A DNA stretch of 64,000 nucleotides from Asterochloris sp. CNOR1 (taxonomy: Eukaryota > Chlorophyta > Trebouxiophyceae > Trebouxiales > Trebouxiaceae), in assembly GCA_963969365.1 (NCBI GenBank), contig OZ017760.1, positions 2,294,001 through 2,358,000 of the forward strand, read 5' to 3'. Each line of letters begins with the position of its first letter. Within the stretch, counting starts at the first letter, position 1. Positions 1 to 64,000 of this stretch are shown one piece after another. The notes below the pieces were generated by a model. It did not search any database and had not been told where the DNA came from. It saw only the letters and a program-made list of their open reading frames with translations. A program made the translations under genes and the position numbers.

Positions 1-3000
1 ATCCTCATCCATGCTGCTCAACATGTACCACGTGCAGCAGGTGCCCTTACTTGGATGCGCACCCTCATCCTGTGTTTGCACATTTGTCACAGCTCAGCTG
101 CACACAAATCCAGTGCCAGCAAGAAGCTGGTTCACAAGGCACGCCTTCACCTGGCCAGGCCACATGCATGCACACACCCAGCCCTAAACCTCGTGCCTAC
201 CTGAATGCATGCCCTCCAAGCCACATGCAGGCACATACCCAGCTTTGGACCTCATGCACACCTGAATGCGTGCCCTCAGCCTGTGCTCTGCCAGCAGCCC
301 CTCCTCCAAGCGCTCCTGCTCTTCCTTCCCCTGATACTGAGCCAGAGCACGCAGGCGAGCCACCAGGAGCCTCTCTGCAGGGGTGCGCCTGCAACAGTGC
401 GCGAAGAGCTGAGCCACAAAGGCGGCAACTGTTCAATTGGAGCCAGAAAGAGGTTATATACTCTTGAGTATGGGCCAGCAGGTTCTCCTCCAGGCCCTCT
501 TGCTCGCAACCCCTTCCTGTTGGGCCAGCCTGCGCATGCAAGCCACCAGAATGCAGGTCTGGCAGACAGCTTGAGCAGCTGAGCCCCACCTTCTGTCCAG
601 CAGCTGCTGCTGCTTGATGTTGGTCAGCCCGCGCTGGATGCAGAAGTCCCGCCGCCGCTCCCGCTCTGTCAGACGTGCGTTGTAGATGTCCATCAGCTTC
701 ATTTTCTCTTCCATCTCCTCCTGCAGCAGGATCATATGACCATATATGCTGTGGTCGTGACACGATTGATGTCTCAACGTAGCCTTCATGATGGTGTGTT
801 CAGGGTGGAGGTGACACTGCAGGATAGCTGCACTGTTGGAACGGCGGCTCTTGTAGTACTAGCATCTTACTGGCCCAGTGGAAACCATAAGCTAGGGCAC
901 AATGACCGACCTTGGAGTCGTCCTCCTTGAACTCCATCTCTGCCACCAGCAGCTCAGCCTCGTTGTCATACTCTGGGTCAAACTCAGCCCGCTTGATGTG
1001 GAACCCGGTCAGCTGCTGAAGCTCTGAGGCAGCCTGCAGGGAGTGAACCTGGACTCAAACAACTTTCTGAGGCCAGTGTGGGAGCTGTGAGCGTGTGGCA
1101 AATTTAGCTGGTGAAGCAATCAAGGAAATCTGCCCGCCTGATATGAATCTCTTTGGGCCTGCAGCTCCGAGCGGCCTTCAGGGGAGCACTGCCTACCCCG
1201 TCCTGCCTCCTGTTACCCAGCCGTGCCTGTCTCAAGCAGAACATCAAAGCCCTCACCTTGACCTCAGGATCTTTACTCTGCTTGCCCTGCACCAGTTTGC
1301 CGCGACCGCTGGCGGCGGTAGTGGCATCTGCAGCCGTCGGCGCCAAGGGCGTGGCTGCAGAGGCCTCTGCCATGGTGTGTATGCGGAGAGCCCCCGCGGC
1401 CTCGTGGGGCAGCCCATTGTCAAGTGGCCCGGCTGGTGCCTTGCTAGAGACCTGACCTGCAGCAGTTGTGAGAAATGTCACAGACAGCTGCTTGGGTGCT
1501 GGCGTGCTGTGAAGTTCACAAAGCCCTGCTGCCTCTTGTGGCAGGCACTGGTCATCCAGCAGCCCCGCATGTGGCTTAGAAGACGCTTGTTCAGCAGCAA
1601 CAGAGGATGGCAGGCGTAGACAGATGCAGGGGTGCTGGCTGAAAAGAATTCTGCAGTGCTGTGGCATCATAGAGCCCCTGCTGCCTCATAGGGCAGGCCA
1701 TTGTCTATGAATTGCCTAGATTGAGAATCTTGATTCCTCTTCCATATAGGCCATGGGGCAGCCCTGAGACATTGCCGCCTGGCAGCGCAAGGACAGTGTA
1801 GCTGCATCGGAGCTTGTGGGTGTGGAGCTGCAAGAGGTCAGCGGAGCAGCTGGCGGCACAGTGTCTGGGCACAGATATGGCAACTGCAGGGCCCCCCTCA
1901 AGCTTGAAGGCCACTCCAGGGAGGTCACAGTCACAAAAGGCAGGCTGGACACTTGCGGTGGGAGCCTCGCTGCGGCAATCACCAACCCCTGCAACAGCTT
2001 GCCGGGTGCAAGCATGGAATCATGGATCCGCCTGCCAATGTGTGCACTCAGAGCCGTTCCAATGAATGGGATCAAGCTGCTTACCTCTGGGTGGGTGGTC
2101 TCCTTGACTCCCTGCAGTCCCCAAAGAGTCCCCAGCACCAGATCCAAGTCTGGCCTCCAGCTCTGCACCTGCATAACAGGCCACAGGAGATGACTGCTGC
2201 ATAATGGCACTTATTGCTGCTTGCTCAGACTCTGGTGAGGAAGTTGCTACCTGTCCAGCCACCAAGAGGGCCAAAAATAGTCACAAACGCCGCAAGCAAG
2301 GATGAAGTGGCCTGCCTTCTGCACCCTTTGTCATTCTCAAATAAGGCACTGATCAGTGCGGGGCTTACCTGCCTGATGCCCCACCAAGGGCTTGGAAAGG
2401 CAGATCACATACAGCACAGGACTGAGCATGCCTGCCTAGTGTGCCCCAAGGCAGGCTTGGGGTCTATCCACAGATGAGCAGAGCCCGGCTTGCCTGCCTG
2501 GTGCGCCACCTTAGCGGGGCGGCTAGGCGTCTTGCGAGGTGCTTTTCCTGGAGGGCTGCCGGGGCGAGCTACTGCTGCACCAGGCGCAGACGCTGCTGGC
2601 TGGCTGTCCAACTGCATGGTCTGTGCACCCTCCATTGTGTCCTGCACAGCACAATAAGCCAAGCCTTTCAGACCAACTGCTGCCTATGTGTAGACAGCCT
2701 TCACCACCGGTGGCTGGCTGAGGTGTGCAAACAGGTGGCCAAGCAGTCCAGGCGCCAAATGCTGATTGAAGCTGGTTTACACTCATGACAGCATTCAGCA
2801 TAAAAGGTGTGGCTGGCTGAGGGTGTCCAACCAGGTGGCCAAGCAGTAGACGCCGACAGCTCATTGCAGCTGGCTGAGGGCATAGTGGCCAGCTGGAAGC
2901 ACAAGGAGGACACAGCGGCATGGTACAAGGTGTTTTTAGGCCTGCATGCATGCTCCCCAGAGGCTCCATGTGCTTTCTCTACAGCATGATGATGCATGGT

Positions 3001-5985
3001 GTGGGGTCTGTAGATTTATCGTGCAACATTGCATGTGTGCAATGCTGGGAGGTGCCCTTCAACAAAATCACAGAACACATGGTTGGCTCTATACAGGGAG
3101 CGTAGGGGAGCACTGGAGGTGCATCTGATACGCTGACTTCCCTGCAGGAATTTTATCACAGCGCAGAACATGTGGAGTCTGTACAGGGAGCGTGAGGGAG
3201 CAGTGGTGGTGCAACTGCTCTGCCAAATGCTATGCAGGGGCACCTTGTGCTACAGGGTCGGCTGGCACTGGTTACCTGAGGTGCTGTGCCACCTGCGGGG
3301 GAGCGGGAGTCGGCAGTTGCCTCTGCAGTGTCTGCTCCCACGGCCGTCAGTGTGCCTGCAAGGACCAGGCATGCGTACACATGTGAGCAGCGCGTGCAGA
3401 GGTGCATGCATACACATTTGCCACCAGCTTGTGGTTGTTTGTGCACCAGCGAAGGCACATCCAGCCGCACCCCCAAGCAGACCAAAGGACCACTGCCTGA
3501 GAGTGGGTGCAGCCAGGCCTTGAGGCAACTATCAGGCAGACTCACTGACTATGGGCAATTTATGTCATGCGCGGCAACAAGCAGGTGTTCTCATGTGCAC
3601 AACAGAATTCAGCAGCGGATCAAGGTCAGCCCTGCAAGCAGGTCCTGGCAGCCACCCCTGTCAGTTTGAAGGCATGCTCACTGGCAACAGCCCAGCATTG
3701 TCCAAGACACATGTAGTCACTAGCCGTGGACGAGGCCAGTCTGGGGCCTTGCCTCACCCCGGCGGCACACACACCCCCCCCCTTTTCCTCTCCCAATGCA
3801 TTCAAATGTCTAGGCGTGCTTGCAGGACCCTGCAATCTCACATACAAGTCCGCTTACTCGCAGTGGGGGACGCCAGAAGGCCCTGGCGCTCCTGCTCCAC
3901 CCGCGCCCTCTGCTGCCGCTCGCGCTGCATCTGGAGGTGGTCCATCCCCGCCATCTCAGGGACGGGGCGGGGCTGGGGGAAGTGAGGGGACCCCACGTAA
4001 ATCTGCAGATAGTGCTCCTGCAAAAGGGGGCACCTCACAGGTGTCAACTGTCCTGCTGCAGGGGCGCTGTGCTACTGGCATCTGGTCAACAGTGTTCCAC
4101 GGCAGGGCAGGTCAGCTAGGGGCTAAGGGCTCAGGGTTATACAGCCAGGGGTCGCCTGGTACAAGCAGGTGAGCTGGCCAATGTTTCCAAATTTTGCCGC
4201 TTTTCCTCTCGCTTTGCAAGTATTCCATCACCCCACTAAGAGACATCCCGGCAATAGCTTTGTCTGCTGAGTGTACAAGCAATGACACACACCTTGCAGA
4301 CCTCCTTGCTCTTGGTGCCCACATGCTCAGCCACTGCGGCCCAGTTGCCCAGCCCGCTCATGTCAATGGCCTCCAGCAGCAGCAGCTCCTCATCAGCCTG
4401 CATCACTTTGCTGGTGGGCACTGAGTTTTGGCTGTCAGTGCAGGCAGCAGCACAGGCCAGCAAAGCTGCCCAGCCAGCAAGGCATGCTCTGCAGAGGCAA
4501 TGAAAGTCAGCAGGCCTGCATGCCCATGACAGAGTGCCAAAACAAGGCGGCATATGTCTGTGCGCCAGCACATGTGGCACAGGCAGACTGCTGTGCATGC
4601 TGCCTGCTGTAGCTGCCCTGCCTCCCAGCGGAGGCTGCCTGGTGACCGACAGCTGTTGCATGTGTTCACACCGCAAGCCAATTCCAAAGACTTGTTGCTC
4701 CAACTTGTTGCTTGTCCCCATACGGAGAGGTTGTCTAGCGCCCTGCAGGCATGCCTGCTCTGGTCAGGGGTGAATGTCAGATGTGCAAAAGGAAGTGCTC
4801 ACCCCCCAGTCTGGGTGGTAGAGAGGGAAGCTGAGGTTGTCCACCACTCTGTAGGCGTGCCCGCTCTTGTGGGGTGTGATCTCAACGCCGACAGCGAAGC
4901 AGTCCAGGCACAGGTCGAAGTCAGGGCACTCTGCACACTTGATGCGCACAGTCGCGCTGATGTCGCGGGCGCAGTAGTTGCAGTGAAACAGGGCCCTGCG
5001 GGTAAGAGGCGATTCAAGCAAACTAGTGAATCAGTGCAGAGGTGGGGCCAGAGCTGTGCTGGTGTGGTGCGCAAGGCCTTCCAGAGAGTGGGACCTGCAG
5101 GATTGTGCAGGCATGTCGGGGAGAATGTCGCAGATACGAGGGGCCAGGGCCCCGCTCGTGTGGGATTGCAGGCGGGTGGACTGGCCACGAAAGCAGGGGT
5201 CAGCATGGGGACTGCAGCAATGCAGGACCAAGCATGCACAAGAGGTTCGAAATGTGCAGAACAGTTCTGCAGGTGTGGCAGGCTGGGTGCTGGATGAGGG
5301 CCCCTGCAGGGAGTGGGGCTTGCACTCTGTTAAATGGCCAATATCCAGGTAGCGCAGTGTGGATGCAGTGGAAGACCTCTCAGGCGCACAACGGACTGCA
5401 GGCGGTGCGATGGTTCTGTTGCAGCTCAGCCACAGGTCAATGCAGCACCAGAGGCATGAATGCTCAAGTCAACTGGGGAAGACTGCTGCCGTCTGCCTCC
5501 AGAGGGCGGGGTGTGCTCATGCAGTTGTGAGCTGAGGCGTGGTGAGCTGCAGGTGCTGGCTTTCTGCCCGATGCGGCCGGCACACAGAGACTGAGGGAAG
5601 AGGCTGCCTTCCAAGAATGCAACACATTGGCCTGGCCACGGCTTTGCACAAGGCCGGTGTCTAGGACGTGCCTTTTGGAAGATGCGCCGCTTTGCCTGCC
5701 CTCTTTGCTGGTGCTGTCAGCGCCACGCTTCCGCTTTTGCCGCCCACTGCCACTGCAGGCAGCATCAGCATGTTCGGCACAAGACTTGGCATGCCACGAA
5801 TATTTTGAGGTGCGTCCTGCAGAGATCTGGGCAGCACACTCTGTCCTTACCTGGGTGCTGCACCAACACTCCCTGCCATCTATGCCAAATTGTATGCACG
5901 GCGCCCCAAGACTTCGGCAGCCTGGTGCTGGCAGCTGCTGCAGCTAACACCTACCCAGAGGTCTGGCGTTCATTGACCCGAGCAT
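1..5985 (-). CDS. ADA2: Transcriptional adaptor ADA2 (SAGA/GCN5 complex), 3' end outside window
   Basis: ADA2 bridges the GCN5 acetyltransferase to activators in nuclear SAGA-type complexes. Exons that join in phase: 5955-5985 (ATG at 5983-5985), 5672-5816, 4803-4995, 4293-4397 and 3858-4017. The third encodes a ZZ zinc finger with CNYC, CAEC and CLDC cysteine pairs followed by HKSGHAYRVVDN. The fourth is a SANT/Myb domain (ADEELLLLEAIDMSGLGNW). The fifth begins EHYLQIYVGSPHFP, as in plant ADA2. Further recognisable exons are a basic linker near 2480-2630 ending RPSRPAK-like, one ending KQSKDPEVK near 1257, FHIKRAEFDPEYDNEAELL at about 920-1037, IYNARLTERERRRDFCIQRG at about 590-730, and a helical exon ending EEGLLAEHRLRARIQ with its donor near 267. 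The SWIRM end lies beyond position 1. Intron 2 uses a GC donor (AG|GCACGT). Middle exon limits are approximate; identity is secure. Confidence 0.9.
139..285. repeat. Reiterated donor junction in ADA2 intron, ~61 bp period
   Basis: On the minus strand the ADA2 exon ends ...GGGCACGCATTCAG|GTGTGC near 265-270. The same junction recurs 61 bp further into the intron as GGGCATGCATTCAGGTAGGC, followed by the same intron bases (tgcatgtggcttgg-like). A third, weaker unit lies at about 139-170. Confidence 0.8.
2340..2510. repeat. Reiterated donor junction in ADA2, ~55-65 bp units
   Basis: Three related units centred near 2360, 2425 and 2485 share a tgcctgcctggtgcgcc-like core. The last contains the donor of the ADA2 linker exon (minus strand CCTGCTAAG|GTGGCG-like). 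The two others lie in the downstream intron. Confidence 0.65.
2700..2890. repeat. Imperfect tandem repeat in ADA2 intron, ~98 bp period
   Basis: The segment beginning gtggctggctgagg near 2709 recurs near 2808, both continuing into an aggtggccaagcagt-type stretch. A third partial unit (cagctggctgaggg) starts near 2867. I see no convincing exon in it. Confidence 0.75.
3060..3215. repeat. Imperfect tandem repeat in ADA2 intron, 90 bp period
   Basis: Two units share atcacag...gaacatg and a tacagggagcg core at 3092-3102 and 3182-3192, exactly 90 bp apart. The similarity extends about 60 bp. It lies in the long intron between the ADA2 SANT/helical part and the linker exon. Confidence 0.8.
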
Positions 5986-6442
5986 GGGAGTCCGAGTACT
6001 GAAGATGGAATTTTCAGCATCGATCATTAGCGGTGGCCCCGAAGCTGAGGCCTAGAAGCTGGCCCACATCTCCGTGATGAAGTCGGTGCAGCATATGGTG
6101 ACCTGCATCCAGCAATGCCCACTCCCAGATCGACCCACACCCTGGCCTGCATCAATCAGGCATCATGCCCACCGGCAAGGTGCACTTGGATGCTTTTTGC
6201 GGCATGAACTCAGCAGTGACTGCCTCTGCAGAGGGTGTATCTTGCTGGTCCCCAGCTACCACTAATTGTTGATGCTATGCCATGAGGCACACTGACCACC
6301 GAACTTCCTGCTATCTGCCAGGCACAGAGGTGCACTTGGGGTGTTGTGCCAAAAGGCCACGGCTCCTGCAGCACACCAGGGCTGTGGCAGAGTCCCGCCT
6401 TGGGCACCCCCACCCCGGCATTGCCACGCTGGGCAGTGAGAA
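5986..6442. promoter_or_regulatory. Divergent intergenic region between ADA2 and the kinase
   Basis: This 457 bp gap separates two head-to-head start codons and should hold both promoters and 5' UTRs. I see no convincing TATA box. Two gtgcacttgg words (near 6180 and 6331) are direct repeats. The boundaries depend on the chosen start codons. Confidence 0.4.
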
Positions 6443-10551
<4,109 letters not shown>

Positions 10552-10878
10552 TTTTGAGACAGGCGCGCAACTTTCAACCCACAGGACCAGGCAGAACTCC
10601 GTGAACAGCTGCATTCCAGGCACTGATGTCAACAGGCCAGCATGTGCAGAGCCTTCCAGCCCAAAGTGACTGACTCTATCATGTTGATATAGACCTCAGT
10701 GGCCAGTCCATAAGACCCAGTCCTATCTGTCTACATCAACTTGCTTCAATGTTGAAAAGGCCTGCAATTCCTGTCAGCGGCTTCTGAGTATGCATTTGAT
10801 CTCCTCATGTTACAAATGGGAGGGATGTCAAAATTGGTGTGCATGCAGAGGTACATGAGAGGACTGTCTTCCTCAGGT
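10552..10878. other. Convergent intergenic gap (kinase / psaN)
   Basis: This 327 bp stretch lies between the kinase stop at 10551 and the psaN stop at 10879. It must contain both 3' UTRs. I see no gene in it. Confidence 0.5.
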
Positions 10879-13208
10879 TCATTTGTTGAAAGCATTGGGC
10901 ATCTCCTTGGCCTGCACCCTTGAGTTACACTTTGCATTGTCCGCGCCCTGGCCTGCAAAAGGACTGAAGGGTTCAGAGCACTTGAGACATGTTGGCAACA
11001 TCATGACATGCACTGGCACAGTGAGGCTGTGCCAGTTGTCATGGGCAAGCCCTTCACCCAGTCTCTTCTGGCTGTTCTGGTGTCACTTCCAGGGCCACAT
11101 GCAACAATATACTAACAAGACATCCTTGGTTTCAACCAAGTGCCATGCAGGGAGGCCTGGTGTTCAGCACTCACACTCCAGTGCAAAGTCATCCTGCAGG
11201 GCATTCAAAATCTGTGAGACTTGACGCTCAGTCAGTGCTGGTCACAAAAGCTGTACAGCAGCTGGGGCCTGCAAGCGGCAAGCTGTGGCAGCCAGAGGCG
11301 AGATGTCACCTGCCCTTGGCGTGGTACAAAAAATGAGCTCACCTGGATGTACTTCACGTTGCCAGCCACCTGTTTGTTTCCGCACCTGCAGAAGCAGGGT
11401 GTGAAAGTCATTTTGGCGTGCCCCAGTACGTGGCTGTGGGTGCCAGTGCGGCGATAAGCTTTGCATATGAGATTGCACACACCAAAGTGCTGGCCTGTAT
11501 GACCCCTTTCACGACGGTGGCTGACTAGCAGGCTCTACATGAGACAGCTGCCTGCCACTTGACCCTGTAAATGTTGCTGCCTCCCAGCATGCCCATGATA
11601 AGCAGTCCTCCTGCCAGCAGTGGCTGCTGCTGCTGGCCAGTGCGGCTTATGCGGAGCTACAGCTGCCTGGTAGGGCAGCGATGCAGACAGCAGGAGGGTT
11701 GCCTCACCCAAAAAGGTTGTAGGGGAAGGCGCACGTGTTGTCTGCTACTGTCCGGGAGTTGTGGAAGTTGGCGCCTGCAGGGCGTGACAGCAATAGATTG
11801 AGAGGCGTATGGCGTGCTGCTTACAGGCCATGCCTGCTTTCCGACAGGGCTTGCTCAACCAGTTGGCGGCACCACAGAGCCTTAGCAGGCCGGCACTGTC
11901 GGTCCACAGAGGGAGCCAACCAGAAAGGGAGGCCAGTAGGCATGTAGGCAGTATCCCCAGCTGAGAGTGTGCACGACTGAGAGCTCCTTGTGAGCGCAGG
12001 TGGAGGGCTGACAGCCGGCAGGCCAAGCAATGACAGGGTGCCTTTTCAGGCCTGAAGCTGGAGCTTAGCAGGGGGATTGCTATATTCATCATGCTCCTTG
12101 CTGCAAGCACACTGGAATGACGGTGCCTCGTGCTGTCAGGGTTCCTGGACTGACATGCTACTTGAGCTTCGCAAGCTTTGTCAGAAGTGGCCAGGCACTG
12201 CTCACGCAAGCACTGAGGAGTGCCAAGCCCTTGACCCTTCCAGGTTCCATGTACCGTCGACAGCCTGGTAGGCACCCTGTCAGGCGCTTAATGCTGGTCG
12301 TTGCCAGGACCTGCACATGCTCACCGGAGGTGGCCAAGCGCTGCTTGTCATGCAGGGCTTTGTTGGTCTTGGACTTCTCTAGCAGGTCTGCTGTCTGCAC
12401 AGCAGCAACACACAAGAATTGGCCGCACTACACAGGGGGACACAGGGAAATGGCAGAAGCCGCTGTTCCTTGTCGAGTGCTCAGCCAGTGTCATGCGCTG
12501 GCAATCGCAGTCATCAAAGGATACTGCTACAGACCCAGCAGACTGCGTGGATCAAGCGGCACAGCTGTGCAAAGCCCGGCGCAGGGCATGCTGCCGGGTC
12601 AGCAGCAGACAGTACAGCCCCGCTTGCATGGAGGCCTTCAGCTGAGCAGGTTGCTCACCAGATCAGCGCGTGCGCTGGGGACAGCTGCTGCTGCTGCCAG
12701 CAGGGCGCCAAGCCCCAGAAGCTGCACGACAGAGATTGGTCAGGGTCGAGCAAATGTCACAGCAATGGTGAAGCCGAGAAGCGTGAGCCTGCCTTTGCTA
12801 CACGGCACTGGCCCAGAAGTTGCAGCTGAATGGCCGTACACACCATTTGTGCTGCAGCACCAGTTGAAGGCAGAGGCTTGGGTGCAGAGGCGCCCATGTC
12901 TGCTGCGCCACAATCTCCGCAAACAGCATCTTACAGGCTTCACCTCACCTGGCGCCTGCTGCTCGGCTGATCTGTGCTGGCATGACACATCAGCCCTGTC
13001 CTGCTCCGCTTAGCCTGGGTGCGCCTGGCCTGGACAGCCGTCCTGCATATATCCAGAGCTTGGACCAAGGCAATGCTTCTGAAAATGCTCAAAGCACTGC
13101 TGCATTGCAGCAGGCAGGGCAGCATAGCAAAGCACAGACTCATGCTGAGAAGTGAAAGCTCAATGCGCACCCGGCAAACGATATCTTGCTGGATGAGAGA
13201 GCCTGCAT
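10879..13208 (-). CDS. psaN: Photosystem I reaction centre subunit N (PsaN), lumenal
   Basis: PsaN is a small extrinsic PSI subunit on the lumenal side near the plastocyanin docking site. Eight exons join in phase: 13171-13208, 12949-13042, 12659-12721, 12325-12394, 11708-11774, 11343-11385, 11175-11193 and 10879-10952, giving 155 residues. Residues 1-44 are a basic, Ser-rich chloroplast transit peptide. Residues 45-63 are a thylakoid-transfer segment (LLGLGALLAAAAAV) ending in the Ala-x-Ala site SARA. The mature part contains the family signature LLEKSKTNKALHDKQRLATS, then ANFHNSRTVADNTCAFPYN, CGNKQVAGNVKYIQ and a Cys-containing end. Four cysteines lie in the mature part, as expected for disulfide pairing. 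The exact phase across eight exons makes the model strong. Confidence 0.93.
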
Positions 13209-13682
13209 GATAGTTGAGGTGGACCGGTGCGGACAGCAGAAGCGGCAGCTGCAAGATTAGATGGCTGATTTGACCTGAAGAAGCCCTACACATCTCACCC
13301 AGGGGCTGATCTGTTGGCCAGACCTAAGGCACGCCTGCAGTCAGGGACTGTCCCAATTGTGACTTGCTGTCCAAACAAACTGTTGGTCTCAGGCTGCCGG
13401 CAAAGGCGACTTCACAAGCAGCCCTACCCGGTGCCACATGTGCCAGCAAGGCCTGGTGTCACTTTTGCAGTGCAATATATACAATACAGTGCAAGACATA
13501 TGTGCAGCTGGAGGTAATTGTGTGGACTCTATCAGGCATGGACGCTTCAGGGGATACCAAGGTGTGTGCACAATGCAGGCCTATTTTAAACATCCAAGAC
13601 CTCTGCACTTTATTCAATTTCCACATGTTCTGTGTTTATCTCTATATGTGAGTGGAAAGCAGTCCTGAGGCAGGGCGAGGGC

Positions 13683-15084
13683 TCAAGTGTCAAGCTCATC
13701 AGCCTCATCTGACAGAGGGTCAGCCCACTCCCACTCTGTGAAGGCGGTATCTGGTTTGTCAACAACGTTGTCGCACAAGCGCCTGCATGCGTGTAGTGGC
13801 CTATTGGACGGCTGCAATCTATGCAGTCAGCTGTCCAGAGACTTACTGGTTGGTGAAGAAGTACACCAGCCTGCGACACTGGGCAGTGCTGGAGCGATGA
13901 CGCCGTTTGCTGTGAATATAGTCCCAGGTGCTCCGGAGCACCTGGATCCGGTTGCGCTCACAGGTTCATGCAGTGGACACCTGCATCCAGCAGCCATGCA
14001 TGGCTGTGTCACCCATGTGCGTGACACATCGAGTCCCAGTCAACAAGGCAAAAGGTCACGTCTGGGCCAGGCACACCTTGCTCAGCACCCGCATGGCCAG
14101 CTCGCGCAATGTCGGCGTCTCTGTTTCATACTAGTTCCCGAATTGCCAGGATGGCATGTCTGACGCAGCATCATCAGGCAGGCTGAACAGCCCATAGTTA
14201 TTCCTGCAGCCCAAGTGGTTTGGTCAACCAGAGAAGAGACAGCTGAGTCCATGTGCAAAATACTGCACAGCAGCCAACCTGTATGTCTTAAGCTCTAGGT
14301 TGAGCTTTCTGTGGTCATCAGGCACCATCTTCCGGGCCTGCCGCCAACACCCTGCCGCCACATCGGAAGGTCCAGGACACCGTGTTTCCTGTACTCAGGT
14401 TCGCACACATAGCCTGCAGGAAGCAGTTTGTCGTCAGTGCTGTGCCACGCGCACGGTGCGGCTTATGCATGCTCTGTAGCACACAGACAAGCTGTGCACA
14501 GCTGCTCACCACAAGCATGCATGTCAGAATGCAGCTGAAACCAGCGGGGTTGCCAGCACTCGCGGAGCCACTTCTGCTCCTCATCATCAAGCTAGTCTAC
14601 AGCTGCCAACTTCTGCTGCAGTTGGAAGCAACAGTAGTACACCTTTCCCATGCAAGACACATCACTGTCCACCTCACGCAGGAACTTCGATGGCTGGCCT
14701 GCAGATGTAAAGACATGTGTGAAAGCTTAAACATTTTGTGAGGAATTGAAACAAACACGAGACTCACTCAATGGACTTGTGTGTGCTACCAGCTGCTCTG
14801 CCCTCTGACAATGTCCTGGCAAATTGACATCCTCCCGGCACTTTGTGCCCTTCTCAAACACCTCTGTATGGGGGTTAGCAAAACTCCACTTTGAGCTCAG
14901 ACTGCTGAAAGCTGGCACAGCAGGGGCAAGACTGACCTTTGTTGCCATCACGAACCCAGCTCTTGAACTCATCCAGCCCATCCTGGCATTCAATAAGGCG
15001 CTCCAGTGCAAACAACTGAGTGCCAAATTGGGTTGGGCTTGCACCAGGGCAAGACGTCAAAAGCTGGTGAACTAGGACAGACAA
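13683..15084 (-). pseudogene. hAT-superfamily transposase relic (C-terminal half)
   Basis: Order on the minus strand: FALERLIECQDGLDEFKSWV (about 14955-15020), EVFEKGTKCREDVNLP (14816-14865), PSKFLREVDSDVSCMGKVYY (about 14640-14700), an exon with EEQKWLRECW...RWFQLHSDMHA (about 14515-14590), ARKMVPDDHRKLNLELKTYR (about 14280-14380) and TPTLRELAMRVLSK (about 14073-14120). Then comes CERNRIQVLRSTWDYIHSKR followed by AQCRRLVYFFTNQRLCD, and an acidic tail to a stop at 13683-13685. The CERN..IHSKRR..LVYFFTN block is the hAT dimerisation domain. The MGKVY and RW..QLHS..HA words match the preceding hAT core. A TGA sits in frame two codons before CERN, so it is probably dead. The N-terminal zinc finger and terminal inverted repeats were not found. 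Confidence 0.75.
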
Positions 15085-15219
15085 GAGATTGCACAGGGGT
15101 GCTTCAGCTTAAGCTGAGAGGTGGCACAGCAAACTGCAACACAGCAAATCTGCAAAACCAGTAAACAAAGCAGCGGTGAATAGCGGCGCGGAGGATGCAT
15201 CTGCACAGATGTACACATG

Positions 15220-15990
15220 CGTCCAGACACTTACTGCCGGCAAGGGTGCCTATGCTGCATACGATGCCATTGGTGAACTGGCCTTCAGGATGTTGCTGGC
15301 AGCGGTGCGGGATGAGGGGACCCTGGTAGCATACGGCGTGTTGTCTGGGATGACCGTCAGTGTCGGACAATGACTACAGGTTGGTACATACCACAACAGG
15401 CTTGTTGTTTTTTGCACCTGAGTGCCTGCCAGACAGTTGAGTGATTGTTGGGCCTGCAGACATAGGGGGTGTGCTGTTCAAGCAAAAGATTGTCCACGGC
15501 TTCTATTTGACACGTTGGTTCAGAACCACTAGCGTCACAGAGCAGCCTTTGGCGCAAAGATCAAGTCTCTCCTGAAGACCAGAGTCCTCTACTTGCCGGA
15601 TGGTGAGTTATATAATGGGTCTGCGCATCTGCGTTCCCGTTGGCACGCGAAGTGCCTTGTTAAACAAGGTGTCACGACCAACTTCTTGTGCAGGTGGAGA
15701 GTTTCACCTGCAAGACCCATCCCCGCCTATACAGAATTGTTTACATAGCCAGGAGGATCCAAGATCTTGATTCGAGGCCGAATTTGGCAGAGATGTCAGC
15801 ATGAGACATTCTTGATCACGTTTGAGACACATGTCAGACATGCGCGTTGCACTTGTCACCTGTGATCCTGCCAAATAGCTTCGTGGGACAAACCAAGCCT
15901 CCAGAGTATGGCAGCAAGGTAAGGCATCTGAAAGGGGGTAGGGGTACAAATGCTGCAGCTCTGCCATTGCAGCGGCAAATTAGAAAGTGA
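15220..15990 (+). pseudogene. Zinc-type quinone oxidoreductase / enoyl reductase-like relic
   Basis: Plus-strand pieces in correct family order: GKGAYAAYDAIG...VRDEGTLVAYGVLSGMT (15241-15372), GGVLFKQKIVHGFYLTRWF (about 15462-15530), AFGAKIKSLLKTRVLYLPDG (about 15542-15601, followed by a GTGAGT donor), GEFHLQD after an acceptor at 15692, and TKPPEYGSK near 15890. These match the C-terminal half of NADPH:quinone oxidoreductase/MECR-type medium-chain reductases. A stop follows VSVGQ at 15370-15372, and a one-base shift separates SVTEQ from AFGAK. The Rossmann Gly motif and N-terminal domain are not visible. It is boxed in by minus-strand features on both sides. A live gene with misread exons is possible but less likely. 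Confidence 0.5.
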
Positions 15991-16044
15991 TTTTGCTGCA
16001 GGAGTTGGTTCAAACCATCCTGAAACAGCCAGAGAGTGATCAAA

Positions 16045-17130
16045 TCATCGAGTTTGCACTGTATGCACGTTGTGATCAGCATCACGGGAGGCCTGCCAAC
16101 GGTGGGGATAGGCACCAGTGATTGCTGAAATGAGGCCTACCAGGGTGCGCCAGAACCACCCGTGCCTGGCATCTAGGAGTGGGTTCCACCACCCACTCAC
16201 AGTGGCAAAGTGGCTATTGTAGGGCTCCGTGTGGTGAGCCTGATGTGCATGCGGGGAGACCAGCATGCCACGGTCTTGCAGCCAACGTATCAGAGTCGGC
16301 ACCTTGGAGGGCTGGCTGTGGGTCCAGCAATGCAGCTGCTGGCTGGCAGGGATGAGTGTGGCAAAGCCTGCAAAGCTGATGTCTAAGGGTCCAGGAGTCC
16401 AAGCCTGGATGAGTAGCCAGAAAGACGCGAGAGGAATCGTTGCCATGAAAAACTGCAAGAGAACATGTAGCAGAGTTACTCATGCCGAGACATGCGGCCA
16501 GCACCAAGACCGTGGCTGATGACAGGGGTCCTGACCTTTGTCCAGACATAGCAATTGACCTGGACCAAGCCAAGCGGTGATTCAAGCCTCACCTGGTGCA
16601 GCCTTCTGCATGGTGACTCCAGTGTCATCTGACCTGGTTGCACATGATGGTCCTGAACTTGCGCGATGAGCTTTCCAACAACAGGACTGCTCCTGTCTCC
16701 ATAGTTGTCGACAAGGAAGTGATACAGAGCTGATACCAGGTCTGCAGGAGAAAGAATCTCTGGCGGTTGAAGTACAAAACCAGTCTGTTAGCTCATCACG
16801 CAGATTCCCACCTGCCAGCAGAAAGGCCCCCATCAGCGCCCAGAGAGCAGTCCCAGCATCGTGTATGGAGTGTATCTTTGCCAGGCCTCGAATGGTGACT
16901 GTCAATAGCAACAAGCTTGCCCCACAGACCCAGCCCTTGTGAGAAAGGCTGGATTTGAGAGCGCAGCAGCCTTTCTGAGACTGCTGCCCTGCTTGGTCAC
17001 GACAGATGTGCTTGAGCTGTCGGAGAGTGCGCTTCTGTCGAGCGTTGTTCCCCCTCGTGATCAGCTTCGGATCGCTTTGTTTTGCTCTCGTCAGAGAAGA
17101 AGCAGCCTGGCCGGCTGTCAGCAACGCCAT
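16045..17130 (-). CDS. FAD4 / plasmanylethanolamine desaturase-like membrane desaturase
   Basis: The family (plastid FAD4, animal PEDS1/TMEM189) desaturates lipid acyl or alkyl chains with a di-iron centre held by His boxes in the membrane. Exon 1 (16812-17130, ATG at 17128-17130) has a basic plastid-type leader. It then has hydrophobic ASLLLLTVTIRGLA and LWALMGAFLLA segments. Exon 2 (16634-16741) joins in phase to give ADLVSALYHFLVDNYGDRSS and QVQDHHVQP. The last exon (about 16047-16453) gives FFMATIPLASFWLL, QQLHCWTHS, AHQAHHTEPYNSHFATVSGW and a stop at 16045-16047. The His-box words YHFLVDNYGD, HHVQP, HCWTHS and AHQAHH are as expected. The 16454-16633 stretch should hold WTIT..F.NN-type sequence, but I could not choose its exons; three competing CAGGT junctions occur there. 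It may be functional or damaged. Confidence 0.75.
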
Positions 17131-17269
17131 GTTTGACTGGCAGTGCGGTCGGTTGTGGTTCACTGCTGGACTAAATGACGTCAGTTGGCTAAATTCTTTG
17201 GATTCCCTTTCATGAACACGCCATAGCTGTTGCACTGCAGGGTGCTTCATTATCAAGAGCTGCTGGTTC

Positions 17270-17985
17270 AGACCTTCGTGGGTTATTCACACGCTGCAAG
17301 AGGATTTCCTGAACTTCAACTTTCTAATTGCTGTCAATCAGCTAAGGCACTTCTATAGAAGGGCCTAACTAATCATTCCAGGAGTTCCTGGAAATCCCCC
17401 GAGCTTCAGACATTCACCTCTAACTAGGTTTCCAACCATCATCCTTCTGATCATACGCGCCTATCAGCAATACAGCCAGACTGGCCGCATGACATCTCCA
17501 AGTTCTCACAGGCGCCTCCCCAACGTGCTTTTTTCGACGCGGCCAAGCACAAGGGCTTCTACGCCAAGGCCGTGCATCAGGACCTCAGCAGCATCAAGCA
17601 ATGCCTCAAGCTTTGGGTTTCCAATCATCCTGGGCATCCAGGTCTATGTAAACGAAAGCTGCGAGAGCCAGGCCATGGCAGACACAGGCCTTGTGCCCGT
17701 GCCCAACACAGACAACGAGAACTGCCAGGGGGGGCACGCACAGTGCCTGTATTGGTAAGATGACGAGAAGCAGGCGTCCCTGTCACAGAACTCATGGGGC
17801 AGTGACTGGGGCATCGATGCCCATGGGGGGGTTTAGGGTTTACGAGAAGCCATTGATATCAATGGCTTCTATATCAATGGCTTCTCGTGGATCCCATACA
17901 AGTATATCTGTGACCCAAACCTTGCCTGTGACTTCTGGTGCGTGCAGAGCTTCAAGCAAAAGGCTTTGTCTGAGCGATGTATAGG
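17270..17985 (+). pseudogene. Papain-like (C1A) cysteine peptidase pseudogene
   Basis: Shifting plus-strand frames carry the order FNFLIAVNQLRHFYRR (about 17318), PDWPHDISKFSQAPPQ (about 17480), AAKHKGFYAKAVHQDLSSIK (about 17540), FGFPIILGIQVYVNESCESQ, then GGHAQCL with the catalytic His and QNSWGSDWGI with the catalytic Asn. FSWIPYKYICDPNLACDFW (about 17880-17940) closes the fold. This matches the intronless, microbial-type C1A peptidases. It is broken by a TAA at 17757-17759, a stop after AHGG, a frame change and a palindromic insertion at 17843-17887. The catalytic-Cys region is not recognisable. Lack of introns suggests transfer or retrocopying. It is described here as a broken gene only. 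Confidence 0.8.
17843..17887. repeat. Perfect 26-bp palindrome plus duplicated arm
   Basis: 17845-17870 equals its own reverse complement (agaagccattgat and its mirror). The right arm is then repeated, so 17843-17859 and 17871-17887 are also perfect 17-bp inverted repeats. It interrupts the peptidase pseudogene just before FSWIPYKY. Confidence 0.9.
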
Positions 17986-18339
17986 TATCAGGCACCTTGT
18001 AAGCACTGTTGCATTTGATCTTGAGACAACTGTTTACTACTGGATGCTGCTTACATTGTGGAAAAGCCAAGGGGCTGCTGTTGCTACAATTGAGGCATCT
18101 GCAGCTGGCTCAGCTGGGGAAGAGCCATGCTGACTTCATACTGATACATATCTCGGCTGCGGCAACAAAAGAATGGGTGCACTCCTAACAGGAAGGTGGG
18201 TACCAGCCATGCAGCAGACCAGGAGATCAACTGCCACAAACTCTGCCTTTTGTCTGTTGAGGATGTGAGCTATCTAGTCTGCAATGCAGAATCCTGAAGC
18301 TGGCATGAATGTCATACAAAGCTTGTATGCTACACCTCT

Positions 18340-19090
18340 TTCTTGCAGCGACTGGCAAACAAGACTGGGCTGATGAGCTGTTTGCCCAGGTGAAGCAAAG
18401 CGTCAAGTGCATCAAATTCCACAAATTCTTGGCCATGTTCTGCACCAGGCTTGGCACTTAACTCCCAGCTTGAGTTCATGAAGCAACCTTGAGGCGGCCT
18501 CTTGTTCGACAATGTAACTGCTGAAGTCTTGCAGTTTTGTAGCTTGCTGGCCATCTTCAGCGCCAATTTCAGTTTGAGCTGAAGCTATCTGCACAGTGCG
18601 ACCTCTTGGCTAATGTTTCGCCAGGTCTTCTGAGAGTTTTTGGCCTAAGTGCGCACTGTAAACCCCCATACAAAGCTAAGTAAGGAGGGCAGATCATGCC
18701 AGCACAGTGAAGATGCCTGGCACATTTCAGAAGGGCAGAGCTGCTGGTGAAAGCTACTGATTGAGTCCTCTGCTGCTTTGACTCCTCATGATATCAGGAA
18801 GTGTCCCAGCTCCACACTATCCTCAAGCCTGCGTGGCAAACATCAAGGTGTTGCGTAGAGTGGACCATGAAGTGCCATGCATGGGGAAAGTATACTTTCG
18901 TTGCTCCAAATGCAACAGAGGATGGAGGCTGTAGAGCGGTTTCCAGGGCACTGACGGTACCACTGCGCTCAGCTGCATTCTGAAATGCATGCTTTTTGTG
19001 AGGAGCCGGGCACAGCTTATTTGTGCGCCGCAACGCGCATCCAAGCAGCACACAGATGATCAATAGCATTATTCAGCTTGACTGATGATG
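18340..19090 (+). pseudogene. Second, inverted hAT transposase relic
   Basis: Plus-strand KVLRRVDHEVPCMGKVYFRC (about 18845-18910) corresponds to FLREVDSDVSCMGKVYYCC of the minus-strand relic at about 14.66 kb. AQLHSEMHAF near 18965-18995 corresponds to FQLHSDMHAC. The intervening DNA also aligns. Upstream, TGKQDWADELFAQVKQSVKC (18350-18410) may belong to the same element. No dimerisation domain was found. Confidence 0.6.
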
Positions 19091-19513
19091 ATGCTTCGCT
19101 CTAGACGTGGCATCTTGGCAGTTATGGGACCAAAATGGAGACAGACACCAATGTTATGCAATACAAGTACACAGGCTAAGCGGGTGCTTTAGCACAGTGT
19201 GCCTAGCCGTGGCACTTGGTTGCAAAGCCCTTTGCTTATGGCCGGAGTTATTGTATCACACCATAGCTGCTGAATGAAGGCTTCTATTGCATGTGCCTGT
19301 GAGCACAACTGTGCCACCCACACTTACGTTCACGCAAAGCGGCATGAACTGCCTCAGCGCTTCCCAGTGTCGCATGCGCAGGCTTGCAAGCTTGTGCCCT
19401 TCTATACCGACAGATGAGGTTATACACCTGGACAGCTGATTGAACAGATCAAAGCTCCCCCTAGAAGCCATTGCGTGCATGCAGGCGCTAGTGATTGTGA
19501 TATCTGTCGCACA

Positions 19514-19534
19514 ATCGATACAGACTGTATCGAT
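19514..19534. repeat. Perfect 10-bp inverted repeat, 1-nt spacer
   Basis: Arms atcgatacag (19514-19523) and ctgtatcgat (19525-19534) flank a single A. The right arm is followed by another cagac, giving a partial direct repeat. It could be a dimeric protein site or a tiny hairpin; no function can be assigned. Confidence 0.7.
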
Positions 19535-20169
19535 ACAGACTATGCACTCTGGGAGTGTGCAGCTGCCCCTCTGCCAGTGAAGATGACCAGGATGCTGAGC
19601 TCACACGCTACGGCTTGCTTCAGGCCTTCCTTCTGGAGAAGGGTATGTTTTCAAGTCTGCGGCCTCATTGAAGAACAAAAGACAGATGCCCATCCGAAAT
19701 CAACAGGCACCAGACATGGGTTCAAGCTGTGCAGCGAATATCCCGAATGCGCCAACTTCAGGTGGCCCCACCGTGACAGCTCTGCCAACGGGACCCTTGA
19801 CTACTCGTTTTCGAAAGTAGAATACCCGGAATTCGCGAATCTTGGGGTCCACTATTTGGTAGGCCTGCATTGTACCACACGAGGCTATGTATGTATGGCC
19901 AGCGTATTGTCTGTTCCTGACGGCCATACACGCTGCATCAGCTCAGCAGAGACCAGTGTCGGCAACTACAGCAGATCTGAAAAATGACCCTACAGGGAGA
20001 GGTCACTTGCTGGTGCGAGTTCTGTGAATACCTATTCGACCCCAACTATCAGCTGCTCTGCAACCGTGTGTGCATTACAGCTGTACACTGGCATTGCCAC
20101 TGCAGGCAGCTCTTGGGAACCCCCAGAGTCTGATCGCAGACTACCAGTACAGGCATGCTCTGCATGAAA

Positions 20170-23100
20170 ACGGCTGTACCTCACTATGCGCGGGCTCAGC
20201 ATGACAATGCCTTGATGCTGAAGTCCACACACTGCCATGCAGCTTCCCCTCCAACCTGTACAATGTTGATCCCGCCATTGATCCGTCTGTGGTGTCTCCA
20301 ACAGGTAAGGGTTTCGTACCACGTCATTGACAGGTGTGCGCATGCAAGGTAGCTGGACGGCTGCCCAATGCATGACATTCCCTATGTAAACCATGTGAAT
20401 CCCCAAACTGGCGTGCAGGCGATAATTCAGCTGATGATGGAAGCTGGAGGGTTGTTGGGAATTCAGGGGCCCTCGCCATCCATGCAATTCCATTTACAGA
20501 TGAACAGGTCCTGTTCATGCAGAGACCAAACAATGCCAATGGCTCTGGAGATGACCCTTACCTGGCGGTACGGCCAATACATTGCTATGTCAACCTTATG
20601 AGCTCACAGTGCACCGCAAAGCTAAGGCTAGGCATCAAGCCAGGTCATGTTGTCCCTGCAGGTGCTCAATGGTACACAAACAGAAATTGCTGCTCTGTAC
20701 AACATGACTAGCAACACCTTTGTGCCTTTCCACATCACAGAGCACCCTTTCTGTGGTGCCCACACGCTACTTCCTGACGGCCGCGCCATAATTGTTGGCG
20801 GTGAGAAAGTGCTGCTCTTAACGCGTGTGTTGTGCCTGCCTTCTCCCTAGGGTGGGACCATAATCAGGCAGCAAGGTGTATGTTGACCATCATGCATCTG
20901 CTGTTGCAGGGGACAATCTCAATTTGAATGTGCCTTTCCTTACAGTAAGCTGCCTTGGCAGCAAAGCTTGGCAGATGTGAAGCCATGGCACGGGTGCACT
21001 GTTATGACCTGCACTATCACTGTCTGCAAATCTTAATGTATTCTGTGAGTGCTTACAGGTTGGCTTTCAGAGTGTTCGTGTTTATGATCCAGCCTTTCAA
21101 AATTATAGTGTTGTCAACGAGCTCCCCAGGCCCAAGTGGTACCCATCGGTGGTTGGCATGGCAGATGGCAATGTATTGATCATTGGTGGTATCCAGCAGG
21201 CAAGCCATGTTACATGCAGTCTTGAGGCTGATACCTTCCTGCTCATCATTGATCTGCTTGTACAGTGTCAGCTGCACCATATTGACAACCCAACTCCATT
21301 GCCAGCAGGAGGCAGGTGGCTGGGCCGGCATGCCACAGCCCTCATCCTCAGATCAGCCTCAGACAACGTGCAGGCAAGCCTTTAGTTGGGGGGTTGCTTG
21401 CCACAGCTGGTGGAATCATATACAGCTTGCACATGGCGGGCTTGCAGTTGTGCCTAGACAACTCATGTGCCATCTGACATGCAGCAACAGCTGCTTTTGA
21501 GAAGTCCTCAGCTGCTGCCGCATCATGAATGACAAACAACACATGCTGCTGCAGTTCAAATGTAGGGGGATCCATCAATGATCCTGGCTATGATGACCCA
21601 ACATACCTTATCTTCAACACTACGGACTTCAGCTTAAGCCCTGCGCTTACCCTGACCATTCTACTGGAGGCCTGGCCAATCAGCTCATACCCCTATGTGG
21701 TGCAGCTGCCGACAGGGTCTGTGTTGGTCATTGCAGGTAAGTAGCTCTTGTGATAGTGGGGTGCTTGCAAGAAGCCCTTGAGGTTCTTACCCTATCTTCA
21801 GAACTCACAGGTGCATGGCCATGGTGTCCACCCTCCTCTAGCAATCCTTTGTCACACCTCAGTGTTGACTAGTACCCATGGCATGTACAGGAAATCAAAT
21901 GGAAGCACTATATTTTACTCCTGATGGTGCCTCAGCTGACACTGCCGTTGGGCCGTTGCCTGATTTGCCGGTTCCTGTGAACTATCCACAGTACAACAGC
22001 CTCGCTCTGTTACCGCTTGCGCCTCCCAGCTACCAAACACAGGTATGACCACCGCTGGATATGCTTTCTTGACGATGAGAGGTTTATCTGGTGCAGAGTG
22101 ATGCCCTCTGCTGCTTTAAGCTGTAAGACCTGCCCTTTGCAACTTGGACATTTGCCTTTTTTGGAGCTAACCGCAGATCCTGCTTGGGGCAGGTGCTGAT
22201 GGCAGGGGGCGTTAGCGAGTACTGTGCGTCAGCTATGACCCCAGCTGGTGACACCAGCTTCTTGATTGATGTCACCCCTGGAGCCAACCATAGCATTGTT
22301 GAGGAGATGTTAGACTACCCTAGAGTGGTGAGGTCCTGCTCAGGCAACCTGAGAGCAGTATGCTTCTGGCTAGCCGAAACGTACAGTTGCAGGCTGCTTT
22401 TGGGCTTGACTCCATTTGGATGCCTGGTGCTTTATAAGTGTGGCTTGAGCTGCACCCTGAGAGCGTAGCTTTGTGGCATTGCAGATGGGGGATCTGACCC
22501 TTCTTCCTGATGGTCGGGTCTTCCTGTGCAATGGCGCCCAAGTCGGTGAGCAATGCCATCTTCGAGCTTGCAGTCGTGATGCATAACAGCAGGCCTGGGG
22601 TTACTGAGAAATCACTGTTTGCAGGCATTGCTGGGGGTGCTGGCCCCAACCTTGCTGCAGCTGATGTCGGCACTACTGTGGCCGAAATTTATGACCCGTC
22701 CCAGCCTGAAGGCATGCGCTGGAGGAGCGTTGCTGACAGCCAGATCTGGAGGCTGTACCACTCTATTGCTTTCCTGACCCGTAATGCCGAGGTGAGGCAA
22801 CAATACCCGCATGCTGCTGAGCTGCTGCTTGACAGAGCCATCTGATGAGCTTCAGGCCATACTTCTGATCCTGCTTGCTGGACTGTCCCAAGACAGCATG
22901 CGCATGCCCTTGGGCTGTGTGCAGCCCCATTGATAGCTGTCACTTCATACTTGCAGGTGTTTGTTGCTGGCAGTGAGGTCACTGGCGAGCGCAGGGTCCA
23001 GCTCTACAGACCTGACTATCTCCACACCTCCAAACCTCGGCCCGTTATAAGCCTCTCGCCTCAGCAGCTGGTTTATGGAGCCAGCTTCTCAATCAATTTC

Positions 23101-23367
23101 ACAGCTGTGCCAGACGTTGACCGCGTCGTCCTCAATCGTCTGACTGGCTCCACACATGGCAACCACTTCGACCAACGCCAAGTGGTGTTGGCTTGTAGTC
23201 CCATCACTGGCGCTAGCGCTGCAAGCTGCAGTGCACCACCCAACAGCAGCATAGCTCCGCCAGGGCAGTACATGTTGTTTATCTTGTCTCAGGGCATCCC
23301 TAGTGTGGCCAATTATGTCTCCTTGCAGTTTGATGATGTGGCCTCATCAATCCTGCCTGCGGGCTGA
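20170..23367 (+). CDS. Glyoxal oxidase-like copper radical oxidase (kelch + DUF1929)
   Basis: Copper radical oxidases convert aldehydes or alcohols to acids or aldehydes and make H2O2, usually extracellularly. Exons that join in phase: ending 20305 (SNLYNVDPAIDPSVVSPT), 20419-20567, 20662-20800, 20910-20944, 21059-21188, 21566-21736, 21891-22042, 22193-22327, 22485-22545, 22625-22791 and 22957-23367 (TGA). Seen: NSGALAIHAIPFTDEQVLFM, the radical-Cys region FCGAHTLLPDGRAIIVGG, the kelch Tyr segment VRVYDPAF, WRLYHSIAFL (Tyr-His copper ligands), and a C-terminal Ig-like domain with a late His motif near STHGNHFDQR. The N-terminal exon and signal peptide are not resolved. A Cys-rich open stretch at 19984-20130 may belong to it. 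Several N-x-T/S sites fit a secreted glycoprotein. Confidence 0.87.
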
Positions 23368-24439
23368 AGGCAAAAGCTGAGCAAGCTTAAGCTTTCCCTG
23401 CCTTGAGTTGTTTCATGTCACCCAGATAATCATCTCTCCAGCCTGAAGGTTGCCTGCATGCATCGTGTTGGTCACAGAAGTGTTTACTGTCGTTCGACAA
23501 ATCCAGATGCTTATACTCAAGCTTGTCTGTCATGCATCTCAAGGTTGCAGAAGACTCCCTGCCGTGTCTTTTTCAGATTTGTCACCACATTGTCAGAACA
23601 ATCAATGAATGGGACATATGTGCATGCATGATGAAACTTGTTGTTTTGGATCCCCTGCTCATCTGCCACCAAGACAGCTGTGAGAGCAGATAGGCAGCTT
23701 GTTGCAGCCTATCGGGCCCAAAGCATTGAACACCTGAAGTTGTGCATCTTATAAGTATGTAATTACAGATTGCCATTGTCAGGCAGCAAATCAGACTGGA
23801 CTGAGGCTGCTCTGGGGCTTCAAAGCGCATGTGGCCAATCCATGCGCATTACATGCGGAGTGTCCCAGGTGGGGATGCATCCCCCACCTGTAGCTCCAGG
23901 TGCACACTCACTGTGTCACGGTCTGCAGACCAGACGGACATCACCTTTGCCAGCTGGACTCAACTGTGTTCAGTTTGTTGCGGCCCACAGGAGGGCTATC
24001 AGCCCCTGCACAGCTGAGCGCTGAAATAAAGCTTGCTGGAGTTTGCAGTGCCAAGCCCTGCCAATTGTCAGCTCAGCCCAGCAGAGCACACCACTTCTTT
24101 GGACCTCCTCACGGCATGAGGGGCAGACAGCAGCGTGCCTGCTGACCGACGCGGGCCCCTCAGCACCCCTGCCACCTGCAGCAGCTGCTGCTTGTGACAG
24201 GCGCAGCAGAGGCCATGCCTGGCTCCAAGGCCACGCTCACCGGCTAGCAGGGCAAGTATGGGCATCCCCCTTGTCCACGTGGCGCGATTGCTCACCATAC
24301 AGCAGAGGATTCAGGGCTTGGCTGTTGAGTTTGAGACCAGGACAAAGACTTGCAGGCAGCATCCACCAGAGTCAAAATGAGGAGCAATTGCAATGTTGAG
24401 CAAGGCTTGTTCAAGGGTTCGAACCCCAACAGTAAAGTG
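23368..24439. other. Intergenic region, no supported gene
   Basis: I see no convincing gene between the glyoxal oxidase stop and the psaN-derived segment. Features are a near-perfect inverted repeat at 23866-23890 (caggtgggg arms around atgcat, one-base bulge) and some weak, splice-like minus-strand words around 24150-24250 that may be older remains of the psaN duplication. Confidence 0.4.
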
Positions 24440-24940
24440 AGAGCCTCCCCATTGATGACAGTGGCCAGAACAGTGCCACTAGATGGCCATGAACAGGAGC
24501 CAACAGCCGACGGCCAGGGACTTGGCTGCGAAGGGCCCTCATTGCTGCTTTCATGTTTCTGAGCCACACATAGCATCACCTCACCTGGTGCCTTCTGTAT
24601 GGCTGATCCGCGCTGGCATGACACATCAGCCTACTTCTGCTCTGCTTGGTCTGGGTGTGCCTGGCCTGGGCAGCCATCCTGGCTCAACCCAGGCTTGGAT
24701 CAGTGCGATCCTTGTGAATGGCTGTGCTGCCTTCTGAGGGTGCCTAAGGCACTATCGCGATGCAAAATGACAGTGCAGCACAGTAAGACTCATGCTGAAT
24801 GGTGCAAGCTCAACGCGCCCCAACCAAACGGTATCTTGCTCAGTTCTAGGGCCTGACTGATGATTGGGTCGGACCGGGGCCCGGTAACATTGTTGGTAGG
24901 TGATTTTGACCTGAAGAAGGCAAGAATCACGCCGCTACTA
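24440..24940 (-). pseudogene. Partial psaN duplicate (promoter, exons 1-2, start of intron 2)
   Basis: This segment aligns with 12780-13290, in the same orientation. Exon 2 remains open: MAAQARHTQTKQSRSRLMCH then ASADQPYRRHQ, versus TAVQARRTQAKRSRTGLMCH then ASTDQPSSRRQ in psaN. Its donor (CAG|GTGAGG) is kept. Exon 1 is eroded: QALELSKIPFGW replaces QALSSSKISFAG and the ATG is lost. No copies of exons 4-8 are visible. It lies just upstream of, and divergent from, LSM6, so psaN promoter DNA now sits at the LSM6 5' side. Confidence 0.85.
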
Positions 24941-24983
24941 GTCCCGCCTGTAACACGGGAGTCAACCTGGCAGTGTCTTTGGC

Positions 24984-25559
24984 ATGGCAGACGTTGGTGG
25001 ATCAACAAAGACACCCTCAGATTTTCTTAAGTCTATCAGAGGCAAGCCAGTTGTTGTCAAGCTCAATTCAGGCGTGGACTACAGAGGTGAGGATCTACAT
25101 GGCATGGGAGAGCAGTGCGTGTCTTGCTGTTTGACACAGTTCTTAAGGAAGGTTTCAGCTGCAAAACTTAAGCAAGGACGCATCTCTGCCTGCAGGCAAG
25201 CTGCAGTGCTTGGATGGCTACATGAACATTGCAATGGAGCAGACAGAGGTTCACCATGACATCTGATTTGCTCCAATCCACCACAGGCAGCGCAAGACTG
25301 CTTGGCTGAGCATTTTGCATCCACCTGCTTGCAGGAGTATGTCCAGGGGCAGCTGAAAAAGTCTTTCGGCGATGTCTTTATCAGAGGCAACAATGGTGAG
25401 CATCTTCCAGATCCGCTAATTTGCCAGCCGGGTGAGTGATTGTCTGCCCGCCCTGCTGCCTCTTGTTTACGCCGCCTCGTCTCTGCCATTCCATGGCTGT
25501 TTCAAGTCAGCTCCTACGCATCTATCGCTGCAGTTCTCTATATCAGCACTGCCAGATAA
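24984..25559 (+). CDS. LSM6: U6 snRNA-associated Sm-like protein LSm6
   Basis: LSm6 is one subunit of the heptameric LSm2-8 (nuclear, binds U6 snRNA 3' end) and LSm1-7 (cytoplasmic, mRNA decay) rings. Four exons (24984-25086, 25196-25248, 25335-25395, 25534-25559) join in phase to 80 residues, the usual length. Sm1 is FLKSIRGKPVVVKLNSGVDY and RGKLQCLDGYMNIAMEQTE; Sm2 ends DVFIRGNNVLYIS. The RNA-contacting words YMN and RGNN are intact. The donor after exon 2 is weak (GAG|GTTCAC), so intron 2 may splice inefficiently. Confidence 0.95.
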
Positions 25560-25844
25560 GCAGAGCAACTCTGGCAGGCAGTTGTCCAACTGGCACTGCC
25601 ACAGTTCCTTGATTACAGCCAGCATCTGCAGCTGGCAGGCCATGCCATTCAGGTCTCATACAGGCCTCTCGTTCATGTACTCTTGACCACACAAAATAGC
25701 ATTCGTCTTGTGCTGACCCAGACAGCCAGCAGTCACTCCAGCAGTCATAACAACATTAATTACCTCATGCGCCGCATGCATCATGCAACAAATAAAAACA
25801 GTAGGAGGGGGAAGCGCGTCACACTGGAGGGAGGGAGAAAGCTG
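25560..25844. other. Convergent intergenic gap (LSM6 / zinc-finger gene)
   Basis: This 285 bp stretch holds the two 3' UTRs. I see no gene in it. It is locally A/T- and G-rich around 25750-25830 (runs such as aaataaaaac). Confidence 0.4.
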
Positions 25845-27844
25845 CTAGTTGCCATCCATTACACCAAGCCCCTGGCAAGTAGGGCAGGTGCAGCGACCAG
25901 TCCCACGGCACTTGCGACACCTACAGGCAGGGCACAGGCCCCAGGTCTGGTTCCATGGCCATGCAGACAGCATTGCAGGGTGTTTTTGAGAGGGGATGGC
26001 AGCCACACTGCCTGCTGCTCGCAGGCTGAAATGGTGGCCTCTTCACGCCACCTGGGGCACTGTGCAGCAAGGCCACTGGCATGACAGCACAGCAGCCAAC
26101 AGCCGGCTTTCTGCTAGCTAACCAGCACCAGGCAGGCAGGCTGCCGCATTGCAACATGGCTTCATTCTTGCAGCCCTGCCCCGCAAAGGCTGCCCACCCC
26201 AGAAAGCCCAAGACGCAAACCCTGACCTACAAAGTTTGCCTGCCCCAGCAGACTGCACCAGCAATCGCAGCCAGAACAGCAACCCTTCCCGGCACCTGTT
26301 GCTCATCTGCCACCGACCGTCCCGCATGCTGTGGTTGCCGCTGATCATGCCCTGCACCTTGTTTGCGGCGTGGCGTACCTGATTTATCTTGACCTTGTCT
26401 GCCTTGAGAACGCCTCCACCCTGCAGCGCAGGACTGTAACTGTCTCATATTCATTTCTGACTGGGCTTGAAAGGCTGCACAACAGCCTAGGGTTGTGTGC
26501 TGCGGGTGTGACGCTGATGACGGGGTCGATGTCCGCCCTGTCAGGGCTTGGACGCCACACGCTGCAGCACAAAACGTGTTTTTGTGGTGAGCTTATGGCC
26601 TCAGCAACCCTATGCTGCAAGACACAACTTGTGGTGCAGCCGTCATCACCTCCAGCAGGATCCTGCTGCAGTGCACTGCTGCCCTGCACTACACACGACA
26701 TGGCAGTGGCACGCCACCACTGGCAAGATGCCAGCTTGAGAATGGCTGCCAATCTGCAGAGCACACAGTTGGAGTTGCTGCAGCAGGAGGGAACACAGGC
26801 CTGCCCGTGCACCAAATGCAATTGAATGAATGACAATGAGCCAGGACAAGATGGTGCCACAAGGCTGACGGGGCTAGCAGTGCCCCCGACATGGCACTGC
26901 TACGCTACTACTGTCAGGATGCCAGCTTGAGGACGGCTGCCCATCTGCAGAGCACACGATTAGGTGGGGGGCATGGGCAAGCTTGCAGCAGCAGGAGGGA
27001 ACACAAGCTTGCCCATGCACCAGATGAGGCTGACAACGAGCCAGGGCCAACACAATGCAAAATTGCGCCGCAAGGCTAATGATGCTCGGCCCCCATGAGC
27101 ATGTCCACCAGGCAGCCGGCCAGGCTTGACCTGGGCATCTGCTGACAGCACAGCTTGCTCAGGTGCTCTGCCCAGAGCATAGGCATCTGCTGCGGCCAGC
27201 CTCTAAAGGACATCTCCAGCCAGCAGGGTCAAGCCCACTTACCTTGCAGGAGGGGCAGTTGGCTGTGCCTGAGCCCTGGCAGCGCAGGCAGGTGGCCCTT
27301 CCCCGTTCCAGCCGGCTGGCTGCCTGCAGGGAAGGCAGGGAGGGCCCATTGAGCCGCAACGTGTGGTCGCAGGGGTCTGCACATGCAGCGGCCCGCCCAG
27401 CGGGCACGGCTGCGCTATCAGGCACAGGCGCACTGTCAGGCAGCTCGCTAAGCTTGAAGAGAAACCCCAGGAGCAGCCTGAGGCAGCAGCTTGGCCAACA
27501 GCGCTCACCCCAAACAGAAGCGTCTGCACCAGGGTGCCAAAGCTGGTCCCACTCTCTGCTGCAGGCGCATCTTCGGTGGTCTGCATCATGGCCACACACA
27601 GAGTGATGCGCAGGAGACCGTAGACAGATGTGCTTGTGCTGCAGGCCTATTGTATGTGCAGACCCTCAGGTGCTCAAGACAGCTGAGGACCCACCTGCGC
27701 CTTGCACACGATGCTGAGCTGCTGTTTTGGCAACCGTGAATACCGGGGAGATGAGTTTCTGCTGGGTGCCGGGCAGCCATGCCTCACTGCTGTGGCCCCG
27801 TTGCATGGCACATTCACGTTCAAGCCCATGTTTAAGGGAGCCAT
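25845..27844 (-). CDS. Plastid-type DnaJ-like CxxCxGxG zinc-finger protein
   Basis: Proteins of this kind (BSD2, LQY1, PSA2 and relatives) are thylakoid or stromal assembly factors and disulfide chaperones. Exons: 27695-27844 (ATG at 27842-27844, transit-like MAPLNMGLNVNVPCNG...), a second from 27638 to about 27508 encoding VYGLLRITLCVAMMQTTEDA and GTLVQTLLFG (one likely membrane segment), 27243-27323 (CLRCQGSGTANCPSCK), 26379-26420 (GGGVLKADKVKINQ) and 25845-25920 (CRKCRGTGRCTCPTCQGLG..., TAG stop). Four CxxC pairs with CxGxG spacing are visible. One further small exon is needed between 26379 and 25920 to correct the phase. Joining exons 1 and 2 in frame needs a GC donor near 27697. Exact family member not assigned. 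Confidence 0.75.
26720..27010. repeat. Tandem repeat in zinc-finger gene intron, 193 bp period
   Basis: The block gatgccagcttgag...ctgcagagcacac at about 26724-26769 recurs at about 26917-26962. The similarity continues through a gcagcaggagggaacaca word. Both units lie in the intron between the CLRCQGSG and GGGVLKAD exons. Confidence 0.8.
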
Positions 27845-27949
27845 GAAAATCTGTCGCAGACCAGTATCTGCACTTCCTTTCTCACCAGGTGTTTTGCGTC
27901 CCATGAACCTCCTCAAATGCTGTTGCATTGTTCAACAGCACTGAAATAT

Positions 27950-28760
27950 GGAAGCCAGCGTGAGACCAGCTCGAGCTTCATACATCTGCAGGCAAGCTGT
28001 AAGCCAGGAATGCAGCTTGGAGGTGATGTGTGGCGCAACCTGCAAAGGGCCAGTGCCTCTGCTGCCGCAGCTACATAGCTCAACAAGACTGGCAGTAAAC
28101 AGCCAAAACACTGCATGGGCAGATTGCGATCTGCACTTCCTGCACTCGCTCGGTGTGGGTCGTCCAGCAGTGGCCCCAGATCAGCTGCCTCTTTCGTTGA
28201 CCTGCCATAGTCTGGCACTTGAGGCGATGCTGGAGGCAGAGGACCCAGACCTTGAAGGGCAAGGGCCATATTCAGCTTCAGCAGATCTGTGCTAGTACAA
28301 GCAGGCAAGTCACTGCACCTCTGTAGATCAGGGACCCATGTAACAGAAAAACCGTGTCACAGCCTTCCTCCACTGCACACAGAAGCGCCTGAGTCCCCGG
28401 GCCCCTGAGCTTTGCTGGCCTTCCTGCACCCATGCTGTGTTCTGCCATGATCGTTTGCTGTGCTGTTCTGTCCCCTTCCCTGCTCACCAGCAGCCTGTGC
28501 TGCCCTCTCTGCTGGGCACAGGCTGCCGCCTGCAGCTGTGGCACGCAGTGCCAACTTTGGGCCGCAGTTGCTTTTGGGTGCGCCATGCTTTGGCAGCTCC
28601 GCTGGGGTCAGCCGACAGGTTCTGCATGCCCAACCAGCTGCCTGTAGGCTAATGCACCCTCTCCAGGCTTGCAGCGGCTCGTTCTGCAAACGCCAATGAA
28701 AGGGTTCCCGGCAGATGGCCAGCATCTGCAGGGCCCTCTCCTGCGCACCACGGCACTGGC
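27950..28760 (-). other. Unassigned stretch with possible minus-strand exons
   Basis: Possible coding pieces on the minus strand include ALQMLAICREPFHWRLQNEP (about 28660-28720), followed by splice-like junctions near 28485. Another piece is an open, Pro-rich segment around 28150-28300. None matches a family I recognise, and the pieces do not assemble into one clean model. It may be 5' exons of the zinc-finger gene or a separate small gene. Confidence 0.25.
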
Positions 28761-29067
28761 CCTGATGCCATACTGAGCTTCAATTCCAATTCAGTGAGCC
28801 CTATGAGTCAGCAAGGCGGCCGTCCACATGTAACCCTGCCACTACTGAGTGGATTGCATCCTGCACAACTGCTTTGGATGACGGCCTATTCCATTTGCAG
28901 CATCATTGAAGGCTTGCCTTCAGGGCAGATCTGCAGTGTAATCGACAGTCAACGATTGCCGCCAAGAGGTCTCTCGGCCCGAAAATGCTGAACACATCAG
29001 TGTAGTCAACACAGCAGTGATCAGCAGGCAGAAACTTGGCAAGTCTCTGCTACATGTATTGTCTTAG

Positions 29068-32000
29068 ATGCGGCACAGCAACATCTACAGCAGGTACCAG
29101 GATGTGGATGAGGATGCCTCAGCCACCCCATCAGCCACTCCCTCTGCCTCTGAGCTTGACATGGGGATGGCAAGTGTGGCATCTGAGCTTACCATGCCCT
29201 CAGAAGAGCAGGATGAGCCACTGAGCGTCAGCTGGGGCCTCCAGAGCAGGAGTCACTCCCGTGGGCACGCAGTGCCGTGGCCTTATGCTCACAGTGCTGC
29301 TACCACCAGGGTGTCAGGCAGCAGCAGGCCAGCAAGCGAGTTGGCCAAGCAGCAACATGAAGTGTCCCTGAGCGGGCCCACTGTACGCAGTGACGCTCAG
29401 AGAGCTGACACTCCGCCGTTCATGCACTGCCTCAGCAGCTGGACAAGGAGCTTCCAGCAGGGCACTTCCCATTCAGCAGAGCGCGCGGCAGAGCCGCAGC
29501 AGCGTGCTGCAGGTTTGGGCAGGCAGAGCTCTGTTGCAGCCAGCGCGACTACGCGAAGCTCAGTAGAGCAGCAGGGCGCTACAGGCGCTGACAGGCAGAG
29601 CAGTGGCGGCATCAGGCCACCTGTGTCTATATTGCAAGTTAGCGCCCCGCCGAGGCAGGGCACCAGCCACACCGACCCAGCTGCTGACCCATGCAGTGCT
29701 GCCTCAGAGGTCAGCAATGCAGACTTAGGCAGTCCGCCCAGCTCCACTGGCCGACCCCAGCCGGCCCCGCTGTCCCCGCTGCAGCAGAAGCGACCGCCGC
29801 GGCTGCAGGCCATCGCTTCTGCTGCTGAGCCCCCTAAGGGGCCCAGCACAAGCTTAGGTGCCACGGGAGATCATGGTACCAGCCTCCTGTCCAGTCGCCA
29901 GCCGAGCTCGGAGTGGCTGGCATTGCCGCTGACGCCGCTGGTGCGCGGCAGAGATGGGGCGCAGTCAGGGGAGCTTGAGGCGCCTGAGTGGGCGGAGACA
30001 CCTTCGCTACCCACACAGAGGCTGCGCCTGGGGTGAGCTGCAGCATGCTGCGTCCTTGGTCTGCACCCACGCTGGGTTCGCAGGAGCATTACCAGCTGGG
30101 CGCAGCTGAGCTGCGTCCACTGAGGCTGCGCTGCGTGGTGGAAGCCTGCGCTGCATGCTTTCCAGCTGGTTGAGAGGTGCACCCGTGCCGACTGAGCCTG
30201 AGTGGGGAAAGGCACCCCTGTTGGCCCCGCAGGGCTGCGCTGCGGGTACACTCACAGCTACCTGGGTGCTTCTGTCTGCGGGCAACGGGATTGCCAGAGC
30301 CATGCCTGCAGCGGCACCTGGGCTGCCTCCACAGAGGCTCTGCCAGCATGCTGATCTTCCTGCTTGACTTGGTGCCAGATATGCAGGCATGCCAGCTGTG
30401 CCTTTTTCAGGGAGGCACGCTTGCAAGGCTGCGCATGGGGATGGGCAGCTAGTTGCAGGGTGCCTGTGTTGCAGGCTGCGAGCAGAGCTGGCAAACGAGA
30501 CACCTGACTGTTAACAAATCACTCGCCACGAATGCAAAGGCTGCTCAGGGGGTGCTCAGTGCTGAAATACCAATTTTCCCACAACAGCAGCAACAGCCGA
30601 CGGCTGTCTTGGCAGCCTGACATGCATACTGCACAAGAAATAGAAAAATAGAAGTCTGTAGGGAGGCAGCAGCAGATACTCAAGCCTGCCCTGCCACATG
30701 CAGAACAGGGCTTGGTGCAGATGCAGTAGTAAGCAAATTATCTCAGCTGCCTGCAGTGTGGCACGTGTCGTAGTGGCCTGCATCACAGGTCAGGTTACCT
30801 CTGGCAGCCAGGTTGAGCTCCACCTTCCACAAACAGTATGGGCCCTCAGTAATAGTGCCACCACTTGCCCCTGCTGGCCTGGATTGCATCCCAGAGAGCT
30901 GACACGTGTCCCACATGCATGTGTGCCACATGCCATGCAGGGAGGCAGCAGCAGCTGCTGATGTGGCCGCTACTCAGGCCCCTTGCCAGGGCCCTTGCCG
31001 CCGCTCATCCAGCAATTCACGTGGTGCCTCAGCCCAGCCATCACCCCGCGGTCGGCCAGAGGTGAGACATACAAGTCACACTGTGCAACTGGTACTGTGG
31101 CCAGGCAAGTCCTCTCCCCAGATTTAAATGGTATCCCGTGAGGTTACTGCAAGAACTTTGCTTTACACTTACTCCCACAGCTCAGACTTTGTGTGCAGGC
31201 CTGTTGCCCACAAAGTTGCCTAGCACAAACTCCCTGGTGTACACTGAGGAGCCGTCCTGGGCTGATATGGGCTGCCTACTCACATGTTGCTTCCTTGCAG
31301 CATGCCACCACACACGAGCAAGAAGGATCTTTTGCCCTTGTAGGTCAGCCCGGAGGGGATCACAGTGGAGCCTGGGCACAGGTGGTCCCGCAGCAGCAGC
31401 CGTCCCCAGCGAGCCTCCAGCAGTGGCGGCGGGGGCGGATTGGGGGCACGCCTGGTGGCTGTGCTGGGCAACTTCCAGGCCACAGCTGTGCACAGCAATG
31501 GGCATGTGCAGCGGGGGAGTCCCAACACATGGACAGGTCAGCGGCGCTGCCCGCTGCTAAGCCGTGCATTGCCGGTTGGCCTTCTCTCAGGTGCATGGCG
31601 GCTGTGCTCGGGTGGCCTGCACCTGTCTGGACGCGCCTGCAGCTGCTTGCCTGCAGCTGGGCACACTTGGAAGCGCTCACTGTGGGGGACTCAGACAGAG
31701 TTGCAGCACTTCCCGCTTTCAACGTGGACTGCCACGTAATCGCCTCTCACAAGCATGGTGGCTGTGCTGGACAGCTTTCAGCTCTCAGCTGGCCACATTG
31801 GCTTGAGATCACTCTATGGCCTCCCACAATGGGCAGCTGAGGCTGGCCAGCCAGCGTCACTGCACTGCATTGAGAGGCTAGGCTGTGTGCTGTTTGTCTG
31901 GGCAACCAGGGTTCTAGCTGGGCTACCCAATCAGAACCACTGCACTGCACTGTCAAGCCACATCGTGAACTATACCTGCTGGGAGCTCCAAAGATGTGGG

Positions 32001-35000
32001 ACAGCTGGACTTTCCAGCAAGCGCAACTGCACTGTACTGGCAGGCATCAACTGGTGGGTCTTGCAGCATGCTCTCTGTACAAGGGGCCAGCAGGTGGGGC
32101 ACTGACTGTACGGCAGCGCAGTGAAGAAGCAGAGCTGCTGGCGCTTGTGTAGGCTGTGCACCTCTCCTACAACCTTTGGAGCCTGCCAATCACAAATGCC
32201 ATGACGTGTGAAACTAGTCCTGCACAAGAAGACAATAGTGCCCACAAGAGCTTCCAGCCTCATGCCTATGAGGCGCTTGACACTGCCTGCACAGCCGCCA
32301 GTGCCCCAAATCTTGCTCTTACTCAGGCCCTGTGCCTGCAGAAGGTGACGGGGATGAGGATGCCCGTGAGCTGGACGCTGAAGCGCTGAACATCGTGCGC
32401 CAGCAGCTGGAGGCGGAGGCAGGCCTGGCCGAGGAGAGCAGCCCATACCAGGGGGGCCCCCACCTGCCCTTGTACCAGCCGCCCTCCCCGCGGGTGCTGT
32501 TTGCCAGCCAGGACAGCCAGCGCAGCAGCGGGGCAGGGGGTGTGGGGGCCCACCAGCATGTCAGCTGGCGTTCCGACCTGCAGCGACGCAGCAGCGGGGC
32601 GACAGGTGCAGGCGGCAGCCAGCATGACAGCTGGCGCTGTAATTCGCACCCTCGCAACAGCGGGGCAGCAGAAGTGGTCGACAGCCGGCATGACAGCTGG
32701 CACTCAAATGTGCACCAGCCCAACAGCATGGAGGCACTCCAGGCCCTGGCCTCATGGAGGATTGGCTCGTCCCAGGGTCAGCCCCTGCCAGCAGAGGAGG
32801 GCAGTGCCCTGGAGGACAGTGCCTCCCACAGAGGGAGCTCCGGGGGAGGCTCAGTCAGCTCCATGAAGCTGCCCTGGCCGCGCTCCAGCCATCACAGGCA
32901 GCTCTCCCACGTCAGCGAGGTCAACTCGTCGTACTCCAATGACCTGTTTGCTGCCATGGATGGGGACACCGATGCAGAGGAGCAGGGGTTGGGCAATGGG
33001 CCCGCTGCGTGGCAGGAGGCAGATGCCACACAGCTGCAAGACCCTGGTGCAGAGGGTGCAGTCGAGGGGGACATGCAGCAGCAGGGCAGGCCGCTGCAGG
33101 GTGGCGGCAGCATTGCAGCCCTGAGGCCTGCATTCAGGGGGCACAAGCGCCACCTCAGCAGGTGGGGTCTGTGCAGCTTGCCCACGTGGGCCAGCTGGTA
33201 CTGATGCATGCTCTGAAGCCTAGCAAACAGCCCGGCTGCAGCTGCCTGTCATGCACTGGGAGCACAGGTGCCACCTGAGTTCATGATTTTGATGCAGCTT
33301 ATCCCAGCCTGCCACTTGTACATGGTCGCCTGCTCCGGATGCCAGCCAGACCAGGCTGCAGCTGCAAGGGCAGCCATGCCTATCAGGAGCAGTACTCCAC
33401 ACAGTGCTGACCCGGTATCAGAATGCAAACCCAGCTTGGTCAGGCACATTTAGTGCCCACAGACTCCCCTGCACCTCCTGGGCGTGGCAAGCAAATCTGC
33501 ACAGGCTGGGCAGCTTGACACTTGCAGGTCTCATGACTTCACTCAGCTGACGCAGCGCAAGAAGGACATTGCTGCTGGCCTGGTGGCAGATGGCGGCACT
33601 CGGGCACCCCGGCAACCTCGTGAGCTGGACAAGAAGCTGTTGGTTGCCCCAATGCCCCTGCCACGCAATGTGGAGGAAAGGATTCAGATGCTGGGAGGAG
33701 TGAGTTTGCCAGCCAAGCCTCTGCTGGGTTGACCTGAGTCGCACCTCCAAAAGCATGGGCACCTCATTGGCAGGTCTCAGGTCTGAGGTGTCTCATGAAG
33801 GCCTGTAGCTGCCTCGCTCTGCGCTCTGCTTTGCCATTGCGGCCATGCCACTGAGATGGCTGCCTTGAGGGCTGCTCACTCTCTCAAGCGAGTCATTGTC
33901 AAGCAACCTCCACCGGCTGCTTTCGTTGTCCCAGAGGGCTGCAGATGGCCCACACAACTCTGTCCCCTGCCACACCGCTCCACTTGCAGCTCTGCATGCT
34001 TGTACTATGCTAGAGCTATGATGTCCATGTGTTGCAGGAGATGCCTGTTGCCCAAAAGGTCATGATCTGGCTTGGCATCTGCCTGGACGTCTTTTCCAAG
34101 GCAGCTCTGCTGATCGAAATTGTCAGGCTGGCGCAAGAGAAGCATTGGGGCTACTTTGCCCTTGTACTCCTCTTCTTTGCTGTCAGCGGAGCGGTGGTGA
34201 CTGTGTACTGGCTGACACACTACCCCTCTGGCATCGCTGAGAGACTTGTGACCCCAAAGCCACGCCCAACAGACAGAAGCGCAGCATCATGGCTTTCAGG
34301 TGAGCTGTCGCTTTGTGCACAGGTTTCCCAGCGACCCTCTGAGGCTGCAGTACTGCACCGGTCAATCAGAGCACAGCGTCTTGGCTCTCAGGGTGGCGAG
34401 TGTGGCTGCTTTCTGGCTGTCTGTAGAACGTGCACACTCTTCCCTGCAAGAGTGGTCTGTGTGTAAGAGTGCCTCCTCCGACATGGGTTAGCAAAGTGCT
34501 GGTGGCATGCCTGGCCTTCAGATGCTCACTACCTGCGCTGAATGGTTCCATCAGCATATCAACCAGCTGCACGCTGGCAAGGCAGGCGAAGCAAGCCTTC
34601 AGTCTCGCTGGAACAGTCGCAAGGTGGAGATGCTCGGTCTTGTCCATAAGCCTATGTCTGCGTTGAACTGTGTACCCTCTTCTGGTGTCGATCCTCATCA
34701 GCGCAGCCCTACTGCAGCCCCCCTGGGCTGTATGCCTGCTGAGATCCCATCAGCATTCCTCTGCAAGAGACGGCATGGAGCAGTGGGTGGCTGGCATTCT
34801 GACTTACGACATGAAGCTCTGTGTGGTATGACTCCCTGCAGACCCCACCAACTAGGAACGAGATTGGCTGGCTCATGTGGTGACCAGCACATGAGGGCGG
34901 TGTTGTTGGGGCTGCGTCAGCCTTTGCTGTGGTGTCTCTGCAGGGCACAGCAAAGAGGAGCTTCGGCGGGTAGTGCGCCGCTTGGGCACAGCATGTGCTG

Positions 35001-37615
35001 TGCTGCAGCTGGGGGCAGCCTTTGCTGCTTGCCGGGCCTTGCGGACCTCCAAGGTCAGGCAGCGCCTGGTGGCCATGGACCTCAGGTATTAGAGGAAGTC
35101 CCCTGCAGCTGATTTAGCCTAGCTCAATTTCCTTGAAATTTTGACAAGGAGCGTTGCTTTCTGTAGCAGCCCATGCAGCATGCAAGAGAAATGCAGACGC
35201 AGATGCCAGCATCAAGGTGCTCCTGCCCAGCTGTGGCCCATTTTCATTATAGTGATCTTGCAGCCTTGTTAGCAGTTCCAGCACACAGAGTCTCATCTAC
35301 AGAGCCAGGTCAGGCAATTGTGGCAGCTGCTGCTGATGTCTGACTTTCTGTCTGCAGGGGATTGCGCCTGGCTGACACAACCTTCTTGACAATGGCAGTC
35401 TGCTTCATCCAGGTTGTGATGGGCATGGCATGCACCAATCCAGACAGCAAGTGAGTCTAAGACCTCCTTGAGCTTGCCGCACCAATGCTGCACCTAGGGT
35501 CACCATGGGTCTGTTCTTGCCAAAGGCAGCCAAGTAGGGGAGTTGAAGCCTCGTTTTGTGTCAGAGGCAGCCCACTGGTGGAGTTTAGGCCGCACTCTCA
35601 TCAGCAGCAGCCCACTGGCAGACGGTGAAGCGCTGCCTATGTTGGGACAGGCAGTCGCCAGGATCTGGGACCAAGCCCTGGCCTGAGATGCCATTGCTGC
35701 CACAACAGGTGTCGACGCCCGCTCATAGACGGACGGGGCGTGGATCTGCTGATGTGCGCCTCAATAGGGGCATCGCTCATTGGCAGCACGCTGAGCTATG
35801 TGCAGCTTGAATTGAACGATCTGCGGGCTGCACATGACAAGACCCACGTCGTGAGTAGTCCCCTTTTGACAAGCATTAGTCCGCTGCACCCCCTCCCTCC
35901 CCTCTCCCTTGCTTGCACCTCCTTTTGTGCCATGGCCTGCATTTTCTGAGCCAGACCCTGGTGGTGCAGGTGGACTTGACGTTCTATTTCATTTATCGCA
36001 TTTTTGAATTGGGTTCAAGGACAGCCCTGCTGGCCCTCTTCACGGTGAGCAAGATGCTAGGAGCACTGCTACTGGCAGCGCTGCTAGTGGCTGAGTCTAC
36101 GCTGTGATGTATTGGTGCGGCATAGGCTCAGATTGCAACAAGGAGCCAAGCAGCGGCCCTGCTTGGCTGTGTCAGTGGGGATCATCCATCAAGGATTGCT
36201 GCCTTTGTGCTCCGCAGATCACCTTCCAGGCGTGGACCTTCTGCATTGTTGCTGGGCACGCTGTCTGCGTTCTGCTGCTGCTGCGCTTCTCCCCGGTGCC
36301 TGGGCAGCGCAGAGTCTGGCGCAAAGTCATGGGGAACCACCTGGTGCCCTTCAGACGCTTCAAGCTGCAGGTGAGGGCGCCCACCAACAGTGCTGTGCGT
36401 GAATGCTTGCGTCAGCATTGCTGCATCAGCTCAGATGACCCTGGCCAGAAGCGCACATGCATCTGTGAGTGATCGACCATAGCAGCGCAGTCATAGGCAC
36501 ATGCTGCATACAGGTTCCCAGACCAGATGATGTCAAGCTTCTCTTATTTTGTCTTCTGTGGCCTCCCTCCTGCTTTGTGTCAGATGCAACTGACAAGCAA
36601 GGTGGGCCTGCACCTCTGAGGCCAGGGCATTGTCTGCTGGCACAGGCATCAACACAATTTGCAAGCATGCACATGCAGGTCAATTTTGGTGGCGGGCTCG
36701 GATGTCAGGCAGGAAGCCAGTGGGTGGCATCGGCCTGCAGAGCCTCATCCCCTATCCTATCTTTGTTTTGCTCATGGCCGTAGAGGGCACCATTATGCTA
36801 TTTCTGACAGGGTATTATGCTCCAACATGGGCTCGCATGTGAGGACCTGATTTTGTTGCCTGGTGTGTTTGCTCTGGACACCCAGTACTATCCTTCCATC
36901 AGCAGGCAGCTGCCCCATATGTCACGCTCCTTATATCGTGTTGCAGCTTCTGCACAACCCAATACTGTACTCTCAGCTGGTGCCTGTGTCACACTCCTTC
37001 TGTTGTGTTGCAGCTTCTGGACTGGGGCCGTCGCGCTGCACATGCTCTGGCCAGTCTCTGGCCTGGTGTGGCTCAGTCTGGTTCACATCTTCAGTCTGCT
37101 TCACCAAGATCAAGACATCGAGTGCCAGGTCGCGCGGAGGGAACTGGCTATGATGCAGGCAAGCTGCCTTGCTCGCACCTGCTCAGGCTCCCTGCTGGGT
37201 TTCCCAGGCCAGGCTGCACTCCATGCCTGGTTCTTAAAATGGCTTCACTCAGCCAGACAGCATGGTCCTCCCGGTGATGCATACCATCATGTACCTTGCT
37301 GCAGGTTTCTGTGGCCTGCAGTCCGCATGGACCCCTGTGTGTGGCTTCAGCGTGCATCACTTCACCAGACATCATCATGCCGTTCTGTTACAATGAACAT
37401 CAGCTTTGCTGCAGGCATTTGAGCCTACCAATCTTGATGATGAGGAGGTGCACCAAGAGGCAGTTGTGCCTACTGAGCATCACAAGATGGCACACCTCAT
37501 GCCGCACAGCAGCCCCAAAAAGCTGCAAAGCGCTCTGCAATGCAGCCTCTCCAGGCCATCATATCCCCAGGTTGCCAGTCTGCATGATGCTCACGCAACA
37601 CAGGCATCGCGGTGA
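29068..37615 (+). CDS. XK-related (XKR-type) multipass membrane protein with long disordered N-terminus
   Basis: XK/XKR proteins are multipass membrane proteins; some animal members scramble phospholipids. Well-phased exons: 29068-30032 (Ser/Gln/Ala-rich, disordered), 32342-33161 (disordered, with His-Asp-Ser-Trp repeats), 33528-33699, 34038-34299, 34944-35085, 35358-35450, 35709-35850, 35970-36044, 36218-36370, about 36678-36838, 37014-37158 and 37415-37615 (stop). Membrane segments include DVFSKAALLIEIVRLAQEKH then WGYFALVLLFFAVSGAVVTV, FLTMAVCFIQVVMGMA, YFIYRIFELGSRTALLALFT (the XKR core word), FCIVAGHAVCVLLLL, FVLLMAVEGTIMLFLTGYY and LHMLWPVSGLVWLSLVHIF. Extra disordered exons probably lie at 30954-31061 and 31349-31526. 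The join into 36678 is out of phase with the exon before, so a small exon is missing. The last intron uses a GC donor (CAG|GCAAGC). The ATG follows an acceptor-like ttag, so an upstream exon is possible. Confidence 0.75.
31452..31795 (+). repeat. Reiterated exon end in XKR-like gene
   Basis: The exon piece ggtggctgtgctgggcaact near 31455 recurs, decayed, near 31597 (ggcggctgtgctcggg) and 31757 (ggtggctgtgctggacagct). All three are followed by related cag/ctgg stretches. Spacing is about 140-160 bp. Confidence 0.65.
35520..35640 (+). repeat. Short tandem repeat in XKR-like gene intron, ~45 bp
   Basis: Units built on ggcagcccactggtggagtt recur about every 45 bp (near 35525, 35568 and 35607), with progressive divergence. 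It lies wholly within the intron before the exon at 35709. Confidence 0.6.
36921..37020 (+). repeat. Duplicated acceptor upstream of the XKR exon at 37014
   Basis: The true acceptor region gtcacactcc...tgttgcagcttctgg (36988-37020) is preceded 67 bp upstream by gtcacgctcc...tgttgcagcttctgc (36921-36953). The decoy keeps the pyrimidine tract, CAG and first exon bases. Confidence 0.85.
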
Positions 37616-37960
37616 AGCTTGAGAGCTGCTGGCTGCTGTGTTGCCAACATCTCAGCCTGAGAGCACTGAGGGCTTCCTCCCTCTGGCTATGTCCTTTTTA
37701 CCACAGCTTCAGTAGCCACCTCTCCTCAGTAGAGTAGACGCAGACCTTCCTATTGCCTTCCTGCACACTTGCCCTTGAACTGAGCCCAGTAAAGCCTGTG
37801 CACAATATGGCAATACAAGCTGACAAGCTGCACAATATGGCAACATAGGCTTACAAGCTGCACACATCTAGCTGCACACATCACATCAATGCATTGGCCA
37901 AAAGGTCACCCTTGTTGTCTGGGAGCTCTGGTCATGCTGAGTCCCAGCACAACTTTGCAT
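37616..37960. other. Intergenic stretch with short tandem repeats
   Basis: I see no gene here. At 37798-37885, gcacaatatggcaa.. and gctgcacaca.. words repeat two to three times each. Confidence 0.5.
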
Positions 37961-40665
37961 GCCCCATTTGAAACGCGGCAGGACCTGGTTTCACGAACAT
38001 TCAAGGCCCGAGAGCAGGAACACAGATGCAGTGAAGGTGCTGACAGCCAGGGTTGTACGCATACATCTCGAAACACATGAATTGCTAGACGCTACTGGGC
38101 TTCGTAACCAATGTGTATGCCTGCAACATCAGGTCTCAGCCGAAAAGCAGGGATGCCTGCTGCAAATGTGTTGCACCATATGCACCATGCATGTGACGCT
38201 GTCCAAGCCTTGCAACCAAGCATCACCTCTGACCCTGCACTGCACTTGCATTGCTCCACGTGTTCACGCTTCACAAGCACAGGGTGGCATGTACGGCACT
38301 GTGTGGCTTGCACGGTGCCATGTCAAACTCATCTTGAGCTAGGTCTCGCTTGTGTAGCAGTACACCCGGCAGGCCTGACTGCAAAAGTTGCTGAACATTG
38401 CAGGTAAGAATATTTCCCGACCTGCTTGCCAAAGAGTCCAGGAATGCCGCTCTTGCTTGCAGCATACACGTGCACCCAGGCATGTACTGGAGCCTTGACC
38501 CCGCTGACACACATGCTGTGCAGCAGTTTTGCAGCTAGCAAAGTCAGCTCCCTGCTGGCCAGCAACGAGCTTACACCAGCAGCTGCTCAGCACTGTCTTT
38601 GCCTACCTCCAACAGCCTGTCCTAAGTAGACCCCAGGCCCATGTGAAGGTTGGAACCACACGGGAAGCTCACCAGGCAGGGCAGGACCTGTTTAGCTTGT
38701 CGCAGCGTTTCTTGTCATGGCTGGCTTCAGTTGCAGCCTTTGATCTGCTTGGATGTGAGCAGCTGTACTGATCTGTACCTCTGCCTCCTGTCAAGCCCAG
38801 CAATGACCGTGTTCCTCTGAACATGCCTGAGCGGCATGTATAAGCAGTGGCTGCATGGAGCCTGGACCACTAAGCTTGGTTCCCTTCTGATCAGTCTCTC
38901 AGCCATTTGGTAAGATGCAATATGTTGTTCTCATGGTGACCAGCTGTAATCTTTCAAAGCAGTGACACTGGCCTTCTTGCTGAAAGTTCAACGCTTGTGA
39001 GCGCCCCCCGGCGAACTCTGTCCAGGTCATCCCTGCACAGGCCTGTTCATGATGGAATGAACTTGGCCCAGCCTTGACACACCCAGCACAGCTCAAGTTG
39101 GTTGCATTGGACGAACCGGTGTTTGAGGTGGGATCCGCATCCACGGCACCTGTGCTGTCCCTCCCTTTGAGAGCCAATACTGCACCTTGTGCTCAATCTT
39201 GCAGGTCACCACCAGATCATGAGCTTGGGGGAGCTGCTAACTGGCCTGCCTTCTGAGGTGCGAGTGCACATCTTCTGTCTGGCACTCTTGCTTCCGACCT
39301 CTGGAGGAGCATGGGTGGGGCACTGGCTCAATCTTGCCATGGTGGGTCAGGACTTGCTTGAAAGCCTCCAGGCTATTGTGTGACAAAGTAAAACCACCCT
39401 GTACTGGTTCCGCTGACATGGCTCGATGTCAGCGTGCTGAGGCAGTGGGCGCTCCCATCTTTCAGCTGACGTGCTGCACCCCTGCCGGCATGCTCAGATC
39501 TGCAAGGACTGGATGCGGGAGCTGGTTCTGCATGTGCCAGTGAACGTAGGGAGCCTTGGACCTCAGTGCTTTCGGCCTGCCACCAGGCCAAGGCTTTGCC
39601 TCACCAGACCATGGCTTCTGCAGCCAGTCCCTCATGGTGTCCGCATTGCGGGGCTGGCTCTTTTTGGGAGACACGATGTTGCTTGCACAGCAGCAGCGAT
39701 GCCCAGGGATATGTGTCTCATGGAAATGTCACAGCTACAGAACATTCAGCGCCTCAATCTGCAGGATGCACAGTGCCCAGATGTCCCTCCCTTGCCCAGA
39801 CTCACACAATTGAGCATGTCATTTGTGCCAGATGCAGCCCAAGCAGTGTTGCCCCTCCCCATCCTGACGATGCTGGAAGTCGTAAGCATTCATGGCGTCA
39901 GCAGTTGCCCCAGCTTAAGCTGCTTGAGTAGACTGACCATGCTTTCCTTGAGTGTTAGTAACCTCTCAGGGCCAACTGTGTAGCCAGCATCGGCTGACAC
40001 ATTGCAAAGCATCAAGGTATGCTATGCGTGCTCAACCATGTTTGTGTGTACAGACACTTTGCCTGACCACACCTCCTTACTGTGTTGCAAAGCTCTGCAT
40101 CAATGGATCTCTCTGTATCTCAGTTGGGCCTCCACTGAGCCCTTGATATTTGGGGACGCACTCATATGGCTGACGCAGCTGGATTATATGAGCCTACATC
40201 TGCCAGACTTCAGCAGGTTGCAGCAGCTGCCACCCCATGTCACAGCTCTTAGCTTGCGCACCCGGAAGCTCCTGGACATGGCCATGGCGCCCTGCTTGCA
40301 GAGCTGCTCTGGCCTGCAATGCCTGATGCAGGTGTGCACAGATATGCTGTTGCTGTGAGCGCCCAAGCGATTCCAACTGACGACAAGTGACTGCATGGCT
40401 TGCAGGGCTTGCAAATTTCCAGCTGGGCCACTGGCCGGCGCTCATCAACTTAACTTTGGCCAGCTCTGATTCTGGGGACTTCAGGTTACGTCACTGGCCG
40501 CCCCTGGAAGCAACATCCTTTGGTCTGCCCAGCCTTGCTGCGCTGGACACCTTTGTACGGTCCGATGCCACAGGCTTGCTACAGCTGGAGCATACCATTC
40601 TTGGTATGTTGCTCAATACCTCAGCTCTGTGGCATAAAATAGATGACACATTAGGAACATGAAAC
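37960..40665 (+). pseudogene. F-box/LRR gene copy A (decaying paralogue)
   Basis: The F-box piece MSLGELLTGLPSEVRVHIFC (from 39220s) joins to ICKDWMRELVLHVPVN after an acceptor near 39496. LRR-type segments follow: IQRLNLQDAQCPDVPPLPRL, LTQLSMSFVPDAAQAVLPLP, HVTALSLRTRKLLDM and a last exon at about 40409-40662. Against copy B it has an in-frame TAG where B reads on (LSGPTV stop versus LSGPTLHP), an insertion in the F-box exon, and loss of the Leu pattern in the third exon (LLCCKALHQW versus LFLCLKDLPRL). The DNA similarity to 58.2-60.9 kb extends upstream to about 37960. Confidence 0.7.
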
Positions 40666-40869
40666 ACCAGGCCTCATGGGAGTGGCCACTCGCTCCTTCA
40701 TGGCCGAAAGATGCTTTACAATAGTCTGAAGATGCAACAACTAGCTTGCATGTTTCTTAAATTTGATGCGTGTGTGCGCACCTGAGTGACTGCATCTCAT
40801 CACAAGCAACTTTATAACTTGCAGATGTCCCATTTCTAATGGACCATACTTAACCAACCGACCTCTGTG

Positions 40870-41065
40870 CAGGCTTGAATGGGGCTCTTCTGGTTGCGTC
40901 ATTGGCTTCTCCTGCAAGCAAAGCCCCTCTGTCTGCCCCCGCTCTGCAGAGCTGAATGTCTATGTGCAGTCTAATGTCACAGGCTTGCTCCAGTTGGAAC
41001 AAGACCATTCTCAGTCTGATCCTCAGCACCTCGGGGTACTGGCACAAAGAGTGTGACACTTTTGA
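40870..41065 (+). repeat. Tandem decayed duplicate of the copy A last exon
   Basis: This segment aligns with 40480-40660. The shared run goes from a cgtca(c)tgg start through acaggcttgctccagttgga to tactggcacaaag, about 400 bp downstream of the original. Frame is lost. Confidence 0.75.
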
Positions 41066-41657
41066 TGCATAGGAATCCAGCCTCCTTTCGGACCTTCAGA
41101 GCCAAAAAGATGCTACAACCAAATAACCTCAGAGTCTCAACATCACAGAAGGTCTGCATGCACAAGGGAAACATTAGCAGTAGATCAGATTAGCTCAGGT
41201 CAACGAAAGGCATCGAACGGAAGCTGGGTGAACGGCACTGAGCAACAACCCCCTGTTGCCACACAAGGTCAGGGAAGCAGCGACTGGGAGGTGACAGTGT
41301 GCATCCAAGATGGTTTGCCTGCAGGAGGATGCAGATGCGGTCCTGCATCCGTTATGTACTGCCTTGACTGAGTGTGGAGCCCTGCAGCATCCAAGACAGA
41401 CATCTAAATGTATGCAGTCCACTGCTTCTTGGGGCAGTTTGTGTCACACGTATCCCTTGCAGCCCTTGCAAGCACCATGGGCCAGTGCCACCCCTCTGCG
41501 GCAATGCAGGGACCAGCATCTGGCACTCATGTCATCAAGGTGGCAGTCTTCGCTGCAGCGGTGCGTCTGCTGCTGCAGGGGATAGGCCTTCAGGCCACGG
41601 CAGAGCAACAGGTGCAGCAAGACCCGCTGCCACAGCCCGCCAGGCGCAGCACTCGAC
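41066..41657. other. Gap before the MBOAT gene, no supported gene
   Basis: I see only open frames without recognisable domains here. It should contain the MBOAT promoter and 5' UTR. Confidence 0.35.
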
Positions 41658-44600
41658 TTGCCAAGCCCCAGCAGGCCCGGCAGCATGCTGCTCGATGGCA
41701 GTGTGCTGCCCACATTTGCATGGGAGGAGCAGGGGGCGGAGGCTGCAGCGCTCACGCTGTCCCAGTTCCGCTTCATGGCCGCGTTCTTCCTGTCCCTGCC
41801 GGTGGCATGGCTCTTCCGCTTCGTGCCCACCGTCAGAGGTGAGGGGGCTGCCCACAACTGCGCTGAAGCACCACAGGGGCAGGGGTGCTGCTGCATCTTG
41901 CTGGGTGCCAGAATGGGCTGACTGGGTCACCGATGAGAGTGTATCAGGCAGGAATCCCCATGCACCCCATGCCCACGCTGGAGCGGCAGGGGCACGAGAG
42001 TGCCACCCCTACGCTGTTCCATCTTTGCTTGATTGCTGCAACCATGCTTTTGTCGCTGGTGATTTGTGCGCCCCATCCTGTCAGATGTGAGCTAGGCACT
42101 TGGGCATGCCTGCAGCAGTCATGTATGCATGTTGACCATGGGATAGGCATGCCCGGAGAAGCTGCAGCAGACCATGCATCAGGCATGCTTGGTATCATGC
42201 AGCACGACGCTGCTTCTCATGTGGATAGTGGGGCGGCTCTTCTGTCTTGAATGCGCACCGTGAGAGATCGTCTAGGTGCTCAGGCAGCCTCCAGGGCCTG
42301 GCTGCCTTACTTGTGTGTTCACCGCTAGCAGTGTGCCAGACTGGCTCACTGCGCTTTGCGTCAACACTTGTGGGACCTGCGTACAGTCCAGGCCAGTCTT
42401 GACCATCAAGTTCACGCTGCCAGCTGGCCATGGCTCACTGCGCTTTGGCGATGCTTTGTTGGATTTGCCAGCCTCTGCTAGTCCATGCTGACATTTCAAG
42501 ACTCTGCTAGTCCATGCTGACAATCCACCACTCTGAGGCCAGCCTGACTACCAGGGTTGCGCTGGCAGCAGGCACCATGTCCGCCTCTGTGGGCACCCTC
42601 ACCCCTGGGTTTCTGACATGGGTCCACCCCCTTCCTCTGCATGAGGAGAGCGGCGGCTGCCAGCTCTGGGCGCCGGCTTCCCCTTTCCAGCTTGCAGGGT
42701 TACCTGCAGCCTTGAGGCCACGTCCGCACTCAGGCGCGCTGCCGTGACCACTACTGCAATTTCCAGCGTGCCCTGCAGGCAGGGGCCACCTGTATGCCCA
42801 GGGTGATGACTTTGCCCCGTCAGCTGCTGAGGCTGTGTCTGCAACAACATTCTGCTGTGCCCATTGTGCCAATGCTCACATCTGTCTGTGTGCAGGGCGC
42901 CACCTCTATGCCCTACTCACTGGCTTTGCCCTCATTTACTACCCCTTTGGCAACGGATGCTTCCATGCCTTCATCTCCTCAGGGGCCACCTACCTGATCA
43001 TGTGGCGATTCCGTGACCATGCAGCCACACTGGCCTGGCTGGTGGACTTCATGTATCTCATTGGCTGGTGAGCGCTGCTGTCTGGCTTGGTGCTGCAGTG
43101 ACCTGCCATCTGTTGCAGCATCACCAGGCTCTCAGTGGGCTGCAGCACTTTGTTGACTGGTTGAATCGACTGCGCACGACCCCAGCTGCATGCATCACCC
43201 AGTCTTGCTGCTTGCGGATGTTTTGTTCAGCTCTGCCTTCAGACCTGGTGATGCATGCTCCTCCATGGTGTTGTTGGTGGTTTGTGTGCAAAACTGCACC
43301 AAATAACTGCCCTCGCCTGCCTGTTGACCTGGTTCCCTGGGTGGTGCACTGCCCTGTGGCTGCCACGGAAGACACTGTGTGGCTGGCAGCCATCTAAATC
43401 GTCCTCACCCAGCTGCTGTGGCATGCGGGTTAGCCAGCCAGGGCCTTCCTTGGTGACTTCCAGCAGTTTGTGCATGGCCAGATGGCTGCAGCTGGTCCAG
43501 CAGCTGCCCTAGCATGGCTGGCAGCCCACCCGACACCATGACCCTTTCCTCCTGCAGCCACGTGTCGAGCGCCAGCGGTCAGGCGTGGAAGCAGGGGCAG
43601 ATGGACTTCACAGGTGAGCTGCCCTGCCTTGGTGTTGCATCTCGTCTTTGCTGCAGGGTCAGAAGGTCATGCACCTGCAGATGGCGCTGGCAGCCCTCCA
43701 AAGCCTGCAGCCTCTCAGAGGCACACCCCTGCAGCGTTTTGAAGCCAAAGATACTGTGTGTGTCCAGAAAACCAGCTAGGCCCACATGTACCTCACCCGG
43801 CTGCAATGGTGCAAGAGCAACAGCTGTACCATGTCCAGCAGGAGCCTGAGCGTCTCACTCGTCCCTGCATTTCTTCAACAGATGTGCCCACATGCAGGTG
43901 CCCAGATGGTGCTGACCTTGAAGATCATATCAGCAGCTGCGTGTTACCAGGACGGCGCAAAGCCTGCTGCGGTGGGCACCACAGGCCGGCTCGCCCTTGT
44001 ACTGTCACTGCGGCGCCTGACACACTGCCTACATGACATGGACTCGCTCCAGGATGAGCGCGCAGCTGCCATTATCCCAGCGTGTCCGTAGAAAGCAAAT
44101 CCTGCATGTCAAGCTGCAGCCCCACCAGTTGACCCAGAAGCCGCCGCTATCAACTAGTCACAGCAACCTCTGCCAGCTGGACCTGGGCCAAGGGGCCAGG
44201 AGAAGACTAAGCTGTATCGATGCCAATGCTGCCTCCAACATTCCGGCAGTCGCATCCAGCAGACTCTGCCTGCAGGAGCTGCGTCCCTACCATGAGCCTG
44301 CATCTTTGGCAGTCCTGCATCGCCTCTGCAGACCATCAGTTGAGCAGGCTGTGCCTGCATGACCTGTGGCCCTCAAGTCTTCACCCTAAACCCAGGATTC
44401 TGCCTGCAGGAGCTGCGTCCCTACCAGGAGAGCATGAAGCTGCACCTCATGCCCAGCCTGCTGGAGTTCTTCAGCTACGTCTTTGCCGCTGGCAACCTGC
44501 TGGCAGGCCCCTTCTTTGAATTCAGGGACTACATAGAGTACATTGAGCGCAAGGTGGGCTCCAGTCATAGCAAGCAAGTGTCGTCTGTGCACTTCACTGT

Positions 44601-47600
44601 TTGGTGTCAGCGCCGCATGTGAGCAGCTTGGGGTGCAATCTGCCTCAGGTCACCTGGGTTCCACAAGAATTTAAGCAGGTAGCTGCTGCAGCGCCTCAGG
44701 TCCGGCAATGTCAGTATGTCCAGCCAAACCTAGGCCAGGTGAGCTTCAAGAAGGCCACCGCTGTGTGTTTGGGAAGTGCACTGCAAGTGCTCAGCACAAG
44801 GGTGGGCTCCACAGCTTCAGATGTTGAAGGCTCCGCCTTTCGCCCACGACAGGCTGTCTAGTTCTATGTAAGTCTTTGAACCCTTGCACACTTGGTAAGT
44901 AGTGAGCAGAGTGCAGTAGAAGGCTGATGTGCGCAAAACTCATTAGCACTCTTTGCAGATTCTGAATCCAGCTGGTGCAGCCTGCAAGCGCCTGCCCTGG
45001 TCCAGCTCTGCTGGATGCTGATCTGCAATGGCCTCCTGCACCTTCATGTTTCTGCTATGTTGCAGACTGACTTTCGGGCAGACCAAGAAGCAAGTGTCAT
45101 GACGTCTGCCTGTGGGGGTTGGCCAGCTGGAAGAGAACTCCAGTATGTCATTCACTGTATGATCCACACACACACCTGCTGTGCTGAAGGGATCCGTGCA
45201 CTAGCCACATGAGGCTTGGAAAGGCAGAGAATTGGAGCCCGACACGAAGCACACCCTGCTGCAGGCAGTGATCTGCATGGTGCCACTCCAAATGTCACTC
45301 GCCTGCCCTCCTGCAGGGTGCCTGGGCGGTGGCCAAGGGCAAGCGCCTGCCCTCCGGGGAAGCACCTGGGCTGTTCCACCTGGGCAAGGCACTGATCTGC
45401 ATGGTCGTCCACCTGCGCTTCGTGCCCCACTTCCCTGTGGAGCTGCTGGAGAGCCAGTGGCACAGCCACCAGCCCTTCCTGGAGAGGTGAGGGTCTGTGG
45501 CAGAGTTGACAGGTGTGTTAAGGGGCCCACCTACATGTGAAGCTGCTGGGAGCGGGTGCCACCAGGCCAGGGGTGCCATTTGTAGCCAACATTGGGGACT
45601 CATGTGGCAGCACAGTTCTGCAAGAAGGAACTGTTGGGGCCAGCAGCCAGTATCAGAGACATGAAGTAGGATGGAGTTTCCTGCCAAGATGCTGGAAAGC
45701 TGGTGGCAGCGACAGAAGCCCTTGCCTGTTGAGACCTCACTGGAGCTCTGGCCAGAGGTTTGGTGCTTCATAAAAGCGGTTGCCAAGGGATTGTGCATCG
45801 ACATGGCATGCCTGCCAGAGGTGCCGCTTTGGCTTGTGCCTGAAGTGCTTCCTTTCCACGCGCGAGCTGCTAGTTGCACATCTGCATACGAAGGTAGTGT
45901 CCTTGTCCAGTTCAGGGCAGTACCCGCAAAATTCGCTGCCCTGGTGCTCAAGCAACAGCTCATGGTTCCTGTAGGCATTGCACTTTGCAGAGCAAGGGGT
46001 CATTGGCATGCTTAAGCATACATAGGATGCATGCATGTTCTTTTTTCAGTGCTGGACAGGCAGCAACCCCATGATGCTGTCAGCTTATGGCTTCTTCATG
46101 TTTGAGCTGCACCTCTGTGCAGGACACAGCAGTGTCTTTGCCAGGTTGTTGGGATCTGTCTCATAGTGCAATCAATCACCAATGATGACAATTGCTTCCC
46201 TGCTGTGCAGGTTGCTGCTGCTGTACATCGTGCCAACAGTCTACCGCTTCAAGTACTACTTCGCCTGGTGAGCCTGATATGACGCCAACCCTGCAACATG
46301 GAGCATCACCTAGATGTAGATCTGGGCTCCAGCAACCTGCCTGCGTTGATTTCTGCATCTTGTGTGTGGTGTGGCTGAGCCTAGGGTCATTGGGCTTCGC
46401 TTTCTGAGACCAAAGCCTGACTATCTGGCAGCTGAGGTCATGGCCTGCAGGGAGCCCAACTGCCTGCCTGCCTGTCTGCTGACTCCATGCATGGCGCAGG
46501 TTGATCAGCCCTGCAGTCTGCAATGAGTTTGAGCTGCCTGCCTGCGAAACGCTTGCAGCCTGTGTCACCAGTGGCCTCACTTGTCCTGCAGGGGCATTGC
46601 TGAGACCGGCCTCATCCTCAGTGGCCTCAACTTCAACGGCTACACCGACAGTGGCAAGGCCCGGTGGGACCGTTACATCAACACCCACATCCGCAAAGTG
46701 GAGCTCTGCCCCAGCGCTGCCCAGCTCCCCCAACACTGGAACATCTGCACCGGCCTGTTCCTGCGGCAGTGTGAGTGGGGGTCTCATGGGTGGTTGGGCA
46801 TGCTGCCTGAGGGCTGCCAAGCGCAGCACAGCGGTGGGTTTTGTGGGTACTTCAGATCATGCAAGCTGCTGAGAGACTGCCTAATTCACCCAGCCTCTCA
46901 GCGCTGAAACATGCCATGCGCACCAGGGTGTTCCTGCAGAGATGTCAGTGCTGAGGGCGATCAGGCAGTGTGAGTGGTTGGCAGTCAACCCTCTAGTTTG
47001 AGCATCCTGCCTTGAATCCTCTCTCTTCTGCAGATGTGTATGAGCGTTTGACAGTCAAGGGGAAGAAGCCCACCTTCGTGACCCTGATCATCACCCAGAT
47101 CGTTTCAGGCATCTGGCACGGCCTGTTTGCGGGGTACGCCCTGTTCTTCGTCAGTGTGGCTTTTGCCATCCAGGCCTCCAAGGTCCTCTTCAGGTGGGCT
47201 GCTTTTGTCTCACCCTCACGTGTCAGAGCAGCCTCTGCCAGCTCGGTGGAAGAAGCCTGCGGCGCCCGGCGCTTTGTCATTCAGGCATTTGACCTTCTGG
47301 TCAGGCTGTCTGATCCCGGCTCCCTGTTACTGACAGCTCACAGTCTCATCGGGTTCTTTGTGAGCCAGTGTCAGGTGTGCCATCCAGGCCTCCAAGATGT
47401 TCCAGGGTGACCTGGTGGTGAAATCTGTCATATGCTTCCAAGAGGGGCCAGCTGACTGTCCTCTGAAGGATGATGTTGCCCGCAGCCTGCCACAGCTGAG
47501 GCCTGCTGGCGTGCCTCAGCAAGACCTCTCACGTTCCCTATTGCCCCAAGAGCCTTTGCTGCTGCCTGAATGGGCTGCATGCGCTTTGCAAGTGGGTCCA

Positions 47601-48406
47601 CTTGAGGTCCCGAAGCGCAATTGGCTGAGAAAACCCTAGATCCCAAACCCTGCCTGCCTGCAGGTATGAGAGGAACTGGCCCTCATGGCTGACCAACGCT
47701 CTGCCCTGGACGGCGCTGAAGTGCGTGCTGACGGCTCTGCTGCTGAACTACTCTGCAGGAGCCTTCCTGGTGCGTCTGTCAGCACCCCCCTGCACCGGGC
47801 AGGGATGCCCCCAAGCATTGCACACGTGGATCTGTGCTTCACGCTGGTGCACTGAGGGCTGCTCATGCTGCCACACCTTGCACGACAGCGCGTTGTATGC
47901 GTAGCTATGCTGGTATGCTGCTGTGTTGTCTGCGGTGCCTGCTGTGCACCGCAGCTGCTGTGCTGGCGCGAACCATCTCCGGCAGTCTGGCAACACTATA
48001 CAGTCTGTGATGCCTTTGTGGCCCCCTGCTGTCTGTCCTTGGAGCTGCCTTTCTGCCTTTGCGCATACAGTACATAAGCACTGTGGTGTAAGGCCTGTGC
48101 GTCGTCTTTCAGCAGCTTGGAACCCAATGTCGCCCAGCCTGTGTTGTTGCTTGTGTGCAGATTCTGGACTTCTCCCCTTCAATTGCCATCTGGCGCTCAG
48201 TGGGTTTCATTGGCCACTGGATCATCCTGACAATCCTGCTTGTGGGCATCGTGTCTCCTCCCCGGAAGCCTGCAGGGGACAGGTCACAGAAACAGTCAGG
48301 CAAAGCCACCGCCTTTGATGTAACATCTCCCGCAGATGGGAAGGCAAACCCTGCCTCAGGCACTCCGTCAGCCCCATCTGTCGTTGACGCCAAAAAGTCA
48401 GCCTGA
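41658..48406 (+). CDS. MBOAT-family lysophospholipid acyltransferase (LPCAT/LPEAT type)
   Basis: This ER membrane enzyme re-acylates lysophospholipids from acyl-CoA (Lands cycle). In-phase exons: 41658-41838, 42895-43067, 43558-43613, 43898-43971, 44410-44553, 45317-45486, 46211-46267, 46592-46770, 47034-47193, 47664-47769 and 48161-48406. Words in family order: FMAAFFLSLPVAWLFRFVP, GRHLYALLTGFALIYYPFG, MVLTLKIISAAACYQDG, LLEFFSYVFAAGNLLAGPFF then EFRDY, YRFKYYFAW, SGLNFNGYTDSGKARWDRYI, HWNICTGLFLRQYVYERL, and the catalytic-His loop GIWHGLFAGYALFF. A soluble Ser/Pro/Lys tail ends the protein. The start could be the later Met at about 41688. Phase closes at every junction listed, so it looks functional. 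Confidence 0.88.
41970..42095 (+). repeat. Decayed copy of MBOAT exon 1 and donor in intron 1
   Basis: Exon 1 plus donor (about 41724-41845) is mirrored at 41970-42095. The copy has gagcggcaggggc, then cctacgctgttccatctt, gctgcaaccatgctttt, and ends cctgtcagatgtgagc. Line by line it matches FAWEEQGAE...FRFVPTVR|GTGAGG with many substitutions. Confidence 0.8.
42465..42525 (+). repeat. Short direct repeat in MBOAT intron 1
   Basis: ctctgctagtccatgctgac occurs twice, about 31 bp apart, near 42472 and 42503. Confidence 0.85.
44265..44430 (+). repeat. Exact duplicate of an MBOAT acceptor, 134 bp apart
   Basis: 28 bases around the acceptor ctgcctgcag|gagctgcgtc are identical at about 44265-44292 and 44399-44426. 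Phase and homology show the downstream one is used. The upstream decoy would lead to an early TGA. Confidence 0.9.
46755..46982 (+). repeat. Duplicated MBOAT donor after LRQ exon
   Basis: The junction cggcagt|gtgagtgg at 46764-46778 recurs as caggcagtgtgagtggttgg near 46964-46980. It is preceded by an eroded gttcctgc word shared with the exon. Confidence 0.7.
47160..47412 (+). repeat. Duplicated end of the MBOAT catalytic exon
   Basis: gccatccaggcctccaag at 47165-47182 recurs at 47379-47396. Each is followed by a ttccag/cttcag junction with ggtg. The second copy lies 200 bp into the intron. Confidence 0.85.
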
Positions 48407-48684
48407 GTTGGCTCCCCTGCGACATGTCTGTTGCACATTTGAGTGGGTACTGAGAGCTACATCCTTGCTTGCTGCTATCATTGGGCATAGCGCAGCATGA
48501 CTTGGGAGACTGTGAATGAATTCATTTGTGTGTCATAGGCCCTGTTCTTATTTTGACGTAGGTAAGAAAAGAGCAGCTCCAGCAGATGCACATATGGGTT
48601 AAAGTAGCCCTCTGGTTGGCATATATGCAATAACTGCTGCTGACGGTGCCTCATGTGCACCAACGCTGTCCTAAGTAATGCCTC

Positions 48685-51600
48685 TCAGAAGTAATGCTCC
48701 TTGCCGAAAACAAAATCTACTGAATCCCCATTCTGGTGATACTCCTCCAGCAGGCGCTCTGCCTGGGTGACCCCACTCTGCAGGGCATGAAGTATACAGT
48801 GAGGCTTGCTGGGCCAGCCTTCAGCTGAAGCTTTGACAAAATTCCCCATGAAGGCTGCTGCAGTTGATCGCTCAAGCGTTGCATGCTAAGACTTGACATG
48901 GGCGGCTTCAAAAAACTGCGCCGCAGTCTCTTGACAGATGAGAAATGTCATGCTGGAGGGCAGAATACCCCCACCCCCCAGCTTTTGATTGGTGGAGCTT
49001 CTGAGCACGCAGGAGCTTCGGGTCGGATACGCCATTCCAGCTCAGTGTGCGGACGTCTGCAACCGCCACCAGCAGGCCCCACCAGCATCCTGTGCAGAAA
49101 CGCCTACAGCCCTGTCCACCTGCCCACCTCTGCAATCTCGACCAGCGGCGCCAGGAAGTTCTCCTCGGCCTTGCGCCGCCGCTGCAAGCCCTCCCGCGAC
49201 AGCTGCACCATGCGGATTGCCAGGTCCTGCACTGTGCCTCCACGGAAGGGAGTCTTGAGCGCCAGCCTGGGAACCTGCAGGGCAGAGGAATCAGGATTTG
49301 TGAGGCCAATACAAGAGATTGGGCGCCAGGTTGAGCACCCCGCCTCGCCAGAGAGGAGTCTTCCAAGTGCAAGCCTGGACTGGTCCTGCACGAGGGGCAG
49401 CAGATGGAGATCCTTGAAGGTACGACATGTGCTGGGTCTCCTGACATGGAGTTGGGATCTTGGGTGCTCATCTGGAAACCTGCAGGGCAAGGAAATTTGT
49501 GAGTGTGAGGCCAATTGAGAGGAGTTGCCAGGTCCTGACTCATGTCTCCACAGAATGGGCCTTCTAGCAGCAGCCTGGGCGCGCAGGGGCAGCAAGTGAA
49601 ATGTGTGAGGCCAAGTCAGAGATGGCGCTGATACCCCATGCCCCAATCACTGCTGCCTGGCCTTGCCCCTCTCCACTGGCTGAATCAAACAGGATGATGT
49701 CACCTGAACCACTGCTTTGCTGCATGAGACAGCGCTGCCACAGGTCGGCGACTTGCTCCCCGCCAGTAGCTGAATTTCATCGTCTGACCTGCTGCATTGC
49801 ACATGTGCCCATGCCTGACATCAAGCCTGGCTACAGGCACAGCCCCAGGCACAGCCCCCTTCTGCCTGAGGACGCAATGCACAGCGCGACCAACACCCCA
49901 TGTGCTTCTCGGCCAACACCCAATGTATTTCTCCTGCCTTGCGGTGCAGGCAACAGGTTTTCAGCATAGCACATGGATAACATCTATGCGCCGGGCTTTG
50001 GAATTCCTAAACTTTGCGGCACCTCTGCCGCCGAATATTAATCGAGCTTCTTGCCAAGTGGTTGCCCATGCCAGACCTGAGGGTCAATCTCCTGCTCAGC
50101 TTTGACCTCACCTCTGCCCACAGCTGCTCAGGGCACCCACTCAAGCCAAGCCAGCAGCCTGCTTGCCATTGTAAGACTCCACCAGGCCATGGCCCTGTGC
50201 TCTGCAGCAAGCCGAAGCTCAGAGACACCTGCAGCTGTCTGTGGCGCTCACACACCACTGACGAGCATGTCACAGCCAGCAGGCAGATGGCAGCCCCTTT
50301 CTCAGGAACCGCTTTAAAGCTGTGGCTATAGCCAGCTCAGATCTCTCCCAGCCGCCATGACCCTCCCCAAGTCCCACTGCAGAGTGCTCGCCACAACCCG
50401 TTGCACATGCCAGCCCACAGACAGCACGCTCCCACCCACCAGGCAGCATGCCACAGCCAGCAGGCCAACCTCTGCGCCCCACAAGCAGCCATACCCTCCT
50501 AGACCCTACACCCTCGGGGAGCTCACATCTCTCCGCAGCTGCTCATGGTCCTCCTGCGTCCAGTCGCTGATCAGCTCCAGGGCAGCCGCCTGGCTCTGCT
50601 CGTCATACAGCAGGCCCACCCACAGAGCGCTCAGCGCGCAGATCATGCTCTGAGGGCCCCCATCTGCGCCGCGCATCTCGAGGAAGCGCTTAAGCCGGAT
50701 CTCGGGGAAGATGCAGGTCAGGTGGGTTTCCCAGTCAGACAGGCTGGGTGTGTCTCCTGCACACACATTTGCTGCTTGATGGCCTCTTTGAGCTGAAAGG
50801 GCTTGATGGAGATGAGAGCAGGGACTGTGGCCACCTCAGTCGCTGGGGCTGAGTGCAAGGATGGCTGGTCCGCTGCTGCTCATGCTGATCAGGGCACCAC
50901 TGCAGCGCACCATCGAGACTCTGTGGCGAGCACATGTGAATCATGGCGCAGAGCGCTGACACCATGCCGCTCAGGCTCTCACCTGGTAGCTGCTGCAAAT
51001 TGCCCTCCATGAACTGCCGGAAGTCCTCCCCTGACACGTCGACATACTCTCCACTCCTGAATGAAGGTTGCCAGAAAGTGAAGGCAGGTTCGCTGGCACC
51101 CCTTGTTGGGAAGTTCTGCATCTGACCTACAGTCCAACACAGCGGGACCGCTGCCCTGAGCTGCCCTGAGCTGCCCTGTCAGCCTTCTGGTGCTCGCCAG
51201 CAGCTGCTGTCAGAGGTGACTGGTCTGCAGCCCTGGCTGGACTGGACGCATCCTCCAAACCCTGACAGGCGGGGCAGAAGCAGGCCCCGAAGCTCACAGC
51301 TTGAGCAGAAAGCTGGCGCCAGCTCAAAGTTTCCAAGCATCGAGCAACAGAATCCACATATGCAGTGGTTTGTAAAGGCAACAAGTCCACCCTGAGACGA
51401 GGTTGCTGGTTGCTCGCAAAGTAGCACCCCCTGATGCACCAGCGATTTCTGTGCCTTGTGGTCAATAGTGCTCGCCTCAGCGTTCAAGCCCCACAGGCAG
51501 TAGTGTTGAAGCTCACCTATAGACAAAATACATGGGAACCTGCAGAGCGTAGTCCACGTATCGCTCAAATCCAAAGTCGGGGTCAAATACAAAGGGCAGC

Positions 51601-54600
51601 GTCCCGCAGCGTGCATTGTCTACGTCGGTCCATACGTGGCTGCGCCAGCTGAGGTACCCTGCACAGCGCAACACTGTCGCTGAGATGGGGACGCAGAACT
51701 TTGTCAGGGTTGAAAAGCAGCCCCTGTCTTTGTGTGCACCCTCTGGGGCAGACTGCATGACACATGTCACACGAAGCCCAAAGCGAGACAGGTCAGCAGC
51801 AAATGACTGTGCTAACCAAAGCCTGCTTTGCAAAGAACAGTAGGTGAGGCAACCCAAGCGTATGGCGTGGGAGTATTGGCTCCATATGAATGCGCCAGGT
51901 CGATTCATGACTTGAAGCCAGTAGGGGGCCGCCTACACCAGGCCCAGGTAGCACATGGCCTGACCACAGTTTGTATCAGGTCAAACAGCCACAGCCACAA
52001 AGTGCTCCCCAACAGGCTCCCCCGCCTTCAGCAGGGATTTTGGCATACAGGGCCGTTCAGGCCACCGAACTGAAGCATTGCAAAGACAGTTGATGCTGCT
52101 CACTGGTGGGCTTGCCCTCCTTAAGCGGGGAGTTGGCAAACAGAGTTGTGCAGACGGGCTGGGAAGCTCACTGTGAGCCTGCCCATCCTTTGCGGAAACG
52201 AATGCGTAAGCAACCCAACGGGCGCTCACCAGTGGGCTTGCCCTCCTTAAGTGGGGAGTTGGCAAACAGGGCTGTGCAGACCGGCTGCAGGGCCAGGCCG
52301 ACGCGTGCCTTCTCTATCATGTCCTCCTCACTGCTGAAGTCAATGTTGACCTGCAGGGAGGAACTGGCATCATGTTCATGAGTGTTATGGAGCTGACGTT
52401 TGAAGGATCCAAGCGACTGTGTGAGGTAACTGGCAGGCTGGGGGCAGACGACAACACCTTGTGAGGCTTTAGGAAGGGAGGACTGCGTGATGGGTGCAGT
52501 ACACCATAGCTGGCAGTCTGTGTGGCAGGCAGAGGCTGCAGCTGGTGGGCCTGTGCATGCTCACTGAGATTGAGAAGCTGCTTCTGATGTGTGCGGTGCG
52601 CACCAGACAGCTCGGTGGCATGCATGCGGTCAGTGTGGCCAGCCACTATGGACGAGCACCATGTGCATGGCTGACGCCTGAGTCCATGCTGCAATCAGAG
52701 AGTTGCTGTGGTGCAGGCTTCGTGACCCACATGCAGGTGCAGCACTGCTACCCACTGTTGACTGGCTGACCCCTGGACCTCAAATCACACCATTGCTTTG
52801 CTGCCATCTCTCAGCACATGCAGCAGGCACCAGCAGGGCCTGGCAGCCCACCTGGATGGTGGTGGACCGGAACATCATGTCGTGCCCCATCGTGCCCACT
52901 TTGGGCATATACTCTCGCATGATCCTGCAGGCAGCCGCGCGACGCATCACTGAGCCGGCATATCTACAGCACTGGCCCACCACTTGAGTGCAGTAGCGTT
53001 TGGCCAGGCTCACATGCAGCCATGCCTAAGCATGAGCAGCCCCTGATGAAGGGTGGCATCTGTGAAAGACGTTTAAGGCCAGCAGGATTGTCTAGTGTGC
53101 ATTGAACCCACACAAACGACTGCAGCAGTACTGCTACGCCACCAGCAACATATGTCGCTGCTTTACAGAGGGGAGCCAGGCTCACTTGTAGCGGTACTTG
53201 GGCATGATGGGCACCTCCTCATACTTCCACTTGGGGTCAAAGCCGCAGGTCAGGAATGCCAGGCCCAGCTCCTCTGCGATGGTCTTGACCTACAGGGCAC
53301 CATCAGTGGAGCAGTCAGGTAGCTGCAGGTGGGGTGGCATTGCACAGAGCAAGAGAGGCAGGGCACACCCAGCTCCTTTGTGATTTTAGCCTGCACGTCA
53401 TTGTATGCTGATGCATTTGGGCACTGGGGGTGGGCTGACAGTCACGTTGTAGCAGTAAAGGAGAGGCAGGCCTGGGTCTGCAGTGGTCTTGGTATGCAAG
53501 GCACCAGCAGTGGAACACTCAGGCAGCCACAGGCGGGCAAGGCACTGCTCCCTCTGCAGAGCAAGGCACAGAAGGCGGGCCCTGCTCCTCTGCATCGTCC
53601 TGTACCCCCTACCAGGCAGCAGAGACGCAGAGACTGGCAGAAGCTGACATTGGCCCAATGGTACAGAGCTCGGCACACTGCATAGCACTGTCAACTGCCC
53701 CTGCCAAGCCTCTCCTGATGCGTGGCCGGGCTCGAATAAGGGCTGGAGGAGTGTTGGCGAAGCAGCTGGGATGTCTAGCCTCCACTACTGTGCCCGTGGA
53801 CACACATGCCCTAGAACCTGGCTGGCCTCTGAGCAGGTCTAGTACAGCCAATACAGGGGAAAATCAGCTCGTGCTCCAGAGTCCTGGCCCCACTCCCACG
53901 GCACCCCAATGTCACTGGTGTGCAGGGAGCACCTGCCTCGTAAAGGTGGCTATTGACCTCCGAGCAGGTCTTGTGCAGTGAGTCCAAAGGGGCTCCGCTC
54001 AGCTCAAACTGGCCTCCAGGCTCCAGAGTCACGCTCGCATTCTCGAGGGTGGCTCCAATGATGTTGCCCTTCTCCATGATGGGCTGCCAGCTGAAGCGGC
54101 TGCAGATCTGGTGCAGCAGCTTGCTGATGGCCTCGTGGTCTATCCGGCGGTGGGAGTCCACGAAGTAGCCCAGCTTCTCGTGCTCAGTGCCAAACCTGCG
54201 CAGGAGCGGGGAACAGGGGCCATTCAGAAGCCTGCAACGACCTAGAGGCTCAGAGGGATGTTCAGCTTTCATCACTCAAAGCCTTGATCTGCAGGGCATG
54301 GCAGGCAGAGCTTAACTGCAACAAGCAGGACATTGAAGCACCCTGCCCCGGCACCTCTTGCTTGATCGGCCAGGCCTGCACAGGGAGGTGCTGCGTCTTG
54401 ATTGCCACAGCTGCAGCTTGGCCTGTAACTGTGCTGCATGCACCTGCCTAGGTGCTAAGCCCGATGGCAAGCGCAAAGTGCTGTGCAGGCGACGACATGA
54501 ATAGATGTCATCATGCATGGCGCCTTCCCCAAGTTACCAGGACTGAAATGGCTGCATAGGGAGTGCAACAGAGGCTTTACAATCACTGCAATGAGTTTCA

Positions 54601-54940
54601 GCAGACTTGTGATGCACGCATGACGTCAACATACCGGGCCTGGTGTGCAGCCGCAGTCCCAGATATGTGCCGTGCAGCGACTAGACAACAGATGTGGCAT
54701 TGCATGAGCGACCAAAAGGCAGCATGTAAATGAGGCATCTCACCGCCACTGTTCCTTTGGCCTGCAGCCTGAGCGCATGTAATCTATCAGGTCTGTTCTG
54801 CTGATCTTTGTCTTGGGCTTAGGCTCTGCTGCCACTGCCATGGCTCTGAAACGGCACTTGTGGCAGCTACGCCTCTGCTTGGCGGGCTTGCATAATGGGA
54901 GCCTGAAGGATTGTTGTGCCAAGCACTGTGGATGGGCCAT
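48685..54940 (-). CDS. GSH1: Plant-type glutamate-cysteine ligase (gamma-glutamylcysteine synthetase), plastid
   Basis: GSH1 catalyses the first, rate-limiting step of glutathione synthesis, ligating Glu and Cys with ATP in plastids. Ten exons join in phase: 54744-54940, 53937-54195, 53186-53289, 52852-52924, 52230-52350, 51517-51658, 50983-51056, 50527-50756, 49128-49274 and 48685-48777, giving 479 residues. A basic Ser/Cys transit peptide is followed by [133 protein letters not shown] and a short acidic end. These are the Glu-, Mg-ATP- and Cys-binding words of the plant/proteobacterial GCL family. Intron 2 has a GC donor (GAG|GCAGGT) confirmed by phase. Confidence 0.94.
49205..49620. repeat. 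Reiterated GSH1 exon 9 acceptor region
   Basis: The exon 9 start and acceptor (about 49213-49312) contain ttgccaggtcctg..., tctccac/gcctccacgg and aacctgcagggca, then gtgaggccaat. The acceptor end recurs at about 49470-49516 (aacctgcagggcaaggaaat, gtgaggccaatt). The whole block recurs more loosely at about 49518-49616. Copies lie upstream of the true acceptor. Confidence 0.75.
51997..52290. repeat. Three-unit array of a GSH1 exon end with donor
   Basis: The 3' end of exon 5 with its donor (52223-52287) recurs at 52096-52160, matching 57 of 63 bases I compared, with GTGAGC retained. A strongly decayed third unit lies at about 51997-52062. All are on the intron side of the exon. Confidence 0.92.
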
Positions 54941-55372
54941 TGAAGTCGGGACTTCGTACTAGTTGAGCCGGCGCCTCGTCAGGAGTGCGGACAAGGCAGA
55001 CCGGCAAGCGAGCCTGTCATGCTGGTGGCGATGAACGATCAATCAGGGCTCCCAGGTGGACTGCCTTCATGTGACCCTAGCAGGGGTTGCCTTTTGGTCG
55101 CAAAGCAGCAGCTGCTCATGCCTGAGCCTTGTCAAGGCAGGTTCGCAGATCCCATGCCAGGAGTGCTTTTCAGATTGCATGCTTCCAACAGCAGGCACCC
55201 ACTGGCAGAGTCTCTTGGATCATTACAGGGATCTGTTGTTTGCCAGTTCCAGGCAAGATGTGTGAACAGGCAGGCTTTCAATGGCAGCCACCTCTGTCAG
55301 ATCTGCTGCGCTGACAGAGCAGGTATATAATGCACAGGCATCTGGGGGCTTCAGGCAATCGAATGCATGCCT

Positions 55373-57465
55373 TCACTTGTTGAGCTTGGGCAGGTACTTG
55401 TACACGATGTCAGTGGCCCAGCCCCGGCTGAACAGGAGGGCAGCCCCCACCACAAGCAGCAGCACCACGCGCTTCTTGGGGGCCCGGTGCCAGGCGTGCT
55501 TGGCCAGGGGCCCACTTAATTGCTCCTGCTGGGCCAGCGTCATGCTGTGGCGGCGCAACAGGGACGCCTCGCGGATGGCTGCAATGATGTCCAGGATGCA
55601 CAGCGCCATGACGGTGGTCAGCACGCTCCAGTAGAAGTAGTAGTCAAACCAGGCAATGGGCAGGGTCAGGATGTATGCGCACACAATCCCCACAGCGGCT
55701 GAGTAGGCTGCCAGGTGCAGCCTGTGCCAGAACTGGGCCTCCACCTGCAGAGTTGTGAGGACGGGATGAGCACGCGCGAGGCGCTGGGGGCTTGAAGCTT
55801 GCCTGTCTTGCAGGGACTCCCTACAGCTGCTGGACAGACTGCCAGGTGACGGCAGTGCAAGAAGTGGACCTTCACCTGCAGCAACAAGAAGAATGCGTTT
55901 GTGCAGGGTGCTGGCAGTGCTGAAAGGGCTGCAGATTGTGCTTTCAGGGCACATGTTTCCCACGGCTGCTGGGCAGCAGGGAATGCCAGACATGGCGCAG
56001 GGACAGGCGGTGCCAGAGTTTAGGCCTCCACCACCTGCAGTAAGTTGAAGACTGTGCATGCGTGCAAGGGGTGCTGGCAGTGCTGAAAGGGCTGCAGATT
56101 GAGCTTGTAGGCCACACGCTCCCCACGGCTGCTGGGCAGCAGGCACTGCCGGACATGGACAGGACAGGCGGTGCCAGAACTGGGACTCCGCCTCTGGAGA
56201 ATCCTGCAGCAGCGCAGAGCAGATGAATGCTTTGTGGCAGCCTTTGAATGAGTTGCATGGCAGCTGAGCTGGTTGCCAGCTGCAGGCAGCCAGACTGAGG
56301 CCTGAATCTGGCTGCCTGCAGCTGGGGTCTGCAGCAGGAGATACATCATTCATGGGGACAGGTGTGCGGAAGGGGGTGTGCAAAAAATGCAGCCAACCTG
56401 GCCTGAGTGATGCAGGAGGTGCCGAAATTGGGTGTCCACCTGCAGCAGCATGAGGCACTGATGCTGCAGAGAAGGGGCTGGAGGGGTGCAGGGTGTGCAT
56501 TATGATGCCTCTCACTGCAGGGAATGGCACCCTGACAAAGATGCAACACTTCCGGTGGAGCTGCCAGCAGCTGCCAGCAGTGCAATCACATGTAAATTCT
56601 GCAGCCGTCTATGCGATATGTCCACCATACCCTGGCCAGTGATGCAGTGCTCACAGGTCATGGTGTGCAGCTAAGCACATTCGGCATGCTGCAAATGGCG
56701 CCAAGTATACCTGCACATCAGTGAGACAGGTTGAGATGCTGTCATGCTGCTGGAATTTGGCCGAATATACAGGCAGCTCTCACAGTGTGGCGCCAGAATC
56801 CTGCAGCCACATGCAGCCAGCTTGACGGCGCTACCCACTTCCCGGCCACAGCGCAGCTGTATGTTGCTGGCCCCGGCCAGGGCCTCGGCCTAGTCAGTGT
56901 TGGAAGGCTGCCCAGGCACAGAGCCTGGTGCTGCGCCAGCCAGCCGCAGCCATGCAATATCGATGCAGTCCACCTCACCCGCGCATCATCTTCACCTGCT
57001 CCGTCAGCATGCACTTCCCTATGCACTGCAGCTCACGCAACCCTGCCCTGGAGGGCTTCCATCTGTGAAGGTCCAGGTGTACCATTTTCTCGCTTGCGCC
57101 TTGTCAGCATCCTACTCCCACCTTGGCAGGAGCCATGCACTGCATCAGCCAGCTGCAGCTGGGCAGATTGACCAGGACTTCATGCAGTCTTTGCGTTCAG
57201 GCAGCAGTTCATCATTCCTGTTCACCTGCGCCTCGTCAGCAAGCTGCTTCTCCTCCAGGGCAGCCAGCCTGATCTCCAGGACCTCAGGCAATGTCAAGTC
57301 ACCCCCAAATGTCACTGGGTGCAGCGCTGAGGGCCGCTGCATGCGCTGCTCGGGCTGCTCTGCTGCACAGCGCACATTCCCCCTGTGACAGGCCCGCAGG
57401 CCTGGGAGCAGAGGCCTACTGCTGATAAGCTGGGCAGGATTGGCTCTGGCCTGCATTGTGTGCAT
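55373..57465 (-). CDS. Predicted plastid membrane protein, two exons, unidentified family
   Basis: Exon 1 (57226-57465) starts MHTMQARANPAQLISSRPLL, a good transit-like leader, and ends in a helical LTLPEVLEIRLAALEEKQLA stretch plus DEAQ. Exon 2 (55373-55744) joins in phase to give DEAQVEAQFWHRLHLAAYSA, two hydrophobic spans (GIVCAYILTLPIAWFDYYFY and SVLTTVMALCILDIIAAI), a basic loop, a third span (RVVLLLVVGAALLFSRGW) and DIVYKYLPKLNK. Total 203 residues. I do not recognise the family. The 1481-bp intron carries an array of acceptor copies, and the frame stays open from 56530 into exon 2, so a different N-terminus by readthrough is formally possible. Confidence 0.65.
55741..56450 (-). repeat. 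Array of about five acceptor-plus-exon-start copies
   Basis: The true exon 2 start, CTGCAG|GTGGAGGCCCAGTTC, is at about 55744. Related units upstream on the minus strand begin near 55880, 56042, 56200 and 56440. They share CTGCAGGTG-like acceptors, TTCTGGCACCGCCTG words and CCAGCAGCCGTGGG ends. Spacing is about 135-240 bp. One frame is open across the whole array (55373-56530). Confidence 0.8.
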
Positions 57466-58203
57466 TGTGGGTCTGCTGCTGGGCGGTTGACCAGCTGGGC
57501 TTTTGACCTGGCCTCTAGGGCTGTGGCCAGCTGGCATCTTGATGTGTACCACACATGTGCTCCAGGCTGAGCGCTTGCTGGGCTGTGGCCAGCAGAAGGC
57601 ATGCCCTAAATAGCCTGCACTGGTAGCATATGAGACTGTCTGAGCACACCAGTGACATTCGGCATGGCGACCTGCTGGATTATCAGTGGCTGTTTCCAGA
57701 TGGGCTTGTGCTCACAACTTCCCAAGCTGCAGGTGCCGATGGTTTCATCCTGCATATGGCACAGCAGGACGCCCTCTGCGTGCTTGTCCAGGTGCAGAGT
57801 GTTGATTATTTGAACATGAACTAGCCTGAATCGAAACAGATGTGAGTTTGAGGCAGCTGCTCAATGACTCAGACTTGACGCAGCAAAGTGTTCAGAGCTG
57901 TTGGGCAAGACAACATGGCTTACCAAGTGTTTGTGGTGTGTCAGGGAGGAGTTTGCTTCAGGAAGCTTGACAATTCAGGACAAGCAACAGAATGTTTCTA
58001 TGCTCAAGTGCACCTTGAGCCACGTGGGCCAGACTGAAAGTGCTCATATATAAGACTGCACAGAGTCAGCTGAGAGAGTGCTGGACATCTGCAAGTCACA
58101 CATTACTTGTGGTTACATGCAATTCCTCAGGCGCCCTAAGCAACAGCATATACATGTACACCCTCATCAACATCAAGCCACAGGCATCATAACTGTTGCA
58201 TGT
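57466..58203. other. Intergenic stretch, nothing recognised
   Basis: I see no domain, RNA gene or repeat worth naming here. It should include the 5' region of the membrane-protein gene and the 3' UTR of F-box/LRR copy B. Confidence 0.4.
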
Positions 58204-59657
58204 TCAGGATTTAAGGCATCTCTTGGCCACGAAGATCCGAAAGGTACCCAATGTTAAGATATGAAACTTGTTGCTGTGCCACAGGCCTGAGGTATTGAGC
58301 ATCAGACCAAGAATGGTATGCTCCAGCTGCAGCAAGCCTGTGGCATCAGAACGAACAAAGATGGTCAGCTTAGCAAGGCTGGGCAGACCAAAGGGTGTCG
58401 CTTCCCGGGGCGGCCAGTGACGCAGCCGGAAGTCCCCAGAATCTTGGCTAGTCAAAGCCAAATATGTGAGCGCAGGCCAGTGGCCTGGCTGGAAATTTGC
58501 AAGCCCTGCAAGCCATGCACTCACTTGTAATCAATTTGAATTGCTTCGGCACTCAAAGCAACAGCATGTCTGCGCACACCTGCATCTGACTTGAGCACCA
58601 GGCTCTGCAGGCCGGAGCAGCTCTGCAAGCAGGGCGCTGTTGCCATGTCCAGGAGCTTGCAGGTGCACAGGCTAAGAGATGTGACATGAGGTGGCAGCTG
58701 CTGCAACCCACTGAAGTCTGACAGCTGGAGGTCCAGAGTCTCCAGCTGGGTCATTCCCATGAGTGTGTCCTCAAAGGTCACGGGCTCAGGGGAGGCCCAA
58801 CTGAGATACAGAGATCTCAGTCGAGGCAGATCCTTGAGACACAAGAACAAGGTGTGGTCAGGCAAAGTCATCTAAGGACAGCTACAAATGTTAGCAGGCG
58901 TGGCATACCTTGACACCCTGGGGCAAGTCAGCAGAGGCTGGGTGCAAAGTTGGCCCTGAGAGATTAATGGTTAAAGAAAGCCTGGTCAGTCTGCTCAAGC
59001 AAATGCTCAGGACCTCAAGCATGTTCAGCTTGGGGAGGGGCAACACTGCCTGGGCTGCATCTGGCTCAAATGACATGGTCAGACGTAACAGCCTGGGCAT
59101 GGGAGGCAAGTCTAGGCACTGTGCATCCTGCAGCTCAAGGCCCTGAATGTTCTGTAGCTGTGACTTTTGCGTGAGACACAGATCCTGAGTCATCGCCGCT
59201 GCTGGGCAGGCAGCACTTTGTCTTCCACAAAGTGCCAGCCCCGCGATGCGGAGGCCATGGGGGACTGGCTGCAGAAGCCACTGTCTGGTGGGAGGCAGAA
59301 GCTGTGGCGCACTGTCAGGCCAAGTGCTCGGGAGTATGTAGTGCCCCGCGTTCACAGGCACATGCAGAATCAGCTCTCGCATCCAGCCCTTACAGACCTG
59401 AGCATGCAAGCAGGGGTGCAGCAAGTCAGTTGAATCGAGATAGCAGAGCCCACCGCCTCAGCACAGCAATGTAGAGCCATGTCAGTAGAAACGACACAGG
59501 GTACTCTTGTCTGTCACACAACAGACAGGCTTTCACGCAAGCATTGACTCACCAGGGCACAATTGAGCCAGTGCCGCAGCGGGGCAGGAAGCCCAAGTGC
59601 GAGACAGAAGATGTGCACTCGCACCTCAGAAGGCAGGCCAGCCAGCAGCTCCCCCAT
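58204..59657 (-). CDS. F-box/leucine-rich-repeat protein, copy B (intact)
   Basis: F-box/LRR proteins are substrate receptors of SCF ubiquitin ligases. Four exons join in phase: 59553-59657, 58909-59397, 58580-58871 and 58204-58505, giving 395 residues. The F-box spans exon 1 and the start of exon 2: LLAGLPSEVRVHIFCLAL...HWLNCAL|VCKGWMREL, a classic LPxEV...ALVCKxW pattern. LRR-type repeats follow: IQGLELQDAQCLDLPPMPRL, LRLTMSFEPDAAQAVLPLPK, LPRLRSLYLSWASPEPVTFE, LETLDLQLSDFSGLQQLPPH, VTSLSLCTCKLLDM and ALTYLALTSQDSGDFRLRHW. It is an inverted paralogue of copy A 18 kb away. The DNA homology continues upstream to about 60960, so more 5' exons may exist. The start could be two codons earlier. 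Confidence 0.8.
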
Positions 59658-59699
59658 GCTCATGATATGGTAGTGACCTGCAACATTGAGCGCAGTCTG

Positions 59700-60960
59700 T
59701 ACAAAGGTGCAGCCTTGGCTGAGACGGAGGGAGCACTTCAGGCCATTTGACAGCAGAGATGTCACGAATGCGGATCCCACCTCAAACACCGGGTCGTCCG
59801 GACCAACCAACTGAAGCAGTGCTTTTCATTGCTGTCAAAGGCTGTCAAGTCCATGTCATCCTGCACAGGCCTGGACGGTGTTCGCCTTTTGGGGCTCTGT
59901 TGTCTCCTGGGAGGCTCGTCGCACAGGTGGTGATACCTCAGCAAGAAGGCAAGTGCAAGGTTGTGATTCCAACTCACATGTTGCTTGCATATATATACCG
60001 ATGAAAAGGGGATCAAGGTTAGTGGTTCACTCCATGTAGCCACTGACTGTATATACCCCTCAAAGCAGCTCTGCTATGGTGAGAGTCATTGCTGGGCAGA
60101 GGTACAGGTCAGCACAGCTGCTGACATCCGACCAGATCAAAGACTGCAGTTGATAACCAGCCATGACAGAAAAGCTGCGACAAGCTCAGATGGTCCTGCC
60201 CTGCCTGGTGAGCTTCCCGTGTGTGGTTTCAACCTTTCACACTGGCCTTGGCTCCTCTTAGGACAGGCAGTTGAAGGTATCAAAGACAGTGCTGAGCAGC
60301 TTCCTTGAGAATCTGGTGGTAGCTTGTTGCTGGCCGGCAGGGAGCTGACTTTGCTCTCTGTCAAGCTGCTGCACAGCATGTGTGTCAACAGGATTTTTCC
60401 TGCTGCACCTGTGCAGGCACATCAAGGCTCCATTACTTGCCTGGCTGCATGCTGCAGGCAAAAGTGGCCACACGCCTGGACTCTACTGCAGGCAGGTGGG
60501 GAGATACTGACACGCAATATGCTGCGACTGTTGCAGCCAAGTGCCTGACTTGCTGCTTATTAAGCAAGACCAGGCTCAAGACGCTTTGCATGCCGATGCC
60601 CGTAGTGCAGAGATCAGATGGAGGCTCCTCTTTGTTTGCATAGCTACACCCTGTGCTTGCAGAGCGTGAGCACAAGGAGCAAAGCAAGTGCAGCGCAGGG
60701 TCAGAGGTGAGGCCCGGCTGCAGGGCTTGAAAAGCGTCACATGGTGCATTACATCTGCGGCAGGCATCTCTGCTTTGTAGCTGAGACCTGATACTGACGG
60801 TGGGCACATTGGTGGGGGACTTCAACGATGAGCAGCGATCCTTACAGGTCAGCGTCTCTGCGCACAGCCCTGGCTGTCACCACCTTCACTCCTAGATAGC
60901 CAATGCACATTTGTATTCCTGCTCTGGGACCGTTGTCTCCATGGAGTCAGGTCCCGCCGC
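59700..60960 (-). repeat. Upstream half of the inverted F-box/LRR duplication
   Basis: Minus-strand DNA here aligns with 37960-39200. Examples are caagc(a)caggg, cctctgaccctgc, tttgctcc(a/t)tgtg and ggtg(c/g)tgacagccaggg words in the same order. Possible small exons (for example SRDACRRCNAPCDAFQALQP near 60730-60790) are open in copy B but I cannot place them in the gene. Confidence 0.7.
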
Positions 60961-61554
60961 TGTCCCTGTGGAGACAGCACATTCGTGCTGGCCAGCACAC
61001 TCAGCATGCAAAGAGCTCCCCAGGCACCAATGACAGGCGACCAGGGTGCGCACAGCAGGTCAGATGCGGGCGACAGGCAGGCCTGTGCACAGCTGCCCAG
61101 CATTGCAAGCAACGCTCTTCTGCGGGCCCTGCAAGGTCCCTACGCGTTGTGCAAGGTGCTGTGCTCATCCGCGGCCCCAACTGCAATAGCTGCTCACCCC
61201 GTCCATCAACCAAAGTGGGCAGCAGGTGATCTAGCCAGAGCAGAACATAAGCCCTTGCTGCTGTCTGCCGACGCCCCCTTCTGATGCTGCTCCGCTTGTT
61301 GAGCAGCTTGCTGACGCAAGCTGAGGTCACAAGTGCTATGCTGAAGTTGGAAGTGCTGGCGCACACTAAGGAGTTGACTCCATTGTAAAAAGGCTCCAAT
61401 ACATGAAAATCCTACCTGAAAGCTGCCTGGCCTCACAGCATGCCCCTTTAGGTGCTGCTGAAAAGGTTGCCTGTCAAGCAAGAGGTTGCCTGCCAGATGC
61501 GCTCCATGTGGCGCAAGTCAAAAAACAGTCGTTGACCGATCTGAAGCCCAGCGA
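60961..61554. other. Gap before ORC4, no supported gene
   Basis: Open frames exist on both strands but none shows a recognisable domain. It should hold the ORC4 promoter. Confidence 0.35.
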
Positions 61555-61566
61555 ATGACAGCCAGG

Positions 61567-64000
61567 ATGCCTCCCAGGACGAGCACCAGATGCAAAAAGC
61601 CCCCAATTAGGTTTGTGGAGGTGGACAGCTCTGAGGAGGGAAGCCCCACCAAGAAGCAGAGGCTCACTCAGCCAAGTCGTGACCTGCACTGCACAGCTGA
61701 GAGCGAGGATGGCTCTCTGGAGTATGAGACAGTGATATCGCTGAATGGCAGCTTAGGTGACAGCAGCGAAGCAGAGGATGAGCAGGAGTCTCCAGCAGGG
61801 ACCCAGCTGCAGGCAAGCCTGTGCAGCACTCCCTCAACTACATCTGTGCGGGGGCATCTGGCAGAGTCTTCAATCTGCACCTGGTCACACATTCCTCTGC
61901 CTGAGCAGAATTGTTCTGCATTGAGCACAGGTTCGACAGGCAGTGTCCAGGCGCAGATATCATTGCTTGGCACAGAGCATCAAGAACAAGCTGCACTGCG
62001 CTGCCTGCTATGCCTTGCAGGGTTGCAGGAGGTCTGCGCAGCGTCCACTGGTGTTTCCAGGGGTTGGACACGGCAACGGAACCTCACAGTCATGTGCAGG
62101 TGATGCTGCTGCTTGCCCAAATTACCTCGTGTGGGTGCCATGGTGGTGGGGCAGCTGAACTTGGCAAGCTTGTGCAACCTGGTCCATGTTTGCATAGAGA
62201 CAGCAAACTCAGGCTTCAGGTGGCCAGTCATCACGCCGCAATGCATCTTGATGGCTCAGCCCACGCCTTGGTCGTCTCCCAGCTTACACAGGGAAGCTTC
62301 CATCAGCACTAACCATAGTGCCTGAAGCCCCCTTTGGTGCACAGGCAAGCCTGCAGGCAGGCTGCTTTCGGAGGCGTGCTAGGCCCAGATGGCTGCCCCA
62401 AAGGCACTGCACTGCCACAGGTCAGGCCTGCGCCGCACACGCTCCGACTGAGCAGTGGTTATGCGCTACTGACAGCGCCCCTCACAAATCTGCCACCAGC
62501 CCCAGATGGGCACTTCTTGCCAGACCATGGCCTGGCAAACAGCACCCTAACACTGCAAACCCCCTGAGGACTGCCCTGCTTGCCCTTCACAGGTCTGTCG
62601 CCACAAGCCATAAGCCTCAGCTGGGCACATTTTGCCAGACCATGGCTGGGGAGAGTCAAATACCAAAGCACCTCAGCAGAGTGTCCTACTTGCCCCTCAC
62701 ATATCTGCTGCCACACGCCACCAGCCCCAGCTGGCCATGGAAGGCAGGCTTGGGGCTTCAGTCATTTCTGTGCTATGCAGGTGGCTCTGGCCGCCGCCAC
62801 CAGCATCAGCCAGATGATACATCCGACCTTGGCCAGGAGGCAGCCTCAGCTGAGCACCCTCAGGATGACACTGGAACAGGCGACTCCGGGCGGCCAGGGC
62901 ATGGGGCTCATGCTCGCTCACAGGTGCGCCATCTGGGCCCAGCAGGGACTTGCTTCCAGCATGAAGGTGAGCCAGGACAGGTGGCCCACCCATGCACAGG
63001 TCATAAGCTTTCCTACATGGCCTCTGCCTCTGTTTACCTGCATCTGCATCAGCAGTCACTTGGCAGCTGCTGGTTGAAGGCATCCCTGCTATAATAGCTT
63101 CAGCATTGAGAACACTTGTGGTTTATATTCTGCCGGCAAGCAAGCATGCAGTGTTGCGCAAGAAGACATGCAAGAAGGCGCACAGGCACTGTCAGGGCTA
63201 GCGTGGCAGCAGCTTGCAGGCTGGCCACCATGGCTCCCAGGAGGTGCACCTGTGTGAGTTTGCCTGAACCCTAAACCCCGGCAGGGGGGCTGCTGCACGC
63301 TCTGGTGGGCCCCAGTGTCGGCCTTGGACAGCGCACAGGTGTGGGCCCAGCAGGGACCGACCCCAGGCGTGCTTCCAAACTGTCATGGGTGGCCAGCCAG
63401 CAGGTTGCAGGGGAGTCCTAGCTCTGGGCAGTGCAGCAGCAGCAGGATGGCCCATCAGGGTTTACAGGAATGCACAGCTGTCAGCTTGTCAGGCAGGCAG
63501 GGTCCTGCACAGGACCTGCTGCCGCATTGCTGTGTGTGCTGTCAGCCCATGCTGGTCTCCGAAACACAAGCTCATGGCCCCTGCCAATGCAGGCCCCGCT
63601 GGACCCCCACAGCTTCATCACGCAGCGCCTGATAAACCCCTGTAGCGCCGAGGCGGCCAGCATGCGGCTCCGGCCACAGCTGCAGATGGCAGCCCAGTCC
63701 CTGCTAGCCATGCTCAGCAAGACAGCCACCACCCCTGGGGACAACAGCTCCACGCTTCTGATAGGGCAGAGGGGTGTGGGAAAGACGCTGGTGAGCCATG
63801 GTGTCTGCTGCTGTCTTGGGTCAGCAGTGGTCGAGCGTGACTGTCAGTCAACATATGGCAGAGAGCATGGCATTCTATGCGCCCCACACTGCATGAAACG
63901 CCATGCTGACCGCCAGCTCTTGCGGGGCACATGGCGTGGGCAGGACGCTGGTCAGCACTGCTCTTTCCTGCTGCCCTCTGAGACTTTTTGCTCACAGGCA
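61567..64000 (+). CDS. ORC4: Origin recognition complex subunit 4 (ORC4), 5' part
   Basis: ORC4 is an AAA+ subunit of the replication-origin recognition complex. The best-supported exon is 63593-63790: LDPHSFITQRLINPCSAEAA, then LQMAAQSLLAMLSKTATTP, then NSSTLLIGQRGVGKTL with Walker A GQRGVGKT. This is the start of the ORC4 ATPase domain. The preceding exon 62781-62923 (acidic, HQHQPDDTSDLGQEAASAEH) joins in phase. The first exon, from ATG 61567 (or 61555), encodes basic then acidic sequence (RFVEVDSSEEGSPTKKQRL, nuclear-localisation-like). To match the phase it would have to end at 61756 (TTAG|GTGACA), which is a weak donor. The rest of the AAA+ and winged-helix parts lie beyond the window. 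Confidence 0.75.
62480..62745 (+). repeat. Three-unit tandem repeat in ORC4 intron, ~112 bp
   Basis: Units begin at about 62484, 62588 and 62695 with c(t/c)(t/c)cacaaatctgccaccag-like starts. They continue through agctgggcac and tttgccagaccatgg(c). The third unit is shortened and ends near the acceptor-side of the exon at 62781. Confidence 0.8.
63745..63960 (+). repeat. Duplicated Walker A exon end and donor in ORC4
   Basis: agctccacgcttctgatagg...gtgtgggaaagacgctg|gtgagc (63747-63796) recurs at about 63915-63958 as agctcttgcggggcacatgg...cgtgggcaggacgctggtcagc. The offset is about 165 bp. The decoy donor is GTCAGC. Confidence 0.8.

Follow-up and report, generated by a model that had tools for sequence, protein, structure and literature searches.

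Results

Genes and repeats of the window

The window, by which we mean the whole stretch of 64,000 nucleotides analyzed here, carries ADA2, a kinase gene, an XK-related gene, MBOAT and GSH1 (GCS2), identities that had been proposed from the sequence and are borne out by Pfam, together with a gene at 55-57 kb. A sequence-only reading of this DNA had reported intronic repeats in seven named genes. Such repeats are present in six of them, but the seventh, ORC4, was not identified, since neither Pfam, run on all six frames of 60801-64000, nor a PDB search with two of those frames found it. Exon edges were taken from a self-trained ab initio gene finder with opposite-strand barriers, run without RNA evidence, and the median intron by these models is about 310 bp. 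The GC content is 52-60% along the window and 58% on contig C1, which served for comparison. The features of the window on which the analysis draws are as follows.

52224-52287, minus strand: 3' end of a GSH1 (GCS2) exon and its donor, from which the best copy in the window derives (Pfam and homology)
52098-52161, minus strand: GSH1 intronic copy of 52224-52287, 58/64 identical, offset 126
52004-52063, minus strand: GSH1, weaker further match to 52224-52287 (repeat match)
49217-49326, minus strand: GSH1 acceptor region, copied with gaps further upstream in that intron (49525-49628; exon plus intron query)
50520-50554, minus strand: GSH1 donor region, with an intron copy at 50334-50366, the weakest match in the window, score 34 (exon plus intron query)
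53273-53333, minus strand: GSH1 acceptor region, with a copy at 53477-53537, 77% identical (exon plus intron query)
8116-8226, plus strand: 3' end and donor of a kinase exon, copied at 8290-8398 and matched in part a third time at 8491-8532 (Pfam and repeat scan)
10277-10436, plus strand: end of the last modelled kinase exon, AG|GTGAG, with two downstream matches at offsets of 61 and 122 (donor read by eye; the gene model ends here)
155-277, minus strand: ADA2, 61-bp tandem pair, 82% identical (155-216 and 216-277), the second unit spanning the donor of modelled exon 262-388 (raw repeat scan)
4833-4876, minus strand: ADA2 exon stretch, with an intron copy at 4727-4772; the splice site lies outside the copy (repeat scan)
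31447-31494, plus strand: XK-related donor region, with a copy at 31750-31797, 79% identical (gene by Pfam, exon edge from the model only)
44262-44430, plus strand: MBOAT acceptor region (44396-44430), 33/35 identical to a copy upstream of it (44262-44296; raw repeat scan and Pfam)
55687-55881, minus strand: gene at 55-57 kb; 55687-55750 (by the model, the 5' end of an exon and six bases of intron) and its copy 55818-55881, 78% identical (repeat scan)
55873-56178, no strand assigned: near-complete tandem pair just upstream of the repeat pair in the 55-57 kb gene, 83% identical, this locus being the sole match in the genome (genome search)
26652-27086, no strand assigned: near-complete tandem pair outside all gene models (repeat scan)

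Two paralogues in the window, compared for gained repeats, contain internal repeats (408 and 418 bp) that could not be brought into simple register.

Introns resemble their own exon edges

In the own-edge test only exon bases were scored, from 237 introns and up to 474 junctions, and edges with fewer than 18 exon bases were skipped. In this test, 35 own-intron matches reached a score of at least 28, compared with 2, 2 and 1 in three shuffled pairings; the equivalent numbers were 31 versus 5, 1 and 0 at a score of at least 30, and 6 versus 0, 0 and 0 at a score of at least 44. At the thresholds in between, 20 matches scored at least 34 (1, 1 and 0 when shuffled) and 15 scored at least 38 (0, 0 and 0). 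The outcome that had been named beforehand as speaking against the idea, a similarity to own junctions no higher than in shuffled pairings, thus did not occur, and these data confirm that imperfect direct copies of an exon's own edge inside introns exceed chance.

When queries that combined exon and intron bases were run on 227 well-supported introns, 33 matches were obtained, 20 at donors and 13 at acceptors. They fall in 30 distinct introns, a minority of about one in eight. Of the nine matches inside the window, three (two in ADA2, one in MBOAT) contain exon sequence only, so that the splice site is not part of every copy; the junction-spanning pairs listed for these two genes stem from the raw repeat scan. 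The spread of offsets among the window cases, 61 to about 310 bp, exceeds the 60-200 bp given originally. The copies sit inside introns, and not one at each end as the AGGT model of intron gain by tandem duplication would have it. Because this search was confined to the intron interior, the direction of copying, with donor copies downstream and acceptor copies upstream, is partly built into the result; in the raw repeat scan, which had no such limit, 39 of 143 events paired a junction copy with intron sequence, and in 2 of 143 the partner was an exon or junction.

The best window copy, in GSH1, is probably the pair once counted as 57/63 identical. Over the modelled junction of 52224-52287 the GSH1 protein shows an unbroken alignment with 9ufc_A, a glutamate-cysteine ligase of solved structure, so that the first donor is real and the copy at 52098-52161 is spare.

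Introns with a copy are longer, with a median of 520.5 bp (n = 30) compared with 288 bp for those without (n = 197; p = 8e-6). Subtracting one repeat offset brings the median of the copy-bearing introns to 293 bp, which does not differ from that of copy-free introns (p = 0.6). The proposal that local duplication, at times reaching across a splice junction, lengthened introns is supported.

Local direct repeats away from junctions

Local repeats scoring at least 35 bits and separated by less than 500 bp comprise 24 direct and 0 inverted pairs in the window. In the window and in 200 kb of C1, the repeat excess is confined to offsets of about 20-600 bp, and order-3 Markov sequence shows almost none. 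The share of bases on C1 that lies in local direct repeats is 3.8% for introns, 3.2% for exons and 2.9% for intergenic DNA. Exon-exon pairs on C1 number 3, versus 7.7 expected by rotation, and in the window 2 versus 1.3, that is, without depletion. Three units from the window, searched across the 56 Mb genome with a program that skips very common words, each matched only themselves; for these units the other outcome named beforehand as refuting the idea, dispersal over the genome, did not occur. Over 73 alignments the ratio of aligned length to offset runs from below 0.2 to above 1, with 25 of the 73 at 0.6 or more and 16 below 0.2. Plain tandem duplication does not predict copies that, like 52098-52161, combine high identity with a length small in relation to the offset.

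The share of junctions

Random duplications with coding selection were simulated on the C1 layout only, with the observed offsets taken as unit lengths. Such simulations already yield junction copies, and repeats are also found outside junctions, so a process specific to splice junctions is not supported. With a splice-site constraint added, the number of loci per noncoding locus came to 0.40-0.53 for junctions and 0.56-1.13 for junctions or exons; without this constraint fewer are predicted (0.28-0.38 junction loci per noncoding locus, and about 9-11 junction events versus 33 observed). The observed ratios of junction to noncoding loci, 22/23 on C1 and 10/17 in the window, lie above the constrained value with a one-sided p of 0.003 to 0.05. 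Adding exon-to-intron loci gives 31/23 on C1 and 20/17 in the window, with p from 0.0001 to 0.32 against simulation. When events are counted instead, the gap on C1 is wider, at 29/34 compared with 0.28-0.35 simulated, and the window ratio is 10/24. Rotation predicts 10.9 junction pairs on C1 and 4.5 in the window, where 33 and 12 were observed; this null runs against a random-duplication reading, but it ignores selection and the geometry of the duplicated units and hence is not our main test.

Once exons are masked, pairs lying wholly in introns reach the donor end more often than expected (eight settings, p 0.006-0.10), and no equivalent excess at the acceptor end was found (lowest p 0.10). 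In six acceptor-side copies the splice-site bases are kept no better than the remainder (42-50%). Overall, the excess of junction copies over the random simulations is about one- to threefold, depending on settings and counting, and a preference for junctions is unproven.

State and age of the copies

Mismatches in the exon-derived parts fall at the three codon positions 78, 66 and 102 times. The third position accounts for 41% (102/246), below the 60% assumed for coding constraint (P = 3e-9), and judging by this pattern, with changes at every codon position, the copies look dead. Among 16 mapped donor copies, 2 outscore the true donor, 2 equal it and 12 fall below; by a reading of the list by eye, GT is intact in 12 of the 16. 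On the acceptor side, the true site outscores the copy in 10 of 12 cases. Offsets are divisible by three for 4 of the 16 donor and 4 of the 12 acceptor copies.

No young copies were found: of 121 repeats that align over 30 bp or more without gaps, none reaches 95% identity, and the description of the process as ongoing is not supported. Simulated births at all ages would place 10-12% of detected segments at 95% identity or above. A constant process does not explain this dearth. Decay induced by repeats or driven by methylation could in principle have removed young copies from view, but the 841 transitions, 168 of them in CpG context, and 930 transversions lend it no clear support.

Discussion

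As a whole, these results make it probable that an old and general process of local duplication, of a known kind and with no special bearing on splice sites, lengthened these introns. Short direct duplications with offsets of about 30-600 bp, many of them tandem or nearly so, would have arisen throughout the genome regardless of gene structure, the birth step perhaps being tandem duplication, for instance by staggered-break repair or slippage. Those within exons may have been largely purged by selection, and those in introns and intergenic DNA retained. A duplication across an exon-intron edge would be retained if the outermost splice site stayed in use, leaving the second edge spare within the intron. 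Selection would then hold the exon while the spare copy decayed freely, the exon part remaining recognizable longest, and each event would have added length to its intron. The spare copies are presumably not spliced.

Alternatively, duplication might favor splice junctions, donors above all, if for instance breaks were linked to transcription or splicing, and introns would then grow chiefly from their ends. The excess of junction loci and events over both simulation and rotation agrees with this, as does a donor-end excess that persists with exons masked; however, the excess shrinks with settings and loses significance in some once exon-to-intron loci are counted, the acceptor end shows nothing comparable, and intergenic DNA of C1 is about as repeat-dense. 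We regard such a preference as unlikely. It is likewise doubtful that duplication or retention was biased toward junctions, and toward donors above all, in a single past burst, now ended, in which introns grew from their own edges and left a fossil record. Functional alternative exons or splice sites under selection would account for the few copies that keep a site as strong as the true one or stronger and for the frequent GT, but mismatches at every codon position, the low scores of most donor and acceptor copies and the scarcity of offsets in multiples of three make this very unlikely.

That the whole pattern is an artefact, whether of similarity by chance, of the splice consensus that all junctions share or of errors in the gene models, is more improbable still, even though the edges were predicted ab initio, with one donor of GSH1 apparently 21 bp off and some small exons perhaps false: exon-only scoring beats shuffled pairings, the direct-only and distance-limited excess holds without annotation, and homology to 9ufc_A supports the GSH1 edge. 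Introner-like or transposed elements carrying splice sites would explain copies in many unrelated genes, but these copies resemble the adjacent exon and not other exons, and the three units searched occur each only at its own locus (very common words being skipped), so that we give this explanation almost no credence.

The preferred reading, old local duplication, has several parallels in the parts of the literature that bear on it. In the ATP2A1 and potato RdRp cases, a local direct duplication likewise puts a second copy of splice-site sequence nearby, but here introns carry spare edges and no new intron was observed; closer to the present kind is an 83-bp tandem duplication within an intron, described in the potato paper, which left exon structure unchanged (PMC3443670, PMC4974935). 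Daphnia introns also hold internal direct repeats, some common to the adjacent exon, which have been read as staggered double-strand-break repair, and a passive trend to longer introns has been proposed; those repeats are commonest in new introns (55/90 versus 100/617 established) and measure 4-12 bp at the exon edge, whereas ours span tens of bp and are diverged (PMC4202315). A catalogue from 20 eukaryotes includes boundary-crossing and intronic exon duplications, decayed ones among them, like those seen here; it is a survey across genomes, and the present analysis deals with offset and age (PMC12343006). With the catalogue and the Daphnia repeats on record, it is too strong to call the phenomenon undescribed. 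Fill-in of double-strand breaks in mouse and human cells gives small tandem duplications, described as short insertions (<100 bp), that are direct and local as in our data (PMC8355091); for Asterochloris this repair route would be a candidate.

The lack of young copies raises a question of timing, and gene finders face decoy exon edges in this genome. Roughly one well-supported intron in eight still shows a duplication of its own edge, with an extra length close to a single repeat offset, and the copies thus offer a countable account, from one genome, of possible intron lengthening.

Some introns carry copies of their own exon edges

The genome comprises 56.4 Mb in 21 contigs, with the window at 2294001-2358000 of contig C15; 200 kb of another contig, C1, served for comparison. 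A gene finder trained on these 264 kb placed 51 introns in the window; on C1 it placed 309. Of these, 237 (33 in the window, 204 on C1) are flanked by supported coding sequence at each end, and a more stringent cut leaves 227. The sequence-only reading had proposed that introns of seven window genes contain decayed copies of their adjacent exon edges, produced by a general and ongoing process of duplication across AG|GT. The copies themselves are present above chance. To keep the intronic bases of the splice consensus from raising the score, only exon bases were compared with the intron. Out of as many as 474 junctions, 20 then scored at least 34 and 15 at least 38; three shuffles gave 1, 1 and 0 at the lower threshold and none at the higher. 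With intron bases included there were 33 matches (20 donor, 13 acceptor) in 30 of the 227 introns. Three units were searched genome-wide, and each matched itself only.

Ten donor matches extend to the junction; in these the first six intron bases show 70-88% ungapped identity and the bases further in 32-47%, a pattern consistent with selection preserving a working splice site while the intron next to it changes freely. The acceptor matches (n = 6) are without this signal, with 42-50% over the nearest fifteen intron bases and 22-28% further out. When gaps are allowed, part of the junction matches reach deeper into the intron. Mismatches fall at all three codon positions (78, 66 and 102 at first, second and third), and the copies are therefore not maintained as protein. 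Compared with the true site, 12 of 16 mapped donor copies score lower, 2 equal and 2 higher; for 12 mapped acceptor copies the numbers are 10, 1 and 1.

GSH1 provides an example. Its protein aligns ungapped with a solved plant glutamate-cysteine ligase (9ufc_A) into the next exon across donor 52230/52229, which supports this donor as the working one. A copy 126 bp downstream, identical at 58 of 64 positions, is therefore a spare.

Gene models

Pfam recognised ADA2, kinase, PsaN, LSM, XK-related, MBOAT and GSH1 (GCS2) models in the window; at 60.8-64 kb, no ORC4 turned up in six-frame Pfam or two-frame PDB searches. The models contain errors: one GSH1 donor as modelled drops seven residues that the plant enzyme has, and the apparent reason is a true donor of the GC type, which the finder disallowed. 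Lengthening the modelled exon by 21 bp yields seven residues that align with that enzyme. Within 12801-29000, Pfam also reports Lipid_desat on the minus strand and GO-like_E_set on the plus strand, in stretches that hold no gene model, and part of the window's "intergenic" repeats may thus be genic. The following were also seen:

53936-53957, minus strand, GSH1: donor seems to be GC (GAG|GCAGGT, at about 53936)
32521-32736: 66-bp repeats within one long exon, as modelled, of the XK-related gene
38107-40634 and 58277-60813: two related 2.5-kb segments, inverted relative to each other and 73% identical, that contain internal repeats with 408- and 418-bp offsets and gave no Pfam match in a six-frame scan
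L013:4030-4250, a locus where the finder called a repeat of the edge of a neighbouring exon as an additional 44-bp exon, possibly a decoy that misleads annotation
L021:1785-4500, where one gene model includes several repeats resembling exons, part exonic and part intronic
L001 (G000:C19:10167-10916): nearly complete kinase domain contained in a single open frame of 713 codons, whereas most of the other kinase matches are single exons

Local direct repeats and their age

When the window was compared with itself without annotation, matches of at least 35 bits less than 500 bp apart comprised 24 direct and 0 inverted repeats; beyond 500 bp, 11 were inverted and 2 direct. When all offsets were scanned in the window and C1, direct repeats were enriched at about 20-600 bp, reaching background by about 1 kb, and in the same scan of an order-3 Markov sequence direct repeats were nearly absent. 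Repeat density at offsets of 100-300 bp is roughly two- to threefold higher in the window than on C1; at 20-50 bp the window shows no such surplus. Since both regions exhibit the offset-limited enrichment, the underlying phenomenon extends beyond the window locus. Within C1, the share of bases covered by repeats is 3.8% in introns, 3.2% in exons and 2.9% in intergenic DNA.

Many ungapped local repeats in the window and C1 are 70-90% identical. Among the 121 of at least 30 bp, 5 reach 90% identity and none reaches 95%, so that an ongoing process is unsupported in this sample, barring assembly collapse of young copies. In simulations with births at all ages, 10-12% of the segments detected, whatever their length, have an identity of 95% or more, and given a 10% expectation, 0 of 121 has P of about 3e-6 if repeats are independent. 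With local gapped alignment, 9 of 143 events reach 95%. One of these belongs to the 73 events scoring at least 40; the remaining 8 are therefore short matches. A past episode is the best explanation we can offer for the missing young class.

Junction preference or random duplication

A specific tie between the repeat process and junctions is unproven. Rotating the annotation gave 10.9 expected junction pairs against 33 seen on C1, and 4.5 against 12 in the window, but this null permits repeats in places where selection would purge them. Tandem duplications were also simulated at random positions of the C1 layout; any that disrupted coding sequence were discarded, and exons and splice sites were made to evolve more slowly. 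An early version, which lacked the splice-site constraint, predicted about 9-11 junction events against 33 seen. Junction loci per noncoding locus came to 0.40-0.53 in the simulations (0.28-0.38 without splice-site constraint), and the observed values were 22/23 (C1) and 10/17 (window); for junction-or-exon loci the simulated ratio was 0.56-1.13 and the observed 31/23 and 20/17. Counted by events, the junction ratio was 0.28-0.35 simulated, against 29/34 (C1) and 10/24 (window). The one-sided p for the excess of loci varies from 0.0001 to 0.32 with settings, class and region. With exons masked, intron-only repeats at the donor end exceeded expectation in 8 of 8 settings (p 0.006-0.10; for example, 13 against 6.4), and an acceptor-end excess was seen in none of the 8 (lowest p 0.10). 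Junction-spanning duplications would contribute to both ends. A preference of duplication for donors is possible.

Probable intron growth

The median length of introns with a junction copy is 520.5 bp, compared with 288 bp for those without, and subtracting one repeat offset brings the former to 293 bp. These values are consistent with intron growth, although longer introns also hold more room for copies. Such duplications could be born through break repair like that described in PMC8355091. Tandem duplication as a source of introns, intronic direct repeats, and partial or boundary-crossing exon duplications are already in print (PMC3443670, PMC4974935, PMC4202315 and PMC12343006). The present analysis adds a count for one alga-like genome, matched nulls, and the absence of a young class of repeats.
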